Program-made: the position numbers and the translations under genes
From: Psychroserpens damuponensis
Lineage (GTDB): Bacteria > Bacteroidota > Bacteroidia > Flavobacteriales > Flavobacteriaceae
Assembly: GCF_000826655.1 (NCBI RefSeq)
Contig: NZ_JXJO01000011.1
Coordinates: 1-64,000 of the forward strand
Direction of reading: 5' to 3'
DNA: 64,000 nucleotides
In this document: in pieces, positions 1-64,000 of the stretch
Layout: every line of letters begins with the position of its first letter
Numbering within the stretch: position 1 is the stretch's first letter
The notes under the pieces: model-generated
What the model was told of the DNA's origin: nothing
Seen by the model: the letters and a program-made list of their open reading frames with translations, nothing else
The model's database searches: none

Positions 1-1225
1 AAAAGAATGATAATTCAGCTCCATCTAATGCTGCTGTTAAATCTATAGCAGGACTAATTGCAGATGCGATATCTGTTGCATCTCCTGTTGCCTCATATTC
101 TAAATGTGTTCCTGAACCGCCATCATAAGCGTTTGCTGGACCTGTTCCAAATGAGTTGGCACCTGCAGCTGCAATATCCCAATTCCCATTAGAACCATCA
201 AATCCAGTTCCTGTCCAACCAGATGGTGGGTTATCATCAAAATTTTCAGTAAAAATAAATGATGAAGCTCCTGAAGCACAAGTAACTCCTAATGGTGCAG
301 GAGGCGGCTCATTTAGTGTTGTAAAATTAATTGGACCAACCCAATTACTAAATCCATCTGTATCACAATTACTTCTTACATATACTTCATAAGCTGTACT
401 AGGTGTTAATGATGACGCATCATAAGCTATATTATCCATAGTTGACACACCTGAACCTGTTGGTAGACCTGTACCTGCTGTTTGAATTACAATATCCCAT
501 AGAGATTCTGCTCCTCCAGCATCCCAAGTAATATCTGCAGAGTTTTCTGTTACAGCAGCAACTGTAATACCTGAAGGCTCTGGACAACTTACTTCAAAAA
601 TTGTTACGGTATCAAAAGCAGTACCTTCGTCTTGAACAGATCCATCAGATCCAAATGCAATTCTTAAAATCACACTAGACTCTCCTCCTAAGCCATTTAA
701 AGCATGTCTTGCAATTACCCAACCAGCAGATCCATTATTAGTTGAGACTCTTCCTGTCCAACCATCTTGTTGTCCTCCTGGATTACCACCTATTGAATTG
801 TCATTATACCAATTGTTTGCATCTCCACTTGCACCAACAGTTTGCCATGTTGCTCCTCCATCAATTGAGGATTGCAACGCCATACCATCCCAACTAAATT
901 CTGAATTCCACCAAACACTCATTTCTATTGAAGGCGCATTTAATGTAGAAAAATCAAAAATTGGACTAGTCACAAATGAATCTTCATCTGCATTATATAA
1001 TCCTGTAAGGTTAGTGACCCATGCATTTGATCCAGAGTCAGCACTGTTAATAACAGTAGCGGCTGGAGTTCCAAGAGCCCATGTTCCTGCAGTTGTATTG
1101 TCTGCAATCCATCCTCCATCTCCAGATTCAAAATCTTCTAGATAAGGATACGTTGTTACTTGTGCCTCGGCACACCAAATTGAAAAAATAAACAGAAGTG
1201 GTAACGTGAGTAATAATCTTTTCAT
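1..1225 (-). CDS. secreted adhesin-like protein, 3' part cut off by the window edge
   Basis: The reverse strand is open from an ATG at 1225 to base 1 with no stop, giving about 408 codons and continuing outside the window. It begins with a signal peptide (MKRLLLTLPLLFIFSIWCAEAQ). Residues about 25-195 resemble a choice-of-anchor J / MAM-like domain (YLEDFESGDGGW, then WNSEFSWDGM and SSIDGGATW). A fibronectin type III domain follows (CPEPSGITVAAVTENSADITW to YVRSNCD), then a second anchor-like domain (FIFTENFDDNPPSGW). This layout is common in large flavobacterial cell-surface or T9SS-secreted proteins, but the C-terminus that would carry a sorting signal is not visible. The specific function is unknown. 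Confidence 0.8.
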   Translation of the reverse strand, partial: MKRLLLTLPLLFIFSIWCAEAQVTTYPYLEDFESGDGGWIADNTTAGTWALGTPAATVINSADSGSNAWVTNLTGLYNADEDSFVTSPIFDFSTLNAPSIEMSVWWNSEFSWDGMALQSSIDGGATWQTVGASGDANNWYNDNSIGGNPGGQQDGWTGRVSTNNGSAGWVIARHALNGLGGESSVILRIAFGSDGSVQDEGTAFDTVTIFEVSCPEPSGITVAAVTENSADITWDAGGAESLWDIVIQTAGTGLPTGSGVSTMDNIAYDASSLTPSTAYEVYVRSNCDTDGFSNWVGPINFTTLNEPPPAPLGVTCASGASSFIFTENFDDNPPSGWTGTGFDGSNGNWDIAAAGANSFGTGPANAYDGGSGTHLEYEATGDATDIASAISPAIDLTAALDGAELSFF

Positions 1226-1445
1226 ATCAATGAATGCTATTAAATTAAATTAATCATTTGATAATTAATATCTTAAATTTAGTCCTTCGGGTAGAACTAT
1301 TAAAACTTTACAAATACGTCTAGTAGGAAAGACGTATATAAGATACCGAAGATAAAAAAAATGACAGTTAACAGACTGTTAACATTGTTATAATAGATAA
1401 AAGGTAATTATCATCGATAAAAAGAAAATTACTTTGCGATCTTGG

Positions 1446-2408
1446 CTATTGAGGAATATTTATTTGTACATAAACAGGAAAATGATCACTATAACCGCCT
1501 TTATATTTTTTTCCAACATACGTTCGAAAAGGTTGTCCTTTATATTTACCTTTATGTTGAGTTAAAAATTTTGCGTCGAAGATGTTTGCTTCATCAAATT
1601 TAAGTTTGTTCGATTTTGTTTCAAAAAAGTTAGTAGAACATAAAATTTGATCAAACAAGTTCCATCTAAAATTATGACTTACACTACCTCTACTATAGGA
1701 GAGTAAAGTTTCCATAGGATTATATAGTTCTCCTTGGTTAGACAAAAGCTTTATACTATCATTACTTGGGTTATCATTAAAATCACCCATCACCAATATT
1801 TTAGGCTCTAAATAGGTGTTGTTTATATCTTTTATAATGTCAACCACTTTCTCAGCAGCTTTTATTCGTTTAGAATTAGAAACTAATTCTCCTTCTCTCC
1901 TTGAAGGCCAATGATTAATAATAAGATGCAATCTTTCAGTAATGAATATTCCAGAAACCACCAATATATCTCTGGTATAATCTTGCTCACCTATTTCATC
2001 TTCTAAATACACAGAAAATGTTTTAGACGTTTCTAAAGTAAAAACTGTTTTATCATAGATCATAGCCACATCAATACCTCTTTCGTCATTTGAATCAAAG
2101 TGAACTATACCATAATCATACGCATCAAGATCTGAACTTGTAATTAAGTCATTAATCACCTTTTTATTCTCTATTTCTGCTAACCCCAAAATTGCGGGTG
2201 GTTTTTGAGTGTTTTTAAAACCAATTTTAGAAATCACTTGTCCCAATTTATGTATTTTTCTATCGTATCTTTTTTTGGTCCATCGTTTTTCTGATCCTGG
2301 GAGAAAATCATTATCATGTATGGTAACATCATTTTGAATGTCGAATAGATTTTCGAGATTATAAAATGCAATGGTATGTTCTGAAGTTTTTATTTCTTGG
2401 GAATTCAC
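1446..2408 (-). CDS. endonuclease/exonuclease/phosphatase (EEP) family protein
   Basis: This 320-residue protein has the metal-dependent EEP (DNase I-like) fold. Visible motifs are FYNLENLFD (Asn18), GLAEIEN (metal-binding Glu78), NHWPSRR (His166), MGDFNDNP (Asp209/Asn211) and a C-terminal SDHFPVYV with the catalytic Asp-His. All key residues appear intact, so it should be an active phosphodiesterase or phosphatase; the substrate cannot be read from sequence. There is no signal peptide, so it is probably cytoplasmic. It is transcribed divergently from hflX. A TAAATTTG -7 element ends only four bases before the ATG, suggesting a leaderless transcript. Confidence 0.88.
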   Translation of the reverse strand: MNSQEIKTSEHTIAFYNLENLFDIQNDVTIHDNDFLPGSEKRWTKKRYDRKIHKLGQVISKIGFKNTQKPPAILGLAEIENKKVINDLITSSDLDAYDYGIVHFDSNDERGIDVAMIYDKTVFTLETSKTFSVYLEDEIGEQDYTRDILVVSGIFITERLHLIINHWPSRREGELVSNSKRIKAAEKVVDIIKDINNTYLEPKILVMGDFNDNPSNDSIKLLSNQGELYNPMETLLSYSRGSVSHNFRWNLFDQILCSTNFFETKSNKLKFDEANIFDAKFLTQHKGKYKGQPFRTYVGKKYKGGYSDHFPVYVQINIPQ

Positions 2409-2412
2409 AACA

Positions 2413-2463
2413 CAAATTTAGGTTTTAAAATGAAATACACGTACATTCAATTATGTAACTTTG
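2413..2463. promoter_or_regulatory. divergent -7 elements for the EEP gene and hflX
   Basis: On the minus strand TAAATTTG (2413-2420) sits four bases from the EEP start codon. On the plus strand TAACTTTG (2456-2463) lies 16 bases before the hflX ATG. Both match the Bacteroidota consensus TAnnTTTG. I did not find well-spaced -33 TTTG elements for either. Confidence 0.6.
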
Positions 2464-2479
2464 GTTTTTATTAAAAATT

Positions 2480-3691
2480 ATGATTGAAAAAAAAGATATA
2501 GCACTTGAAAAAGCAGTTCTCATTGGTGTGGTCACTAGAGAACAAAACGAAGATCAAGCAAATGAGTACTTAGATGAATTAGAATTTTTGACATACACAG
2601 CAGGAGGAGACGTTTTAAAGCGATTTACTCAAAAAATGGAAATGCCAAATCCTAAAACATTTATAGGGTCTGGTAAAATGAAAGATGTACAACAGTTTAT
2701 TGAAGACCACAATGTAGGTACTGCCATTTTTGATGACGAGTTATCTGCCGCTCAAGAACGCAACATTAGCAAAATACTAGGCTGTAAAGTTCTAGACAGA
2801 ACCAACTTAATATTAGATATTTTTGCACAACGCGCAACCACTAGTTACGCACGTACTCAAGTAGAGTTAGCGCAGTGTGAATATTTGTTACCTAGATTAA
2901 AAGGAATGTGGACACACCTTGAACGACAAAAAGGTGGTATTGGAATGCGTGGACCAGGTGAGACAGAAATTGAAACCGATAGACGAATTGTACGCGATAA
3001 AATAGCGTTATTAAAAAAGAAGATTAAAACTATTGACAAGCAAATGGCTGTACAACGTGGCAATCGCGGTAAAATGGTACGTGTAGCTTTAGTTGGATAT
3101 ACTAATGTTGGTAAGTCTACCTTAATGAATGTGATTAGCAAAAGTGATGTATTTGCCGAAAATAAATTATTCGCAACCTTAGATACAACAGTTAGAAAGG
3201 TGGTGATTCAAAATCTTCCTTTTTTATTAACAGATACCGTTGGTTTTATAAGAAAATTGCCAACTCAACTCGTTGAGAGTTTTAAAAGTACGTTAGACGA
3301 AGTGAGAGAAGCAGATTTATTATTACATGTTGTAGATATTTCTCATCCAAATTTTGAAGAACATATTGAATCTGTCAATAAAATTTTAGGTGAAATCGAT
3401 AGTGCGAACAAACCTACAATTATGGTGTTTAATAAAATCGATGCTTATGAAGCTGAACCTTTTGATGCTGATGATTTAGTGACCGAAAGAACATCAATGC
3501 ATTATTCTCTTGAGGAATGGAAAAAGACATGGATGAATCGTGTTGGTAAAAATGCCCTATTTATTTCGGCAATCGACAAAAAGAATATTGATGACTTCAA
3601 AAAACGTGTATATGATGAAGTGAGAGAGATTCATGTTACTAGGTTTCCTTATAACAGTTTCTTATATCCTGATTATTCTGAAGAAGAATAA
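2480..3691 (+). CDS. hflX: ribosome-associated GTPase HflX
   Basis: A 403-residue HflX GTPase. The N-terminal HflX domain covers about residues 10-190, with the family signature KGGIGMRGPGETEIETDRR at about 151-169. The G domain follows: Walker A GYTNVGKS (206-213), switch/G3 DTVGF (252-256) and G4 NKID (318-321). HflX binds the 50S subunit and can split stalled ribosomes during stress. The length is normal for Bacteroidota. It starts at ATG 2480, preceded by an A-rich stretch and no Shine-Dalgarno, and ends at a strong bidirectional terminator. Confidence 0.97.
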   Translation: MIEKKDIALEKAVLIGVVTREQNEDQANEYLDELEFLTYTAGGDVLKRFTQKMEMPNPKTFIGSGKMKDVQQFIEDHNVGTAIFDDELSAAQERNISKILGCKVLDRTNLILDIFAQRATTSYARTQVELAQCEYLLPRLKGMWTHLERQKGGIGMRGPGETEIETDRRIVRDKIALLKKKIKTIDKQMAVQRGNRGKMVRVALVGYTNVGKSTLMNVISKSDVFAENKLFATLDTTVRKVVIQNLPFLLTDTVGFIRKLPTQLVESFKSTLDEVREADLLLHVVDISHPNFEEHIESVNKILGEIDSANKPTIMVFNKIDAYEAEPFDADDLVTERTSMHYSLEEWKKTWMNRVGKNALFISAIDKKNIDDFKKRVYDEVREIHVTRFPYNSFLYPDYSEEE

Positions 3692-3734
3692 ATCCCACAC
3701 CTACCAGTGAAAAAACAGTGAAATAATTTTAAAA

Positions 3735-3775
3735 CAAAAAAAGCATCTCGTTAATTCGAGATGCTTTTTTGTTTT
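3735..3775. terminator. bidirectional intrinsic terminator
   Basis: AAGCATCTCG (3741-3750) pairs perfectly with CGAGATGCTT (3757-3766) across a six-base loop. An A-run precedes it and a T-run follows, so it can end hflX on the plus strand and the DUF3078 gene on the minus strand. Confidence 0.9.
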
Positions 3776-3789
3776 TGTACAATATCTAT

Positions 3790-4731
3790 TTAGAATTTGT
3801 ACGTTAATCCTAATGTATAATATGATTGTAATTCGTTATCGACATTATCAAAAGTAGGAGCAGCACCAGTTCCTGTTGGATCAAATTGACCTAGAGCATA
3901 GTTCAAAGCTTCTTGTTTGTTGCTTCTTAAACCAAAATCAAAACCAACACCAATCATTTTCCAAAGTGTATAGCTAAAAGAATTTGTCCAAGTTACGTTA
4001 GATAGATCTCCGCTTTTGTAGCTTTGAAACATAGATAAGTTAGATTTAAATCCAATAGCACCAATTTGACGTGTATAATCTGCTACAATCTTAGCTCCTA
4101 ATGAGGATTCAAAAATATTATCATTATCTGCAAATACAAAGTTATAGTTTAATGGATGAACTACTACAATTAAGTTTTCAATTGGAGTCCATGTGGCACC
4201 AATACCTATATCTAAATATCCTGGATCATTAAAGTTATCTAAAACAGTTGTTCTATATTCCATTAATGCAGACGCTGCTAATTTTTCACTAAACTTTCTT
4301 CCGTATAAAGACGAAATATTAAATACATCTGTTGTTGGTTCAAATTTATCAGAATCTAAATCTGTATCCTTATCATCTAATTTTACCCAACTAAAGTTAG
4401 TTGCTAATGAATTTCTCCAAAAGTATTTGTCTTCAATTTTATTTGCAAATGCATTAAATGAGATTCCGATATTTCCTGAAGAATTATTTACTGCCGCTTG
4501 AGAATACCAGTTATTAAAGTTAGACAAGCTACCACCTATAACTCCAAATCCACCTATTCTCCATCCTGGAAGCGCATCTATTTGAGCTTGTAATGCATCT
4601 GCCTCAGCTTGTGCAGCATCTGCAACACTTTGTTTTTCTGCTTTTTGAGTTTCTAGTTCTTCTTTAGTTTGAGCAAAACTAAACGCTACTGATAACATCA
4701 ATAAAGCTGTTAGAAATACTTTTTTAGTCAT
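3790..4731 (-). CDS. DUF3078 domain-containing outer-membrane-type protein
   Basis: This 313-residue protein starts at ATG 4731 with a signal peptide (MTKKVFLTALLMLSVAFSFAQ). An upstream in-frame ATG at 4791 would put 20 residues before the signal peptide and lies on the far side of the -7 element at 4772-4779, so I reject it. Residues about 22-52 form a short coiled coil rich in E, A, K and Q (DALQAQIDALPGW). The rest is beta-rich and matches DUF3078 of Flavobacteriia (SNFNNWYSQAAVNNSSGNIG, NDPGYLDIGIGATWTP, HPLNYNFVF). It ends in an aromatic strand YTLGLTYKF, typical of outer-membrane beta-barrels. The role is not established. Confidence 0.88.
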   Translation of the reverse strand: MTKKVFLTALLMLSVAFSFAQTKEELETQKAEKQSVADAAQAEADALQAQIDALPGWRIGGFGVIGGSLSNFNNWYSQAAVNNSSGNIGISFNAFANKIEDKYFWRNSLATNFSWVKLDDKDTDLDSDKFEPTTDVFNISSLYGRKFSEKLAASALMEYRTTVLDNFNDPGYLDIGIGATWTPIENLIVVVHPLNYNFVFADNDNIFESSLGAKIVADYTRQIGAIGFKSNLSMFQSYKSGDLSNVTWTNSFSYTLWKMIGVGFDFGLRSNKQEALNYALGQFDPTGTGAAPTFDNVDNELQSYYTLGLTYKF

Positions 4732-4771
4732 AATTTTAATTTTAATAGTTTTCAATTTATAATTAAAGGTG

Positions 4772-4779
4772 CAAATATA
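4772..4779 (-). promoter_or_regulatory. -7 element of the DUF3078 gene
   Basis: TATATTTG on the minus strand lies about 40 bases before ATG 4731. It supports that start over the upstream ATG at 4791. Confidence 0.6.
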
Positions 4780-4889
4780 ATTCATTCTCATTTTTAACTA
4801 CCAATAATTGAGTTAAATACGCATGTAATAGCATTGCACTGTGTAGAGTTAGACTCTAATAATTTCTTAAAGTCACAATTTTAATAAAT

Positions 4890-5396
4890 TTATTTTCTTT
4901 TGAATAAAGGAACCGAAGAACAAGCCTCACCATACATAATAGATTTGGCTATTGGTTTTAATTTACTAGACAGTAAAATATAAGCATTTGCAGGTACTGG
5001 CTTGTGCGCGCAACCTTTTATAATTAGAGGCTTATCGGCATAAGGCTCTAGATTTAAGTTGTTTATAATGTCTTGATAAATTGAAGTCTCAAGAGTTTCT
5101 AAATCTCCAACTATAATTTTTTTAGCATAAGGCTGTAACTCTATAGTTAGCAACATATAAGCCCAGGCTGGAATAATAGCATCTGTAGAACAAGTTAAAC
5201 CAATAAATTGATTTTGATGTTTTGACCAATCATAAGCTTTAACCATCTGCCTAAATTCCTTTTCTCTTAAAACAAAGCCTTCATACAACCAATCTTTAAT
5301 ATCAAAAATGATACGCTCACCCTCTGGATAATAATCCTCTAGATCAACTACCATAAGTTTACTTAATGCAACTCTATTTACAATCTCTTCCTGCAT
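4890..5396 (-). CDS. DUF2480 family protein
   Basis: A 168-residue cytoplasmic protein of the Bacteroidota family DUF2480, recognisable from EEIVNRVALSKL at the N-terminus, LEDYYPEGERIIFDIKDWLYEG and the C-terminal KGCAHKPVPANAYI. It lacks a signal peptide and membrane segments. Cysteines occur in LTCSTDAI, KGCAHK and EACSSVP, which could matter, but no function is known. It lies 21 bases downstream of the ABC exporter on the same strand and so ends the gene series that follows sufE and sufT. It also has its own TAAATTTG element four bases before the ATG. Confidence 0.85.
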   Translation of the reverse strand: MQEEIVNRVALSKLMVVDLEDYYPEGERIIFDIKDWLYEGFVLREKEFRQMVKAYDWSKHQNQFIGLTCSTDAIIPAWAYMLLTIELQPYAKKIIVGDLETLETSIYQDIINNLNLEPYADKPLIIKGCAHKPVPANAYILLSSKLKPIAKSIMYGEACSSVPLFKRK

Positions 5397-5400
5397 ACTA

Positions 5401-5408
5401 CAAATTTA
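5401..5408 (-). promoter_or_regulatory. -7 element four bases before the DUF2480 start
   Basis: CAAATTTA on the plus strand reads TAAATTTG on the minus strand and ends four bases from ATG 5396. The geometry predicts a transcript starting at or next to the start codon. Confidence 0.5.
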
Positions 5409-5417
5409 AGTTATTTT

Positions 5418-7253
5418 CTATTGATAGCCTTCTGCTTGAAGGGTGAATAATTCGGCATACAAAGAATCATTAATCATAAGTTCTTGATGTGTTCCAATTT
5501 CTAAGACTTTGCCTTCTTCTAAAACGAGGATTCGGTCTGCTTGCCTAACGGTAGAGAATCTATGAGAGATAATGATACTTGTTTTATTTTCGGTTAATGC
5601 AATAAAACGCTGAAAGACTTCACTTTCTGCTTTTGCATCTAATGCAGATGTTGGTTCGTCGAGCACCATAACTTCGGCATCTTTCATATATGATCTTGCT
5701 AATGCCACTTTTTGCCATTGACCTCCAGATAGGTCTTGCCCTTTTGCAAAACGCTTACCGAGTTGTTGGTTGTATCCTTTTTTCAATTCAGAGATGACTT
5801 CGCTTGCCAGGCTCATTTCCGCAGCATTTTCAATTTTTTTCAAATTGTTTATCTCATCAATATCACCAATGGCAATATTTTCTTTAGCGGTAAATTCATA
5901 TTTAAAGAAATCTTGAAAAATAACACCGAAAAACTCTTGATATGTTGCTTTATTAAAACGGTTAATATTGATTCCGTCTAATAAAATCTCACCAGAAGTA
6001 GGTTCATAAAAACGTAAGAGCAATTTTGTAAGCGTTGTTTTACCTGCACCATTTTGCCCAACAAAAGCCAATTTTTCACCGGCTTTTAAATTAAAAGATA
6101 TGCCTTTTAAAATTTGGACCTCAGATCCTGGATAGGAGAATGTGACGTTTTTGAATTCAAATCCCGACATAATTTTACTTGGCACTGGTTGATCTTCAAT
6201 ATGATTAGGTTCTATCGAGATATCAATAAATTCAAAATAATCTTTTAGATACAAAGCACTTTCGGTTATTCGTGTAAACTTTGAGAAGAAATCTTGTAAA
6301 TTTTTAGTCAATCTATTAAATGAACCTGATAGAAATGTGAGTTCACCTAATGTTATCATACCAGTTACCACTCGATAAATTATAAAAACATAGGCGCCAT
6401 AATAGCTTAACGTTCCCAATACATTAAATAAAAACCCTAGTGCTGATCTTTTAATTGCTAAATTTTTATTGAGATCATAATATTCTTGAGAGAGATTTTT
6501 AAAACGATCAACTATAAAATCTGTAAGACCAAAAAGCTTAATCTCTTTAGCTGTTTCATTATTAGCACCAATATATCTTAAATAATCGAGTTCACGTCGC
6601 TCGGCTGTCCAGCCTCTAGCTAATGAATATTGTCGTTGACTAAACCATATTTCATTTATAAACGATGGTACAATACTAAAAATGAGGAGTATAATTAAAT
6701 AGGGTTCAAAATAAATAAGACCTGCAACTAAAGTAGCAATAGAAATAAGGCTTTGAACCTCACCAAGTGCATTTGACATTAATGCTACGCGTCCTGTGGT
6801 TTGAGTTCTAGCGCGTTCTAGTTTGTCATAAAATTCGGAATCTTCTAAAAGACTAATATTAATTTTATTGGTCTTTTTAATAATATTTACCGATGAAGCA
6901 ATAGAGTAGGCATCTCCTAAAAGCCCATCGGTTAGAGAAATGGCTCTACTTATTAAATCTGATAGAATGATGAGACCAAACTCTACACCAACATACATCC
7001 AAAGTGTAGATAAATCTGTGACTTCGGTTTTTGTTTGTATTATAATTTCGTCGATAATGAGCTTCCCAACCCATAGAATCACTACTGGCAATACAGCTGC
7101 AATGAGACGACAAAAAGCAGAACCTAAAAAAAGTGATTTATTAGTATTCCAGATTTCTTTAAAAAATCTAGGAATATAGACTAAAGCTCTAAAGGACCCT
7201 TTTAGGTTAACTTTATTACCTTCTGCTATAGATTTAGGTTTCTGTCTAGGCAT
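5418..7253 (-). CDS. ABC transporter, fused permease and ATPase (exporter type)
   Basis: A 611-residue half-transporter. The transmembrane domain occupies about residues 35-330 with five or six hydrophobic segments. The nucleotide-binding domain follows: Walker A GQNGAGKT (399-406), signature LSGGQ (508-512), Walker B VMVLDEPTSALD (about 528-539) and a switch His in IIISHRFSTV. It should dimerise in the inner membrane and export an unknown substrate. It is 24 bases downstream of the SufT-like gene, so it is probably co-transcribed with the end of the SUF series. That alone does not prove a link to iron-sulfur metabolism. Confidence 0.93.
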   Translation of the reverse strand: MPRQKPKSIAEGNKVNLKGSFRALVYIPRFFKEIWNTNKSLFLGSAFCRLIAAVLPVVILWVGKLIIDEIIIQTKTEVTDLSTLWMYVGVEFGLIILSDLISRAISLTDGLLGDAYSIASSVNIIKKTNKINISLLEDSEFYDKLERARTQTTGRVALMSNALGEVQSLISIATLVAGLIYFEPYLIILLIFSIVPSFINEIWFSQRQYSLARGWTAERRELDYLRYIGANNETAKEIKLFGLTDFIVDRFKNLSQEYYDLNKNLAIKRSALGFLFNVLGTLSYYGAYVFIIYRVVTGMITLGELTFLSGSFNRLTKNLQDFFSKFTRITESALYLKDYFEFIDISIEPNHIEDQPVPSKIMSGFEFKNVTFSYPGSEVQILKGISFNLKAGEKLAFVGQNGAGKTTLTKLLLRFYEPTSGEILLDGININRFNKATYQEFFGVIFQDFFKYEFTAKENIAIGDIDEINNLKKIENAAEMSLASEVISELKKGYNQQLGKRFAKGQDLSGGQWQKVALARSYMKDAEVMVLDEPTSALDAKAESEVFQRFIALTENKTSIIISHRFSTVRQADRILVLEEGKVLEIGTHQELMINDSLYAELFTLQAEGYQ

Positions 7254-7277
7254 TTATATATACAATCTCAAAAATCA

Positions 7278-7604
7278 TCAAAGCATTCCTAGTTCTAGTT
7301 TAGCTTCTTCACTCATTAGATCTTGTGTCCATGGTGGATCAAAAGTGATTTCAACTTCGGCTGTTTTAACATCATTTAATGATTTTACTTTTTCTTCTAC
7401 TTCTAATGGCAATGTTTCTGCCACTGGACAATTTGGTGTTGTTAAGGTCATTAAAATTTTGACATCAAAATCTTCATTAACAAATACATCATATATAAGT
7501 CCTAATTCGTAAATATCTACAGGAATTTCTGGATCGAATATTGTTTTTAAAACTCTTACTATTTTTTCACCTAAAAGGTTGGTGTCTATTGCTGTATCAC
7601 TCAT
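7278..7604 (-). CDS. SufT-like DUF59 (MIP18 family) iron-sulfur assembly protein
   Basis: A 108-residue DUF59/MIP18 protein with the conserved IPVDIYELGLIYDV and a cysteine in LTTPNCPVAETLP, the residue usually conserved in this family. It ends ITFDPPWTQDLMSEEAKLELGML. Such proteins assist maturation of Fe-S proteins and sit in SUF operons of many bacteria. Here it follows sufE after a 52-base gap on the same strand. The symbol sufT is plausible but left open because paaD-type paralogues look alike. Confidence 0.88.
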   Translation of the reverse strand: MSDTAIDTNLLGEKIVRVLKTIFDPEIPVDIYELGLIYDVFVNEDFDVKILMTLTTPNCPVAETLPLEVEEKVKSLNDVKTAEVEITFDPPWTQDLMSEEAKLELGML

Positions 7605-7656
7605 GTGGTATCGTGTTAAAATTTCTAAGACTGTTTATTAGCAGATTTAGAAAAAA

Positions 7657-8079
7657 TTAATTTAACTGTGTTTGATATGCTAAAGCATACATTTTTATTT
7701 TTTTAATCATACTTACCAACCCATTAGCTCGCGTTGGAGACAAGTGTTCTTTTAATCCAATGGCATCTATAAACTCTGTATTACCTTCTATAATATCTTT
7801 TGGATGTTGATTAGAAAATACTCTAATCAAAATTGCAATTATGCCTTTAGTTATAATGGCATCACTATCTGCAGTGAATTCAATTTTATCTGCTTTCATC
7901 TCTGCATGTACCCAAACTTTACTTTGACAACCTGTAATAATATTGTCTTCAGTTTTATATTTTGAATCTATTAAAGGTAATGATTTGCCTAAATCTATCA
8001 TATATTGATAGCGTTCTTGCCAATCATCAAACATTGAAAATTCGTCTATTATTTCTTCTTGTATTTCTGAAATTGTCAT
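7657..8079 (-). CDS. sufE: SufE, cysteine desulfurase activator / sulfur acceptor
   Basis: A 140-residue SufE protein. The sulfur-accepting cysteine is Cys51 in the family motif NIITGCQSKVWV, and the N-terminal helix EIQEEIIDEFSMFDDWQERYQYMIDLGKSLP is typical. SufE takes persulfide sulfur from SufS and delivers it to SufBCD. Its gene lies downstream of sufS with one hypothetical gene between them. A TATCTTTG promoter element at 8121-8128 gives a leader of about 40 bases, so sufE may head its own transcript with the DUF59 and ABC genes. Confidence 0.95.
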   Translation of the reverse strand: MTISEIQEEIIDEFSMFDDWQERYQYMIDLGKSLPLIDSKYKTEDNIITGCQSKVWVHAEMKADKIEFTADSDAIITKGIIAILIRVFSNQHPKDIIEGNTEFIDAIGLKEHLSPTRANGLVSMIKKIKMYALAYQTQLN

Positions 8080-8120
8080 TCTTCTATTTTTGTCTGTTTG
8101 ACCGTTTTCTTCCGAAGTTA

Positions 8121-8128
8121 CAAAGATA
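8121..8128 (-). promoter_or_regulatory. -7 element upstream of sufE
   Basis: CAAAGATA on the plus strand is TATCTTTG on the minus strand, about 41 bases before the sufE ATG. A copy of the dispersed word TTCCGAAG (8111-8118) lies between it and the gene. Confidence 0.55.
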
Positions 8129-8136
8129 CGACATCT

Positions 8137-8631
8137 CTATTGCTTCTCGATCATTGTTTTAATCGATAACATCTTTTCAACGATAGCTTTTATCGATTTT
8201 GGCGGATTTCCATGATCAAAAGACACTGTTTTATATGAATTTTCATCTTTAGAGATTTCTAAAGTTGCAATAGCAGCAGCATCAAATCTAAAATTAGTGG
8301 AAGGAGCCTCCAATTTTGGAAGCATCTTTTCGTCTATATCGCTTAGCAGTTTCATAAGGTCTACCTGTTCTTTGGCAGGAATTATAGTTGAGGTAATGAA
8401 CTTTAAAGTATTATCTGAAGTATATTTTATAGAATCACCTTCAATCCAAATTTCTAAATAAAAACCTCGGGTAATAGCGCGATAATTAAATTTGACATCA
8501 TTTTGAATTGCTCTTTCAGTCATTTCTACTGTTGTCGTTTCTGCAGTATTTTGATTCGCTAATTGTGCTTTATTTTTATCGCATTCTTTTGCTGAAATAA
8601 GCACAATAAACATACATATAATTAGTTTCAT
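8137..8631 (-). CDS. hypothetical exported protein between sufS and sufE
   Basis: A 164-residue protein with a short hydrophobic N-terminus (MKLIICMFIVLISAKEC), so it is probably exported. The cysteine at 17 is not in a good lipobox, so lipidation is doubtful. The remainder is a small alpha/beta domain (FNYRAITRGFYLEIWIEGDSIKYTSD ... AAIATLEISKDENSYKTVSFDHGNPPKSI). I do not recognise a firm family; it loosely resembles small DUF6438-type proteins. It sits on the same strand between sufS (54 bases upstream) and sufE (57 bases downstream), but a periplasmic protein is unlikely to act directly in Fe-S assembly. Confidence 0.7.
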   Translation of the reverse strand: MKLIICMFIVLISAKECDKNKAQLANQNTAETTTVEMTERAIQNDVKFNYRAITRGFYLEIWIEGDSIKYTSDNTLKFITSTIIPAKEQVDLMKLLSDIDEKMLPKLEAPSTNFRFDAAAIATLEISKDENSYKTVSFDHGNPPKSIKAIVEKMLSIKTMIEKQ

Positions 8632-8685
8632 ACTATTCTTTTTTTAATGGTTACACGAGTAATATTACAAAAAAGAAGCCAAACT

Positions 8686-9900
8686 TTACGAGAGCATCAT
8701 TTTTGCAGTCTCTACACCTTTAACTAAAGCATCGATTTCTTCTTTTGTATTATAAAACGCAAATGAAGCTCTAACCGTTCCTGGAATTTTAAAGAAATCC
8801 ATAATAGGTTGTGCGCAATGATGACCTGTTCTTACTGCGATACCCATTTTATCTAAAATAGTACCTATATCGTAAGGATGAATACCTTCTATATTAAAAG
8901 AAATTACTGAGGTTTTTTCTTTTGCTGTACCATAAATTTTTAGTCCGTCGATTTTTAATAATTGCTTCGTGGCATAATTTAAAAGTTTATGCTCGTAGCT
9001 GGCAATAGCATCAAAACCAATCGCATTCATATAATCTACTGCTGCTCCAAAAGCAATACCACCACAAATATTTGGAGTACCAGCTTCAAATTTGTGAGGT
9101 AAGCCAGCATAAGTTGTTTTCGCAAAAGTCACTTGATCAATCATTTCTCCTCCTCCTTGATAAGGTGGTAGTTTATTAAGCCATTCTTCTTTACCATAGA
9201 GCATACCAACTCCTGTTGGCCCACACATTTTATGTGCAGAAGTGACATAAAAATCAACGTCTAATTCTTGAACGTCTGGTTTTATATGCGGACAAGATTG
9301 CGCACCATCAATAAGAATAGCCGCTCCAACCTTGTGAGCCATATCAATCATTTGTTTTATAGGATTGATCGTTCCTAATGCATTAGAAATATGGTTAACA
9401 AATACCAATTTTGTTTGTTCTGAAAGTAGCTCCTCATACGTACTCATAATTAATTCGCCATGTTCATTCATAGGAATCACTTTGAGCGTTGCTCCTGTAC
9501 GCTCGCATAACATTTGCCAAGGTACAATATTACTATGATGCTCTAACGCAGATACGAGTACCTCATCTCCTTTATGTAGCAAAGTAGAAAAACCATTGGC
9601 TACTAAGTTAATACCGTGAGTAGTACCAGACGTTAATATAACCTCATAACTATGCTTTGCGTTGAAATGTTTCTGGATTTTTAATCGTGCCGCTTCATAT
9701 AAGTCTGTAGCTTCTTGACTTAGCGTGTGCACACCTCTATGAATATTAGCATTATAATTAGAATAATAATTTACAATCTCATCAATAACTCGTTGTGGAG
9801 TTTGCGACGTTGCTGCATTATCAAAATATATTAAGGGTTTCCCATTAACCTTACGGTTTAAGATTGGAAAGTCTTCTCTTATTTTAGCGATGTTTATCAT
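8686..9900 (-). CDS. sufS: SufS cysteine desulfurase
   Basis: A 404-residue group II, PLP-dependent cysteine desulfurase that releases sulfur from cysteine for Fe-S cluster assembly. PLP-binding Lys224 is in TSAHKMCGPTG, the catalytic Cys362 in RTGHHCAQP and His121 in ALEHHSN. The C-terminal motif GTVRASFAFYNT is also present. It works with SufE, encoded downstream. It is separated from sufABCD by a plus-strand four-gene cluster, so it must be transcribed separately. A TAACTTTG element (9906-9913) ends five bases before its ATG. Confidence 0.97.
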   Translation of the reverse strand: MINIAKIREDFPILNRKVNGKPLIYFDNAATSQTPQRVIDEIVNYYSNYNANIHRGVHTLSQEATDLYEAARLKIQKHFNAKHSYEVILTSGTTHGINLVANGFSTLLHKGDEVLVSALEHHSNIVPWQMLCERTGATLKVIPMNEHGELIMSTYEELLSEQTKLVFVNHISNALGTINPIKQMIDMAHKVGAAILIDGAQSCPHIKPDVQELDVDFYVTSAHKMCGPTGVGMLYGKEEWLNKLPPYQGGGEMIDQVTFAKTTYAGLPHKFEAGTPNICGGIAFGAAVDYMNAIGFDAIASYEHKLLNYATKQLLKIDGLKIYGTAKEKTSVISFNIEGIHPYDIGTILDKMGIAVRTGHHCAQPIMDFFKIPGTVRASFAFYNTKEEIDALVKGVETAKMMLS

Positions 9901-9905
9901 ATGTA

Positions 9906-9913
9906 CAAAGTTA
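9906..9913 (-). promoter_or_regulatory. -7 element five bases before the sufS start
   Basis: CAAAGTTA on the plus strand is TAACTTTG on the minus strand. Transcription would begin at about the A of ATG 9900, which suggests a leaderless mRNA. It faces the padR promoter about 80 bases away. Confidence 0.5.
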
Positions 9914-9978
9914 CGAGATGTTTACTTAAAATAATATGCCAAAAACGAAACTTATGTCTTTTTTAATATTTTATTACA

Positions 9979-10014
9979 ATACATTTAAATAAAATGTATA
10001 TTTGTAAAATGTAT
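9979..10014 (+). promoter_or_regulatory. padR promoter with overlapping inverted repeat (candidate autoregulatory operator)
   Basis: TATATTTG (9997-10004) matches the Bacteroidota -7 element and ends four bases before ATG 10009. ATACATTT (9979-9986) and AAATGTAT (9992-9999) form a perfect 8-base inverted repeat with a 5-base spacer, overlapping the -7 element. AAAATGTAT then recurs as a direct repeat at 10006-10014, across the start codon. PadR-family regulators commonly bind ATGT/ACAT half-sites in their own promoters, so autoregulation is a reasonable inference. Confidence 0.6.
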
Positions 10015-10347
10015 AGCAAAGAACTCACAAAAGGAACATTACAACCCATCATTTTAAAACTAATAGATAGTAGAGACAAAATGTATGGTTACGAAATAAC
10101 TCAAGAAGTAAAAAAATTGACTTCAGGCAAAATAGATATTTCTGAAGGTGCTTTATACCCTATTCTTCATAAACTAGAAGCTAAAGGTATATTAGAAACC
10201 GAAAAAGTATATATAGGTAAACGTGTAAGAAAGTATTACAAAGTCACGAGTAATGGCAAAATAATGGTGACTGAGGTTACTAAAGAAATTAATGACTTCA
10301 TGGATACGCTACATCTTATTTTTAATTCTGAAACTTTAAAAGCATGA
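10009..10347 (+). CDS. PadR family transcriptional regulator
   Basis: A 112-residue winged-helix protein of the PadR family: LTKGTLQPIILKLI, MYGYEITQEVKKLTSG and the recognition-helix/wing motif SEGALYPILHKLEAKGILETE followed by RKYYKVTSNGK. I place the start at ATG 10009 (MYSKELTKG); the in-frame ATG at 9994 lies upstream of the -7 element. Its stop overlaps the next gene's start (ATGA), the usual arrangement in which a PadR repressor is coupled to a small membrane protein under its control. Confidence 0.92.
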   Translation: MYSKELTKGTLQPIILKLIDSRDKMYGYEITQEVKKLTSGKIDISEGALYPILHKLEAKGILETEKVYIGKRVRKYYKVTSNGKIMVTEVTKEINDFMDTLHLIFNSETLKA

Positions 10348-10772
10348 TACTTACAGAGCAACACATTGAATTTATTGATAACAACTTAAAATTTTACGGA
10401 GTCAACTCTAAAGATTTAAGAGAAGACTTGTTAGATCATATTTGTACGTATATAGAAACTAATGAATCTCAAGATTTTGATGTATTATATCAAAAAGCAC
10501 TTCAAAAATTTGGTGGTTATGCTAGTTTTCAAAATCTACAACTAGAAACCAATTATCAAAAATTTGCAAAACAAATTATAACGATTAACAAAGTAAAATT
10601 TACGAGTGGTTTTATAGTCATAGTATTGTTGATTATGAGTTTAGTATTTCAAATGATGCAATGGCCATATGCAAATGCCTGGCTGCTTAGTGCCATAATA
10701 ATTTCGGTATTAGTAATCTTACCTATGCACTTTTATGCACGTTACAAAACCTCCATTCATACTTTGTCCTAA
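10344..10772 (+). CDS. small membrane protein co-transcribed with padR
   Basis: A 142-residue protein overlapping padR by four bases. The N-terminal half (residues 1-85) is soluble and helical (DLREDLLDHICTYIETNESQDFDVLYQKALQKFGGY), resembling the HAAS-type domain that accompanies PadR regulators. The C-terminal half has two membrane spans (FIVIVLLIMSLVFQMM and AWLLSAIIISVLVILPM) and ends HFYARYK. No precise function is known. The PadR partner suggests a membrane-stress or envelope-sensing module, but that is inference. Confidence 0.85.
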   Translation: MILTEQHIEFIDNNLKFYGVNSKDLREDLLDHICTYIETNESQDFDVLYQKALQKFGGYASFQNLQLETNYQKFAKQIITINKVKFTSGFIVIVLLIMSLVFQMMQWPYANAWLLSAIIISVLVILPMHFYARYKTSIHTLS

Positions 10773-10874
10773 CTATCATTTCATATCAAACGAGGCTGTT
10801 CTACATATGCTTATCAAAATGAAAGGTTAATAACGAACAGTATGTGACCATTAAAAAACAATACCTAATTACAC

Positions 10875-11054
10875 ATGAAAAAATCATTTTACATCCTTGG
10901 CTTTATAACATTTTTTATTCTTGGCATTGGCGCTATGTTTGAATTTCTAACATGGCCTTATCGAGGGATTATCGTATTTGTAGGATTCCTATTTTTAAAT
11001 TTTGGACTCATACCAACATATTTCTACCAAAAATACAAGCAATGTCAATCATAA
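10875..11054 (+). CDS. 59-residue membrane protein
   Basis: A short open frame from ATG 10875 to TAA 11052-11054, starting MKKSFYILGFITFFILGIGA and ending IPTYFYQKYKQCQS. It has two hydrophobic segments (YILGFITFFILGIGAMF and IIVFVGFLFLNFGLIP). The spacing of F-x(3)-TWPY and P-x(2)-FY-x(2)-YK resembles the C-terminal half of the preceding 142-residue protein (QMMQWPY ... PMHFYARYK), so it may be a paralogous minimal form. Its end overlaps the start of the serine hydrolase gene by 13 bases, which suggests translational coupling. Confidence 0.65.
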   Translation: MKKSFYILGFITFFILGIGAMFEFLTWPYRGIIVFVGFLFLNFGLIPTYFYQKYKQCQS

Positions 11055-12700
11055 AATATTTTAGCACTTTAGTTTGCGTATTGGCTTTAAGCCCACTTAA
11101 CGCACAAACAGATCTAACACAACAAATTGATATATTGTTTGATAGTTACAAATCTGATGAGCAACCAGGTTTAAGTGTGAAAGTTTTAAAACATGGCAAG
11201 ACCATCTATTCTAAAGGGTTTGGGCTTTCTAATTTGGATTATAATATCAAAAACTCAGATTCTACTGTTTTTAGTTTAGCATCCATTGCAAAACAATTTA
11301 CTGCAGCTGCCATATGGTCTTTGATTGAAGAGGAAAAACTGAATCTAGAGGATAACTTACATCAATTTTTTCCAAATTTTCCAGATTATGGCAAAACCAT
11401 TCAAATCAAACATTTGCTAAATCATTCAAGTGGAATTAGAAATTATCATACCACCATGTTTTTGTCTGGTTTTGACCCTAACAGAGATTATTATGATAAC
11501 GCTTTTGTTCTAAATCTAGCTAAAAGACAAAAACACCTTGACTTTGCTCCTGGCGAAAAAATCATATATTCTAACACAAATTACAACCTACTAGCTTTAA
11601 TTATAGAACAAATTTCGGGGCAAAATTTAGATGAATACCTTAAAACTAACATTCTTATACCCTTAGGAATGACCCATACTTTTGTTAGAGTTTCTCATGG
11701 CACAGTCATAAAAAATAAAGCGATTGGATATCAAAAACACAACGATAATTTTGTATACAATACATCAACGCAATTAAGTTATGGTGCAGGAAGCATGGGA
11801 AGTAATCTTAAAGATTTAGCGATTTGGGCCACAATGCTCAATGGTAACCATGATCAATTTAAAGAACTGGCAACGTTTCTTATAACTTCGGAAATTCTAA
11901 CAACCGGAAAAAAAGCAAATTATGCAAGAGGTGTAATGATTGACGAATATAAAGGGCTTAAAACTGTGAGCCATAGCGGTTATGGTTTTGGAGGACAAAC
12001 TCAGCTCTTAACACTACCTGAAGCACAAATTAGTATAATTATATTAACCAATTTGCAATCTATAAACCCAAGGCCTATATCATATCAAATTTTGGATCTA
12101 TTATTACCTTCAAAACAAACTGAAGTTGTATCTACTGATAAATTAACACGTTTTAAACCACAACAACTAAATGTATTTACAGGAGATTATAAAGAAGTTA
12201 ATAGTGATATGATCATGCAAATTTCCGAAGAAAATGACACCTTAAAAGCTATAGGTTCTATGGGAAAACAGCACATTCCTTTATTGCAAGTTGACACAAA
12301 TAAGTTTGTAAGACGTCACGCACAGCATGTCACCTACGATTTTACCAAAACACCTAATTATGATTTGATAATCTCATTTTCAGGTACACCTTTTTATTTT
12401 AAACGCGCTACACTAATCACCGAAAATCCTTCTAATTTAAACGATTTTGTAGGTGATTATTTTTCCGAAGAACTACAAACAAATTATACGTTTTTTATAG
12501 ATGATAATACACTCAAACTAAGCTATAAAAATCATGATAACATCACGTTATATCCAATTCAACATTATAGTTTTGGCAATCATGACAGGACTTTATATGA
12601 GTTTACAACAAATACAAAGGGTAAAATAATTGGAATGTTATTGTCCTGTGACGGACAAGTAAGTCACATTGAATTTGTTAGAGATCAAACCCAATATTAA
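11042..12700 (+). CDS. serine hydrolase (beta-lactamase / penicillin-binding-protein-like), exported
   Basis: With the start at ATG 11042 the product has 552 residues and a clear signal peptide (MSIIKYFSTLVCVLALSPLNAQ). Starting at ATG 10952 would prepend 30 residues that read through the overlapping 59-residue gene, so I reject it. The class C beta-lactamase-type catalytic domain shows S81-x-x-K (SIAK), Tyr-x-Asn (YSNTN, about 178) and a His-Ser-Gly box (SHSGYGFGG, about 315). A C-terminal region of about 150 residues follows, as in DUF3471-type esterases. The substrate is unknown: peptidase, esterase or cell-wall enzyme. It overlaps sufD convergently by 23 bases. Confidence 0.88.
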   Translation: MSIIKYFSTLVCVLALSPLNAQTDLTQQIDILFDSYKSDEQPGLSVKVLKHGKTIYSKGFGLSNLDYNIKNSDSTVFSLASIAKQFTAAAIWSLIEEEKLNLEDNLHQFFPNFPDYGKTIQIKHLLNHSSGIRNYHTTMFLSGFDPNRDYYDNAFVLNLAKRQKHLDFAPGEKIIYSNTNYNLLALIIEQISGQNLDEYLKTNILIPLGMTHTFVRVSHGTVIKNKAIGYQKHNDNFVYNTSTQLSYGAGSMGSNLKDLAIWATMLNGNHDQFKELATFLITSEILTTGKKANYARGVMIDEYKGLKTVSHSGYGFGGQTQLLTLPEAQISIIILTNLQSINPRPISYQILDLLLPSKQTEVVSTDKLTRFKPQQLNVFTGDYKEVNSDMIMQISEENDTLKAIGSMGKQHIPLLQVDTNKFVRRHAQHVTYDFTKTPNYDLIISFSGTPFYFKRATLITENPSNLNDFVGDYFSEELQTNYTFFIDDNTLKLSYKNHDNITLYPIQHYSFGNHDRTLYEFTTNTKGKIIGMLLSCDGQVSHIEFVRDQTQY

Positions 12701-13991
12701 CTCCCAATTTATTAGCTATAATTTTAGTGATGCGTTGTTTAATTTCAGGAATTTTCACCGAGTCTAATACGTTATTACTAAATGCAAACATTAATAATGC
12801 TTTAGCTTCTTTTTCTGGAATACCACGAGAACGCATATAAAACATAGCACTTTCATCAAGTTGTCCAATTGTACAACCGTGAGAACATTTCACATCATCT
12901 GCAAAAATCTCTAACTGAGGCTTGCTGTTAATTGATGCTTTGTCACTCAACAAAATATTGTTGTTAGATTGAAATGCATTTGTTTTTTGAGCTTCTTTAT
13001 TTACTAGTACTTTTCCATTAAAAACACCTGTAGCATTATCTGCAAAAATACCTTTGTAATCTTGATGACTTTCACAATTTGGTTCTATGTGATGTACCAA
13101 TGTGTTGTGATCTACATGTTGTTTATTTCCAATGATGGTTACGCCATTTAAAGTAGAGTCCATACGCTCTCCATTTTGGTAAAAATTAAGATTGTTACGG
13201 GTTAATTTTCCTCCAAATGTAAAGGTGTGCATTGAGACGTGGCTCTCTCGTTTTTGATTTACAGATGTGCTATCAATTAGTGACGCACTTTCTTTATCAT
13301 TTTGAATTTTATAATAATCTACAATAGCTCTTTTAGCTGCAAATATTTCGGTAACGCTATTGGTGAGAACAGGGTTTTCTGTTAAACTTTGATGACGTTC
13401 GATAATTTGAACATGAGAATTTTCATCTACAACAATTAAATTACGTGGTTGTAAAAGTAAAGCCGATTCATTTCCTGTAGAAAAATGAATAATTTGAATT
13501 GGTTTGGCGACTAATTTGTTCTTCGGAATATGAATATAAGCACCTTCTTTAGAAAACGCAGTATTTAATGATGAAATCCCATCTTTTGAAGCTACTTTAT
13601 TAAAATAGTTTTCAATAATAAGCTGATACTTAGGCTTTGTTAATGCAGATGACATTAAACATACATCTATACCATCATGTGTGGTTTGTGATAAGTGAGA
13701 AGAGTATTTACCGTCAATGAAAATAATTTTATAGCTATCAATATCATGAATAAAGTATTTTTTTATATCACTAAATTCGATGGCATTTTCTTGCTTAGGA
13801 AACACACTGTAATCATGTTTTAAAACACTATTTAACGATGTGTACTTCCATGCTTCATCACGCTTAGAAGGAAATCCTTTGTCTTCAAAAATTTTAATCG
13901 CTTCATTTCGAACATCATGTACAGGAGCATCTACATCTACTGTGTCTTCAAATGCCATAAATGACGATACTAACTTATCTTTTAATTCCAT
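12678..13991 (-). CDS. sufD: SufD, Fe-S cluster scaffold subunit
   Basis: A 437-residue SufD. The N-terminus has KDKLVSSFMAFED and PSKRDEAWKYTSLNSVLKHDY, the usual RDEAWKYT motif. The beta-helix core carries THTLVHHIEPNCESHQDYKG-like sequence and ends DDVKCSHGCTIGQLDESAMFYMRSRG, the conserved SufD signature. It forms SufBC2D with SufB and SufC for cluster assembly. It follows sufC after 90 bases. Its 3' end overlaps the convergent hydrolase gene. Confidence 0.97.
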   Translation of the reverse strand: MELKDKLVSSFMAFEDTVDVDAPVHDVRNEAIKIFEDKGFPSKRDEAWKYTSLNSVLKHDYSVFPKQENAIEFSDIKKYFIHDIDSYKIIFIDGKYSSHLSQTTHDGIDVCLMSSALTKPKYQLIIENYFNKVASKDGISSLNTAFSKEGAYIHIPKNKLVAKPIQIIHFSTGNESALLLQPRNLIVVDENSHVQIIERHQSLTENPVLTNSVTEIFAAKRAIVDYYKIQNDKESASLIDSTSVNQKRESHVSMHTFTFGGKLTRNNLNFYQNGERMDSTLNGVTIIGNKQHVDHNTLVHHIEPNCESHQDYKGIFADNATGVFNGKVLVNKEAQKTNAFQSNNNILLSDKASINSKPQLEIFADDVKCSHGCTIGQLDESAMFYMRSRGIPEKEAKALLMFAFSNNVLDSVKIPEIKQRITKIIANKLGVNIGFDL

Positions 13992-14081
13992 TTCTTTTAA
14001 TCTTCAGTTCTTAGTCTTCAGCATTCAAAGTAAGCTCGTTAAAAAAAACGACCTACCGTATACTGTTTACTGCTCACTTAT

Positions 14082-14834
14082 TTAAGCTCCTACTTCTTCT
14101 TTAATCCAATCGTAACCTTTTTCTTCCAACTCGTGAGCTAACTCTTTAGTACCAGATTTCACAATACGTCCATTGTATAGCACGTGCACAAAATCAGGAA
14201 CAATATGATCTAATAAACGTTGGTAATGTGTAATTACTATTACAGCATTATCTTTACTCTTTAATTTATTAACACCATTAGCAACAATACGCAAAGCATC
14301 AATATCTAAACCAGAATCTGTTTCATCAAGAATTGCTAATTTAGGCTCTAACATTGCCATTTGAAAAATCTCATTACGCTTTTTCTCGCCACCTGAAAAT
14401 CCTTCATTTAAAGAACGTGATAAAAATTTTCTATCAATTTCTAAAAGCTCAGCTTTTTCACGAATCATTTTCAACATATCCTTTGCAGGCATATCATCTA
14501 AACCTTTAGATTTTCTAGTTTCGTTAATTGCTGTTTTTATGAAGTTAGTCACGCTAACTCCAGGAATCTCGACTGGATATTGAAATGACAAAAACACGCC
14601 TTTGTGTGCACGTTCTTCGGCAGCCAATTCTTCAATATCTTCATCATTTAAGAGAATTTGACCTTTTTCAACTTCGTATTCCTCTTTACCAGCAATTACA
14701 GAAGCTAAAGTACTTTTACCTGAACCATTTGGTCCCATGATAGCATGAACTTCTCCAGCTTTAACTTCTAAATTTATTCCTCTTAAAATGCCTTTACCTT
14801 CTACACTTGCGTGTAAATCTTTTATTTCTAACAT
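14082..14834 (-). CDS. sufC: SufC, Fe-S assembly ATPase
   Basis: An ABC-type ATPase of 250 residues when started at [10 protein letters not shown] (ATG 14834), one base after the stop of the preceding lipoprotein gene. An in-frame start 15 bases upstream would add MEANS and overlap that gene. Walker A GPNGSGKS is at about 34-41, the signature [11 protein letters not shown] at about 145-155 and Walker [14 protein letters not shown] follows. SufC powers the SufBC2D scaffold. The one-base spacing indicates translational coupling with the lipoprotein gene. Confidence 0.97.
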
Positions 14835-14835
14835 A

Positions 14836-15267
14836 CTATTTGCTTCCAATTTTTATAACGTCGTTCACCTCTGGATTAGGAGGCGAAACTTTTAAAATTT
14901 CTTTAATCTCAATTCTATCTTCCCAGCCTTCTTCACTTGGATCTTTTTTAAACATGCGACCTCTAATGGTTACAGGTACCATATCTGTATCTAATTTTTT
15001 ATAGGCTTTAACTTGAGTTTGCAATTCTTGCATTTTCTCGTCAACCACAACGCCATATATTTTTGTTGGTGTTTTTAATACGGCTGCGTCTGCATAATAA
15101 ATAAAATCACCTTGAACCGCAACTAAGCCATCACTCTGTTTTGGAGTTTTACCATCTTGAGCAACTATTGTTTTATCATCTTGAGATGAGTCAACCTCAG
15201 TTTTTTTGTCTTCTTTACAGCTTACAAATACTGTAAACATCATCAATAGTACAAGTAATTTTTTCAT
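14836..15267 (-). CDS. putative lipoprotein encoded between sufB and sufC
   Basis: A 143-residue protein with a signal peptide and a lipobox-like VFVSC (Cys17) followed by acidic and polar residues ([15 protein letters not shown]), so it should be a membrane-anchored lipoprotein. The body (residues 45-143) reads like a small OB- or beta-type domain ([30 protein letters not shown] ... [13 protein letters not shown] ... [23 protein letters not shown]). I do not recognise a family. It lies 16 bases after sufB and one base before sufC, so it is firmly inside the suf transcript although its product should lie outside the cytoplasm. Confidence 0.8.
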
Positions 15268-15283
15268 GCTATACTTTTTGTGT

Positions 15284-16732
15284 TTATCCTACCGAACCTT
15301 CTAAACTTATTTCTAATAATTTTTGTGCTTCAACAGCAAATTCCATTGGTAATTTATTAAGCACTTCTTTACTAAAACCGTTAACAATTAAAGCAATTGC
15401 TTTTTCGGTATCAATACCTCTTTGATTACAATAGAAAATTTGATCTTCACCAATTTTACTCGTTGTGGCTTCGTGCTCTATTTGGGCCGATTTGTTTTTA
15501 GCTTCAATATATGGGAATGTATGTGCGCCACATTCATTGCCCATTAGTAAACTATCACATTGTGAGAAATTACGAGCGTTCTCTGCTCTAGAGCTTATTT
15601 GCACTAATCCTCTATAGGAGTTTTGAGATTTTCCTGCGGAAATTCCTTTAGATATAATCGTAGATTTTGTGTTTTTCCCTAAGTGAATCATCTTAGTACC
15701 TGTATCTGCTTGCTGATAATTATTAGTCACAGCTATTGAGTAAAACTCACCAACCGAGTTATCACCTTTTAAGACACATGATGGATATTTCCAAGTCACG
15801 GCACTTCCTGTTTCAACTTGGGTCCAAGAAATTTTTGCATTAGTTTCACAAAGCCCTCTTTTAGTCACAAAATTGTAAACACCACCTTTACCTTCCGCAG
15901 TTCCTGGAAACCAGTTTTGTACTGTAGAGTATTTTATTTCGGCATCATCAAGAGCAATTAGTTCTACAACTGCTGCATGTAATTGATTTTCATCACGACT
16001 TGGTGCGGTACAACCTTCTAGGTAGGATACATAACTGCCTTCATCGGCAATTACTAAAGTTCTTTCAAATTGCCCTGTTCCTGCTTGATTAATTCTAAAA
16101 TAGGTAGAGAGTTCCATTGGGCAACGCACGCCTTTAGGAATGTAACAAAAACTACCATCACTAAACACAGCACTATTTAAGGCAGCATAAAAATTATCTT
16201 TTTGAGGGACTACTGTACCTAAATATTTTTTAACTAATTCTGGATGTTCTTTAATCGCTTCAGAAATACTCATAAAAATGATTCCTTTTTCGGCTAAAGT
16301 CTTTTTAAATGTTGTCGCAACAGAAACTGAATCTACAACAATATCCATTGCTATATTATTCATTTTCTTTTGCTCATCTACAGAAATACCCAGTTTTTTG
16401 TACATCGCTAGTAAATCTGGATCTACATCATCAAGTGTTTTATTTGGATCAATTGCTACTGGAGCCGAGTAATATGCTATAGATTGAAAATCTGGTTTTT
16501 CATAATGTACATTAGCCCATTCAGGTTCAGTCATTTCTTTCCAAACTTTAAATGCTTCCAATCGCCATTCTGTCATCCATTCTGGCTCTTCTTTTTTCTT
16601 TGAAATAGCACGAACGATATCTTCGTTTAATCCAATTGGAAATGTTTCAGATTCTATGTCAGTATAAAAACCATATTCGTATTCTTTGGTTTTTAATTCT
16701 TCTCTTAAATCGTCTTCTGTATATTTTGACAT
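15284..16732 (-). CDS. sufB: SufB, Fe-S cluster scaffold subunit
   Basis: A 482-residue SufB. Family landmarks include [16 protein letters not shown] near residue 50, [46 protein letters not shown], the beta-helix stretch around [50 protein letters not shown] and the C-terminal [21 protein letters not shown]. It is the main cluster-building scaffold with SufC and SufD. It is 52 bases downstream of sufA. The length is normal. Confidence 0.98.
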
Positions 16733-16784
16733 AATAATGTTTACAATTTTAATTCCTTCCTAAAAGGAAAGTTTAGGATGGGAT

Positions 16785-17114
16785 TTAAAGCGAAAATGAT
16801 TCTCCGCAACCACAAGTTCTATTCGCATTAGGATTGTTAAATACAAATCCAGCACCATTTAATCCTCCAGAATACTCTAAAGTGGTTCCTATCAAATATA
16901 AAAAGCTTTTTTTGTCAACAATGATTTTAACGCCATTATCTTCAAAAACTTTGTCATCTTCTTTTTGTTCGTTATCAAACTTTAAATCATAAGATAAACC
17001 AGAGCATCCACCACTTTTTACACCAACACGAACGTAATCTGTTGTTGTATTAAAGCCATCATCACTCATGAGTTCCATGACTTTCTTTTTCGCTGTTTCT
17101 GATACTTTTATCAT
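16785..17114 (-). CDS. sufA: SufA/IscA-type (HesB family) Fe-S carrier
   Basis: A 109-residue A-type carrier with the three conserved cysteines: Cys37 in SGGCSGLSY and Cys101/Cys103 in TCGCGESFSL. It starts with the family sequence IKVSETAKKKVMELM. It would receive clusters from SufBCD and pass them to apo-proteins. It is the first gene of the minus-strand suf series and has an unusually long upstream leader if the -7 element at 17307 is its promoter. Confidence 0.94.
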   Translation of the reverse strand: MIKVSETAKKKVMELMSDDGFNTTTDYVRVGVKSGGCSGLSYDLKFDNEQKEDDKVFEDNGVKIIVDKKSFLYLIGTTLEYSGGLNGAGFVFNNPNANRTCGCGESFSL

Positions 17115-17434
17115 TTGTTATATAGATATTATAAATACCCTTTCACCTTTAAAATAATCCTTATAAAATGTCCATTTGCCCTTCTACCTCAATAAAATAA
17201 ACAAACCGTAATCCAGGCTCTGCTTTATTTTTATATTCAGCTCAAAGAAAAAATTCAACATTTTCTTTTAAAATCATTTCAAATAAGAAACGGTATTAAT
17301 AGATTGCAAATATACGACATATGTCGATTTTAACCATGCATCCTAACATTATATTAGTAAATGATTGTATAACAAATTTTAATGCGAATTTGAAGCCTTA
17401 GCATCAAACTCTAAAATAAAATAGGAATTGTGTT
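17115..17434. other. noncoding leader between the suf operon and a small zinc-ribbon gene
   Basis: About 320 bases without a credible open frame on either strand. It contains the putative suf -7 element and palindrome at 17307-17326. The roughly 190-base stretch between that element and the sufA start has no obvious terminator or riboswitch that I can recognise. Confidence 0.6.
17307..17326 (-). promoter_or_regulatory. putative suf promoter -7 element with an abutting 12-base palindrome
   Basis: On the minus strand TATATTTG (17314 to 17307) matches TAnnTTTG. Directly upstream, CGACATATGTCG (17315-17326) is a perfect 12-base palindrome in the -7/-33 spacer. No TTTG occurs at the expected -33 position. 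A dimeric regulator bound there would contact RNA polymerase, so I read it as a candidate suf operator. The regulator is unknown. Confidence 0.5.
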
Positions 17435-17671
17435 TTACACGGAAATGTGCTTGCGAGTATGCTGAATCTTTAAAATAAAAAGCTCCTGTAAAGCGGTCTT
17501 TATTTCTTTATTTTCAAACGGAAACATATCTAAACGCTCAAAATCACTATCTATCTGTTTAGATTTACAAGATGCACAAGATAATCCGCGTGCTTTTTTT
17601 GCTGTTGTTGAAGTCTGTTTTGAGTTATGTCCAAAAACTGAACATAGCAATTTGCTAGTAGACGTTTTCAT
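17435..17671 (-). CDS. small zinc-ribbon-like protein (paralogue 1 of 3)
   Basis: A 78-residue protein. CSVFGHN near residue 10 and SCASCKSKQ near residue 32 give a Cys-x(3)-GH ... Cys-x(2)-Cys arrangement that could bind zinc. Two paralogues with the same C-x-x-FGH ... C-x-x-C layout lie at 18866-19138 and 19215-19484; all three are on the minus strand around thiL. The tail EIKTALQELFILKIQHTR parallels FREINSVLSRIHKRR of the second copy. The layout recalls small phage-type zinc ribbons (DUF1660-like), but no function can be assigned. Confidence 0.65.
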   Translation of the reverse strand: MKTSTSKLLCSVFGHNSKQTSTTAKKARGLSCASCKSKQIDSDFERLDMFPFENKEIKTALQELFILKIQHTRKHISV

Positions 17672-17820
17672 AGTAGGTTGATAAATTTGGGATTACGAAT
17701 TTAGAACATAATTTTCAAAAAACCGACTAAACACGTATTTTTTCGTTGAAATGCATGGTTTACTATTTCAGAAGTCCTTAAAAATACCCTAAATGCATTC
17801 TCTGCTTAAAAAAATGGACT

Positions 17821-17828
17821 TATTTTTG
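17821..17828 (+). promoter_or_regulatory. -7 element four bases before the thiL start
   Basis: TATTTTTG matches TAnnTTTG and ends four bases before ATG 17833, predicting transcription from about the start codon. Confidence 0.5.
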
Positions 17829-17832
17829 CAAC

Positions 17833-18885
17833 ATGATAGAAGATAAAAACCAATCACGTACTTCATTAGATCAACTTGGAGAATTTGGTCTCATTGAGCA
17901 CCTTACTAAAAATTTTGACATCAAACAGTCCTCGACAATAAAAGGTATAGGCGATGATGCTGCTGTTTTAGATGCAAAATCAAAACAAATTGTAGTCACT
18001 ACAGATTTACTTGTTGAACACGTGCATTTTGATTTATCATATGCGCCTTTAAAACATTTAGGATACAAAGCTGTTGTTGTTAATTTGAGTGATGTGTATG
18101 CTATGAATGCTAAGGCCACTCAAATTACGGTATCTATTGCAGTTTCCAATCGCTTTCCATTAGAAGCTCTAGAAGATTTATATGCAGGAATTGAAACTGC
18201 TGCCTCTATATATAATGTTGATGTTGTAGGAGGAGATACCACCTCATCAACCACTGGCCTTATAATTTCTGTAACAGCAATTGGTGAAATTGACAAAGAC
18301 AATGTGGTCTATAGAAATGGCGCCAAACCTAACGATCTGCTAGTAGTAAGTGGTGATATTGGTGCTGCTTACATGGGATTACAAGTTTTAGAACGCGAAA
18401 AAGAGGTGTTTAAAGTGAATCCGCAAAATCAACCAGATTTAGACCCATATACCTATATTATTGAGCGACAATTAAAACCTGAAGCAAGAAAAGATATTGT
18501 AGAGCTACTTGAAAAATTAGAGGTTAAACCTACAAGTATGATTGATATAAGTGATGGTTTATCATCTGAAATCATACACATATGTAAACAAAGTGATGTT
18601 GGCGCAGAGATTTACGAAAATAAAATACCTTTAGACCCTCAAGTCATTTCTACTTGCGAAGAGTTTAAAATAGACAGTACGACTATTGCTTTAAATGGTG
18701 GTGAAGATTACGAATTATTAATGACGATTTCTCAAGACGATTTTCCTAAAATTAAAGGGAATCCAAATTTAACAGTAATAGGTTATATCACTGAAAAAGG
18801 ACGTGGCATGAACCTCATCACTCGTGGTGAACAATCTATACCAATAATAGCCAAAGGGTGGAATGCTATGAAAAATGAGGGCTAA
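17833..18885 (+). CDS. thiL: thiamine-monophosphate kinase ThiL
   Basis: A 350-residue ThiL, which phosphorylates thiamine monophosphate to the active diphosphate. The N-terminal AIRS-like domain shows FGLIEHLTKNF, KGIGDDAAVLD (about 43-53), the Asp/Glu-rich TTDLLVEHVHFDL and VNLSDVYAMNAKATQ. VVGGDTTSS and later DISDGLSSEI and LNGGEDYELLMT are further hallmarks. It has no thiamine genes next to it here. It overlaps the convergent small zinc-ribbon gene by 20 bases at the 3' end. Confidence 0.96.
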   Translation: MIEDKNQSRTSLDQLGEFGLIEHLTKNFDIKQSSTIKGIGDDAAVLDAKSKQIVVTTDLLVEHVHFDLSYAPLKHLGYKAVVVNLSDVYAMNAKATQITVSIAVSNRFPLEALEDLYAGIETAASIYNVDVVGGDTTSSTTGLIISVTAIGEIDKDNVVYRNGAKPNDLLVVSGDIGAAYMGLQVLEREKEVFKVNPQNQPDLDPYTYIIERQLKPEARKDIVELLEKLEVKPTSMIDISDGLSSEIIHICKQSDVGAEIYENKIPLDPQVISTCEEFKIDSTTIALNGGEDYELLMTISQDDFPKIKGNPNLTVIGYITEKGRGMNLITRGEQSIPIIAKGWNAMKNEG

Positions 18886-19138
18886 AATCTAACAACTCAT
18901 CATGTTGTTGCATTTTGGGTGTTGTGCTTTGAGACATTCTAGCAACTCTTCTTTTATGAATTCGTGATAAAACAGAATTGATTTCTCGAAATTTTGGAGT
19001 TAATGGTGTCAAACCACCATTTCCACTTGTGGTTACTTGAGAGTTACAATGAGAGCATTTATATTCTTTTACGTGATATGTAATGTTTTTTGAAACCTCG
19101 TATTGATGTCCAAAAACCGAGCAGTAGAAACTTTTCAA
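18866..19138 (-). CDS. small zinc-ribbon-like protein (paralogue 2 of 3), TTG start
   Basis: A 90-residue protein: FYCSVFGHQYEVSKN, then VKEYKCSHCNSQVTTSGNGGLTPLTPKFREINSVLSRIHKRR. It shares C-x-x-FGH-x-YE, HVKEY-x-C-x-x-C, G-N-G and LTPKF-x-EIN with paralogue 3 along most of its length. The only plausible start is TTG 19138, since an in-frame stop lies a few codons upstream with no ATG between. Its last 20 bases overlap the 3' end of thiL. The four Cys/His positions suggest a structural zinc site; function unknown. Confidence 0.65.
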   Translation of the reverse strand: MKSFYCSVFGHQYEVSKNITYHVKEYKCSHCNSQVTTSGNGGLTPLTPKFREINSVLSRIHKRRVARMSQSTTPKMQQHDELLDFSPHFS

Positions 19139-19214
19139 TGTATTGCGCTATTAATTAATAATTTTAGAGGATATCTAAATATATGAAAACCAAATAATAA
19201 CGTACGATTTTACT

Positions 19215-19484
19215 TTAATATATCGACGAACTGAGCGATTTTTGCTTTAAACGTGACATTCTTCGCGAATAAATAACTTCTAAAATCTCATTGATTTCTT
19301 GAAACTTAGGCGTAAGCTCTGTAAGCTTACCATTGCCGTTTGTTGTTAATTGATGCTTGCAACATTTACAAGTATACTCTTTAACATGAGACGTGACTTT
19401 TTTTGTCATTTCATATTTATGACCAAATATATCACAGTAAATTTTTAACGGACTAGTTAATTTTGTAGAGTTAGCATTTTTCAT
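19215..19484 (-). CDS. small zinc-ribbon-like protein (paralogue 3 of 3)
   Basis: An 89-residue protein starting at ATG 19484: IYCDIFGHKYEMTKK, SHVKEYTCKCCKHQLTTNGNGKLTELTPKFQEINEILEVIYSRRMSRLKQ. It is clearly homologous to the protein at 18866-19138, which lies 76 bases downstream on the same strand, and more distantly to the one at 17435-17671. The C-terminal half is helical and basic, which could suit nucleic-acid or protein binding. No family name can be given with certainty. Confidence 0.7.
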   Translation of the reverse strand: MKNANSTKLTSPLKIYCDIFGHKYEMTKKVTSHVKEYTCKCCKHQLTTNGNGKLTELTPKFQEINEILEVIYSRRMSRLKQKSLSSSIY

Positions 19485-19548
19485 GACTGTTAGTTTTTGG
19501 GACTACTAACATATTAAATAATAATCACTTAAGGTTTAAAAGTTGTAA

Positions 19549-20322
19549 TTATTCGACGAAACGCAATAAAATGTAAGATAATTCCTCTTTATTTTCAATA
19601 TGACTCATATGACCTAAAGACAATGTTTCACATCTTATCGAAGTATTTTTAGTTTCTGTTAAAATCAATGCTCCTTTAATAACAGGATCCTTTTCACCAA
19701 TAATAATTAATTTTTTAGCATCAAGATTATTATAGAACTCAAACTTATCTTCTCTCAACATCATACCTTCTTGTCCTGCAACATAACCTTGTGCCGAGGT
19801 TTTTAATGCTTGCTCTAAAACTTTTTTAACCTCTATTTTATGAGTTCGTCTACTTTCCGAAGAAAACAAATTCGTAAACGACATCCTTACCATGTTTTCA
19901 AAATTGGTTTGAACCATGAGATTAGCTCGCTTTCTCAACGCTCTAAGCTCATCATCATCTTCATGAAATGTAGAATTCATAAGGCACAAACCTTGTACTG
20001 CATTCGGGTTTTTCTCAGCCAAGGCTAAAGCGACATAACCACCCATGGAGTGGCCAATTAAGGTATATGTTTTTAGTTTTAAATGATTTACGACGGCTAA
20101 AACCGCATTTGCCATATCACCCATGGTATGAACATATCCTTGACATTCAGTTTGACCATGACCTAATAGATCAACACAAATAATCCTATTATTTTTTGAT
20201 AGTTGCGGTTTTAAATCATTCCACATAGACGAATTTTCTAAAAACCCATGCAGTAAAATTACAGCCTCTCCTTGACCTTCATCTTCATAATAAACCGGAC
20301 TTTCTCTATGGTATAGTATCAT
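19549..20322 (-). CDS. alpha/beta hydrolase
   Basis: A 257-residue alpha/beta-hydrolase fold protein. It shows the oxyanion region LLHGFLENSSMW (24-34), nucleophile Ser92 in IGHSMGGYVALALA, a likely acid Asp212 in GEKDPVIKG and a catalytic His at 238 or 241 in LGHMSHIE. It lacks a signal peptide and should be cytoplasmic. The substrate is unknown; the size and motifs suit an esterase or a MenH/BioH-like enzyme. It is divergent from brnQ. A TATCTTTG element ends five bases before its ATG. Confidence 0.9.
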   Translation of the reverse strand: MILYHRESPVYYEDEGQGEAVILLHGFLENSSMWNDLKPQLSKNNRIICVDLLGHGQTECQGYVHTMGDMANAVLAVVNHLKLKTYTLIGHSMGGYVALALAEKNPNAVQGLCLMNSTFHEDDDELRALRKRANLMVQTNFENMVRMSFTNLFSSESRRTHKIEVKKVLEQALKTSAQGYVAGQEGMMLREDKFEFYNNLDAKKLIIIGEKDPVIKGALILTETKNTSIRCETLSLGHMSHIENKEELSYILLRFVE

Positions 20323-20327
20323 AGCCG

Positions 20328-20376
20328 CAAAGATAAGGTTTGAATAGATTTTGCAATTAACATTTTACTATATTTG
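20328..20376. promoter_or_regulatory. divergent -7 elements for the hydrolase and brnQ
   Basis: TATCTTTG on the minus strand (20328-20335) is five bases from the hydrolase ATG. TATATTTG on the plus strand (20369-20376) is 23 bases before the brnQ TTG start. The second element fixes brnQ translation to the TTG, because no other start lies between it and the first membrane helix. Confidence 0.55.
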
Positions 20377-20399
20377 ATAAACTAACTAAATTTTAAATA

Positions 20400-21692
20400 T
20401 TGAATTCTAGAAAAGAACTTTTTATCACCAGTTTTGGTTTATTCTCTCTGTTTTTTGGAGCAGGAAATTTATTATTGCCACCACTTTTAGGGTATAATGC
20501 TGGCGACAATTGGTTTTGGGTTGCCTTAGGATTTATGATAACTGCTGTTGTCATCCCAATTATAGGTATTTTAGCACACGCCAAGTTACAAGGCACGTTA
20601 TATGACTTTGGCAAAAAAGTATCTCCGCAATTTAGTCTTATTTATTGTATTTTAATTTATGTGATCGCTGTAGCGATACCGTCTCCTAGAACAGCAGCTG
20701 CAACGCATGAGATTGCAATTCATCCTACTTTTGGCACCAGCCCATTATTAACTAGTACGGTTTATTTTATTCTTGTTTTGGTTTTTGTTCTTAATCGCTC
20801 AAAAATATTAGGGTTTATAGGTAAATTTCTAACCCCTTTAATAGTGATTATGTTATTGACGGTTATTGGCATTGGGTTGTTTTCTTCGGAAATGCTCACA
20901 TCCACATCAGAAATGAGCACACCATTAGTTTCAGGGATTTTAGAAGGTTACCAAACCTTTGATGCTATTGGAGCTGTTGTCGTTGGAGCTGTGATAATAA
21001 TCTCTATTAATTTAAGACATAATGGTAGTTTTGAAGAGAAAAAATCGCTTATAGCAAAATCTGGTTGGATTGCAGGATTTGGTTTATTTATTATATATGC
21101 CGGACTCATTTCGGTTGGTGCCTATTACGGTTCAGAAATTAGCATCAACGATACATTGCCAAATGACATGCAGCGTGCGAATCTCCTTCGCAAAATTAGT
21201 TTATCATCTCTTGGAGGTTTTGGCAACACTGTTTTAAGCATTTTAATCTCTCTCGCTTGTTTTACAACTGCCATAGGTATTGTTGCAGGTACAGCAGATT
21301 ATTTTAAAGGCCTCATGGGAAATTCCCAAACAGTATATATTGCAACCGCAATTTTGGCAAGTGCACTAGGCATTGTGGTTGGACAATTAGATTTCAACTC
21401 TATTATTATTGTTGCAGTGCCAGTTTTATTATTTATTTACCCTATAACCATTGTACTTATTATATTAAATGTACTACCAAAACGATTTTCAACACCTGTC
21501 GTATTTAGAGCTGTTGTGATTACAACATTTTTATGTAGCATCCCAGATGTTGTAGGTTTTATTTCTCCTTCGGAAGACTTAGAACAACTTACACAATATA
21601 TTCCTTTAGCTCAATATAGTTTAGGATGGGTTTTACCTGCTTTAGTGGCTTGTTTGGTAGCTGGATTAGTTTCTAAACCTAAAAAAGCCTAA
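20400..21692 (+). CDS. brnQ: BrnQ-type branched-chain amino acid transporter, TTG start
   Basis: A 430-residue inner-membrane carrier of the LIVCS family with about twelve hydrophobic segments. The hallmark N-terminal sequence is ELFITSFGLFSLFFGAGNLLLPPLLG in helix 1. Members import Leu, Ile and Val with a cation. The only start compatible with an intact first helix is TTG 20400; the first in-frame ATG lies within helix 2. The gene has its own -7 element and ends in a strong terminator whose stem overlaps the stop codon. Confidence 0.93.
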   Translation: MNSRKELFITSFGLFSLFFGAGNLLLPPLLGYNAGDNWFWVALGFMITAVVIPIIGILAHAKLQGTLYDFGKKVSPQFSLIYCILIYVIAVAIPSPRTAAATHEIAIHPTFGTSPLLTSTVYFILVLVFVLNRSKILGFIGKFLTPLIVIMLLTVIGIGLFSSEMLTSTSEMSTPLVSGILEGYQTFDAIGAVVVGAVIIISINLRHNGSFEEKKSLIAKSGWIAGFGLFIIYAGLISVGAYYGSEISINDTLPNDMQRANLLRKISLSSLGGFGNTVLSILISLACFTTAIGIVAGTADYFKGLMGNSQTVYIATAILASALGIVVGQLDFNSIIIVAVPVLLFIYPITIVLIILNVLPKRFSTPVVFRAVVITTFLCSIPDVVGFISPSEDLEQLTQYIPLAQYSLGWVLPALVACLVAGLVSKPKKA

Positions 21693-21718
21693 AGCAATTT
21701 GCTTTAGGCTTTAAACTT
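21684..21718. terminator. intrinsic terminator between brnQ and the aminopeptidase gene
   Basis: AAAGCCTAAAGCAA (21684-21697) and TTGCTTTAGGCTTT (21699-21712) are perfect reverse complements around a one-base centre, so the real loop must take in the inner pairs. It includes the brnQ stop codon and may serve both converging genes. The T-run is weak. Confidence 0.7.
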
Positions 21719-21732
21719 TAATCTATTTGGAT

Positions 21733-23025
21733 TTAATTATTCATCAACTCCTCAATCTCGTCAGCTTCAATTGGAATATTTCGCATTAAATTAAAAGGCT
21801 CTCCAGATTCTTGGATGACTACATCATCTTCTAAACGAATACCAAAACCTTCCGCAGGAATATAAATTCCTGGCTCTACCGTAAATACATTATTGGCCTG
21901 CATTGGCTCTGTTAATATTCCGTAATCATGTGTATCTAATCCTATATGATGAGAAGTACCATGCATAAAATACTTTTTATACGCTGGCCAATCTTTATCT
22001 TCATTTTGTACATCTGCCTTGTCTAGCAACCCAAGCCCTAATAATTCCGAAGTCATTAATTTTCCAACCTCAATATGATATTCTGCCCACAAAGTTCCTG
22101 GAGTTAATAATTTTGTAGCTTCGTTCTTTACACGGTTTACAGCATTGTACACCGCTTTTTGACGATCGGTAAATCGTCCAGAAACAGGTATCGTTCTAGA
22201 CATATCACTTGCGTAATTGGCATATTCTGCAGCAACATCAAACAAAATTAAATCACCAGCTTTACATTGCTGATTATTCTCTATATAATGTAAAACGTTT
22301 GCATTATTACCAGAAGCAATAATTGGAGTGTATGCAAAACCTTTAGAACGATTATTTAAAAATTCATGCATAAACTCAGCCTCTATATTAAACTCCCAAA
22401 CATCTGGTTTTACATAATTTAATATACGACGAAATCCTTTTTCGGTAATATCACAAGCTTGTTGCATAAGATCAATTTCAATTTGATCTTTAACAGAACG
22501 TAAGCGCTGTAAAATAGGATTGCTTTTTGCAACACTATGCGCAGGATATCTATCTTTTAACCATTTTGTGAAACGGTCTTCGCGAGTTTGGGTAACTACA
22601 GATGCTCTATAATGCTCATTAGTATTAATATAAACGGTATCACATTGCGTCATGAGTTCAAACATGATTTTCTCCATGTCTTTAAGCCAATACACGGTTT
22701 TAATTCCGCTTGTTGCTAAAGCAGCTTCTTTAGTTAATTTCTCACCTTCCCAAACTGCAATATGCTCATTCGTTTCGGTTAAAAACAAGATTTCTCTATG
22801 ATGTTCTTTTGGGCAATCTGGAAAAAGCACTAAAATACTTTCTTCTTGATCTACACCACTTAAATAGAAAATATCTCGATGCTGTGCAAAAGGCAACGTA
22901 CTATCTGCACTTACTGGATAAACGTCATTAGAATTAAAAACCGCTAGACTACTCGGTTTCATTTTAGACATAAAATTTTTACGGTTTTTTATAAAAAGAT
23001 TGCTGTCTATTTTGTGATATTTCAT
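21733..23025 (-). CDS. pepP: Xaa-Pro aminopeptidase (M24 family with AMP_N domain)
   Basis: A 430-residue metallopeptidase. Residues about 5-140 form the AMP_N domain and 175-425 the pita-bread M24B domain. The dinuclear metal ligands are visible: LFDVAAEYANYASDMSRTIPVSG (two Asp), HGTSHHIGLDTHDYG (His), VFTVEPGIYIP (Glu) and GIRLEDDVVI (Glu). It removes N-terminal residues preceding proline. There is no signal peptide, so it should be cytoplasmic. The gene stands alone and convergent with brnQ. Confidence 0.94.
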   Translation of the reverse strand: MKYHKIDSNLFIKNRKNFMSKMKPSSLAVFNSNDVYPVSADSTLPFAQHRDIFYLSGVDQEESILVLFPDCPKEHHREILFLTETNEHIAVWEGEKLTKEAALATSGIKTVYWLKDMEKIMFELMTQCDTVYINTNEHYRASVVTQTREDRFTKWLKDRYPAHSVAKSNPILQRLRSVKDQIEIDLMQQACDITEKGFRRILNYVKPDVWEFNIEAEFMHEFLNNRSKGFAYTPIIASGNNANVLHYIENNQQCKAGDLILFDVAAEYANYASDMSRTIPVSGRFTDRQKAVYNAVNRVKNEATKLLTPGTLWAEYHIEVGKLMTSELLGLGLLDKADVQNEDKDWPAYKKYFMHGTSHHIGLDTHDYGILTEPMQANNVFTVEPGIYIPAEGFGIRLEDDVVIQESGEPFNLMRNIPIEADEIEELMNN

Positions 23026-23222
23026 GTGATTATTTTTAGATAGTTATCATGCTTCATAGTATTAATCAAGGCTTTGAGTAATACTATTTTTATCATGCTC
23101 ATTTTATGTTATGTTTTTACAGTGTAAAGGTAAATAGATTAAGTAATTATATCAAATTATCGGTAAATTGTTATATTTACGCGCCGAAATACACATTTCC
23201 CATAATAGCCTAACTCATTTCC

Positions 23223-25028
23223 ATGAAAAATATTACTTACTCAACGTTGTTGCTTACCTTGTTTTTAACAGTAGCAACATCTATAACCTTAAGAGCTCAA
23301 GAGCTTTTAGTTGAATTACCATTGTCAACTCAAGTACAATCGTCATCACAAATTATTGAAGGTAAAGTCATCTCAAAAAACTCATTTTGGGATAACCACC
23401 ATCATAACATTTATACAGTAAATACAATTGAAGTTTACAAAGTATTTAAAGGTCAAACACATACCGAAATAATTGAAGTTATAACACCAGGCGGAACTGT
23501 CGCTAACCAATTTGAAGTTGTAACACCTAGTCTTACTCTTAATGTAGGAGATATTGGTGTATTTCTTCTTGATGATAATAATGTATCTATATCTAATGGA
23601 ACTTCGCATAGTAAGTTTCAACCTTATGCATCTTCACAAGGGTTCTACAAATATGATTTACAAAACAACACTGTTTTTAATCCCTTTATAAGTGATACAG
23701 GTATTACTACATCATTTCATAATACTATTAAAGCTTTAACTAACACTACTAATGTTGTAGAAGTATCAAATTTTGATGCTGAAGCAATCTATAATAACTA
23801 CATCTCAAATCGTGATGATAATGGAGCTATAGGAATAACAGGATTTTCACCAACTATAATAAATGGTGGTGTAAGAGATATACTTACTATAAACGGAATA
23901 GGATTTGGTAGCACACAAGGGACCGTTAATTTTAGAGATGCTAACTTTGGAGGTAATCAATATTATACCGCATTAGACAGTCAAGTACTAAGCTGGTCAG
24001 ATAATCAAATAGAAGTAGAAGTACCTTCTAGAGCAGGAACTGGCGACATACAAGTTATTACATCATTTGATTTTACAACAACCTCTAGCTCTGACCTCAC
24101 AGTCTTTTATTCTCAAATAAACCCTAGTAATGGGACCACGAATTTTCAATCGCAGCATGTTGACTTAAACGGTTCGGGAGGTTACACATGGCAAATGGAA
24201 ACCAGTTTCGATGCCAATTCTGCAGCTAACGCCTCATTTGTTAGAGCATTTGAGTCATGGGTTTGCACTACTGGAATTAATTGGGAAATTGGAGCAGTAA
24301 CCACAACAGACGTCATAGCAGATGACGACGTAAATGTAATTCGTTTTGATAATGGAACAGAATTACCCGCTGGAGTTCTAGGACGTTGTACATCAAGATT
24401 TGGATCTTGTACTAACGCTTCATCACCTGGCGGAATTGATGTTGTCGTCACAGAATTAGACATCGTTTTTAATGATGTATTTACAGGAGATCTTTCTGTA
24501 TTGTCATGGGAATTTGGTCCAGGAACAGCTACCGGATTTGAAGTTGATTTTGAAAGTGTTGCAGTTCATGAACTTGGACATGGTCACCAATTGGCACATA
24601 TTATTAATCCTGGCGAAGTCATGCACTATTCAATTGCTAATGGTCAAAACAGCAGAATTCTTGGTCCTAGTGATTTGGCAGGTGCTGCAGATGTAATGGA
24701 TAGAAATACAAACACCACAGTTTGTGGTGCTGGAGCTATGACAGCATCTGCTTGCTCTAGTCTTGGAATCGATGACGTTTACATATCAGAACATGTATCA
24801 ATATATCCAAACCCAGCAAAAAACAATTTAAATATTCTAACTTCATCAAACTTACAATTAGAGCTTGCAACCATTTATGATGTAAGAGGAAGGTTGGTTG
24901 TTACCAAAAATTTAAATACCACTTACACCCTTAACAGCATTGATGTAAGTCAACTTCAAAACGGCGTTTACTTTATTAAAATAAACGTCGAAAATAACAC
25001 AATAACAAAGAAGTTTATTATCGAATAA
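23223..25028 (+). CDS. secreted T9SS protein with TIG/IPT domain and zincin-like motif
   Basis: A 601-residue protein with a signal peptide (MKNITYSTLLLTLFLTVATSITLRAQ). Residues about 30-190 are of unknown type. A TIG/IPT domain at about 200-300 shows ITGFSPTIINGG, GFGSTQGTVNF and DNQIEVEVPS. A metallopeptidase-like region contains VHELGHGHQLAH (His449, Glu450, His453, His459), matching HExxHxxxxxH with Gln where metzincins usually have Gly, followed by GEVMHYS as a possible Met-turn. The C-terminus (about 525-601, YPNPAKNNLNI ... LQNGVYFIKI ... KKFIIE) is a type A T9SS sorting domain. Likely an exported or surface-attached peptidase. Confidence 0.85.
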   Translation: MKNITYSTLLLTLFLTVATSITLRAQELLVELPLSTQVQSSSQIIEGKVISKNSFWDNHHHNIYTVNTIEVYKVFKGQTHTEIIEVITPGGTVANQFEVVTPSLTLNVGDIGVFLLDDNNVSISNGTSHSKFQPYASSQGFYKYDLQNNTVFNPFISDTGITTSFHNTIKALTNTTNVVEVSNFDAEAIYNNYISNRDDNGAIGITGFSPTIINGGVRDILTINGIGFGSTQGTVNFRDANFGGNQYYTALDSQVLSWSDNQIEVEVPSRAGTGDIQVITSFDFTTTSSSDLTVFYSQINPSNGTTNFQSQHVDLNGSGGYTWQMETSFDANSAANASFVRAFESWVCTTGINWEIGAVTTTDVIADDDVNVIRFDNGTELPAGVLGRCTSRFGSCTNASSPGGIDVVVTELDIVFNDVFTGDLSVLSWEFGPGTATGFEVDFESVAVHELGHGHQLAHIINPGEVMHYSIANGQNSRILGPSDLAGAADVMDRNTNTTVCGAGAMTASACSSLGIDDVYISEHVSIYPNPAKNNLNILTSSNLQLELATIYDVRGRLVVTKNLNTTYTLNSIDVSQLQNGVYFIKINVENNTITKKFIIE

Positions 25029-25049
25029 AAACCAATAATACATGACATA

Positions 25050-25092
25050 AAAAAGGTGTTTGATTTAAAAATCAAACACCTTTTTGTTTTTA
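25050..25092 (+). terminator. intrinsic terminator after the T9SS protein gene
   Basis: AGGTGTTTGATT pairs with AATCAAACACCT (stem about 25054-25082), followed by TTTTTGTTTTT. It lies about 25 bases after the stop codon. Confidence 0.9.
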
Positions 25093-25183
25093 ATTCTCAT
25101 TTACAGTAATTCTAAAAACCATAAACTATATTTAGTACCTTTAGGCTTATTATTTTTTCAATTTCAATCTAACCGTACCAATT

Positions 25184-28021
25184 ATGTTAAAATATATCTG
25201 TTATTTTATTTTTGGAGCATCAGTTTTAGCTAATGCTCAACAACCGTCTACGTCGTCACAAACTATTAAAGATGCACTTAACAAAAAAGAGCAACTCACA
25301 AAAACTTCATTAGTTAAAAACGTTGCTTTTACCAATATTGGACCAACTGTTATGAGTGGTCGTGTTACTGATTTGGCAGTAAATCCAGACAACCCAATTG
25401 AATTTTACGTTGGCTATGCATCAGGAGGCGTTTGGCACACCATAAATAACGGTACAACGTTTACACCTATTCTAGATTCTTCGGAAACTCAAAACGTTGG
25501 AGATCTTGCTGTTGATTGGAAATCTAAAACCATTTGGGTTGGAACGGGAGAAAACAATGCCTCTCGCTCTAGTTATGCAGGAATTGGCGTTTTAAAATCT
25601 ACCGATAACGGTAAAACCTGGCAACATATGGGATTGAGAGATTCTCACCATATTGGTCGCATACTCATTAACCCTAATAATCCAGATGAAGTGGTTATTG
25701 GTGTTACTGGTCATTTATATTCTGCAAATCAAGAACGAGGAATTTACAAAACTACAGATGGTGGTAACACTTGGTCGCAAAAGCTATTTGTTGACGATAT
25801 GAGTGGTATTATTGATGTACAAACCAATCCTAATAACTTCAATTTAATGTTCGCGTCGTCATGGACTAAAGATCGTAAAGCATGGAATTTTGATGGTAAT
25901 GGCAATAATTCTGGGATCTACAAAAGCACTGATGCTGGTGATACTTGGACTAAAGTCTCTATAGAAAATAGTGGTTTTCCAACAGGACAAGGCGTTGGTA
26001 GAATTGGCTTAGCGGTTTATGATGATAATATAGTTTACGCAGTTCATGACAGCCAATTTCGTAGACCTTCCGAAGAAAAAAAAGAACCCTCAAACGTATT
26101 ATCAAAAGACGATTTTAAAACGATGACTACTGATGAGTTTTTAAAATTAGACGATAAAAAATTAAATGGCTACTTGAAAATGAATGGGTTTCAAGAGAAA
26201 TACAGAGCTGAAAATGTTAAACAAATGGTAAGAAGTGGCAATGTAAAACCTATTGATTTGGCAAGTTATTTAGAAGATGCCAATTCTATGTTATTTGACA
26301 CTCCAGTTATTGGTACTGAAGTTTATAAAAGTACAGATGGAGGTGTTACTTGGAAAAAAACACACGACGATTATCTAGATGATATTTACTACAGCTATGG
26401 ATATTATTTTGGTCATATTTATGTAGCTCCAAATAATGCAGATCATATTTATATTTATGGTGTGCCAATCGTTAAATCAAAAGATGGTGGTAAAACATAT
26501 ACTTCAATAAGCGCAGAAAATGTTCATGCAGATCATCATGCGCTATGGATTAATCCAAAAAACCCAAATCACTTAATTAATGGTAATGATGGTGGTGTAA
26601 ATATCACGTATGATGATGGCGAAAATTGGATTAAAAATAACTCGCCTGCTGTAGGACAATTCTATGCAATTAATGTAGATAATGAAAAACCATATAATGT
26701 ATATGGTGGCTTACAAGATAATGGTGTTTGGAAAGGCACATTTGGTGCTCCCGAAAATAAAGAATGGCACCAAACTGGTCAATATCCCTGGGAAAGTATA
26801 ATGGGTGGAGACGGCATGCAAATTCAAATTGATAATAGAAATCACAACGTTGTTTATACAGGATATCAATTTGGAAACTACTACAGACTTAATTTAGAGA
26901 CAGAAGAGTTTACCTACATTCAGCCAAAGCATGAGTTAGGGGAAAGTCCGTATCGTTTTAATTGGCAAACACCAATTTTACTCTCACCTCACAACCAAGA
27001 TATTTTATATTTGGGTGGTAATAAATTAATGCGTTCTATGAATCAAGGAACCGATTTTACTGCCATTTCTGGTGATTTAACCAATGGTGGCAAAAAGGGA
27101 AATGTCGCTTATGGTACTTTATCAGCTATTAGCGAATCCCCTTTTCAATTTGGCTTAATTTACACAGGTAGTGATGATGGCCTAATTCATGTTACAAATG
27201 ATGGTGGCGGAAATTGGAGAAATATTTCTAACACCTTACCAAAAGATCTTTGGGTAAGTCGCGTAGTCGCCTCACAACATAAAAAAGAACGGGTTTACGC
27301 TACATTAAACGGTTACCGTTGGGACGATTTTAAAGTCTACGCGTACATGAGTGATGATATGGGAAAAACCTGGAAAGATATTAGCGCTAACATCCCAACA
27401 TCTCCTGTGAATGTGATTAGAGAAGATTCTGAAAATGAAAACATATTATATTTAGGAACCGATAATGGTGCTTATGTATCGTTTAACAACGGAACTAGCT
27501 GGGAAGCATTTAGCAACGGACTTCCAAATGTTGCTGTGCATGATATCGTGATTCAACCCGAAGCAAAACATTTATTATTAGGAACTCATGGTCGTAGTAT
27601 TTATCAAACAGATCTCACACCACTTCAACAAATGAGTGATAGCATGAAATCTAAAAACACAACGCTTTTTAATGTAAATGATGCGAGACATTCTTCACGC
27701 TGGGGAAATGCATGGAGCAAGTGGTTTGACACCTTTGAACCTAAAACAGACGTCACGTTTTATTCTAATGTTTCCGAAGAAAAAACAATGCGTATTTATT
27801 CTGAAAAAGGAGCCCTTGTAAACCAAGTAAAAATTAATGCAGATAAAGGCTTTAATTATACAGCATACGATTTAACAGTAACTGAAAAAGGTAGAAAAGC
27901 ACTATTAAAAGAAAACACTAGTATTGATATTAATAAAGCTAAAAATGGCAAATATTATGTGCCAAAAGGCAAATATACTATTCAAATTGGTGATGAAAAA
28001 ACGACATTTGAGGTTAAATAA
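25184..28021 (+). CDS. large exported beta-propeller protein with Asp-box (BNR) repeats
   Basis: A 945-residue protein with a signal peptide ending NAQ (residue 19). It carries many Asp-box motifs of the S/T-x-D-x-G-x-T-W type: STDNGKTW, TTDGGNTW, STDAGDTW, STDGGVTW, SKDGGKTY, TYDDGENW, TNDGGGNW, SDDMGKTW and FNNGTSW. This predicts one or two VPS10/sortilin-like or sialidase-like propellers. A non-propeller insert lies around residues 295-360 (EKKEPSNVLSKDDFKTM) and a small C-terminal beta domain follows residue 830. These proteins are often called glycosyl hydrolases, but I see no catalytic residues that would establish enzymatic activity. Confidence 0.85.
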   Translation: MLKYICYFIFGASVLANAQQPSTSSQTIKDALNKKEQLTKTSLVKNVAFTNIGPTVMSGRVTDLAVNPDNPIEFYVGYASGGVWHTINNGTTFTPILDSSETQNVGDLAVDWKSKTIWVGTGENNASRSSYAGIGVLKSTDNGKTWQHMGLRDSHHIGRILINPNNPDEVVIGVTGHLYSANQERGIYKTTDGGNTWSQKLFVDDMSGIIDVQTNPNNFNLMFASSWTKDRKAWNFDGNGNNSGIYKSTDAGDTWTKVSIENSGFPTGQGVGRIGLAVYDDNIVYAVHDSQFRRPSEEKKEPSNVLSKDDFKTMTTDEFLKLDDKKLNGYLKMNGFQEKYRAENVKQMVRSGNVKPIDLASYLEDANSMLFDTPVIGTEVYKSTDGGVTWKKTHDDYLDDIYYSYGYYFGHIYVAPNNADHIYIYGVPIVKSKDGGKTYTSISAENVHADHHALWINPKNPNHLINGNDGGVNITYDDGENWIKNNSPAVGQFYAINVDNEKPYNVYGGLQDNGVWKGTFGAPENKEWHQTGQYPWESIMGGDGMQIQIDNRNHNVVYTGYQFGNYYRLNLETEEFTYIQPKHELGESPYRFNWQTPILLSPHNQDILYLGGNKLMRSMNQGTDFTAISGDLTNGGKKGNVAYGTLSAISESPFQFGLIYTGSDDGLIHVTNDGGGNWRNISNTLPKDLWVSRVVASQHKKERVYATLNGYRWDDFKVYAYMSDDMGKTWKDISANIPTSPVNVIREDSENENILYLGTDNGAYVSFNNGTSWEAFSNGLPNVAVHDIVIQPEAKHLLLGTHGRSIYQTDLTPLQQMSDSMKSKNTTLFNVNDARHSSRWGNAWSKWFDTFEPKTDVTFYSNVSEEKTMRIYSEKGALVNQVKINADKGFNYTAYDLTVTEKGRKALLKENTSIDINKAKNGKYYVPKGKYTIQIGDEKTTFEVK

Positions 28022-28060
28022 TCGATTGAAATAAACCTACCTTTTTTCGATGATATACTA

Positions 28061-28903
28061 ATGCCAAAAGAAACCTACACGACGTTAAAACCTAAAAGTG
28101 ATGTGCTTTCTAAGTACATCGCTTATTATTATTTTAATACTTCAAAAGAAACCAATTATACAAAATCCTTTGTGTTTTATCCGCATTATAGAAACTCTAT
28201 AACCGTATATCAAAATTCTAAAATTAGCTTTAATGGCAATACCTCTAAAGTAGTACCTAATGCACATCAAGATTTTGAAATTATATACACAGGAATTCAT
28301 CCCAATAGTCGATTTGGAAAAATCATAGCACCTTTTGATAAAATAGGCATTGTTTTTCAGCCCTTAGGATTGAATAATTTTTTATCTGAATCCCTTACCG
28401 AAATCGTAACTGAGGATCCAATGAGAAATTTTAATTACTTCGGAAACGACTTCGTCACAGTTTTAAATCAAGTTTATAATACTTCAGATTTTGATGAAAA
28501 AGTAATGGTATTAGATGCTTTTTTATTGCAAAACATTAAGCCTTTTCAAGACCATCGACTTATTAAAGCTGTAGATTTAATGTTTAAGGGCGATTTGAGT
28601 GTTTTAGAAATTTCCGAAGCATTACATATCAACCGAAAAACTTTGCTGCGCTTATTTAAAAAACACCTTAACTGCTCACCCAAATCGTTTTCTAATTTGG
28701 TTAAATTTAGAAAAGCCATCAATACCTATCAAGAATACAAACCTGCGTTAACAGATTTAGCCTATCAAAATGATTATTATGATCAGTCTGATTTTATCAA
28801 ACATTTTAAAAAAATTACTGGTTTTAATCCTAAAAAATTCTTTGGTAATTTATCACATCTTGGTACTGAAGACACATTTTGGACGGTTTTAAAATCTAAG
28901 TAA
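28061..28903 (+). CDS. AraC family transcriptional regulator
   Basis: A 280-residue regulator. The N-terminal part (1-150) is a DUF6597-type or cupin-like sensor (KSDVLSKYIAYYYFNTS). The C-terminal 100 residues form the double helix-turn-helix: LSVLEISEALHINRKTLLRLFKKHLNCSPKSFSNLVKFRKA and LAYQNDYYDQSDFIKHFKKITGFNPKKF. It begins 39 bases after the propeller gene on the same strand. Its targets are unknown; the neighbouring lipoprotein and esterase genes are candidates. Confidence 0.9.
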   Translation: MPKETYTTLKPKSDVLSKYIAYYYFNTSKETNYTKSFVFYPHYRNSITVYQNSKISFNGNTSKVVPNAHQDFEIIYTGIHPNSRFGKIIAPFDKIGIVFQPLGLNNFLSESLTEIVTEDPMRNFNYFGNDFVTVLNQVYNTSDFDEKVMVLDAFLLQNIKPFQDHRLIKAVDLMFKGDLSVLEISEALHINRKTLLRLFKKHLNCSPKSFSNLVKFRKAINTYQEYKPALTDLAYQNDYYDQSDFIKHFKKITGFNPKKFFGNLSHLGTEDTFWTVLKSK

Positions 28904-28941
28904 CTGTCCCATTTCTACAATTTTTTAAATTATTATGGCCT

Positions 28942-28949
28942 TAAATTTG
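28942..28949 (+). promoter_or_regulatory. -7 element upstream of the DUF6624 gene
   Basis: TAAATTTG lies 23 bases before ATG 28973, so this gene and the esterase after it can be transcribed independently of the AraC gene. Confidence 0.5.
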
Positions 28950-28972
28950 TCATGCACATCATCTAAAAACGC

Positions 28973-29656
28973 ATGAATAAAACTCTTAATTTAATTTGCA
29001 TTGTTCTAATAATGTTGTCTTGTAAAGACACTCCTAAAGATACTGGTTTAATTAAAAAGGAAGTCGTATTTAATCAAGCATTAGCTGATGAACTTAGTAA
29101 AATGGCCGAGTTAGATCAGGTTGCTGCCTATATTCCACAAGGAAAGCATAAGGAATTATCAGAAAACAGCTGGAATACATTTAAAGACAGTGTGTTTACA
29201 ACGCACGAAAAACGACTTCAAGAGATTTTTAACACACATGGCTTTACGGGTTATGATTTAGTAGGAAAAGAAGGTGCTACTAATTTTTGGTTAATGGTAC
29301 AACACAGTGACCATAACCCCGAATTTCAAACTAAGGTTTTAAAACAAATGAAAATTGAGATCGAAAATAATAATGCAGACCCAAGTGATTATGGACTTTT
29401 AGTTGATCGAGTTCTACTTAATACAGGAAAAGCTCAGGTTTATGGCACTCAAGTCACTTATAATATGAATACAGGACAAGCTTATCCTAAACCGTTAAGT
29501 GACAGTATCAACGTCAATGAAAGAAGAAAATCTATCCATTTAGAACCCTTAGAAGCTTATTTAAACACCATGACTGAGATGCATTTTGAAATGAACAAAG
29601 ACTATTATTTAAAAGATAAAGGAATTTTAGAACCAAAATTATATCCTATAGAATAA
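28973..29656 (+). CDS. DUF6624 domain lipoprotein
   Basis: A 227-residue predicted lipoprotein (lipobox VLIMLSC, Cys17). The domain matches DUF6624: YDLVGKEGATNFWLMVQHSDHNPEFQTKVLKQM, YGLLVDRVLLNTGKAQVYGTQVTYN and NVNERRKSIHLEPLEAYLN. No activity is known for the family. It is followed after 28 bases by the esterase gene, probably in one transcript. Confidence 0.82.
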   Translation: MNKTLNLICIVLIMLSCKDTPKDTGLIKKEVVFNQALADELSKMAELDQVAAYIPQGKHKELSENSWNTFKDSVFTTHEKRLQEIFNTHGFTGYDLVGKEGATNFWLMVQHSDHNPEFQTKVLKQMKIEIENNNADPSDYGLLVDRVLLNTGKAQVYGTQVTYNMNTGQAYPKPLSDSINVNERRKSIHLEPLEAYLNTMTEMHFEMNKDYYLKDKGILEPKLYPIE

Positions 29657-29684
29657 CATTTAATCATCATCAAAAAACGACATT

Positions 29685-30908
29685 ATGAAAATCAATAGTT
29701 TAATCGCATTCTTATTAGTAACCATTTACTCTAGTTTTGCTCAACAGTATTCTGGAACATCAAAAACGCACACTTTAACATCAAAAGCGTTTGAGGCAGA
29801 ACGTGAAATACGTGTGTACCTTCCATTTTCTTATTCTGAAAATAAAACTCAAGAGTATCCTGTGATTTATTTATTTGATGGTCAATTTGATCCGCTTTTT
29901 GATATGACAAGTGGCACCATGGATTATATGTCTCAGGTTGGAGAGTTTAACCAATATATTATTGTTGGCATCAAGACAACGCAACGCGCACGTGAATTTA
30001 CTCCAATGTATACAGACAAAAAGACTCAAGAAGGTTGGGGAGAAACCAAAGTTGGAGAGGCACATATTTTGGAAGATCATTTACAAAACGAGATATTTCC
30101 CTTAATTGAAAAAACATACAGAATCCAACCTTTTAGATTAGCAATAGGACATTCTCTAGGTGGAACATTTGTGTTAAACTCGGTATTAAGCAAACCAGAA
30201 TTTTTTCAAGCAGTGATTGCAATTAGTCCCAATTTAGAATATGATAATGAGCAAATAAACAAACGTTTTGACACCTATTTAAAAACGCATGATACTTTGA
30301 AAAAATTCATTTATGTGTCTGCTGGAACCGTAGGTGGCATGGAAAATAACTTTAGAAAAGCTTCAGAAAAACTCGATCACATAATTAACTATCATAATCC
30401 CAAAAATTTAGAGTATCACTTTACAGTTTTTGAAGGCGAAAATCATTCTACAACACCAATTCATACTATTAATAAAGGGTTTTCTGAGATGGCTAAAATC
30501 TGGACGATTTCCGAAGAAAAAAATGAAGAACTCATAAAAGACAATACCATTCCTTTTGTTGACGACCTCAAATCGTTTTATTCTGAACTTTCAAAATTTG
30601 CAGGATATGAAGTATTACCTTCTGTAGATGAAATTAACACCTTTGGTTATGACTGTCTATATTACAAAAAGTATGAAGATGCATTAGGTGTTTTTAATTG
30701 GGCACTATCACTATATCCAGATAATGCAAATCTTTATGACAGTACAGCCGAGGCTTATCTCAAATCTGGAAACAAGAATGAAGCCAGCCGATATTATAGT
30801 AAAGCATTAGAGATATTGGAGAAAACAAGAGATGATTATGACGCTGAGTCATACGATTATTATAAATCTATGTTTATAAAAAATCGAGATGCGGTTGAGA
30901 AAACATAA
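29685..30908 (+). CDS. exported esterase (alpha/beta hydrolase) with C-terminal TPR repeats
   Basis: A 407-residue protein with a signal peptide (MKINSLIAFLLVTIYSSFAQ). Residues about 25-260 are a putative-esterase (Fes/EntD-like) hydrolase domain with YPVIYLFDGQFD, nucleophile Ser157 in IGHSLGGTFVLN and a likely catalytic His in FEGENHSTTP. After a linker, residues about 320-395 contain two TPR-like repeats (YYKKYEDALGVFNWALSLYPDN and YLKSGNKNEASRYYSKALEI). This esterase-TPR fusion is seen in Bacteroidota. The substrate is unknown. Confidence 0.87.
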   Translation: MKINSLIAFLLVTIYSSFAQQYSGTSKTHTLTSKAFEAEREIRVYLPFSYSENKTQEYPVIYLFDGQFDPLFDMTSGTMDYMSQVGEFNQYIIVGIKTTQRAREFTPMYTDKKTQEGWGETKVGEAHILEDHLQNEIFPLIEKTYRIQPFRLAIGHSLGGTFVLNSVLSKPEFFQAVIAISPNLEYDNEQINKRFDTYLKTHDTLKKFIYVSAGTVGGMENNFRKASEKLDHIINYHNPKNLEYHFTVFEGENHSTTPIHTINKGFSEMAKIWTISEEKNEELIKDNTIPFVDDLKSFYSELSKFAGYEVLPSVDEINTFGYDCLYYKKYEDALGVFNWALSLYPDNANLYDSTAEAYLKSGNKNEASRYYSKALEILEKTRDDYDAESYDYYKSMFIKNRDAVEKT

Positions 30909-30958
30909 ATACAATACTTTTTTAATATTTTTAGAGTTATATATCAAACTCTAAACTA

Positions 30959-31828
30959 ATGAAAGTATTTAAATTACTATGGCTATTTATTGTTATAATT
31001 CTAATGGCTTGTGGTGAAGATCAAGATGATACTTCACAACCAAATAGTCCTAATTTAATTATAAAATTAAAATTTGACCCAACACAAGAGCGCTTAGGTA
31101 ATTTAGGACAACCAGCTTCTGTAAGTTCAGGCAATGCCGCTCAATCTCCTACAATACAACAAATGAGTGCCAATTATATAGAACTAGCGCCAACTTCAAC
31201 AACAGCTTTAGGCACAGGTGAAATTATTTTTAATGGTGATGAAACCACTGCTGGAGGTGATGTTGCTATAAATTTTCAAAATGCAGTTTTTGCTGGAAAC
31301 AATAACACTTTCTTAACCATTCCATTAAGTGAAATTGCTACAGGAAATTACGAATGGGTAAGAGTCTCTTTAGCCTATCAAGAAGGTGATATTGATATAT
31401 TAGTGAATGGACAAGATATCACTGGAACCTTAGCTAGTTTTGTAGGTTATAACTCATATATTACATCTTTTAACCTTAATGGAAGCACGTTTAATGTCAA
31501 TGAAAATAAAGCACAAGGGTTTTGGGCTTTTGAAGCTTTAGGTTTTACAACTCAAGGACAAGCACCAGTAGGAGCGACAACGGTCCCAAATCCGTTATCT
31601 AATACATCTCCAGTTCCTTCAGGATCTTGTATTGTTACTGGTGAGTTTGAAAATACATTATCACTTACGGGTAACGAAACTCAAGACATCATTATAACAC
31701 TTTCATTTTCAACTAATCATAGCTTTGAATGGACAGAAGTACATATGGATGGAAAATACGAACCTGAAGCTGGCGAGCAAGTCATAGATATGGGATTAAG
31801 AGGCCTAATACCTGTGATATCTAATTAA
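30959..31828 (+). CDS. hypothetical lipoprotein
   Basis: A 289-residue protein with signal sequence and lipobox IILMACGED (Cys19), acidic after the cysteine, which fits surface export of flavobacterial lipoproteins. The mature part is beta-rich and low in charge, with stretches such as LIIKLKFDPTQERLGNLGQPA near the N-terminus and SLTGNETQDIIITLSFSTNHSFEWTEV and DMGLRGLIP near the C-terminus. I do not recognise a family; it resembles cell-surface lipoproteins of unknown role. It sits alone between the esterase and the sdh operon. Confidence 0.75.
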   Translation: MKVFKLLWLFIVIILMACGEDQDDTSQPNSPNLIIKLKFDPTQERLGNLGQPASVSSGNAAQSPTIQQMSANYIELAPTSTTALGTGEIIFNGDETTAGGDVAINFQNAVFAGNNNTFLTIPLSEIATGNYEWVRVSLAYQEGDIDILVNGQDITGTLASFVGYNSYITSFNLNGSTFNVNENKAQGFWAFEALGFTTQGQAPVGATTVPNPLSNTSPVPSGSCIVTGEFENTLSLTGNETQDIIITLSFSTNHSFEWTEVHMDGKYEPEAGEQVIDMGLRGLIPVISN

Positions 31829-31861
31829 ACCCATTCTAAATAACTAAAATAGAAACTAAAA

Positions 31862-31893
31862 TTTGCTGTGCTAGCCTCTGAGCCTTATCTTTG
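31862..31893 (+). promoter_or_regulatory. sdhCAB promoter, full Bacteroidota consensus
   Basis: TTTG (31862-31865), 20 bases, then TATCTTTG (31886-31893). This is an exact match to the TTTG-N20-TAnnTTTG arrangement. It lies 27 bases before ATG 31921 and excludes an upstream in-frame TTG at 31891, which is part of the -7 element. Confidence 0.8.
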
Positions 31894-31920
31894 TATAACA
31901 AACATTCAACCACAATTATA

Positions 31921-32595
31921 ATGAGCGGAATTTTAAATTCGTCTATTGGAAGAAAGTTTGCCATGGCACTTTCGGCACTCTTCCTAATGATTTTCTTATT
32001 ACAACATTTTGCAATTAACATTCTATCTGTCTTTAGCCCAGATGCTTTTAATGAAGTATCTCATTTTATGGGAACATTTTGGGCAGTTCAGTATCTATTG
32101 CAACCTGTTTTAATATTTGGTGTCATCTTTCACTTTGTTATGGGTTTTGTCTTAGAGATAAAAAACAACAGAGCAAGACAAATTAGCTATGCTAAAAACA
32201 ACGGATCTGCAAATTCATCTTGGATGAGTAGAAATATGATCTGGAGTGGATTAGCAATTTTAGCTTTTATCGTTTTACACTTTATTGATTTTTGGATTCC
32301 AGAAATAAACACAAAATATATCGTTGGTGATATGTCTGGTATGCATAATGGCGAGTACAGATATTTTCATGAATTAGTAGAGAAATTTCACAGTCCGATT
32401 AGAGTTGGAGCTTATGTTATAGCATTTGTGTTTTTAGCATTACACTTATTGCATGGTTTTAATTCTGCATTTCAATCGGTTGGTGCAAACAATAAATACA
32501 CCAAAGGATTGGTAGGATTTAGTAAAGTATATGCAATCGGTATTCCTTTAGGATTTATTTTCATCGCATTGTTTCATCATTTAACAGGACATTAA
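31921..32595 (+). CDS. sdhC: succinate dehydrogenase cytochrome b subunit (SdhC)
   Basis: A 224-residue membrane subunit starting MSGILNSSIGRKFAMALS. It has five hydrophobic helices. Conserved histidines in LLQHFAINIL, VIFHFVMG, IVLHFIDFW, EKFHSPIRVGAY and LALHLLHGFNSAFQSVG are likely ligands of the two b hemes. A single large subunit of this kind, followed directly by sdhA and sdhB, is the di-heme, quinone-reactive type found in Bacteroidota. It is 13 bases from sdhA. Confidence 0.93.
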   Translation: MSGILNSSIGRKFAMALSALFLMIFLLQHFAINILSVFSPDAFNEVSHFMGTFWAVQYLLQPVLIFGVIFHFVMGFVLEIKNNRARQISYAKNNGSANSSWMSRNMIWSGLAILAFIVLHFIDFWIPEINTKYIVGDMSGMHNGEYRYFHELVEKFHSPIRVGAYVIAFVFLALHLLHGFNSAFQSVGANNKYTKGLVGFSKVYAIGIPLGFIFIALFHHLTGH

Positions 32596-32608
32596 AAATT
32601 AGCTTTCT

Positions 32609-34621
32609 ATGGCTTTAGATTCAAAAATACCAAAAGGTCCAATTAAAGATAAATGGACAGATTATAAAAACCACATCGACTTAGTAAATCCAGCTAACAA
32701 GCGTAACATAGATGTTATCGTTGTTGGTACAGGATTGGCAGGTGGATCTGCTGCTGCTACTTTAGCAGAGTTAGGATATAACGTAAAAGCATTTTGTTTT
32801 CAAGATTCTCCAAGACGTGCGCACTCAATTGCAGCACAAGGAGGTATCAACGCAGCAAAAAACTACCAAGGAGATGGTGATTCTACATATCGATTATTTT
32901 ACGATACTGTAAAAGGTGGAGATTATCGTTCTCGTGAAGCTAACGTTTATCGTCTAGCAGAAGTTTCGGCAAATATTATTGACCAATGTGTTGCTCAAGG
33001 TGTTCCTTTTGCAAGAGAATATGGTGGATTATTAGATAACCGTTCGTTTGGTGGTGTATTAGTATCTCGTACTTTTTATGCAGCTGGACAAACAGGACAA
33101 CAACTATTATTAGGAGCGTATTCTGCTATGAACCGCCAAATTGGTCGTGGTAAAATCAAAATGTACAATCGTCACGAAATGTTAGACGTTGTTAAAGTTG
33201 ATGGAAAAGCTCGAGGCATTATAACGCGTAACTTAATTACTGGTGAAATTGAAAGACACTCAGCTCATGCTGTAGTTCTTGGAACTGGTGGTTATGGTAA
33301 CGTATTCTTCTTATCAACTAATGCGATGGGAAGTAATGTTACAGCAGCTTGGAAAGCTCACAAACGTGGTGCTTACTTTGCTAACCCATGTTACACACAA
33401 ATTCACCCAACATGTATTCCAGTATCTGGAGATCATCAGTCTAAACTAACGTTAATGTCTGAGTCTTTACGTAATGATGGACGTATTTGGGTACCAAAAC
33501 ACATGAAAGATGTTGAGGCTATTAAAGCTGGAACATTAAAACCTAAAGATTTAGCCGAAGACGATCGCGATTATTACTTAGAGCGTCGTTATCCTGCTTT
33601 TGGAAACTTAGTACCTCGTGATGTGGCCTCTCGTGCAGCAAAAGAGCGCTGTGATGCTGGTTTTGGTGTTAATGCAACTGGTGAAGCTGTGTTCCTTGAT
33701 TTTGCTTCTGCAATTCAGCGCTACGGAAAAGAAACAGCTCACGTTAAAGGCTTAGATGAAAATGATGCAGCTCTTGTTAAGAAATTAGGACAAGAAGTTA
33801 TCAAAAATAAATACGGAAACTTATTCCAAATGTATGAGAAGATCGTAGATCAAGATCCATACAATACACCAATGATGATTTATCCTGCAGTACACTATAC
33901 AATGGGTGGCGTTTGGGTAGATTATAACTTAATGACTACTGTACCTGGTTTATATTGTATTGGTGAAGCTAATTTCTCTGATCATGGTGCAAACAGACTT
34001 GGAGCTTCGGCTTTAATGCAAGGTCTAGCCGATGGTTATTTTGTATTACCATATACTATTGGTGATTATTTATCTAATGATATTCGTACTGGTCCAATTT
34101 CAACGGAAACAAAAGAATTTGAAGACGCTGAAAAAGAAGTACGTGAAAAAATAAACTTCTTCGTTTCAAATGAAGGACAACACTCTGTAGATTATTTCCA
34201 TAAGAGATTAGGAAAAATTATGTGGAACAAAGTAGGAATGTCCAGAAACGTTCAAGGTTTAACCGAAGCTATTTCAGAAATAAAAGCTTTAAGAGAGCAA
34301 TTCTGGAAAGAAGTAAAAGTACCTGGAACTAACGAAGAGTATAACGAAGAATTAGCAAAAGCTGGTCGAGTAGCAGATTTCTTAGAGTTAGGAGAATTGT
34401 TTGCTAAAGATGCTTTAAATAGAGAAGAATCTTGTGGAGGACACTTTAGAGAAGACTCTGTAGAATTAGACGGAGAGCAAAAAGGAGAAGCATTACGTGA
34501 CGATGAAAATTTTGCTTACGTTTCTGCTTGGGAATACAAAGGAGAACCTAGTGATGCCGTATTACATAAAGAGCAACTAGAGTTTAATGATATTGAATTA
34601 AAACAAAGAAGTTACAAATAA
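32609..34621 (+). CDS. sdhA: succinate dehydrogenase flavoprotein subunit
   Basis: A 670-residue flavoprotein that oxidises succinate to fumarate (or the reverse). The FAD-binding Rossmann motif is [22 protein letters not shown] (34-55). The covalent FAD site is the His in [14 protein letters not shown], and the active-site region includes QIHPTCIP and the C-terminal helical domain SMSRNVQGL-like segment. [27 protein letters not shown] is the family C-terminal FAD motif. It lies between sdhC and sdhB with 9-13 base gaps. Confidence 0.98.
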
Positions 34622-34630
34622 AGGATAGCT

Positions 34631-35380
34631 ATGATGAATTTAACACTAAAGATTTGGCGTCAAAAAAACGCAAGTGATAAAGGGAGTATGGTTGATTATA
34701 AAGTCAGCGATATCTCACCAGATATGTCTTTCCTTGAAATGCTAGATGTTTTAAACGAACAATTGGTCAACAATAACGAAAGTCCTGTCGCTTTTGATCA
34801 CGATTGTCGTGAAGGTATTTGCGGTATGTGCTCGTTATATATTAATGGAGAAGCTCATGGTCCAGATCGTGGAGTAACCACTTGCCAGTTGCACATGCGA
34901 ATGTTTAAAGATGGAGACACAATTACAATTGAGCCATTTAGAGCAACTGCATTTCCTGTAGTAAAAGATTTAATTGTAGATAGAAGTTCTTTTGATCGCG
35001 TACAACATGCTGGTGGATTTATTTCTGTAAACACATCTGGTAATACTATTGACGCTAATGCGATTCCTGTAAATAAACATGATGCTGATGATGCCTTTTC
35101 TGCAGCAACTTGTATTGGTTGTGGAGCTTGTGTTGCATCTTGTAAAAACTCATCTGCAATGTTATTTGTTGGAGCAAAAGTATCTCAATTTGCATTATTA
35201 CCACAAGGTAAGGTAGAAGCTACAGATCGTGTTTTAAACATGGTCAAACAAATGGATGAAGAAGGTTTTGGTAACTGCACCAACACTGGAGCTTGTGAAG
35301 TTGAATGCCCTAAAGGAATTTCTCTAGAGAACATTGCTCGCATGAATCGTGAGTATTTAAAAGCATCACTTAAAGGTTAA
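34631..35380 (+). CDS. sdhB: succinate dehydrogenase iron-sulfur subunit
   Basis: A 249-residue subunit carrying three clusters. The [2Fe-2S] ligands are in [19 protein letters not shown] and TTCQLH; the other cluster sites are in [15 protein letters not shown] and [15 protein letters not shown]. It passes electrons from SdhA to the hemes of SdhC. The start is ATG 34631; the adjacent ATG at 34634 is equally possible. The operon ends in a terminator 24 bases downstream. Confidence 0.97.
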
Positions 35381-35403
35381 TACTACTTAAATTAAATATG
35401 TTT

Positions 35404-35436
35404 AAACCCAAGTTGTAACGACTTGGGTTTTTTTGT
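35404..35436 (+). terminator. intrinsic terminator after sdhB
   Basis: AAACCCAAGT (35404-35413) pairs with ACTTGGGTTT (35421-35430) across a seven-base loop and is followed by a T-run. Confidence 0.9.
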
Positions 35437-35459
35437 TTCTTTATACTTTAAAACAACTT

Positions 35460-37232
35460 ATGAATAACACTATACAATTTTATAATACACAATTAAAAAC
35501 ACATCAAATCAAAGTTGGTCTACTTAAAAAGCAACTTGTATTATATAGCATGTTGCGATTAAGTATATTTTTAATTACCGCATTTGCCATCTATCTCGTG
35601 CTACCTAATTGGCAAATAGCAGTTGGCATAGCCAGTGTTGGGTTACTCCTATTCTTATTCTTACTAACTAAATACACCAATTTAAAAGCACAAAGAGAAT
35701 TACACAAATCATTAGTTGTTATAAATGAAGAAGAATTAAAAATAGCAGCTGGAGAATTTCATCATAGACCTACAGGTGAGCAATTTCAGGATCCACTTCA
35801 TTATTATAGTTTAGATATTGATCTCTTCGGAAAAGGATCATTCTTTCAATATATCAACCGAACAAGTTCTAAAGAAGGCGAAGCACAACTAGCAAATGCT
35901 TTAAAAGCCAATAACGTTTCTTGTATAGAAGACAGACAAGAGGCTATTAAAGAATTATCACAAAAAACCGAATGGACGCAACTCTATGCAGCTACAGCAA
36001 GTCTCATAAAAACCGAAACATCTGCTCCTACAATTATTAAATGGTTAAAAACTCATAAAACCTTTATTCCAAAACAGATGGTTTGGGCAACTTGGCTCTT
36101 TGCTCTAATTTCTGTATCATTACTAGCATTAGCCATTTTTGAGATTATAGGTATAGGCTATTTTGGCTATTGGATTTTCGCCGGATTAGGAATTACAGGA
36201 TTATTTCTAAAAAAGATTAATAGTCTAGCAGCAAATGCAGACAAAACTAAAGACACCTTTAGACAATATGCCTCCTTACTACAACAGATAGAAAACAACA
36301 CGTTTACCTCACAATTATTAAAAAACAAACAACAACAAATACAATCTGATAATAAAAAAGCATCTGCAATATTTTCCGAATTTTCAAAATGTTTAGATGC
36401 GTTGGATAATAGAAATAATCTTTTTGGAGCCATTTTAGGCAATGGATATTTATTATTAGACATTAGAAACACCTATAGAGTAGAACAATGGATTTCTAAA
36501 TACGCCAATAAAGTTGAAGAGTGGTTTGAAGTTGTATCATTTTTTGATGCTTATAATAGTTTAGGCACCTATGCCTTTAATCATAATGAGCAAAGCTTCC
36601 CTAGGATTTCCTCAGAAAAACCAGTGATTGAAGCCAAAGATTTAGGACATCCACTTTTAGCTAAAACAAAACGAGTAAACAGTGATGTATTAATAAATAA
36701 TCGAGAATTTTTTATTGTTACAGGTGCAAACATGGCTGGAAAAAGCACATTTTTACGCACCATCTCACTACATATTGTCATGGCTAACGTTGGATTACCA
36801 GTGTCTGCGAAATCTAGTGTATATTCTCCTGTAAAACTCATTACAAGCATGCGCACAAGTGATTCTTTAACTGATGATAGCAGTTACTTCTTTAGTGAGT
36901 TAACACGTCTTAAATTTATTGTAGATGCCATCCTAAAAGAACCCTACTTTATCATTTTAGATGAAATATTAAAAGGTACAAATAGTACAGATAAAGCGAT
37001 TGGTTCGCGAAAATTTGTTGAGAAACTAGTAGCTGGAAACGCAACAGGTATTATTGCCACGCACGATTTGAGTCTTTGTGAAATTTCCGAAGAACTCAAC
37101 GACGTTAAAAACTATTATTTTGATGCAGAAATCGTTAACGATGAGCTCTATTTTGATTACAAATTCAAAGAAGGAATTTGCCAGAATATGAATGCAAGTT
37201 TCTTACTGAAGAAGATGGAGATTGTGGATTAA
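35460..37232 (+). CDS. membrane-associated MutS-like ATPase
   Basis: A 590-residue protein from ATG 35460; an in-frame start at 35433 falls within the sdhB terminator T-run. Two membrane spans lie near the N-terminus (about residues 27-75, LSIFLITAFAIYLVLP and VGIASVGLLLFLFLL) and two more near 205-250. The MutS-type lever/ATPase core follows: Walker A GANMAGKST (422-430), the TSDSLTDDSSYFFSELTRL signature, Walker B FIILDEILKGTNS and THDLSL. The mismatch-recognition domain of MutS is absent, so it is a MutS-family ATPase of unknown role rather than classical mismatch repair. Widespread in Bacteroidota as far as I know. Confidence 0.88.
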   Translation: MNNTIQFYNTQLKTHQIKVGLLKKQLVLYSMLRLSIFLITAFAIYLVLPNWQIAVGIASVGLLLFLFLLTKYTNLKAQRELHKSLVVINEEELKIAAGEFHHRPTGEQFQDPLHYYSLDIDLFGKGSFFQYINRTSSKEGEAQLANALKANNVSCIEDRQEAIKELSQKTEWTQLYAATASLIKTETSAPTIIKWLKTHKTFIPKQMVWATWLFALISVSLLALAIFEIIGIGYFGYWIFAGLGITGLFLKKINSLAANADKTKDTFRQYASLLQQIENNTFTSQLLKNKQQQIQSDNKKASAIFSEFSKCLDALDNRNNLFGAILGNGYLLLDIRNTYRVEQWISKYANKVEEWFEVVSFFDAYNSLGTYAFNHNEQSFPRISSEKPVIEAKDLGHPLLAKTKRVNSDVLINNREFFIVTGANMAGKSTFLRTISLHIVMANVGLPVSAKSSVYSPVKLITSMRTSDSLTDDSSYFFSELTRLKFIVDAILKEPYFIILDEILKGTNSTDKAIGSRKFVEKLVAGNATGIIATHDLSLCEISEELNDVKNYYFDAEIVNDELYFDYKFKEGICQNMNASFLLKKMEIVD

Positions 37233-37235
37233 TTC

Positions 37236-37305
37236 TGTCATTCAGAGCGTAGCGAAGAATCTTTAAAATTAAAACAGTCTATAAAGAGATTCTTCGCTAC
37301 GCTCT
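37236..37305. repeat. REP-like dispersed repeat with a 19-base inverted repeat
   Basis: AGAGCGTAGCGAAGAATCT (37244-37262) and its exact reverse complement (37287-37305) flank a 24-base loop. The left end begins TGTCATTCAG. Twenty-six of 27 bases from 37236 recur at 52694-52720 after purN. It may form a cruciform or mRNA hairpin after the MutS-like gene. Confidence 0.75.
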
Positions 37306-37326
37306 AAAAGATAAAAATCTATAAAC

Positions 37327-37362
37327 CAAAAAAAAACCCATTCTCAATGAGAATAGGTTTTT
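37327..37362 (-). terminator. intrinsic terminator after rpmA
   Basis: Read on the minus strand, AAACCTATTCTC pairs with GAGAATGGGTTT (with one U-G wobble) and is followed by a long T-run. On the plus strand the wobble becomes an A-C mismatch, so it serves the minus strand. Confidence 0.85.
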
Positions 37363-37384
37363 AATACTGTGAGATAAAATTCAA

Positions 37385-37645
37385 CTATGCTTCAAAAGCA
37401 TCAATAGAAACAAAAGACTTACCATCTTTTTTCTTTGTGAATCTTACTAAACCATCTACTTTAGCATGTAAAGTGTGGTCTTTTCCGCCATACACATTTT
37501 CACCTGGGTGATGTGTATTTCCTCTTTGTCTTACGATAATGTTACCAGCTAATGCTGCTTGTCCACCAAAAATCTTAACACCTAAGCGTTTTGATTCTGA
37601 TTCTCTACCGTTTTTAGAACTACCTACTCCTTTTTTATGAGCCAT
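37385..37645 (-). CDS. rpmA: 50S ribosomal protein L27
   Basis: An 86-residue bL27: [51 protein letters not shown] and [15 protein letters not shown]. It starts directly at MAHKKG, without the cleaved N-terminal extension found in Firmicutes. The N-terminus reaches the peptidyl-transferase centre. It is 43 bases after rplU in the usual rplU-rpmA operon. Confidence 0.98.
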
Positions 37646-37688
37646 TGTCTTAAGGTTTTATATTGTTAATAATTAATGGTACAGAAAA

Positions 37689-38333
37689 TTACTTTTCAAT
37701 TCCACCGTCTAATCTGTCTTGTAATTCTTTTAGTTCATCCCACTTACCATCTGCAGCTAATTTAGCTTGTTTTGGCCAAGTTTCTGTAACTATGTGAGAT
37801 AATCTAGAGCTAGCCTCAGATAAGATTTCGCTTAATTTAGCGGCATCAGATTCTGCAACTTTAGCAAAAGTATCAAGGCCTGCATTTACTAAAGCTTCAG
37901 CAGCTTTAGGTCCAGCACCTTCGATTTTTTTCAAATCATCAGCTTTTCCAGTTGTTTTTTTAGGAGCAGCTTTTGCTTCTTCTTTCTTTGCCTCTTTTTT
38001 AGGAGCTGCTTTTTTAGCTCCAGAAGTAGTAATACCTTCAATTACGATTTCAGATAAAGATTGTCTGTGTCCATTTTTTACACGGTATCCTTTTCTTCTC
38101 TTCTTTTTGAAGACGATTACTTTGTCACCTTTAAGGTGCTTTAAGACTTTTGCACTTACTTGTGCTCCGTCTATAGCTGGGGCGCCTAAAGTAATATTGT
38201 CACCATCACCAATTAAAAGAACGTTATCGAAATCTACTTTCTTACCTTCTTCTGTTGCTAAACGGTTAACAAAAACTTTTTGGTCTTTTTCAACTTTAAA
38301 TTGATGCCCTGCTATCTCTACAATTGCGTACAT
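37689..38333 (-). CDS. rplU: 50S ribosomal protein L21 with C-terminal HhH extension
   Basis: A 214-residue protein, about twice the usual bL21 length. Residues 1-102 are the L21 core (MYAIVEIAGHQFKVEKDQKV ... VIVFKKKRRKGYRVKNGHRQ). Residues about 103-135 form an Ala/Lys/Glu-rich linker (KKAAPKKEAKKEEAKAAPKK). Residues 136-214 form a small helical domain with a helix-hairpin-helix-like motif (DLKKIEGAGPKAAEALVNAGLDTFAKVA). The core binds 23S rRNA. The tail could reach RNA or a partner; similar tails occur in related Bacteroidota, but I know of no assigned role. Confidence 0.95.
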   Translation of the reverse strand: MYAIVEIAGHQFKVEKDQKVFVNRLATEEGKKVDFDNVLLIGDGDNITLGAPAIDGAQVSAKVLKHLKGDKVIVFKKKRRKGYRVKNGHRQSLSEIVIEGITTSGAKKAAPKKEAKKEEAKAAPKKTTGKADDLKKIEGAGPKAAEALVNAGLDTFAKVAESDAAKLSEILSEASSRLSHIVTETWPKQAKLAADGKWDELKELQDRLDGGIEK

Positions 38334-38396
38334 AGCGTAACGTTTTTATTAATTATTTTTAAATAAAATATGTGCCTTCTCTTCAGAAAGCGGGTG

Positions 38397-38428
38397 CAAA
38401 TATACATTCTAATTCATTAATTTACAAA
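38397..38428 (-). promoter_or_regulatory. rplU-rpmA promoter, full Bacteroidota consensus
   Basis: On the minus strand TTTG (38428-38425), exactly 20 bases, then TATATTTG (38404-38397). The leader before the rplU ATG is about 60 bases. Confidence 0.8.
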
Positions 38429-38587
38429 CGATATAAACATTTTGAAGAAGTTTATAGCTTTTTCTAATTTTTTAATCCTTCTGAAATATTATAATTCACC
38501 CATTTTTGCTATTGTATTATATGCTAAATAACTCATTTTAAAGATATATTTTAGATCAAAAACTATAAAAAAGGCAATGCTATTCAT

Positions 38588-38595
38588 TATTTTTG
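38588..38595 (+). promoter_or_regulatory. -7 element of the M16 peptidase pair
   Basis: TATTTTTG matches TAnnTTTG and lies 94 bases before ATG 38690. No clear -33 element was found. Confidence 0.5.
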
Positions 38596-38689
38596 TAGCA
38601 TAAGTGTAACTTTTTAATACAATACCACACTTGTAGAACATATTGACACAATTAACACAAAAATCACAATTAATTAAAACAAACTAACA

Positions 38690-40024
38690 ATGAAAAATTA
38701 CCTATTAATTTTAGCCTCTTTGATGCTTGTTGGCTTTTCTGCCAAAGCACAACAGGTTGAATTTGAAGAATTTGATTTAGATAACGGACTTCACGTTATT
38801 TTACACCAAGATAATACTGCACCAGTAGTAACTGTTGGTGTCATGTATAATGTTGGAGGAAAAGATTTAGGAGGAACTGCCGCAGCTCCTCGTACAGGTT
38901 TCGCTCACTTTTTTGAGCACCTTCTATTTGAAGGAACTCAAAATATAGACCGTGGAGAATGGTTTACAATAGTATCATCAAATGGTGGTAGTAACAATGC
39001 CAACACTTCTTTAGATAGAACGTATTATTATGAAGTATTTCCTTCTAACAACTTAGAATTAGGGCTTTGGATGGAATCTGAACGAATGCTTCACCCTGTA
39101 ATTGATCAAGTAGGCGTTGATACTCAAAACGAAGTTGTAAAAGAAGAAAAACGATTACGTTATGATAATTCACCTTACGGTCAGTTTTTAGCTGCTGTTA
39201 GTGAAAACTTATTTTCAAAACATCCATATGCCAATAAGAATATTGGAGAAATGGCAGATTTGGATGCTTCTACCTTAGAGGAATTTCAAAAATATTTTAA
39301 AGATTGGTATGGACCAAATAATGCAGCTTTAGTAGTTGCTGGTGATATTGATAGTAAAGAAGCTAAGACATTAGTAGAAAAGTACTTTTCTGAAATTAAA
39401 AGCAGACCTGTTCCAACTAGAAACTTTGCCAAAGAAGATCCTATTACAGAAAAAATTGATGCTAAATTTTATGATCCTAACATTCAAATTCCAGCAATTA
39501 TTACTGCCTATAGAACTCCAGGATTTAAAGAACGCGATGCTTATGTTTTAAGTATGGTTTCGGCTTATTTAAGTGATGGTAAAACATCAAAATTATACAA
39601 AACTATTGTTGATGACAAGAAAATGGCGCTTCAAGTAGGTGCAATTAATATCGATCAAATGGACTATAGTATTTATGCTATTTATGGGCTTCCATTAGGA
39701 GACACTACACTAGATGCTTTACTTGCCGAAATGGATGTTGAAATCGCTAAAATGCAAACAGAGCTCATTTCAGAAAATGACTATCAAAAACTTCAAAATA
39801 AATTTGAAAACAGATTTGTAAATTCAAATTCAAGTATTCAAGGTATAGCAAACTCTTTAGTAAGAAATTACATGTTATATGATGATATCAATTTAATTAA
39901 TTCTGAAATTGAAATCTACCGTTCTATTACAAGACAAGAAATTCAGGATGTTGTAAAAAAATATTTAAATCCTAATCAACGTGTTGAGTTAGAATATTTA
40001 CCAAAAGAAAAAACTGACAACTAA
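38690..40024 (+). CDS. M16 family zinc peptidase, exported, catalytically intact
   Basis: A 444-residue insulinase-type peptidase with a signal peptide (MKNYLLILASLMLVGFSAKAQ). The inverted zinc motif HxxEH is HFFEH (His73, Glu76, His77), and the distal Glu lies in NEVVKEEKRLRYDN. RTGFAHFFEHLLFEGTQN is typical. Two M16 half-domains are visible (about 25-240 and 245-440). It forms a pair with the larger, inactive-type homologue 105 bases downstream, as in heterodimeric periplasmic M16 peptidases. The substrate is unknown. Confidence 0.94.
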   Translation: MKNYLLILASLMLVGFSAKAQQVEFEEFDLDNGLHVILHQDNTAPVVTVGVMYNVGGKDLGGTAAAPRTGFAHFFEHLLFEGTQNIDRGEWFTIVSSNGGSNNANTSLDRTYYYEVFPSNNLELGLWMESERMLHPVIDQVGVDTQNEVVKEEKRLRYDNSPYGQFLAAVSENLFSKHPYANKNIGEMADLDASTLEEFQKYFKDWYGPNNAALVVAGDIDSKEAKTLVEKYFSEIKSRPVPTRNFAKEDPITEKIDAKFYDPNIQIPAIITAYRTPGFKERDAYVLSMVSAYLSDGKTSKLYKTIVDDKKMALQVGAINIDQMDYSIYAIYGLPLGDTTLDALLAEMDVEIAKMQTELISENDYQKLQNKFENRFVNSNSSIQGIANSLVRNYMLYDDINLINSEIEIYRSITRQEIQDVVKKYLNPNQRVELEYLPKEKTDN

Positions 40025-40129
40025 AACATGAATGAAAATGAAACATCGATTTTAACTTAATAATCTATAAACGATTTAGTTAATTTGATGTAACATGTGA
40101 CAATCATAAAATAAATAAAAAACGAACAC

Positions 40130-42178
40130 ATGAAATTAAAAATATCAATATTAATAGTAGCATTTTTAATGTCGGTTAGTGCATTTGCGCAAGTTGATCG
40201 CTCTAAAATGCCAGAACCAGGACCTGCTCCAAAAATTTCTTTGGAAAAGCCACAAGAGTTTACATTAAAAAATGGTTTAACCGTTTTAGTTGTAGAAAAT
40301 CATAAATTACCAAGAGTGTCATTCTCTCTAACTATTGACAATAAACCAATGACGGTTGGTCAAAAAGGTGGTGTTGAGAGTCTAATTGGTGCCATGTTAG
40401 GTAACGGAACTAAAAACATCTCTAAAGATGAATTTAATGAAGAGGTTGACTTTTTAGGTGCACGATTAAATTTTAATTTTAGAGGTGGTTTTGCTAGTTC
40501 ATTATCAAAATACTCTGATCGTATCTTAGAATTAATGGCAGATGCTGCAATCAATCCTTTATTAACAGAAGAAGAATTTGACAAAGAAAAAGCAAAGCTT
40601 ATTGATGGTTTAAAAACTGAAGAAAACAGTGTAGATGCTGTTGCTAGTAGAGTTGGTTCGGCTTTATCTTATGGAAAAAACCACCCTTATGGAGAATTTA
40701 CTACAGAAGAAACTGTAAATAATGTCTCTTTTGGTGATGCAGTTGCTTTTTATGAAACATATTTTAACCCTAACAACGCTTACTTAGTTGTTGTTGGCGA
40801 CGTAAAGTTTAAAGAGGTTAAAAAACAAATAGAAAAACATTTTTCTAAGTGGGAAAAATCTGTAGGTGTAGATTACACTGTTCCTAATGAGGCTCCAAAT
40901 GCTCAATACACACAAATTAACTTTGTAGATATGCCTAATGCTGTGCAGTCAAACATTTCATTAACAAACAATGTTGATTTAGAAATGAAAGATGACGATT
41001 ACCACTCTGTATTAATTGCAAATAAAATTTTAGGTGGTGGTTTTAACAGTTATTTAAATATGAATCTTCGTGAAGCTCATGGTTATACCTATGGCGCTAG
41101 ATCTGGGATTGGAACAGACAAGTACGCGTCTCGTTTTACTGCAGGTGCTGCTGTTAGAAATATGGTAACAGATAGTGCTGTTGTTGAAACGTTGAAAGAA
41201 ATCAACCGTATTAAGACTGAGCCAGTAGAGCAAGATATGCTTAAAAATGCAAAAGCTAAATATGTAGGCGATTTTGTATTAGCTTTAGAAAGTCCACAAA
41301 CTATTGCACGTTATGCTTTAAGCATTAAATTAAATGATCTTCCAGATGATTTTTACACAACATATTTACAAAAAATCAATGCGGTAACAGCAGATGATGT
41401 AAATCGTGTTGCAAACACTTATTTTAAAACTGAAAACGCTCGTATCGTAGTTATTGGAAAAGGTAGCGAAGTATTAGAAAATCTTGAAAAAACTGGTATC
41501 CCAATTAAATATTTTGATAAGTATGCTACAGCAACAGATAAGCCATCTTATGAGATTGAAATGCCTGCAGATATGGATGCTACTAAAGTAATGCAAGCTT
41601 ATATTGATGCCGTTGGTGGACAAGCTGCTTTAGATAAAGTAAACTCTGTTTATATTACTGCGGAAGCAGAATTACAACCAGGTGTTATGATGAATTTAGA
41701 AATGAAGAAAACTTCTAAAAACCAAGCGATGTCAGAAGTATCTGCAATGGGACAATCATTTATGAAATCTGTTGTAAGTCCTGAGGGAGGATATATTGTA
41801 CAACAAGGGCAACGTAAAGACATGACACCTGAGGAATTAAAAGAAGCAACTGTTGAGTCATCTCCTTTTCCTGAAGTTAATTACTTAAATGGTGGAGCAA
41901 CTTTAGAAAAAATTGAAAATATTGATGGTGAAAATGCTTATAAAGTCACTGTAGGAGACAGTAAAGCTTTATATTATAGCGTAGAAACTGGCTTAAAAAT
42001 TAAGCAAGTTGAAACTAGTGAAGCTGGTTCTCAATCTATATTTTATTCTGAATATAAAGATGTTGGTGGCATCAAGTTTCCATTTAAAATGGGACAAACA
42101 GCTGGACCACGTCGTTTTGATTTTGCAGTAAAATCGGTTAAAGTAAACGAAGGTGTTAGTGATGCTGATTTTGACTAA
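40130..42178 (+). CDS. M16 peptidase-like partner subunit with C-terminal LolA-like domain
   Basis: A 682-residue exported protein (signal MKLKISILIVAFLMSVSAFAQ). Residues about 30-465 form an M16 fold, but the HxxEH position reads VESLIGAMLGNGT, so it should be the non-catalytic subunit. R/Y substrate-clamp motifs are present in REAHGYTYGARSG. Residues about 480-682 (MQAYIDAVGGQAALDKVNSVYITAEAELQPG ... YSEYKDVGGIKFPFKM) form an extra beta-rich domain like outer-membrane lipoprotein-sorting or peptidase-associated domains. It probably heterodimerises with the upstream active peptidase. Confidence 0.9.
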   Translation: MKLKISILIVAFLMSVSAFAQVDRSKMPEPGPAPKISLEKPQEFTLKNGLTVLVVENHKLPRVSFSLTIDNKPMTVGQKGGVESLIGAMLGNGTKNISKDEFNEEVDFLGARLNFNFRGGFASSLSKYSDRILELMADAAINPLLTEEEFDKEKAKLIDGLKTEENSVDAVASRVGSALSYGKNHPYGEFTTEETVNNVSFGDAVAFYETYFNPNNAYLVVVGDVKFKEVKKQIEKHFSKWEKSVGVDYTVPNEAPNAQYTQINFVDMPNAVQSNISLTNNVDLEMKDDDYHSVLIANKILGGGFNSYLNMNLREAHGYTYGARSGIGTDKYASRFTAGAAVRNMVTDSAVVETLKEINRIKTEPVEQDMLKNAKAKYVGDFVLALESPQTIARYALSIKLNDLPDDFYTTYLQKINAVTADDVNRVANTYFKTENARIVVIGKGSEVLENLEKTGIPIKYFDKYATATDKPSYEIEMPADMDATKVMQAYIDAVGGQAALDKVNSVYITAEAELQPGVMMNLEMKKTSKNQAMSEVSAMGQSFMKSVVSPEGGYIVQQGQRKDMTPEELKEATVESSPFPEVNYLNGGATLEKIENIDGENAYKVTVGDSKALYYSVETGLKIKQVETSEAGSQSIFYSEYKDVGGIKFPFKMGQTAGPRRFDFAVKSVKVNEGVSDADFD

Positions 42179-42197
42179 TTATCTCAATACATAAATT

Positions 42198-42240
42198 TTA
42201 AAAAATCCGGAGTATATTTTACTTCGGATTTTTTTTATGT
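42198..42240. terminator. bidirectional terminator between the M16 and EamA genes
   Basis: AAAAATCCGGAGTA pairs with TACTTCGGATTTTT (about 42201-42236, one imperfect pair) with A- and T-runs on both sides. It contains the EamA stop codon. Confidence 0.85.
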
Positions 42241-43113
42241 CTTCTTCTTATTGGCTAGATAAACACCTAATAAAATAATCATACTAGCAACTATTTGTAA
42301 AACCCCAAAAGTTTCGCCATCTAAAAACCCCCAAATTAAGGCAACAATTGGCATTATATACGTAACTGAAGATGCAAAAACGGGTGTAGAGATTTGAACC
42401 AATGTGTTAAATAAAACTTTAGCAAGCGCAGTTCCAAAAAAGGATAAAATAACGACATATACTATTGACATTTTAAAATTTGGGTGCTCTAAAGTTTCCG
42501 AAGAAAAGAAATCTGTAAACAATAATATGATAACTGCAGGAATAAAAATAGCTACGTAATTACCTGTAGCTATACTCAATGGTTTTACGTTTTGGAGATA
42601 CTTTTTTATAATATTTACATTTAATGCATACATCACTGTTGAAATAATTACGAAACTTGCATACAAATAATTTTGGTGTGGATTTAAATCTGCGCCTTGC
42701 ATTATTAGTATACTTGTACCTATAAACCCAATGATAACTCCAAAAAGTTGACGTTTAGTAAAGCCTATTTTAAAGATTGCAAATCCCAACAAAATAGCAT
42801 TTAAGGGTACTAACGAATTAAGAATTGAGGTAATTGCGCTATCAATTTCAGTTTCGGCAATAGCAAATAAAAACGCTGGAATAAACGACCCAAGAAAACC
42901 CGAAACAACAACCCATTTCCATTCCCTTTTTTGTATTGATTTTAAGCTTTTTAATCCCACTGAAAATAGAAAAACTCCTGTAATTATAGTGCGCAATGCA
43001 CCTAATTGAAAAGGTGTTAAACCGAGTAGCGCTTTTTTAATTAATATGAATGAACTTCCCCAAATCACTGACAAAACCAGTAGAAAAATCCATTTTTTCG
43101 TATTATCATTCAT
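42235..43113 (-). CDS. EamA/DMT family transporter
   Basis: A 292-residue inner-membrane protein with ten hydrophobic segments and two EamA repeats. WIFLLVLSVIWGSSFILIKKAL begins repeat 1 and YASFVIISTVMYALNVNIIKKYL repeat 2. Drug/metabolite transporters of this kind export amino acids or metabolites; the substrate cannot be predicted. It stands alone between two terminators and diverges from the HMA lipoprotein gene. Confidence 0.92.
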   Translation of the reverse strand: MNDNTKKWIFLLVLSVIWGSSFILIKKALLGLTPFQLGALRTIITGVFLFSVGLKSLKSIQKREWKWVVVSGFLGSFIPAFLFAIAETEIDSAITSILNSLVPLNAILLGFAIFKIGFTKRQLFGVIIGFIGTSILIMQGADLNPHQNYLYASFVIISTVMYALNVNIIKKYLQNVKPLSIATGNYVAIFIPAVIILLFTDFFSSETLEHPNFKMSIVYVVILSFFGTALAKVLFNTLVQISTPVFASSVTYIMPIVALIWGFLDGETFGVLQIVASMIILLGVYLANKKKT

Positions 43114-43174
43114 AAGTTCTCTTAACTAAGTCACAAAATTCGTTAATTTTAATGCACCGAACATCAATATTTAT

Positions 43175-43182
43175 TAAGTTTG
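43175..43182 (+). promoter_or_regulatory. -7 element of the HMA lipoprotein gene
   Basis: TAAGTTTG matches TAnnTTTG, 24 bases before ATG 43207. Confidence 0.55.
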
Positions 43183-43206
43183 TTTAAATAATTACAGAAC
43201 ATTACT

Positions 43207-43617
43207 ATGAAGACATTAAAAAACATATTGGCTATTGCATTGATTTCTATTGCTGTGGTTGCTTGTAAAAGTGAAAAAGAACCTGAAGTTAAAACAGTAG
43301 AAACGGCATCAAACATCAATACAAAAACGGCTAAAAAATTAGACCCTAATGCCACGTATGCTAAAGCAGAATTTGGTATAGAAGGGATGACATGTGCTAT
43401 GGGTTGCGCAAAAGCAATTGAAAAGAAAATGGCCAAAATGGATGGTGTAAAATCTGCTAAAGTAGATTTTGAAAAAGAATTAGCCATGGTTGAGTATGAT
43501 GAAGCTATGGTAACTCCAAAAACTTTAGAAGAAGCTGTTGCAAAGGCAGGTGATACTTATAAGGTAAAAGATATGAAAACAGTTGATTCTTTTTCTTCGG
43601 AAGAAAAGCAAGACTAA
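43207..43617 (+). CDS. lipoprotein with heavy-metal-associated (HMA) domain
   Basis: A 136-residue protein with a lipobox AVVAC (Cys20) and an HMA domain at about 50-125. The metal site is MTCAMGC (Cys63, Cys67), a CxxxC rather than the CxxC of most copper chaperones, a variant seen in Bacteroidota lipoproteins of this type. AKMDGVKSAKVDFEKELAMVEYDEAMVTPKTLEEAVAKAG is otherwise typical. It would hold or transfer a soft metal in the periplasm. It has its own promoter and terminator, so it is a single-gene unit. Confidence 0.9.
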   Translation: MKTLKNILAIALISIAVVACKSEKEPEVKTVETASNINTKTAKKLDPNATYAKAEFGIEGMTCAMGCAKAIEKKMAKMDGVKSAKVDFEKELAMVEYDEAMVTPKTLEEAVAKAGDTYKVKDMKTVDSFSSEEKQD

Positions 43618-43632
43618 CGCAATAAAACTGAA

Positions 43633-43668
43633 ACTAAAAAACCACTCAAATTTGAGTGGTTTTTTTGT
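43633..43668. terminator. bidirectional intrinsic terminator
   Basis: AAACCACTCAAA and TTTGAGTGGTTT form a perfect palindrome centred between 43650 and 43651, with A- and T-runs outside. It ends the HMA gene and the convergent YCII-like lipoprotein gene. Confidence 0.9.
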
Positions 43669-43670
43669 AT

Positions 43671-44183
43671 TTATCTAAGCTTAAATCCTTTTGCTGCCCA
43701 CCATGGGTGAATTTCAATTTCTAAGCGACCAGCTTTTACCATTGGGTCTGAGTTCGCCAAACTATCTGCCATTTGTAATGTAGGTACGTTATATATTGTA
43801 ATACCTCTAATGGCACCATCACCTCCAAAAGGTCCAGAAATATCGGCATAGCCTAAGTCGTACATTTTTCCTAAATGTGCCAAATGTGCTTCTTGTAACC
43901 GTTTTGCTTCCTCGTCACTTTGATGCCTGTGCTTACCTGTTTTTAAAAACGCCATAAAATATTGCTGCATCAAAATGGTATCTTGAGTTTTTTCATCTAC
44001 ATATTCAAACACCTCAAACCCTTTTGTTTTTAGTTGCTCTTTTAATTGCATTACAGACTGCTCTTTTATAATAGCAGTTGTTGCCTTGTCTTCAACTTCT
44101 TGATCTAAAACAACAGACTCTTTGTTTTTATCGTTGCAGGATAACAGTAATACGGCAACACAACATAATCGTAATAGGTTCAT
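43671..44183 (-). CDS. lipoprotein with YCII-like domain
   Basis: A 170-residue protein with lipobox VLLLSC (Cys16). Residues about 70-165 resemble a YCII (dimeric alpha/beta barrel) domain: QQYFMAFLKTGKHRHQSDEEAKRLQEAHLAHLGKMYDLGYADISGPFGGDGAIRGITIYNVPTLQMADSLANSDPMVKAGRLEIEIHPWW. YCII proteins are usually cytoplasmic, so an exported version is less common. The role is unknown. It is 11 bases downstream of the CYTH gene. Confidence 0.8.
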   Translation of the reverse strand: MNLLRLCCVAVLLLSCNDKNKESVVLDQEVEDKATTAIIKEQSVMQLKEQLKTKGFEVFEYVDEKTQDTILMQQYFMAFLKTGKHRHQSDEEAKRLQEAHLAHLGKMYDLGYADISGPFGGDGAIRGITIYNVPTLQMADSLANSDPMVKAGRLEIEIHPWWAAKGFKLR

Positions 44184-44194
44184 AATTTAAAATT

Positions 44195-44668
44195 TTATAG
44201 GTTCCAGTTTGTAAATGGGTTTTGGCTCAATTGAGAATTATAATAGCGCTTATTTCCTGTAACTTCTTTTCCTAGCCAATTAGGTTTTTTAAAGTTTTCA
44301 TCTTCGTGATTGAGCTCAACTTCAGCGATAATTAATCCTTTATTATCTTCATCAAACACATCCACTTCAAATACGTGATTACCTTGTTTGACTTCATATC
44401 TCACTTTATCAATCACACCTTTTTCACATAATTTTAAAAGCGATTGAGCTTCGGTAATTGAGATTTCTTTTTCCCATTCAAAACGTGACAATCCATCACT
44501 TGTAGATTTTCCTTTAACGGTTAAAAACCCTTGATTACCCTTTAATCGCACTCTTACGGTACGTTCAGGATTGGTATTTAAAAATCCTTGAATAATTCTT
44601 GTATGTTTATAAGACTCGGTTTTAAAGGCCTCTGAAGTCACTAAAAATTTGCGTTCTATTTCTATCAT
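44195..44668 (-). CDS. CYTH domain protein
   Basis: A 157-residue CYTH (triphosphate tunnel metalloenzyme) protein. The signature ExExK is EIERK at residues 3-7 (MIEIERKFLV). RTVRVRLKGNQGFLTVKGKS, RFEWEKEI and AEVELNHEDE supply the basic and acidic tunnel residues. Bacterial members hydrolyse inorganic triphosphate or related triphosphates, and some are adenylate cyclases. With this size triphosphatase is the best guess. Confidence 0.92.
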   Translation of the reverse strand: MIEIERKFLVTSEAFKTESYKHTRIIQGFLNTNPERTVRVRLKGNQGFLTVKGKSTSDGLSRFEWEKEISITEAQSLLKLCEKGVIDKVRYEVKQGNHVFEVDVFDEDNKGLIIAEVELNHEDENFKKPNWLGKEVTGNKRYYNSQLSQNPFTNWNL

Positions 44669-44702
44669 ATTTTACGTTCCGCAAAAGCGGAAATCTTATT
44701 AT

Positions 44703-45305
44703 TTACACTGTCAACTTTTCTATTTGTAGTGTATGATATTTTCCGAAGAAAATCAAAGCCAAAATAGCTCCAATGGTGGCAAAAAGTATATCAGATTGCG
44801 TATCCCAAATATAACCTTGTGTTCCTAAAAAAGAATCTCCTCCTTCACCTGTGCTTAACGACACTGCCCATTCTATAAACTCATACGTGACACTAATAGC
44901 CATTGCAATACAAACCACGATAAAATTGAGCCAACTGTTAGAATTCACCACGTTTTTCCTAAGTAACACTTCTCTAGTTATCATGGCTGGCACAAAGCCT
45001 TGTGCAAAATGTCCGAGTTTGTCATAATTATTTCTACTATGGTTAAAGGTTTCTTGAATCCAATCAAATAAAGGTACTTCGGCATACGTATAATGACCTC
45101 CAATAATTAAAATAACGCAGTGAAAAAAGATAAGTACATAGACAACATTAGTAAATCTAAACTTTTTAAATGTAAACATAAGCACTAAAACACCAATTAC
45201 TGCTGGCGACACTTCTAGACACCATGTAAAGTATTCAAATGGCTTAATTGCCGACCATATAAGCAATACTATTATTAAAATTAAAAGTGTATATATAAGT
45301 TTCAT
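44703..45305 (-). CDS. DUF2238 (YjdF-like) membrane protein
   Basis: About 200 residues with six hydrophobic segments. Conserved motifs are NNYDKLGHFAQGFVPAMITREVLLR and YEFIEWAVSLSTGEGGDSFLGTQGYIWDTQSDI, diagnostic of DUF2238. I prefer ATG 45305 (MKLIYTLL) because it leaves 20 bases after the -7 element; ATG 45314 would add MQN. It is divergent from dinB with back-to-back promoters. Function unknown. Confidence 0.88.
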   Translation of the reverse strand: MKLIYTLLILIIVLLIWSAIKPFEYFTWCLEVSPAVIGVLVLMFTFKKFRFTNVVYVLIFFHCVILIIGGHYTYAEVPLFDWIQETFNHSRNNYDKLGHFAQGFVPAMITREVLLRKNVVNSNSWLNFIVVCIAMAISVTYEFIEWAVSLSTGEGGDSFLGTQGYIWDTQSDILFATIGAILALIFFGKYHTLQIEKLTV

Positions 45306-45325
45306 GTTTTGCACATCAATTGAAT

Positions 45326-45344
45326 CAAAGATATTATAAATTTG
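45326..45344. promoter_or_regulatory. back-to-back -7 elements of dinB and the DUF2238 gene
   Basis: TATCTTTG on the minus strand (45326-45333) and TAAATTTG on the plus strand (45337-45344) are separated by three bases. The dinB element ends four bases before its ATG. The two polymerases could not bind at once, so the promoters should compete. No LexA-type site was recognised. Confidence 0.55.
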
Positions 45345-45348
45345 CTTT

Positions 45349-46458
45349 ATGCTTAGTGATTTACCAATTAGAAAAATTATTCATGTAGATATGGATGCGT
45401 TTTACGCATCTGTGGCTCAAATGGATGATCCTAGTCTAAAAGGAAAAGCTATTGCTGTTGGTGGTGGAGGCACACGAGGTGTTATAAGTGCTGCAAGTTA
45501 TGAGGCACGAAAATTTGGTGTAAAAAGCGCCATGTCTGGACGATTGGCAATTAAATTATGTCCACATCTTATTTTTGTAAAAACAGATTTTGCGCGCTAC
45601 AGCGAAATTTCTAAAAAGGTACGTAGCATCTTTCTTGAGTATACAGATCTTGTTGAACCCTTGTCATTAGACGAAGCTTATCTTGATGTTACTGATAACA
45701 AAAAAGGACATCCTAGCGCATCAATATTAGCTCAAGAGATTAGATCTCGCATTTTTAATGACGTTGGGTTAACTGCTTCTGCTGGTATTTCTATCAATAA
45801 ATTTATTGCCAAAGTTGCTAGTGATTATAACAAACCTAACGGACAAAAAACAGTAAATCCTGAAGAGGTACTTCAGTTTTTAGAAGATTTAGATATTAGA
45901 AAATTTTATGGTGTTGGTAAGGTAACTGCTGAGAAAATGTACCAAAAAGGAATTTTTACAGGTAAAGATTTAAAATCAAAATCGCTAGACTATTTGGATG
46001 ATAACTTCGGAAAATCTGGACGTTATTACTATCACGTGGTTAGAGGTATTCACACGAGTGAAGTAAAGCCAAATAGAATTAGAAAATCGCTCGCAGCAGA
46101 ACGCACGTTCAAGGAGAATTTATCTTCGGAAATTTTCATGCTAGAAAAACTAGAGCATATTGCAGCAGAAGTTGCTAAACGACTCCACAAAAGTAAAGTC
46201 TCTGGAAAAACAGTAACTTTAAAAATTAAATACAGTGATTTCACATTACAAACTAGAAGTAAAACTTTGCCGTATTTTGTGAATGATAAGGACCTTATTT
46301 TAGACACTGCAAAAGATTTACTATATCAGGAAAAAATGAGTAATTCGGTACGACTATTGGGAATTTCGCTTTCTAATTTAAATACTGAAGATTCTAAGAA
46401 AAAGAAAAAAGTAATACAAGAAGAACCCGTAAGCGTACAATTAAAGTTTGAGTTCTAA
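45349..46458 (+). CDS. dinB: DNA polymerase IV (Y family)
   Basis: A 369-residue translesion polymerase. Catalytic acids are in IIHVDMDAFYASV (Asp14, Asp16) and SLDEAYLDV (Asp-Glu near residue 108). The steric-gate region follows the first motif, TASAGISINKFIAKVASDYNKPNG is the family palm sequence, and the little-finger domain occupies about 235-345. The C-terminus ends VQLKFEF, close to the beta-clamp-binding peptide form QLxLF. The start at ATG 45349 may be leaderless. Confidence 0.96.
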   Translation: MLSDLPIRKIIHVDMDAFYASVAQMDDPSLKGKAIAVGGGGTRGVISAASYEARKFGVKSAMSGRLAIKLCPHLIFVKTDFARYSEISKKVRSIFLEYTDLVEPLSLDEAYLDVTDNKKGHPSASILAQEIRSRIFNDVGLTASAGISINKFIAKVASDYNKPNGQKTVNPEEVLQFLEDLDIRKFYGVGKVTAEKMYQKGIFTGKDLKSKSLDYLDDNFGKSGRYYYHVVRGIHTSEVKPNRIRKSLAAERTFKENLSSEIFMLEKLEHIAAEVAKRLHKSKVSGKTVTLKIKYSDFTLQTRSKTLPYFVNDKDLILDTAKDLLYQEKMSNSVRLLGISLSNLNTEDSKKKKKVIQEEPVSVQLKFEF

Positions 46459-46504
46459 ATACTAATTAATATTAAGTTACACCTATAAGTTTTTACATTA
46501 TCAT

Positions 46505-47506
46505 ATGAAACCATTAATTCTTATCACATTTAGCCTTTTTCTAATAAGTTGCAATAATACCCAACACATAAAAACAGCATCTAAGGAAGTCCCAACTAAT
46601 TCTGAGATTACCTTTAAAAAAGGCACTGTGGTTCCTGTAGCTCCTGCTCTATTTTCACAATTTACGAACGTTAGAGATTTTACTATAACACCTCAAGAAA
46701 ATGAAGCTTATTTTACCATACTAAGCCCTTTAGGTGAGCTCTCTGTAATTATGAGAATACAAAAAGAAAACAACGCATGGAATGAACCTAAAATAGCAAG
46801 CTTTTCTGGTCGGTATACAGATTTAGAGCCTTTTCTATCTCCAGACGGTTTAAAACTATATTTTGCATCTAATAGACCTATTTCTAAAGATAGCACTACA
46901 GTAAAAGATTTTGATATTTGGTATGTTGAACGTGAAAAAATAAATTCTAAATGGTCTCAACCCATTAACATTGGTGCACCTGTAAACTCTAGTTATGATG
47001 AATTTTATCCATCAATTACACAATCAAATAACATCTATTTTACAGCAATAAAAGACGGTATGAATGGACAGGACGATATCTTTAAAAGTGAATGGAACAA
47101 TAACGGTTATGAAGCACCTAAAGCTTTAGGTACTGGAGTTAATACTAAAGGTGCCGAATTTAATGCCTTTGTAGCACCTGATGAATCTTACATTTTGTTT
47201 AGCGGTTGGCGTAGAAAAGATGGCGTTGGAAGTGCCGATTTATATATAAGTACATATAAAAATGATGAATGGCAACCTGCAACAAATCTTGGCGTTGAGA
47301 TTAATTCTAAATACATTGATTATTGTCCTTTTGTTAATACGGAAACAGGAACGCTTTATTTTACAAGCCGAAAAAGTAATATCGATAAAAAAGAAAATGG
47401 GTATTTCAAATTTGATGAATTAATGACTGAAATCAACAGATATGACAATGGCTCAAGTAGAATTTATATGACAGATTTAAATAGCTTGATTAGCGTTAGC
47501 GATTGA
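46505..47506 (+). CDS. lipoprotein with PD40/WD40-like beta-propeller repeats
   Basis: A 333-residue predicted lipoprotein (lipobox LFLISC, Cys16). The body has TolB-type repeats: LEPFLSPDGLKLYFASNRPI, DEFYPSITQSNNIYFTAIKDG, AEFNAFVAPDESYILFSGWRRKDG and IDYCPFVNTETGTLYFTSRKS. Such propellers bind proteins or ligands in the periplasm. No enzymatic residues are evident. Its neighbours dinB and pyk give no functional hint. Confidence 0.85.
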   Translation: MKPLILITFSLFLISCNNTQHIKTASKEVPTNSEITFKKGTVVPVAPALFSQFTNVRDFTITPQENEAYFTILSPLGELSVIMRIQKENNAWNEPKIASFSGRYTDLEPFLSPDGLKLYFASNRPISKDSTTVKDFDIWYVEREKINSKWSQPINIGAPVNSSYDEFYPSITQSNNIYFTAIKDGMNGQDDIFKSEWNNNGYEAPKALGTGVNTKGAEFNAFVAPDESYILFSGWRRKDGVGSADLYISTYKNDEWQPATNLGVEINSKYIDYCPFVNTETGTLYFTSRKSNIDKKENGYFKFDELMTEINRYDNGSSRIYMTDLNSLISVSD

Positions 47507-47641
47507 ACGGTATGTTTGAGCTCCTCGTAGAGAGCGAGTAGTGAAAGCGCGACCACTTGCCCTGGAACGCAGAGAAAGGGTTGTGGTAACGCCCAACTTA
47601 CACTTCGACTACGCTCAACATGACATCATTTTAAAAATTTA
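47507..47641. repeat. GC-richer intergenic stretch ending in a dispersed-repeat-like sequence
   Basis: About 135 bases between the PD40 gene and the end of pyk, visibly richer in GC than its surroundings. The part ACTTCGACTACGCTCAACAT (47602-47621) followed by GACAT resembles the AGCGTAG...GTCAT ends of the repeats at 37236 and 52694 in inverted order. No credible gene or tRNA is present. Confidence 0.45.
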
Positions 47642-49084
47642 CTATAAACTACAACTTGTAATCTCTGTAACTCTTAAGGTATTTACCATTCCTTTTTCTT
47701 GAATTGGCATAGCTGCTAAACTAATGAGCATATCGCCAACTGAGATATAGCCTTTTTTACAGGCAATAGCATTTACATCTTCTATGGTTTCATCTGTACT
47801 TACAAATTTGTCGTAGTAAAAGGCTTCGACTCCCCAAAGCATACTTAATTGCGTTAAAATTCTTTTGTTAGACGTAAATACTAAAATATGTGCACTTGGT
47901 CTCCATGCGGAAATTTGGAAAGCGGTATAACCAGAATTTGTTAGCGTAGAAATGGCTTTTGCATTAATATCATTAGCCATGTGAGCTGCATGATAACAAA
48001 TAGACTTTGTGATGTAACGTTTTGTTTTGATATGTGGAGGTGATTGTGGGACTTTTATTAAATCGGAATCTTCAACACTTCTAATAATATTAGACATTTG
48101 TTTAATAACCTGAACAGGGTATTTACCAACCGAAGTTTCACCAGATAACATGACAGCATCTGCACCATCCATAACTGAATTGGCAACATCATTAACCTCA
48201 GCACGAGTTGGTGTTAAACTTGTAATCATTGTTTCCATCATTTGAGTGGCAATAATTACAGGGATTCTAGCACGTTTAGCTCGTAACACTAATTGCTTTT
48301 GAACTAATGGCACTTCTTCTGCAGGAATTTCAACTCCTAAATCTCCACGCGCTACCATTAAGCCATCACAATAAGCAACAATCTTGTCGATATTTTCTAC
48401 GGCTTCTGGCTTCTCAATTTTTGCGATAATTGGAATTTTATGATCGCTGTGTTCCTTTATGAGTTCTTCTAACTGCATTAAATCTTCAGCGTGACGAACA
48501 AATGATAAAGCCATCCAATCTACTTGCAAACTACAGGCAAAAATAGCATCGTCAATATCTTTTTCGGTTAAAGCTGGTTGTGAAATATTTGTATTAGGAA
48601 GATTTACACCTTTTTTAGATCGTAATGGTCCACCTTGAATAACACGTGTTAATACTTCAGTTTTACCATCTGTAGACACCACTTCAAAAATTAATTTACC
48701 GTCATCTAAAAGTACGCGTTCTCCTGGTTTTGCATCTTGAGGAAAATTGTCATACGTCATGTAAACACGATCTTTTGTACCTTCAAAACGCTCTCCTGTA
48801 GCAAAAATAATTTCATCACCTTCGTTAACCACGACCTCACCTTTCATGACGCCAACTCTTAATTTTGGCCCTTGAAGATCTGCAAGAATTGAGGCGTTGA
48901 AACTATACTCCTCGTTAAGATCTCTAATCATTTTTACACGCTCTTCTACATCTTTATAATCTGCATGTGAAAAATTGATTCTGAATACATTTACACCTTC
49001 TTCTAGCATTCCTTTAAGTACTGCTTTTGTACTTGTTGCTGGTCCGAGTGTAGCTACTATTTTTGTTTTTTTTCTTCTTAACAT
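47642..49084 (-). CDS. pyk: pyruvate kinase
   Basis: A 480-residue pyruvate kinase converting phosphoenolpyruvate and ADP to pyruvate and ATP. It starts RRKKTKIVATLGPATS. The active-site signature is IPIIAKIEKPEAVENIDKI, followed by DGLMVARGDLGVEIPAEEV and VIIATQMMETMI. The C-terminal regulatory domain is complete. Its ATG overlaps the stop of the upstream IPExxxVDY gene by one base (TAATG), so the two are translationally coupled. Confidence 0.97.
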   Translation of the reverse strand: MLRRKKTKIVATLGPATSTKAVLKGMLEEGVNVFRINFSHADYKDVEERVKMIRDLNEEYSFNASILADLQGPKLRVGVMKGEVVVNEGDEIIFATGERFEGTKDRVYMTYDNFPQDAKPGERVLLDDGKLIFEVVSTDGKTEVLTRVIQGGPLRSKKGVNLPNTNISQPALTEKDIDDAIFACSLQVDWMALSFVRHAEDLMQLEELIKEHSDHKIPIIAKIEKPEAVENIDKIVAYCDGLMVARGDLGVEIPAEEVPLVQKQLVLRAKRARIPVIIATQMMETMITSLTPTRAEVNDVANSVMDGADAVMLSGETSVGKYPVQVIKQMSNIIRSVEDSDLIKVPQSPPHIKTKRYITKSICYHAAHMANDINAKAISTLTNSGYTAFQISAWRPSAHILVFTSNKRILTQLSMLWGVEAFYYDKFVSTDETIEDVNAIACKKGYISVGDMLISLAAMPIQEKGMVNTLRVTEITSCSL

Positions 49085-49575
49085 TAGTCGAAAATTAAGT
49101 GTTCTTTTGATTTTAATTGGTCGATATCAACGCTATACGTTGTTATAACTTGTGGTATTGTTTGTATTTTATTTAAAATAAGTTTTTCATTAAAGTGTCT
49201 ATCTTCATTTGTAACTTTGATGAGGTAATCTACTTTTTTTAATTCGGGTAGTAGGTTTATAGTTCTTGTAACAGTTGCTTGATTTTGATTAAATAAAGAT
49301 CCCGAACTCTGCAAAGCTGCTTCTTCTTTTTTACATACGTTTGACACGAAATTCCATACGCTATCTATCTTTTCATTTTCCCATTCATAAATAGCGAAAG
49401 AAGCATCAAAGTAATTATAATCTAAATCATGTTCTCGTCGTTGTAAGTTGAGTTCTAAATGTTTATTTAACAGATAAGCCAAACGATAATCCTCCAACCT
49501 ACAATGTATCGCTATGAGTGAAAACGATGCATCATAAAAATCGTCAACAAGTAATTTGTGTAATGCCATAATCAA
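49084..49575 (-). CDS. IPExxxVDY family protein
   Basis: A 163-residue Bacteroidota-specific protein named for its motif, here LLPELKKVDYLIKV (about residues 107-120). It starts ALHKLLVDDFYDASFSLIAIHC; either ATG 49575 or 49569 is possible. There are no membrane segments. Coupling to pyk by a TAATG overlap is common in flavobacteria as far as I know, but no biochemical role is established. Confidence 0.9.
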   Translation of the reverse strand: MIMALHKLLVDDFYDASFSLIAIHCRLEDYRLAYLLNKHLELNLQRREHDLDYNYFDASFAIYEWENEKIDSVWNFVSNVCKKEEAALQSSGSLFNQNQATVTRTINLLPELKKVDYLIKVTNEDRHFNEKLILNKIQTIPQVITTYSVDIDQLKSKEHLIFD

Positions 49576-49689
49576 TCAACTACATATTGTAAATATAGCA
49601 CAATATAGCCATTAAAACGTGAAGTTAAAGTTAATCTTAACGCCTAGACAAAGCGAAAACGTTGTAGTTGCAAAGAATAATTACACCTA

Positions 49690-50433
49690 TTAAATTGCTT
49701 TACTTATTTCATTCTGAAATGCAAAAAAGGCACGCTTCGACGCTTTTTCTTCAGCTTTCTTTTTGGAGGTTGCCCTTGCTTTTGCAATAACTTTTTCATC
49801 TATGGAGAGTTTAACCGAAAAATGTTTTAATTCATCATTTCCTGTATCTTCATAAACATTGTAATCAAATGTTTTCTTTTCTTTTTGACACCATTCAATT
49901 AATAAACTCTTATAGCTAATAACGCGACCTTCTAAGGTTTCGATAACTACATGAGGTTTAATCACACGTTTATGAATAAATTTTTCACAGTATTGATATC
50001 CTTTGTCTAAATATATGGCTCCTACTAAAGACTCAAAAAGATTACCATGTATATTGTTTCCAAAGTTAGATTTAGGAATCTTACTCTCTACTAAATCAAT
50101 AAGTTTTAATTCTTTACCTAACTCATTTAGGTGCTCTCTGCTCACAACTTTAGAGCGCATTTTAGTTAAATAACCTTCATCTCCATGAGGAACTTCTTCA
50201 AATAAGTAGGCGGCAATTACTGCACTCAGCATAGCATCACCTACAAATTCTAATCGTTCATAATTTATAGCATTCCCTTTTTTGTCCTTTATATTCATAG
50301 AACGATGGGTAAATGCTTTAAAGTACAATGATTTGTTTTTGACTTTATAACCTAGAATATCGTTGAGTAATAAAAAAAAATTCCCGTCTTCATCAGAACG
50401 GGAATTTTTTAATATGTTACGAATGAAGCTCAT
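49690..50433 (-). CDS. rnc: ribonuclease III
   Basis: A 247-residue double-strand-specific endoribonuclease for rRNA and mRNA processing. The nuclease signature NYERLEFVGDAMLSAVIAAYLF carries the catalytic acids, with the second acidic site in GNLFESLVGAIYLDKGY. A dsRNA-binding domain occupies about residues 172-240 (YKSLLIEWCQKEKKTFDYNVYED ... KKKAEEKASKRAFFAF). It is seven bases after fabF in the acpP-fabF-rnc operon found in many Bacteroidota. Confidence 0.97.
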   Translation of the reverse strand: MSFIRNILKNSRSDEDGNFFLLLNDILGYKVKNKSLYFKAFTHRSMNIKDKKGNAINYERLEFVGDAMLSAVIAAYLFEEVPHGDEGYLTKMRSKVVSREHLNELGKELKLIDLVESKIPKSNFGNNIHGNLFESLVGAIYLDKGYQYCEKFIHKRVIKPHVVIETLEGRVISYKSLLIEWCQKEKKTFDYNVYEDTGNDELKHFSVKLSIDEKVIAKARATSKKKAEEKASKRAFFAFQNEISKAI

Positions 50434-50440
50434 TCGGGAT

Positions 50441-51691
50441 TTAATCTAGTTTTTTAAATAATACACAAGCGTTGTGACCGCCAAATCCAAACGTATTACT
50501 CATAGCAACTTTTACGTCTCTTTTTTGTGCTTTGTTTAATGTTAAATTTAAGCTAGAATCAATATTTTCATCTACAACTTCGTGATTTATAGTAGGAGGC
50601 ACTATACCATGTTCCATTGCTAAAATTGAAGCAATAGATTCAATAGCTCCAGCAGCTCCTAATAAATGTCCAGTCATGGACTTAGTAGAGTTGATGTTGA
50701 TATTTTTTGCGTGATCACCAAACACTTCAGAAATCGCTTTAAGCTCAGCAACATCTCCTAGAGGTGTTGAAGTTCCATGCGTGTTGATATGATCAACTTC
50801 TTCAGGTTTGATTCCTGCATTTTCTAAACAATTTTTCATTACTGCAATTACACCAATACCTTCTGGGTGAGGTGCTGTCATGTGATGTGCATCAGACGAT
50901 AAACCGCCTCCTAGCACTTCAGCATAAATTTTAGCTCCTCGTGCTTTTGCATGTTCATATTCTTCAAGAATAATTGCTCCTGCTCCTTCTCCTAATACAA
51001 AACCATCTCTGGTTGCATCAAAAGGTCTAGAAGCTGTTTCTGGGCTTTCATTTCTTGTAGATAGTGCATGCATAGCATTAAAACCACCCATTCCTGCAAT
51101 AGTTACTGCTGCCTCACTACCACCTGTTACAATTACATCACAATGACCCAAACGAATCATATTTAATGAATCAAACATAGCGTTTGCTGAGGATGCACAT
51201 GCTGATACTGTTGTGTAATTAGGTCCCATAAATCCATGTTTAATAGATATGTTTCCTGGTGCAATATCTGCAATCATCTTTGGGATAAAGAATGGATTAA
51301 ATCTTGGTGTACCATCTCCAGCAGAAAAATTTAATACTTCATCCTGAAATGTTTCCAATCCTCCAATTCCTGCACCCCAAATAACACCTACTCGTAATTT
51401 ATTAATTTTATCTAGATCTAGCTTAGAATCTATGATAGCTTCATCTGAAGCTACCATAGCATACTGTGCAAATCTATCCATTTTACGAGCCTCTTTTCTA
51501 TCAAGAAAATCGGTAGCGTTAAAGTTTTTTAATTCGCAAGCGAATTTTGTTTTGAACTTTTCAGTATCAAAATATGTTATAGGTGCGGCACCACTTTTAC
51601 CACTTACAAGTGCATCCCAAAATTCATCTTTGGTATTTCCTATAGGTGTTAATGCTCCTAAACCAGTAACTACAACTCGCTTTAATTCCAT
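50441..51691 (-). CDS. fabF: 3-oxoacyl-ACP synthase II
   Basis: A 416-residue KAS II for fatty-acid elongation. The catalytic triad is visible: Cys165 in VSACASSANAM, His in INTHGTSTPLGD (about 303) and His in KSMTGHLLGAAG (about 340). GGSEAAVT and FGFGGHNACVLF are also conserved. It follows acpP by 14 bases, and its product uses the ACP encoded there. Confidence 0.98.
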   Translation of the reverse strand: MELKRVVVTGLGALTPIGNTKDEFWDALVSGKSGAAPITYFDTEKFKTKFACELKNFNATDFLDRKEARKMDRFAQYAMVASDEAIIDSKLDLDKINKLRVGVIWGAGIGGLETFQDEVLNFSAGDGTPRFNPFFIPKMIADIAPGNISIKHGFMGPNYTTVSACASSANAMFDSLNMIRLGHCDVIVTGGSEAAVTIAGMGGFNAMHALSTRNESPETASRPFDATRDGFVLGEGAGAIILEEYEHAKARGAKIYAEVLGGGLSSDAHHMTAPHPEGIGVIAVMKNCLENAGIKPEEVDHINTHGTSTPLGDVAELKAISEVFGDHAKNININSTKSMTGHLLGAAGAIESIASILAMEHGIVPPTINHEVVDENIDSSLNLTLNKAQKRDVKVAMSNTFGFGGHNACVLFKKLD

Positions 51692-51705
51692 AAATATTTA
51701 CTGAA

Positions 51706-51939
51706 TTATTTTGCTGCTTCTATATAAGAGACTGCTTGACCAACTGTAGCTATATTTTCAGCTTGATCGTCTGGGATTTGAATATCAAATTCTTTTTCAA
51801 ATTCCATGATTAGTTCAACAGTATCTAGTGAATCTGCTCCTAAGTCGTTTGTGAAGCTCGCTTCAGTTACAACTTCGTTTTCATCAACTCCTAATTTGTC
51901 TACTATAATCGCTTTTACTCTTGATGCAATGTCTGACAT
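51706..51939 (-). CDS. acpP: acyl carrier protein
   Basis: A 77-residue acidic ACP. The phosphopantetheine attachment Ser37 is in [17 protein letters not shown]. It carries fatty-acyl intermediates for FabF and other synthases. It is the first gene of the acpP-fabF-rnc operon and has a TATTTTTG promoter element 31 bases upstream. Confidence 0.98.
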
Positions 51940-51970
51940 AATTTTTTAATTTTAAGTTTTAATTAGGTCG

Positions 51971-51978
51971 CAAAAATA
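51971..51978 (-). promoter_or_regulatory. -7 element of the acpP-fabF-rnc operon
   Basis: CAAAAATA on the plus strand is TATTTTTG on the minus strand, 31 bases before the acpP ATG. Confidence 0.6.
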
Positions 51979-52124
51979 AAAAAACTTTATTTCAATACAC
52001 ACCTTTAGTTTAAAAATGTGTTGGTAATTTACTAAAATTACTTTGAAGATTTTGTCTTTTACGTTCTAATTGTTAATTATTATTCTTTTTTTTGTTTTGA
52101 ATAACATTAACTGATTGTCTGTAA

Positions 52125-52691
52125 ATGAAACGAATTGTAATCTTTGCGTCCGGAAGTGGCACTAATGCTGAAAATTTAATTAAGTTTTTTCACAACAGAG
52201 AATATGCTTCTGTCATTCAGGTACTTACTAACAATCCTCATGCCAAAGTTTTAGAGCGAGCCAAAACCCTTAAAGTTAGTGCCTTATCATTCAACAAAAT
52301 AGCATTTACTCAAACTGATGATGTTTTAAATATACTTAAACATTCAAAACCCGATCTTATTATCCTAGCTGGTTTTTTATGGATGTTTCCGAAGCATATA
52401 TTAAACGAGTTTCCAAATAAAGTCATTAATATTCATCCTGCGTTGTTACCAAAATATGGTGGCAAAGGCATGTATGGCATGAACGTTCACGAAGCAATCG
52501 TTGCTAATAAAGAAACCGAAACCGGAATAACTATACATTATGTCAATGAGCATTATGATGAAGGTGCTATTATTTTTCAGTCGAAATGTGCTGTACTCAA
52601 AACCGATTCTGCTCAAGATGTAGCAGATAGGATTCATGAATTGGAGATGAAACATTTTCCTGAGGTTGTTGATAAATTATTGAAACACTAA
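52125..52691 (+). CDS. purN: phosphoribosylglycinamide formyltransferase
   Basis: A 188-residue PurN that formylates GAR in purine synthesis using 10-formyl-THF. Motifs are IFASGSGTNAENLI at the N-terminus, the catalytic INIHPALLPKYGGKGMYG (Asn, His) and TGITIHYVNEHYDEGAIIFQ (Asp). The gene runs in the same direction as the purF-like gene about 2 kb downstream, although other genes intervene. Confidence 0.97.
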   Translation: MKRIVIFASGSGTNAENLIKFFHNREYASVIQVLTNNPHAKVLERAKTLKVSALSFNKIAFTQTDDVLNILKHSKPDLIILAGFLWMFPKHILNEFPNKVINIHPALLPKYGGKGMYGMNVHEAIVANKETETGITIHYVNEHYDEGAIIFQSKCAVLKTDSAQDVADRIHELEMKHFPEVVDKLLKH

Positions 52692-52693
52692 AT

Positions 52694-52768
52694 GTCATTC
52701 AGAGCGAAGCGAAGAATCTCACTTTTAATTAAATAGATTCATCAGTCGTACCTCCTTCTGAATGACAA
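52694..52768. repeat. REP-like dispersed repeat after purN
   Basis: TGTCATTCAG (52694-52703) and CTGAATGACA (52759-52768) are perfect reverse complements bounding a 75-base unit. The left end shares 26 of 27 bases with the repeat at 37236. The inner right part is diverged. It resembles a small non-autonomous repeat or an mRNA 3' hairpin. Confidence 0.7.
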
Positions 52769-52853
52769 AAACAAATTGTACTGTCACATCGAGCGCAATC
52801 AAGATGTTTTTGAAACTAAGAATATAAGATTTCCGTTTTCACGGAAAGTAAAC

Positions 52854-53495
52854 ATGAGTAAAAAAAAGAAAAAATATTATACCGTTTGGAAAGGTCATCA
52901 CACAGGTGTGTTTGAATCGTGGAATGATTGTAAAGCTCAAATCAAAAATTTTGAAGGTGCGCAATATAAATCGTTTGCAACGTTTACTGCTGCAAAAGAA
53001 GCATTAAAAGGTAATTACTTTGATTATATAGGCAAGAGTAAATCCTTTAAAAGTGAACTCACTGCAGAGCAACTCAAAAAAATAGGTAAGCCAAATTATA
53101 ACTCCATTTCTGTTGATGCTGCTTCTTCGGGTAATCCTGGTATTATGGAATATCGTGGTGTGGATACTAAAACAAAAAAACAATTGTTTATTCAAGGTCC
53201 TTTTGCGCAAGGCACGAATAATTTAGGAGAGTTTTTAGCACTAGTACATGGCTTAGGATTTCTAAAAAAACACAATAGTGATCGTATTATATATACAGAC
53301 TCAAAAACAGCCATGAGTTGGGTTCGTAAAAAAACATGTAACTCAAAGTTAGAGCGTAATGAAAAGAACAAACCCGTTTATGATCTTGTAGATCGTGCTG
53401 TACAATGGTTAAAAGATAATGAGTATAAAACAACCATTGTGAAATGGGAGACTAAAGCTTGGGGAGAAATTCCTGCAGATTTTGGACGAAAATAA
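52854..53495 (+). CDS. ribonuclease H with N-terminal viroplasmin-type domain
   Basis: From ATG 52854 the protein has 213 residues. The N-terminal RNA:DNA-hybrid-binding (caulimovirus VI/RNase H1-N) domain is KKYYTVWKGHHTGVFESWNDCKAQIKNFEGAQYKSFATFTAAKEAL. The RNase H fold follows, with acidic residues in SISVDAASSGNPGIMEY, NNLGEFLALVHGL and IIYTDSKTAMSWV. It should degrade the RNA strand of hybrids. An in-frame start at 52776 would translate repeat-like intergenic sequence, so I reject it. Confidence 0.92.
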   Translation: MSKKKKKYYTVWKGHHTGVFESWNDCKAQIKNFEGAQYKSFATFTAAKEALKGNYFDYIGKSKSFKSELTAEQLKKIGKPNYNSISVDAASSGNPGIMEYRGVDTKTKKQLFIQGPFAQGTNNLGEFLALVHGLGFLKKHNSDRIIYTDSKTAMSWVRKKTCNSKLERNEKNKPVYDLVDRAVQWLKDNEYKTTIVKWETKAWGEIPADFGRK

Positions 53496-53521
53496 ATTCG
53501 CATAATAGTTCTCAAAAACTG

Positions 53522-53529
53522 TATATTTG
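53522..53529 (+). promoter_or_regulatory. -7 element of the PfkB kinase gene
   Basis: TATATTTG lies 21 bases before ATG 53551. An in-frame TTG at 53527 is part of this element, so it cannot be the start. Confidence 0.6.
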
Positions 53530-53550
53530 CAGCAAATTTTAAAACGCTTT

Positions 53551-54477
53551 ATGAGCAAATTAGTAATAGTTGGTACAGTAGCTTTTGACGCTATTGAAAC
53601 ACCATTTGGAAAAACAGATAAAATTCTTGGAGGCGCTGCAACCTATATCGGGTTATCTGCCTCAAATTTCGATGTAGATTCAGCAGCAGTATCTGTTGTT
53701 GGTGGCGATTTTCCGCAGAAATATTTAGATCTTTTATCTGATAGAAATGTTAATACAGATGGTATTGAAATTGTAAAAGATGGTAAAACATTTTTTTGGA
53801 GTGGTAAATATCATAACGACATGAATTCTCGTGATACCTTAGTGACTGAACTAAATGTATTAGAACATTTTAATCCTGTTGTCCCTGAAACTTATAAAGA
53901 TGCAGAAGTTGTTATGCTTGGAAACTTACACCCAATGGTACAACAAGGTGTATTGGACCAAATGACGACAAAACCAAAATTGGCTATTTTAGATACCATG
54001 AATTTTTGGATGGACATTGCTTTAGATGATTTGCTTTCTGTGATTAAAAACGTTGATGTGATTACAATTAATGATGAAGAAGCAAGACAATTAACGGGTG
54101 AATACTCCTTAGTTGTTGCTGCACGTAAAATTCATGACATGGGACCAAAATATGTTGTAATTAAAAAAGGAGAACATGGTGCTTTATTATTTCATGATGA
54201 TCATATGTTCTATGCACCAGCTTTACCATTAGAGGAAGTTTTTGATCCAACAGGAGCAGGAGACACATTTGCAGGAGGATTTGCTGGTTATTTAGCAAAA
54301 ACAGAAGACTACAGTTTTGAGAATATGAAAAACGCTGTCATCTATGGATCTACTTTAGCATCATTTTGTGTTGAAAAATTTGGAACAGAACGCATGCAAA
54401 ACTTAACTAAAGACGATATCGAGTATCGATTAAAAGACTTTAAGAAACTCACTCAATTTAATATTGAACTGTCATAA
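53551..54477 (+). CDS. PfkB family carbohydrate/nucleoside kinase
   Basis: A 308-residue ribokinase-fold kinase starting MSKLVIVGTVAFDAIETPFG. GGAATYIGLSAS is the first family motif. The second, DPTGAGDTFAGGFAGYL, carries catalytic Asp238. The substrate cannot be decided: sugar or nucleoside. The purF-like gene follows after a terminator, and related genomes keep this neighbourhood as far as I know, so a ribose or nucleoside substrate is a fair guess. Confidence 0.9.
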   Translation: MSKLVIVGTVAFDAIETPFGKTDKILGGAATYIGLSASNFDVDSAAVSVVGGDFPQKYLDLLSDRNVNTDGIEIVKDGKTFFWSGKYHNDMNSRDTLVTELNVLEHFNPVVPETYKDAEVVMLGNLHPMVQQGVLDQMTTKPKLAILDTMNFWMDIALDDLLSVIKNVDVITINDEEARQLTGEYSLVVAARKIHDMGPKYVVIKKGEHGALLFHDDHMFYAPALPLEEVFDPTGAGDTFAGGFAGYLAKTEDYSFENMKNAVIYGSTLASFCVEKFGTERMQNLTKDDIEYRLKDFKKLTQFNIELS

Positions 54478-54479
54478 AC

Positions 54480-54510
54480 TAACGCGCTCTAAACTGAGCG
54501 CGTTTTTTAT
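54480..54510 (+). terminator. intrinsic terminator after the PfkB gene
   Basis: AACGCGCTC (54481-54489) pairs with GAGCGCGTT (54496-54504) across a six-base loop and is followed by TTTT. Confidence 0.9.
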
Positions 54511-54533
54511 TCTATACTAAAACCCGAAATTTA

Positions 54534-54541
54534 TAATTTTG
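54534..54541 (+). promoter_or_regulatory. -7 element of the purF-like gene
   Basis: TAATTTTG matches TAnnTTTG, 26 bases before ATG 54568. Confidence 0.55.
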
Positions 54542-54567
54542 GAAGACTTAAAAACAACAATACAACA

Positions 54568-56466
54568 ATGAGCGATGCTTTAAAACATGAATGCGGAATT
54601 GCACTCATAAGACTCAAAAAACCATTAGAATTCTATAAAGAAAAATATGGAACTGCATTTTATGGTGTAAACAAAATGTATCTCTTAATGGAGAAACAAC
54701 ACAATCGTGGACAAGATGGTGCTGGTTTTGCAAGCATCAAATTAGACACAAAACCTGGTGAACGTTATATAAGCCGTGTGCGCTCAATTGCTCAACAGCC
54801 TATACAAGATATTTTTGCTCAAATCAATGAACGCATAAATACTGAATTAACCGATCACCCAGAATATCAAGGTGATGTAGCGTTGCAAAAACAACATATT
54901 CCCTACATTGGAGAACTACTCTTAGGACATGTGCGTTATGGTACCTTTGGAAAAAACAGTGTTGAGAGCGTTCACCCATTTTTAAGACAAAATAATTGGA
55001 TGCATAGAAACCTGATCGTTGCAGGTAACTTTAATATGACCAATGTTAATGAGTTGTTTGATGGACTCTTACGATTAGGACAACATCCAAAAGAAAAAGC
55101 AGACACCATAACTATTATGGAAAAAATTGGTCATTTCTTAGATGATGCTGTTGCAAAAATTTACAAAAAACTTAAGAAAGAAGGCTATAGTAAAAACGAA
55201 TGCTCACCTTTAATTGCCGAACGTTTAAATGTTGCCAAAATATTAAAAAAAGCGGCTAAAAATTGGGATGGAGGTTATGCTATGGCAGGTTTATTAGGGC
55301 ATGGAGATTCTTTTGTTTTGCGTGATCCTTCTGGGATTAGACCTGCGTATTATTACGAAGATGATGAAATCGTGGTTGTAGCCTCAGAGCGTCCAGTAAT
55401 TCAAACCGTGTTTAATGTTAAATTTGATGATGTTAAAGAATTAGATCCTGGTCATGCCATTATTACTAAAAAATCTGGAGAAGTATTTATTGAACAAATT
55501 TTAGAACCTCTTGAGCGTAAAGCTTGTTCTTTTGAACGTATTTATTTTTCTCGTGGTAGTGATGCCGAGATTTATCAAGAACGTAAAAATTTAGGAAAAT
55601 TATTAATGCCTAAAGTATTAGAAGCAATTAATGGTGATACAAAAAACTCGGTGTTTTCGTATATTCCTAATACTGCGGAAACTTCTTTCTATGGAATGAT
55701 AGAAACTGTAGAAGAACACCTAAATGAACAAAAAACAAAAGCTATTTTGGCTGGTGACGGAAAACTTAGCCAACAACAAGTCGTAGATATTTTAGAAGAA
55801 CGACCTCGTATTGAAAAAATAGCAATTAAGGATGTTAAGCTTAGAACCTTTATTACAGAAGATAGTAGTCGTGATGATTTAGTGGCTCACGTGTATGATG
55901 TCACATATGGTGTTATTAAACCAACAGACAACCTTGTAATTATTGATGATAGTATTGTGAGAGGTACAACACTCAAAATGAGTATCATTAAAATGATGGA
56001 TCGACTTAGCCCTAAACAAATTGTAGTTGTATCGTCTGCTCCTCAAATTCGTTATCCTGATTGTTATGGGATTGACATGGCTAATTTAGAAAGTCTCATT
56101 GCGTTTAGAGCCATGTTAGAATTATTGAAAGAAAATAACAAATACCATTTAATAGAAGAGGTTTATCATAAATGTAAAGCGCAACTCGTGCTTAAAGATA
56201 AAGAGGTTAAAAATTACGTAAAGGATTTATATGACCAATTTACTGCAGATGAAATATCTGATAAAATTGCTGAGCTAATTTCTGACCCTTCTGTAAAGGC
56301 AAAGGTTAAAACTATTTTTCAGCCTATTGAAAATTTACATAAGGCGTGTCCTAAAAATTTAGGTGATTGGTACTTTACTGGTAATTACCCAACTCCAGGA
56401 GGTAACCGTGTGGTTAACAGAGCGTTCGTTAATTTTTACGAAGGAAACAAAGAGAGAGCTTATTAG
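54568..56466 (+). CDS. purF: amidophosphoribosyltransferase, long form
   Basis: A 632-residue protein against about 470-510 for typical PurF. An eight-residue propeptide precedes the glutaminase nucleophile Cys9 (HECGIALIRLKKP), followed by NRGQDGAGFAS and LLGHVRYGTFGKNS. The PRPP-binding motif VIIDDSIVRGTTLKMS is intact. Extra length comes from insertions around residues 75-110 and 170-225 and a longer C-terminus. It should make phosphoribosylamine from PRPP and glutamine. Flavobacteria may have a second canonical purF, so a specialised role cannot be excluded. Confidence 0.9.
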   Translation: MSDALKHECGIALIRLKKPLEFYKEKYGTAFYGVNKMYLLMEKQHNRGQDGAGFASIKLDTKPGERYISRVRSIAQQPIQDIFAQINERINTELTDHPEYQGDVALQKQHIPYIGELLLGHVRYGTFGKNSVESVHPFLRQNNWMHRNLIVAGNFNMTNVNELFDGLLRLGQHPKEKADTITIMEKIGHFLDDAVAKIYKKLKKEGYSKNECSPLIAERLNVAKILKKAAKNWDGGYAMAGLLGHGDSFVLRDPSGIRPAYYYEDDEIVVVASERPVIQTVFNVKFDDVKELDPGHAIITKKSGEVFIEQILEPLERKACSFERIYFSRGSDAEIYQERKNLGKLLMPKVLEAINGDTKNSVFSYIPNTAETSFYGMIETVEEHLNEQKTKAILAGDGKLSQQQVVDILEERPRIEKIAIKDVKLRTFITEDSSRDDLVAHVYDVTYGVIKPTDNLVIIDDSIVRGTTLKMSIIKMMDRLSPKQIVVVSSAPQIRYPDCYGIDMANLESLIAFRAMLELLKENNKYHLIEEVYHKCKAQLVLKDKEVKNYVKDLYDQFTADEISDKIAELISDPSVKAKVKTIFQPIENLHKACPKNLGDWYFTGNYPTPGGNRVVNRAFVNFYEGNKERAY

Positions 56467-56577
56467 ATAAAGTGCATAATACCATCACTTTACCTTTTAA
56501 AATTTGTTTTTAATCTGATAAATACGTATTTCATCTAGTTTTTAGTATGCTATAATTAAATAACACATACATTGGAG

Positions 56578-56654
56578 TCACCATAACATAAGTAGGTTAA
56601 GTTCATGGTAGATTTGGGGCAAAAAAAGTCGAACTCTCGTTCGGCTTTTTTTAT
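56578..56654 (+). ncRNA. putative small RNA, tandem copy 1
   Basis: This unit is nearly identical to 56872-56946 over about 74 bases, with one substitution and one extra A. It starts TCACCATAACATAAGTAGGT, has a central AGATTTGGGGC and ends in an intrinsic terminator where AGTCGAAC pairs with GTTCGGCT before a T-run. ACCAT and ATGGT can form an upper stem, with one mismatch further in. The upstream TACATTGG is a weak -7 match. An ORF reading through this copy is broken in copy 2 by the indel, so coding is unlikely. A known Flavobacteria ncRNA family such as Flavo-1 is possible but was not verified. Confidence 0.6.
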
Positions 56655-56861
56655 GGATATAAATGAACAGCACAAGAGCTATTTCATCTCTATTTTTACG
56701 CTACCACTTCTAACTATTCTATATATTAAATAACTTGTTAGTGGTCACGACACATGTCATACGCATATCGTGCAATTTTATTAAAAAAACACGCTTTTCC
56801 TCGTTTAAGCCAATTTATTTGTCGTTGGTCTAAAAATTGATGCTTTAATTAAAAGTGCTAG

Positions 56862-56869
56862 TATATTTG
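56862..56869 (+). promoter_or_regulatory. -7 element of the second small RNA
   Basis: TATATTTG lies two bases before the conserved unit, so transcription would start within its first bases. A TTG at 56837-56839, 22 bases upstream, is a near match to the -33 element. Confidence 0.6.
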
Positions 56870-56871
56870 TC

Positions 56872-56946
56872 TCACCATAACATAAGTAGGTTAAGTTTAT
56901 GGTAGATTTGGGGCAAAAAAGTCGAACTCTCGTTCGGCTTTTTTCA
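56872..56946 (+). ncRNA. putative small RNA, tandem copy 2
   Basis: This second copy has a perfect -7 element and a perfect 7-base stem, ACCATAA with TTATGGT, closing a loop that contains AAGTAGGTTAAG. AGATTTGGGGC stays unpaired before the terminator hairpin AGTCGAAC/GTTCGGCT and T-run. Near-identity of the two units, including loop and terminator, in otherwise diverged noncoding DNA suggests either recent duplication or strong constraint. Expression is not shown by sequence alone. Confidence 0.65.
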
Positions 56947-56989
56947 TTTTTAGTCCGTTCGTAATTTCAAGTTTTCCTGTTTCCGAAGC

Positions 56990-57024
56990 ATAAAAAAAGC
57001 AAACCCAAAATGAGTTTGCTTTCT
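56990..57024 (-). terminator. probable terminator after the superoxide dismutase gene
   Basis: On the minus strand AAAGCAAAC pairs with GTTTGCTTT (56996-57004 with 57014-57022) and a T-run follows. It lies about 90 bases past the stop codon. Confidence 0.75.
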
Positions 57025-57110
57025 AAATTTCACTATTAAGATCTCCTTGTTCTGGCTTAGACACTTTGCTTACATAAAATGCAGGCAAGCGTTACCAACA
57101 CAAGAGTTAA

Positions 57111-57719
57111 TTACTTTGCTTCTGCGTAACGACGCTCAACTTCGTTCCAGTTAACCACATTAAAGAATGCGCTAATATAATCTGGTCTTCTGTTTTGGTA
57201 GTTTAAATAGTAAGCATGCTCCCAAACGTCTAATCCTAAAATTGGTGTTCCGCCACAAGTTACTCCTGGCATTAAAGGGTTATCTTGGTTTGGAGTTGAA
57301 CATACTTCAACTTTACCTCCTTTATGCACGCATAACCAAGCCCAACCTGATCCAAATTGTGTTGCTGCTGCTTTACTAAAAGCATCAATAAATTCGTCTT
57401 TTGAACCAAAGGCTGCTTCAATGGCATCTTTTAATTCTCCAGAAAGATATCCTCTATCTTCAGGATTCATAACCTCCCAAAATAAAGAGTGGTTATAAAA
57501 ACCTCCTCCATTATTTCTAACAGCTTTATTATTCATATCTAGGTTATCCAGTATGTTCTCTATAGATTTCCCTTCTAAATCTGTTCCTTCAATCGCAGCA
57601 TTTAACTTTGTAGTATAACCATTATGATGTTTTGTATGATGTATTTCCATTGTACGAGCATCAATATGTGGTTCTAGAGCATCGTATGCATATTTTAATT
57701 TCGGTAATTCGAAAGCCAT
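57111..57719 (-). CDS. superoxide dismutase, Fe/Mn family
   Basis: A 202-residue dismutase. Metal ligands are His27 (MEIHHTKHH), His77 ([11 protein letters not shown]), Asp164 and His168 ([12 protein letters not shown]). The Gly-rich GGGFYN and the Gln in PNQDNPL resemble manganese or cambialistic enzymes more than strict iron ones; the metal is uncertain. There is no signal peptide, so it should be cytoplasmic. It has its own promoter and terminator. Confidence 0.95.
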
Positions 57720-57756
57720 AATATTATCGGTTTTTATAATTAATATTTAATTCATT

Positions 57757-57764
57757 CAAATTTA
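57757..57764 (-). promoter_or_regulatory. -7 element of the superoxide dismutase gene
   Basis: CAAATTTA on the plus strand is TAAATTTG on the minus strand, 37 bases before the ATG. Confidence 0.55.
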
Positions 57765-57833
57765 AGCATAATACAGCGCAATTAAAAATATTAAATATCT
57801 ATGAGTTCATAGATAGTTTTTATAATTTTAAGC

Positions 57834-60800
57834 GTGCAAAATAAATCTCAATTTACAATTTACAATGCTTCGGCAGGAAGTGGAAAAACCTATACACTTG
57901 TTAAGGATTATCTAAGGCTTTTATTTCAATCTAAAAGTAAGCTCTCTTTTAGGCATATTCTAGCGCTCACATTTACTAATAAGGCTGTTGGTGAAATGAA
58001 GGAGCGTATAATTGATATGCTTAGAGCGTTTTCCGAAGAAAAAATAATTGACAGTCCTAACGAGATGTTTACCGACTTAAGTAAAGATCTTCAAATATCT
58101 CCAAAAGACCTTCAAGAAAAATCAAAAGAATTATTAGAAATTATAGTGCATAACTATGCGGCTTTTGATATTTCTACCATTGATAAGTTTAACCATAAAC
58201 TTATTAGAACTTTTGCATTTGACCTTAAACTACCTGTTAATTTTGAAGTTGAATTAGACACCACATCTATATTAGCTAAAGCTGTTGATAAGCTCATTGA
58301 TAAAGCTGGTAGTGATAACGAACTCACAAAAGTCTTGGTCGATTTTGCAATTGAAAAAACTGATGATGATAAAAGTTGGGACATTTCGTACGATTTTAAT
58401 GCCATTGCAAAACTATTAGTTACAGAAAACGATATTGTGTATTTAAATGAAATTAAGGATAAATCTTTAAGTGATTTTAAATTACTGAAAAAGAATATAC
58501 AAAAACAGCGCACTGTATTAACGTCTCAAATAACTGAGGTTGCTCAAGGTGTACTATCTTTAATTGACCAATCAGGATTAGAACATAATGATTTTTCTAG
58601 CAGTTATTTACCAAAACATTTTATTAAACTATCTGAAGAAAATTTTAATGTTTCTTTTAAACCAAAGTGGCAAGTTGATTTAATTGAAGGTGGCTCAATA
58701 TATCCTAAAAGAGTATCAGCGCAAGTTGGAGACACTATTGAAGGGTTACGACCTCAATTAATCGATGCCTTTTTAGATACTAAAACAGCCGTATTTCAAA
58801 TTAAATTCTTAAAAAACGCCTTAAAAAACATTACGCCTTTATCGGTTTTAAGTGCAATTGGTAAAACGCTTCAAGATATTAAAGATGAAGATGACATTTT
58901 ATTAATTTCAGAATTTAATGACATCATCAACACGGAAATAAACCAACAACCAGCTCCATATATTTATGAGCGTATTGGAGAAAAATTTAAACATTATTTT
59001 ATTGATGAATTTCAGGATACTTCGCAATTACAGTGGGAAAATTTAATACCGTTAATTAATAATGTCGTTTCTGGTGAAAATTTAAAAGGGGAAACTGGAT
59101 CAGCCATGCTGGTTGGTGATGCAAAACAAGCTATTTATAGATGGCGTGGCGGACGAGCAGAACAGTTTATCAATCTTTACAACGAGAGCGAACATCCTCT
59201 TGCTGTACAACAAATAGTTAAAAACTTACCCGATAATTACCGTAGTCATAAAACGATTGTCGAATTTAACAACGCGTTTTTTAATCATATTGCTGATGTA
59301 GCATTTACAAATGAAAATCACCAACATATTTATAAAAATGCCTATCAAAATGTCATAATTAATAAAACAGGTTATGTAGATATTTCATTTTTAAACACCG
59401 AAAATGAAGATAATAATGACCTACAATGTGAAGCTGTTTTAAACACTATAAAAAAAGCCCAAAGTAACGGCTTTAAGCTCAAAGACATTTGTATTATTGT
59501 TAGAAAAAAGAATGAAGGTTTTGCAATTGCAGAATATTTAAGTGACCTAAAAATTGATATAATCTCTTCGGAAAGTTTATTACTCAAAAACTCTCCAGAG
59601 GTACAGTTTATTAGCAAAATAATCACATTGAGTTTACAACCTCAAAACGACACAATAAAAACTACGCTCTTACATTTTATTGCTGAAACTAAGTTACAAT
59701 TAGATGACACACATGAATTTTATGACGATCTTGTTCATTTAAAAAATGATTCTTTTTTTGAAAAACTAAACACCTTTGGTTTTGAATTTAACTTTAGTGA
59801 GTTTTTACAACTTCCTATTTATGAAGCTATAGAAAGTATCATTAGGGGTTTTGCACTGAATACTACTTCAAACGCGTATTTACAGTTTTATTTAGATGAA
59901 GTTTTTGATTACTCTCAAAAGTACAATGCTAGTTTTCAAGGCTTCTTAGAGTATTGGGAACGCAAAAAAGATAGCTTGAGTATTGTATCACCTTCTGGAC
60001 AGGATGCTATACAAATTATGACCATTCATAAATCTAAAGGATTAGAATTTCCTGTGGTTATTTTTCCGTATGCCAATCAAAACATCTATTTTAATATAAA
60101 TCCTAAATTATGGTTTCGTGTAAATGAGGATGATTTTAATGGGTTCTCACATTTATATATTAATATGAATGAGGATTTAGAATCTTTTAATGAATTAGGC
60201 GCCGAGATTTACACCAATTATCGTTCGCAATTAGAATTAGATAGCTTAAATCTTTTATATGTTGTTTTAACTCGAGCTGTTGAGCAATTATATATCATTT
60301 CTGAATATGATATCGATAAAAAAACAAGTGGAGAAAAATTAGCGCATTATTCAGGCTTATTAATTAATTACCTTAAATCTATTGGCGCATGGCAGGATCA
60401 TCAATTGGAGTATAGCTTTGGTGAGGCTAGGAAAACTTCCGAAGAAAAAGTAAAAGAAGAGGAACATACTACCATTGTGCAAGGTCAATTAATTTCTACT
60501 AGAAAAGAAGACCACAACCTTAATATAATTACAAATTCTGGCTACTTATGGGATACTGCACAAGAAAAGGCCATTAATCGTGGTGATTTAGTTCACAACA
60601 TCATGGCGCATGTAAAAACAGCTGCCGATGTTGGTTTTGCTCTTGAACATTTTTTGAGTTTAGGTATCATTAATACAGATCAATATGACGAACTAGAGAA
60701 CCTTATGACACGCATTATAAATCATGAACAATTACGATCGTATTTTGATGCCACCAATACGGTTTATAATGAACAAGATATTATCTCTAAAACTGGTAAA

Positions 60801-60995
60801 TTATTTAGACCAGATAGAGTTGTTGTTAATTCTTACAATCAAGCTACAATTATTGATTACAAAACTGGACTACAAGATGCAAAACACAAAGAGCAACTAT
60901 TTGATTATCAATACATTTTAGAGGATATGAATTTTGAAGTTATAAAAAAAATTCTTATTTATATTAACGACGAAATTGTTATAAAAGAATTTTAA
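57834..60995 (+). CDS. AddA-like UvrD-family helicase-nuclease, GTG start
   Basis: A 1053-residue superfamily I helicase. Motif I is NASAGSGKT (11-19), with TFTNKAVGEMKER (Ia), YFIDEFQDTSQLQW (II), VGDAKQAIYRWRGG (III), IMTIHKSKGLEFPVV (V) and LNLLYVVLTRAVEQLY (VI). The C-terminal PD-(D/E)xK nuclease motif is in RPDRVVV ... ATIIDYKTG. This matches AddA/RecB enzymes that process double-strand breaks. The partner AddB-like gene begins at 63765, after kbl and an ompA-type gene. The start is GTG 57834; no closer ATG preserves motif I. Confidence 0.93.
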   Translation: MQNKSQFTIYNASAGSGKTYTLVKDYLRLLFQSKSKLSFRHILALTFTNKAVGEMKERIIDMLRAFSEEKIIDSPNEMFTDLSKDLQISPKDLQEKSKELLEIIVHNYAAFDISTIDKFNHKLIRTFAFDLKLPVNFEVELDTTSILAKAVDKLIDKAGSDNELTKVLVDFAIEKTDDDKSWDISYDFNAIAKLLVTENDIVYLNEIKDKSLSDFKLLKKNIQKQRTVLTSQITEVAQGVLSLIDQSGLEHNDFSSSYLPKHFIKLSEENFNVSFKPKWQVDLIEGGSIYPKRVSAQVGDTIEGLRPQLIDAFLDTKTAVFQIKFLKNALKNITPLSVLSAIGKTLQDIKDEDDILLISEFNDIINTEINQQPAPYIYERIGEKFKHYFIDEFQDTSQLQWENLIPLINNVVSGENLKGETGSAMLVGDAKQAIYRWRGGRAEQFINLYNESEHPLAVQQIVKNLPDNYRSHKTIVEFNNAFFNHIADVAFTNENHQHIYKNAYQNVIINKTGYVDISFLNTENEDNNDLQCEAVLNTIKKAQSNGFKLKDICIIVRKKNEGFAIAEYLSDLKIDIISSESLLLKNSPEVQFISKIITLSLQPQNDTIKTTLLHFIAETKLQLDDTHEFYDDLVHLKNDSFFEKLNTFGFEFNFSEFLQLPIYEAIESIIRGFALNTTSNAYLQFYLDEVFDYSQKYNASFQGFLEYWERKKDSLSIVSPSGQDAIQIMTIHKSKGLEFPVVIFPYANQNIYFNINPKLWFRVNEDDFNGFSHLYINMNEDLESFNELGAEIYTNYRSQLELDSLNLLYVVLTRAVEQLYIISEYDIDKKTSGEKLAHYSGLLINYLKSIGAWQDHQLEYSFGEARKTSEEKVKEEEHTTIVQGQLISTRKEDHNLNIITNSGYLWDTAQEKAINRGDLVHNIMAHVKTAADVGFALEHFLSLGIINTDQYDELENLMTRIINHEQLRSYFDATNTVYNEQDIISKTGKLFRPDRVVVNSYNQATIIDYKTGLQDAKHKEQLFDYQYILEDMNFEVIKKILIYINDEIVIKEF

Positions 60996-61000
60996 ATTTG
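60993..61000 (+). promoter_or_regulatory. -7 element of kbl
   Basis: TAAATTTG overlaps the stop codon of the helicase gene and lies 18 bases before ATG 61019, so kbl can be transcribed on its own. Confidence 0.55.
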
Positions 61001-61018
61001 TAAAAAATCAAATCAATT

Positions 61019-62212
61019 ATGTACGGAAAAATCCAAGAGCACTTACAAAACGAAATAGAATCTATAAAAAACGATGGTCTTTTTAAAGAAGAGCGCATTA
61101 TTACATCACCTCAAGGTGCAGAAATCACCTTATCTACAGGGCAAACAGTATTAAATTTTTGTGCCAATAACTACTTAGGTTTATCCTCACATCCAGATGT
61201 TATACAAGCGGCAAAAGATGCCATGGATACTCATGGTTTTGGAATGTCTTCTGTTCGTTTTATCTGCGGAACACAAGATATTCATAAAGAATTAGAACAA
61301 AAGATTGCCGATTTCTACGGCACCGAAGACACGATTTTATACGCTGCAGCATTTGACGCTAATGGTGGTGTTTTTGAACCTTTGTTAGGAAAAGAAGATG
61401 CTATAATTTCAGACTCTTTAAATCACGCTTCAATCATTGATGGTGTTCGTTTATGTAAAGCAGCGCGTTATCGTTATGCAAATAATAACATGCAAGATCT
61501 AGAACAACAACTTATAGCAGCTAATGAAAATGGTGCAAGGTTTAAGATTATAGTCACAGATGGCGTGTTTTCTATGGATGGTTTAGTTGCACCACTAGAT
61601 GAAATTTGTGACCTAGCAGATAAGTATGACGCATTGGTGATGATTGATGAATGTCATGCCACAGGTTTTATAGGAGAAACTGGTAGAGGAACCCTTGAAG
61701 AAAAAGGTGTTTTAGGTAGAATTGATATTATTACTGGAACCCTTGGTAAAGCAATGGGTGGAGCAATGGGTGGCTATACAACTGCTAAAAAAGAAGTGAT
61801 TGAAATTTTACGCCAACGCTCTAGACCGTATTTATTCTCAAACTCATTAGCTCCAGCCATCGTAGGCGCTTCGATAAAAGTGTTTGATATGCTTTCTAAC
61901 GATACGTCATTGAGAGACATTCTAGAAAACAACACAAGTTATTTCAAAAAAGGAATGATAGAAGCTGGATTTGATGTTATTGATGGAGACTCTGCAATTG
62001 TACCAGTAATGCTTTATGATGCAAAATTATCACAAACGATGGCCAAAATGTTGTTAGACGAAGGCATTTATGTTATTGGCTTCTTCTTCCCAGTTGTACC
62101 TAGAGATAAAGCTAGAATTCGCGTTCAATTATCAGCAGCACATACAAAAGCGCATTTAGACAAGGCAATTACTGCATTCATTAAGGTAGGTAAAGCTTTA
62201 GAAATTATTTAA
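61019..62212 (+). CDS. kbl: glycine C-acetyltransferase (2-amino-3-ketobutyrate CoA ligase)
   Basis: A 397-residue PLP enzyme of the alpha-oxoamine synthase family. PLP-binding Lys244 is in [51 protein letters not shown] and [13 protein letters not shown] are typical of Kbl. It makes or splits 2-amino-3-oxobutyrate in threonine degradation with Tdh. Other members of the family (BioF, SPT) are alternatives, but the FICGTQ and length favour Kbl. Confidence 0.95.
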
Positions 62213-62259
62213 AATAATTCCAAACTCCCTATTTATAGTACAATTAACCAATATTTTTT

Positions 62260-62267
62260 TATATTTG
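62260..62267 (+). promoter_or_regulatory. -7 element of the OmpA-family gene
   Basis: TATATTTG lies 69 bases before ATG 62337. Confidence 0.55.
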
Positions 62268-62336
62268 TTTTGTTAATAAAATTTAACAACTTACTTTTGT
62301 CTTTAATTAACACTTAAAAATTAAATTATTTTGAAT

Positions 62337-63695
62337 ATGAAAAATCTTAGCAGATTATTTTTCGCTTTGTTGCTAGTATTAAGCTTCAATGCAAATGCAC
62401 AAGATAGCGACAATCCTTGGAAAATCGTTCTTGGCGCTAATGCAGTTGATCTTTATCCTGTAGGAGAAGACGCACCACGTGGTGAGTATTTTGATGAATT
62501 CTTCAATGCTGAAGATCACTGGAATATTTTACCATCATTATCAACTTTATCTGTATCTAGATATTTAGATAGTGGTTTTACATTTACTGCAGCTGGTTCT
62601 ATTAATGAAATTAGTAAAATTGGAGATTCTTCAGCTGACGATTTATCTTACTACGCATTAGATGGTGCTGTATCTTACAGCTTCAAAAACCTTATTAATA
62701 AAGATTGGCTTGATCCTTACTTAGGAGCAGGTGGTGGTTACACATGGGTAGATGATATTGGTGCTGGTACTGTAAACGGTACATTTGGTATCAACTTCTG
62801 GTTCTCAGATAACGTAGGTATTAATACTCAAACTTCATACAAACATGCTTTTGAAGATTACCTTCCTAGTCACTGGCAACATACTGTAGGTCTTGCTATC
62901 AAATTTGGTGGTAAAGATACTGATGGTGATGGTGTATACGACAAAGATGATGCTTGTCCAGATGTTCCTGGTTTAGAAGCATTCAACGGATGTCCAGATT
63001 CTGATAACGATGGTATCGAAGACTCTAAAGATGATTGTCCTAACCAAGCTGGTTTAGCTGAGTTTAACGGTTGTCCTGATGGAGATAGCGATGGTGTTGC
63101 TGATAAAGATGATGACTGTCCTACAGTTGCAGGTTTAAAAGCTTTAAACGGTTGTCCTGATGCTGATAGCGATGGTGTTGCTGATAATGTTGATGAATGT
63201 CCTAACGAAAAAGGTCCTTCTGCTAACAAAGGATGTCCTTGGCCTGATACTGATGGTGACGGAATCTTAGATAAAGATGATCAATGTCCTAACGAAGCTG
63301 GTACTGTTGCTAACAATGGTTGCCCAGAAGTTGATCCAACTCCAGAAGTTATCAAAACTTTAAACGATTACGCTAGAACAATCTTATTTGATACTGGTAA
63401 AGCTTCTATCAAATCTGAATCTAATGAAGTATTAGCTGCAATGACAGCAATTTTCAAAGAGTATCCAAGAGCTGATTTCTCTATCGATGGTCATACTGAT
63501 AGTGTAGGTTCTAAATCTACTAACCAGTTATTATCTGAAAGAAGAGCGAACTCAGTAAGAGATTACTTAATTGCAAACGGAATCGATGCAGCAAGATTAA
63601 CTGCAAATGGTTACGGTGAAGATTACCCTATCGCTAATAACAAAACTAGAAACGGTAGAAAAGAAAACAGACGTGTTGAAGTAAAACTTAAATAA
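62337..63695 (+). CDS. OmpA-family outer-membrane protein with thrombospondin type 3 repeats
   Basis: A 452-residue protein from ATG 62337 with a signal peptide ([22 protein letters not shown]). Residues about 22-195 form an N-terminal beta-barrel with aromatic strands ([23 protein letters not shown]). Residues about 196-330 hold five calcium-binding TSP3 repeats of the DxDxDGxxDxxDxCP type ([19 protein letters not shown], then four more). Residues 340-452 form the peptidoglycan-binding OmpA domain ([36 protein letters not shown]). It should tether the outer membrane to peptidoglycan. The codon choice looks like that of a highly expressed gene. Confidence 0.95.
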
Positions 63696-63721
63696 GTTTC
63701 ACATTAACAACATAAATTATA

Positions 63722-63756
63722 GAAAAAACGCTCCGATATTCGGAGCGTTTTTTATT
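63722..63756 (+). terminator. intrinsic terminator after the OmpA-family gene
   Basis: AAACGCTCCGA pairs with TCGGAGCGTTT around a three-base centre (about 63725-63749), with flanking A- and T-runs. It ends just before the AddB-like gene. Confidence 0.9.
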
Positions 63757-63764
63757 TTTATACT

Positions 63765-64000
63765 ATGAGAACATTCATAGACGACGTTATTACAGATTTA
63801 TTAGACAAAGGTGATGATATTTCTCAGCTAACGTTTGTGTTACCCAGTAAACGTGCTGGGACATTTTTAAAACAAGCCATTTCTAGCCACGTTAAAAAAA
63901 CTATATTTTCCCCTCAAATTGTATCCATAGAAGAGTTTGTTGAAACACTTTCGAATTTTCAGTATGCGACAAATGCTGAGTTACTTTTTGAATTCTACGA
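63765..64000 (+). CDS. AddB-like PD-(D/E)xK nuclease family protein, 5' part only
   Basis: An open frame from ATG 63765 to the window end, 78 codons. It reads MRTFIDDVITDLLDKGDDIS, QLTFVLPSKRAGTFLKQAIS and FSPQIVSIEEFVETLSNFQ. The VLPSKRAGTFLK segment corresponds to the degenerate Walker A region of the inactivated helicase domain in AddB-type subunits. The nuclease domain lies beyond the edge. It probably partners the AddA-like protein encoded at 57834. The gene begins nine bases after a terminator stem, with TATTTTTA four bases before the ATG. Confidence 0.8.
   Translation, partial: MRTFIDDVITDLLDKGDDISQLTFVLPSKRAGTFLKQAISSHVKKTIFSPQIVSIEEFVETLSNFQYATNAELLFEFY

What the first reader, a model, noticed from the sequence alone, without database searches (positions are those of the whole stretch)
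8111..60444. TTCCGAAG is strongly over-represented and looks like a selected DNA word
By eye I count 27 copies of TTCCGAAG on either strand in 64 kb (16 plus, 11 minus). A hand estimate from about one-third GC gives about one. The six-base core CCGAAG is preceded by TT in 27 of roughly 45 cases, when about one in nine is expected. The copies extend toward TTTCCGAAGAAA. In genes the word is read as TCC-GAA, TCG-GAA, TTC-GGA and CCG-AAG, so several frames and rare serine codons are used, and two copies are intergenic (8111, 56981). This argues for selection on DNA, not protein. Copies avoid sdhA, ompA, rplU and other highly expressed genes. Near balance between strands is more like an uptake sequence or organisation signal than a strand-biased Chi site, but Chi is open because an AddAB-like enzyme is encoded here.
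Basis: partly seen in the sequence, partly recalled or inferred. Interest (0 to 1): 0.78.

Follow-up and report, generated by a model that had tools for sequence, protein, structure and literature searches.

The report
Likely DNA-uptake tag in marine flavobacteria
An eight-letter DNA word is sprinkled about 1,500 times through this marine flavobacterium's genome, is kept in place in some of its relatives and decays in others, and so behaves like the short tags that some quite different bacteria use to recognise their own kind's DNA when they take it up.

Summary
TTCCGAAG occurs 27 times in the window (0.9 expected) and 1,520 times in the 3.95-Mb genome, against 175 for the reversed word. The genus is Psychroserpens, Flavobacteriaceae. 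Codon-aware controls give 6-9 copies where 110 are seen; intergenic DNA is enriched too. The full motif is T-TTCCGAAG plus a 9-bp A-rich tract. There is no strand polarity (124:124 on a sister chromosome), against a Chi or FtsK signal; AddA is in 63 of 63 genomes examined, word-rich and word-poor. A 38-kb polysaccharide cluster carries no copy. At orthologous positions the word is kept in 53% of comparisons between word-rich Psychroserpens but 12% towards word-poor ones; control 8-mers give 12% and 10%. Nineteen of 236 sampled genera are enriched at least 3-fold (hand count). Most traits match the uptake sequences of Pasteurellaceae and Neisseriaceae; regular spacing and an excess of exact over one-mismatch copies do not. 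Flavobacterial competence is known, but my searches found no uptake sequence reported in Bacteroidota. Uptake itself is inferred. The receptor is not identified: known flavobacterial uptake genes do not track the word.

The parts
8110..8117 (+). TTCCGAAG copy, intergenic
11886..11893 (-). TTCCGAAG copy
12223..12230 (+). TTCCGAAG copy, followed by AAAA
12463..12470 (+). TTCCGAAG copy
13521..13528 (-). TTCCGAAG copy
19855..19862 (+). TTCCGAAG copy, followed by AAAA
20884..20891 (-). TTCCGAAG copy, followed by AAAA
21568..21575 (-). TTCCGAAG copy
22045..22052 (+). TTCCGAAG copy
25479..25486 (-). TTCCGAAG copy
26068..26075 (+). TTCCGAAG copy, followed by an A-tract
27772..27779 (+). TTCCGAAG copy, followed by an A-tract
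28438..28445 (-). TTCCGAAG copy
28612..28619 (+). TTCCGAAG copy
30509..30516 (+). TTCCGAAG copy, followed by an A-tract
35825..35832 (-). TTCCGAAG copy
37085..37092 (+). TTCCGAAG copy
42496..42503 (+). TTCCGAAG copy, followed by AAAA
43595..43602 (-). TTCCGAAG copy, followed by AAAAA
44741..44748 (+). TTCCGAAG copy, followed by AAAA
46005..46012 (-). TTCCGAAG copy
46124..46131 (-). TTCCGAAG copy
52387..52394 (+). TTCCGAAG copy
56981..56988 (+). TTCCGAAG copy, intergenic
58031..58038 (+). TTCCGAAG copy inside the addA-like gene, followed by an A-tract
59566..59573 (-). TTCCGAAG copy inside the addA-like gene
60437..60444 (+). TTCCGAAG copy inside the addA-like gene, followed by AAAAA
57834..60995 (+). 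RecB/AddA-like helicase-nuclease gene: context for the Chi rival, not part of the word
   Evidence: best model NF010485, E 3.1e-85, 287 bits against a curated cut-off of 650; a homologue in 63 of 63 genomes examined, word-rich and word-poor

Best explanation
The word is the core of an uptake signal sequence: [T]TTCCGAAG plus a 9-bp A-rich tract on its 3' side. During natural transformation a surface DNA receptor binds this motif, so fragments that carry it enter preferentially and recombine into the chromosome. Over generations this biased import, perhaps with selection for being recognisable to kin, fixes new copies that arise by point mutation and maintains old ones at the same place in related species; lineages in which the bias stops lose copies by point mutation. 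Shown here: over-representation at DNA level, an extended asymmetric motif, no polarity, positional conservation among word-rich species, loss at the same positions in word-poor species, absence from one polysaccharide cluster. Inferred: that uptake is the agent, that the species is competent, and which protein reads the word.
For: 1,520 copies per 3.95 Mb against 175 for the control. Coding copies 110 against 5.7 (synonymous shuffle) or 8.8 (context-conditioned resampling) in 294 kb of this genome, and 211 against 14.2 or 20.7 in 440 kb of sister G008; intergenic 16 against 0.38 and 36 against 0.79, at higher density than in genes. Asymmetric flank: T at -1, A 0.56 at +8..+16 against 0.33 background (392 sites), absent from pooled control words. 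No polarity: 124 co-oriented, 124 counter-oriented. Positional conservation rich-to-rich 190 of 356 site-by-species comparisons against 12.3% of control 8-mers; rich-to-poor 42 of 347 against 9.8%, the commonest replacements being TTCAGAAG, TTCTGAAG and TTCCAAAG. No copy in a 38-kb polysaccharide cluster; 1 copy in a 20-kb stretch of G008 with two phage-type integrases and a DNA methylase. comEC in 23 of 23 genus members; the DUF5689 homologue of an R. anatipestifer transformation gene in 56 of 57 genomes, beside a barrel gene. Relatives are transformable: R. anatipestifer (PMC8459023; abstract and sections 19-21 read) and R. columbina, which prefers its own DNA in competition (PMC7965970; passages read). 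Pasteurellaceae/Neisseria uptake sequences show no orientation bias, higher density in non-coding DNA and presence in relatives, and Pasteurellaceae have AT-rich 3' segments and copies stable over long times (PMC1626085; section 3 and passages read).
Against: No uptake or competence data for this organism. Known uptake genes do not track the word: DUF5689 and comEC occur in word-rich and word-poor genomes alike, and the trees of the DUF5689 protein (9 changes) and its barrel (6) fit word-richness no better than the neighbouring nuclease gene (5); this genome's own DUF5689/barrel type groups with those of word-poor species. Two published hallmarks are not met: spacing is not more regular than random and close opposite pairs are not in excess, and exact copies (126 in G000, 246 in G008) do not outnumber all one-mismatch copies together (215 and 416, summed; about 131 of the 215 are expected by composition). 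Most sampled genera lack the word, and a de novo search in 9 word-poor genomes of 8 genera found a strong other word in only one.
Confidence: 0.7

Rival explanations
1. A binding site for a nucleoid-associated or chromosome-organising protein that holds or bends the chromosome roughly every 2 kb; the A-tract would aid bending.
For: Spread over both strands, A-tract flank, quasi-palindromic core, genic and intergenic placement.
Against: 2,174 down to 278 copies within one genus is hard to square with a structural need; no copy in 38 kb of one contig; most sampled genera of the family do without it. No candidate protein was sought.
Confidence: 0.13
2. A Chi-type recombination hotspot read by the AddAB/RecB-like nuclease encoded in the window.
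For: An AddA-like enzyme is encoded at 57834-60995; known Chi sites are also short, over-represented and spread through the chromosome (recalled).
Against: No strand polarity (124:124); a 9-bp flanking preference, which I do not recall for any Chi; AddA homologues in 63 of 63 word-rich and word-poor genomes while word counts differ 8-fold within the genus.
Confidence: 0.09
3. A self-marking word for a defence or restriction-modification system, selected to be present in the host genome.
For: Over-representation in host DNA and scarcity in horizontally variable stretches.
Against: Restriction words are usually avoided, not enriched (recalled); a methylation tag would not need the A-rich flank. 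No such system was sought.
Confidence: 0.05
4. A codon, dipeptide or mutational artefact.
For: Some frames are favoured, for instance the one that reads Ser-Glu (32 of 110 coding copies in G000).
Against: Two codon-aware nulls, other frames and intergenic excess; conservation differing between word-rich and word-poor species at the same positions.
Confidence: 0.01

Closest known systems
Uptake signal sequence (USS) of Haemophilus influenzae and other Pasteurellaceae
   Same: Short core with A/T-rich sequence on the 3' side, more than a thousand exact copies, no orientation bias, genic and intergenic with higher intergenic density, positions conserved in relatives (PMC1626085, section 3 and passages).
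   Different: Different core (TTCCGAAG versus AAGTGCGGT), different phylum, 0.39 copies per kb versus about 1, no more regular than random, one-mismatch copies together outnumber exact ones, patchy even within a genus, no uptake data.
DNA uptake sequence (DUS) of Neisseriaceae
   Same: Many copies, no orientation bias, and dialects between relatives (here C rather than T at -1 in some genera, small samples).
   Different: The Neisseria DUS has no flanking motif (PMC1626085) and is read by the pilin ComP (recalled, and named in a reference title seen); the unusual R. anatipestifer transformation proteins are a barrel, a DUF5689 protein, an HHH protein and a DUF1343 protein (PMC8459023).
Chi sites (for instance E. 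coli GCTGGTGG, recalled)
   Same: Over-represented octamer; AddA-like gene present.
   Different: No polarity, flanking preference, strong variation between close relatives.

Membership tests
Uptake signal sequence (USS/DUS) | Genome-wide over-representation beyond codon and composition effects | tested here: met
   whole genome; 294 kb and 440 kb
Uptake signal sequence (USS/DUS) | No orientation bias along the chromosome | tested here: met
   124 versus 124 in 22 stretches (440 kb) of complete chromosome G008, arms set by GC skew; heterogeneity between 20 stretches with 5 or more copies p 0.80
Uptake signal sequence (USS/DUS) | Many more exact copies than singly mismatched copies | tested here: not met
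   exact 126 (G000) and 246 (G008) against 215 and 416 one-mismatch copies in all (my sums over 24 variants); each single variant is far rarer (at most 24 and 67), and about 131 of the 215 are expected by composition
Uptake signal sequence (USS/DUS) | Higher density in non-coding DNA, many copies in genes | tested here: met
   0.56 versus 0.41 per kb in G000; 0.73 versus 0.54 in G008
Uptake signal sequence (USS/DUS) | Spacing more regular than random, with some close opposite pairs | tested here: not met
   sd/mean 1.05 in G008; pairs within 100 bp 4 and 14 against 6.0 and 14.6 expected, of which 4 and 8 are opposite
Uptake signal sequence (USS/DUS) | Over-represented in other members of genus or family | tested here: met
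   but patchily: ratio 3 or more in 19 of 236 genera (hand count)
Uptake signal sequence (USS/DUS) | Individual copies conserved between related species | tested here: met
   190 of 356 versus 12.3% control among word-rich species
Uptake signal sequence (Pasteurellaceae type) | AT-rich motif 3' of the core | tested here: met
   A-rich +8..+16; no clear second segment one helical turn on
Uptake signal sequence (USS/DUS) | Competence machinery encoded | tested here: met
   comEC, DUF5689 protein and barrel; dprA, comF, the HHH and the DUF1343 proteins not searched
Uptake signal sequence (USS/DUS) | DNA with the word is taken up preferentially (the decisive feature) | not testable with these tools
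   needs a bench assay
Chi site | Polarity relative to replication | tested here: not met
Chi site | Modifies AddAB/RecBCD resection | not testable with these tools
   biochemistry needed
FtsK-orienting sequence (KOPS) | Strong polarity toward the terminus | tested here: not met

The most novel reading that the evidence does not exclude
Flavobacteria evolved their own uptake-signal system, independent of that of Neisseria and Haemophilus: a TonB-receptor-like barrel with a fast-changing surface protein imports DNA carrying TTCCGAAG-A-tract, so the word works as a mating label that opens and closes gene exchange between marine flavobacterial species, and its gain and decay across the family record which lineages have exchanged DNA.
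Probability: 0.33. Interest if true: 0.9.

Novelty: new variant of a known kind. Interest (0 to 1): 0.78.

Why it matters
A 2006 paper (PMC1626085, section 3 read) describes uptake sequences in Pasteurellaceae and Neisseriaceae and says they were not known in other transformable bacteria. A candidate in Bacteroidota, where genes essential for transformation include proteins unlike the known machinery (PMC8459023), would be an independent instance of self-recognition in bacterial gene exchange. It would make the drive-versus-selection debate testable in one genus where the word is abundant in some species and decaying in others, and would tell experimenters which tag to put on DNA to try to transform marine flavobacteria.

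Tried and rejected
Receptor search. (1) Presence of DUF5689 (56 of 57 chosen genomes; 23 of 23 of the genus) or comEC (23 of 23) is uninformative. (2) Trees of the DUF5689 protein, the barrel and the adjacent nuclease in 20 word-rich and 20 word-poor genomes, chosen by me from the extremes: 9, 6 and 5 changes of the label, so the receptor candidates fit no better than a neighbour. (3) A second DUF5689 protein (secreted, about 555-585 aa) is in 8 of the 10 Psychroserpens with the highest counts and in none of the other 13 at E 0.001; but outside the genus a homologous region is found in 4 of 20 word-rich and 8 of 22 word-poor genomes, and on the comEC tree only 1 to 3 independent pairs exist, so no significance can be claimed. 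(4) Gene trees of the sdhA region, comEC and DUF5689 need 3 to 7 changes of the word-rich label (comEC 5, DUF5689 7); a six-protein tree of 18 species needs 2 (shuffled mean about 6): richness follows descent rather than any one of these genes. The PDB holds no credible relative of the DUF5689 protein (one match, E 0.25).

Other dead ends. The one-sided strand pattern in the place list for G001 is a listing effect as far as I can tell: whole-genome counts are balanced, and stretches of G008 show both strands. TTCGGAAG as an enriched neighbour is largely the reverse strand of CTTCCGAAG (T at -1 in 1%). De novo words in 9 word-poor genomes of 8 genera (40 kb each; a tenth, G031, was dropped because its contig held 2.5 kb): only G227 has a strong one, a dispersed palindrome. 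The word was not top in the 35-40 kb samples of three genomes picked as word-rich (G049, G135 and, at 7 bases, G262).

Paper searches. (the word alone; uptake sequence with Bacteroidetes, with Flavobacteri and with Flavobacteriaceae; uptake signal sequence with Bacteroidota; Chi site with Bacteroidetes and AddAB; overrepresented with uptake signal sequences and Gramella; the word with Flavobacteri): in the listings and passages that I saw, none reports this word as a genomic signal or an uptake sequence in Bacteroidota. One search found 1,097 papers holding the eight letters and listed 20, none of which looks related by title; the other 1,077 were not seen. One search listed 12 of 23. PMC5217627 was searched for the word and for Flavobacteri without a hit; of PMC2346458 I saw the abstract. 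Only open-licence PMC papers are held.

Searches were added to replace reading by eye.
Full report
What was checked. TTCCGAAG has 27 exact copies in the window, 16 plus and 11 minus, against 0.93 in shuffles; it scores highest among the window's 8-mers. In the whole genome (3.95 Mb, 106 contigs) there are 779 + 741 copies, against 72 + 103 of the reversed word. The genome belongs to a genus coded g1; two members of it have the same counts as genomes reached through loci titled Psychroserpens (a MAG, L002, equal to G017, and P. luteolus, L012, equal to G004), so the genus is Psychroserpens, family Flavobacteriaceae.

Not a codon effect. In 294 kb of this genome (the window, contig C1 and 12 kb of C2), ORFs were called by a simple longest-ATG rule. 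Coding copies: 110; means of 5.7 (100 synonymous shuffles within genes) and 8.8 (40 resamplings conditioned on neighbouring bases). All six frame/orientation classes hold more copies than either null, one of them by a single copy. Intergenic: 16 copies against 0.38 expected. In 440 kb of the complete sister genome G008: 211 against 14.2 and 20.7; intergenic 36 against 0.79.

The real motif. In 126 sites of G000 and 246 of G008 the flanks carry information: T at -1 (0.69, 0.63) and A at +8 to +16; pooled control words show almost nothing there. Over 392 sites A is strongest at +8 to +10 (0.60-0.74) and +13 (0.58), averages 0.56 over +8..+16 against 0.33 background, and T is mildly enriched near -6 and -15; the enriched variants TTCCGCAG and TTCCGTAG share the A-rich flank (0.47, 0.45). 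In 13 sets of other word-rich genera (2 to 52 sites each) A at +8..+16 is above background in all, but only slightly in g114 (0.36 against 0.32), and A at +9/+10 is weak in g13 and g78 and absent in g114; C outnumbers T at -1 in g8, g78, g114 and g198.

No polarity. Twenty-two stretches of the complete G008 chromosome divide by GC skew into two arms (mean skew -0.063 and +0.035); forward/reverse counts are 56/51 and 73/68, that is 124 co-oriented and 124 counter-oriented, and stretches do not differ (p 0.80). The skew of single stretches is noisy, so the arms are approximate. Sense and antisense copies in genes do not differ significantly (49/68, p 0.10; 98/116, p 0.25).

Where it is missing. 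The longest gap in contig C1 (161.7 to 199.8 kb, no copy, about 16-20 expected by my arithmetic) is a polysaccharide cluster: 10 of its ORFs, chosen for a Pfam scan, give glycosyl transferases (5), a sugar transferase, an O-antigen ligase, an MBOAT acyltransferase, a DegT-type aminotransferase and an ABC transporter with a weak Wzt domain. In G008 a 20-kb stretch with 1 copy includes two phage-type integrases and a C-5 cytosine methylase, and one with 3 copies includes Cas1, a Cas9-like protein and an integrase-like protein. The mean in G008 is 11 copies per 20 kb (248 in 440 kb).

Conservation and decay. The sdhA neighbourhoods (20 kb) of 20 of the 22 other Psychroserpens were compared pairwise with each other and with window 18001-50000 (G011 and G017 not fetched). 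From word-rich to word-rich species (8) the word is identical in 190 of 356 site-by-species comparisons, against 12.3% of control 8-mers (four G/C, with a CG). From word-rich to word-poor (8) it is in 42 of 347, against 9.8%. Towards intermediate species (5): 49 of 212, against 11.3%. From word-poor to word-rich: 42 of 114. G000 to G008: 8 of 10. The comparisons are not independent, because species share history, and richness itself follows descent (below), but the same positions serve in both directions. The commonest other letters in word-poor species are TTCAGAAG (39), TTCTGAAG (27) and TTCCAAAG (19), single changes in the central CG.

Distribution. Counts in the genus run from 278 (G003) to 2,174 (G008) in genomes of similar size. 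In 299 genomes of the family (236 genera) a word/control ratio of 3 or more is seen in 19 genera by my hand count (one of them, g34, at only 123 copies), up to 10.9 in that call (G299, 2,678 copies); most others are near or below 1 by eye. Among 104 genomes of the order outside the family the highest ratio with more than 100 copies is 2.4; one incomplete genome has 95 copies at 2.7. On trees of 40 chosen genomes word-rich ones cluster (barrel tree 6 changes against a shuffled mean of 13.6; nuclease tree 5 against 13.3). Within the genus a six-protein tree of 18 species needs 2 changes against about 6 in shuffles, single-gene trees 3 to 7.

What could read it. R. anatipestifer needs ComEC, DprA, ComF, RecA and four unusual proteins, among them a DUF5689 protein and a barrel encoded beside it (PMC8459023, abstract and sections 19-21). 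This genome has the same pair: L168 6631-9411 (carboxypeptidase-regulatory domain, TonB plug below its cut-off) and 9392-10873 (DUF5689), next to an endonuclease/exonuclease/phosphatase-family gene. The pair is found in 40 of 40 loci fetched around DUF5689 and the nuclease in 39, the exception being a stretch cut by its contig end. Between G000 and G008 the nuclease is 87% identical but the barrel 60% and the DUF5689 protein 32%, a sign of allele replacement or very fast change. Yet DUF5689 and comEC are in word-rich and word-poor genomes alike, and their trees do not follow the word better than neighbours do. So the receptor is not identified. R. columbina prefers its own DNA in competition; its authors list frequent k-mers, A-rich in the part of the table I saw, and leave the signal open (PMC7965970, passages read).

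Verdict. Of the published traits of uptake sequences that I tested, seven are met and two are not (regular spacing with close opposite pairs; exact copies outnumbering one-mismatch copies). Chi and FtsK readings fail on polarity and, for Chi, on AddA being in 63 of 63 genomes examined. The decisive feature, preferential uptake, needs the bench. I put the uptake reading at 0.70.

Noticed in passing
L113, L114 (G227, 40 kb) and L010 (Dokdonia MAG, 11.6 kb): A dispersed palindrome, GCTTTCGCGAAAGC often extended to CGCTTTCGCGAAAGCG: 9 and 4 copies of the 14-letter core; perhaps like cyanobacterial HIP1 (recalled) or another species-specific word.
   Followed up: partly
L168:6631-10873 versus L169, L170, L188: The barrel and DUF5689 pair differs strongly between sister species (DUF5689 30-32% identity) whose adjacent nuclease is 87-90% identical, suggesting allele swapping or very fast change.
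   Followed up: partly
L256:505-2256 and L250-L255: A second, secreted DUF5689 protein beside a response-regulator-like and an acyl-transferase-like ORF (read by eye), in 8 of the 10 Psychroserpens with most word copies and none of the other 13 at E 0.001; 12 of the other 15 genus members have a protein matching only the first part of the query region.
   Followed up: partly
window, L081-L091 and L099 (G000, 294 kb): Other repeated 10-mers, for example CTGAATGACA (21 copies) and CAGAATGTGG (20); source not determined.
   Followed up: no
L134, L135 (G008:C1:1-40000): CGGTGGCTC occurs 14 times in 40 kb against 0.07 expected; source not determined.
   Followed up: no
L156 (G008:C1:1750001-1770000): Likely mobile island: two phage-type integrases and a C-5 cytosine methylase followed by a HATPase-domain protein, nearly free of the word.
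   Followed up: partly
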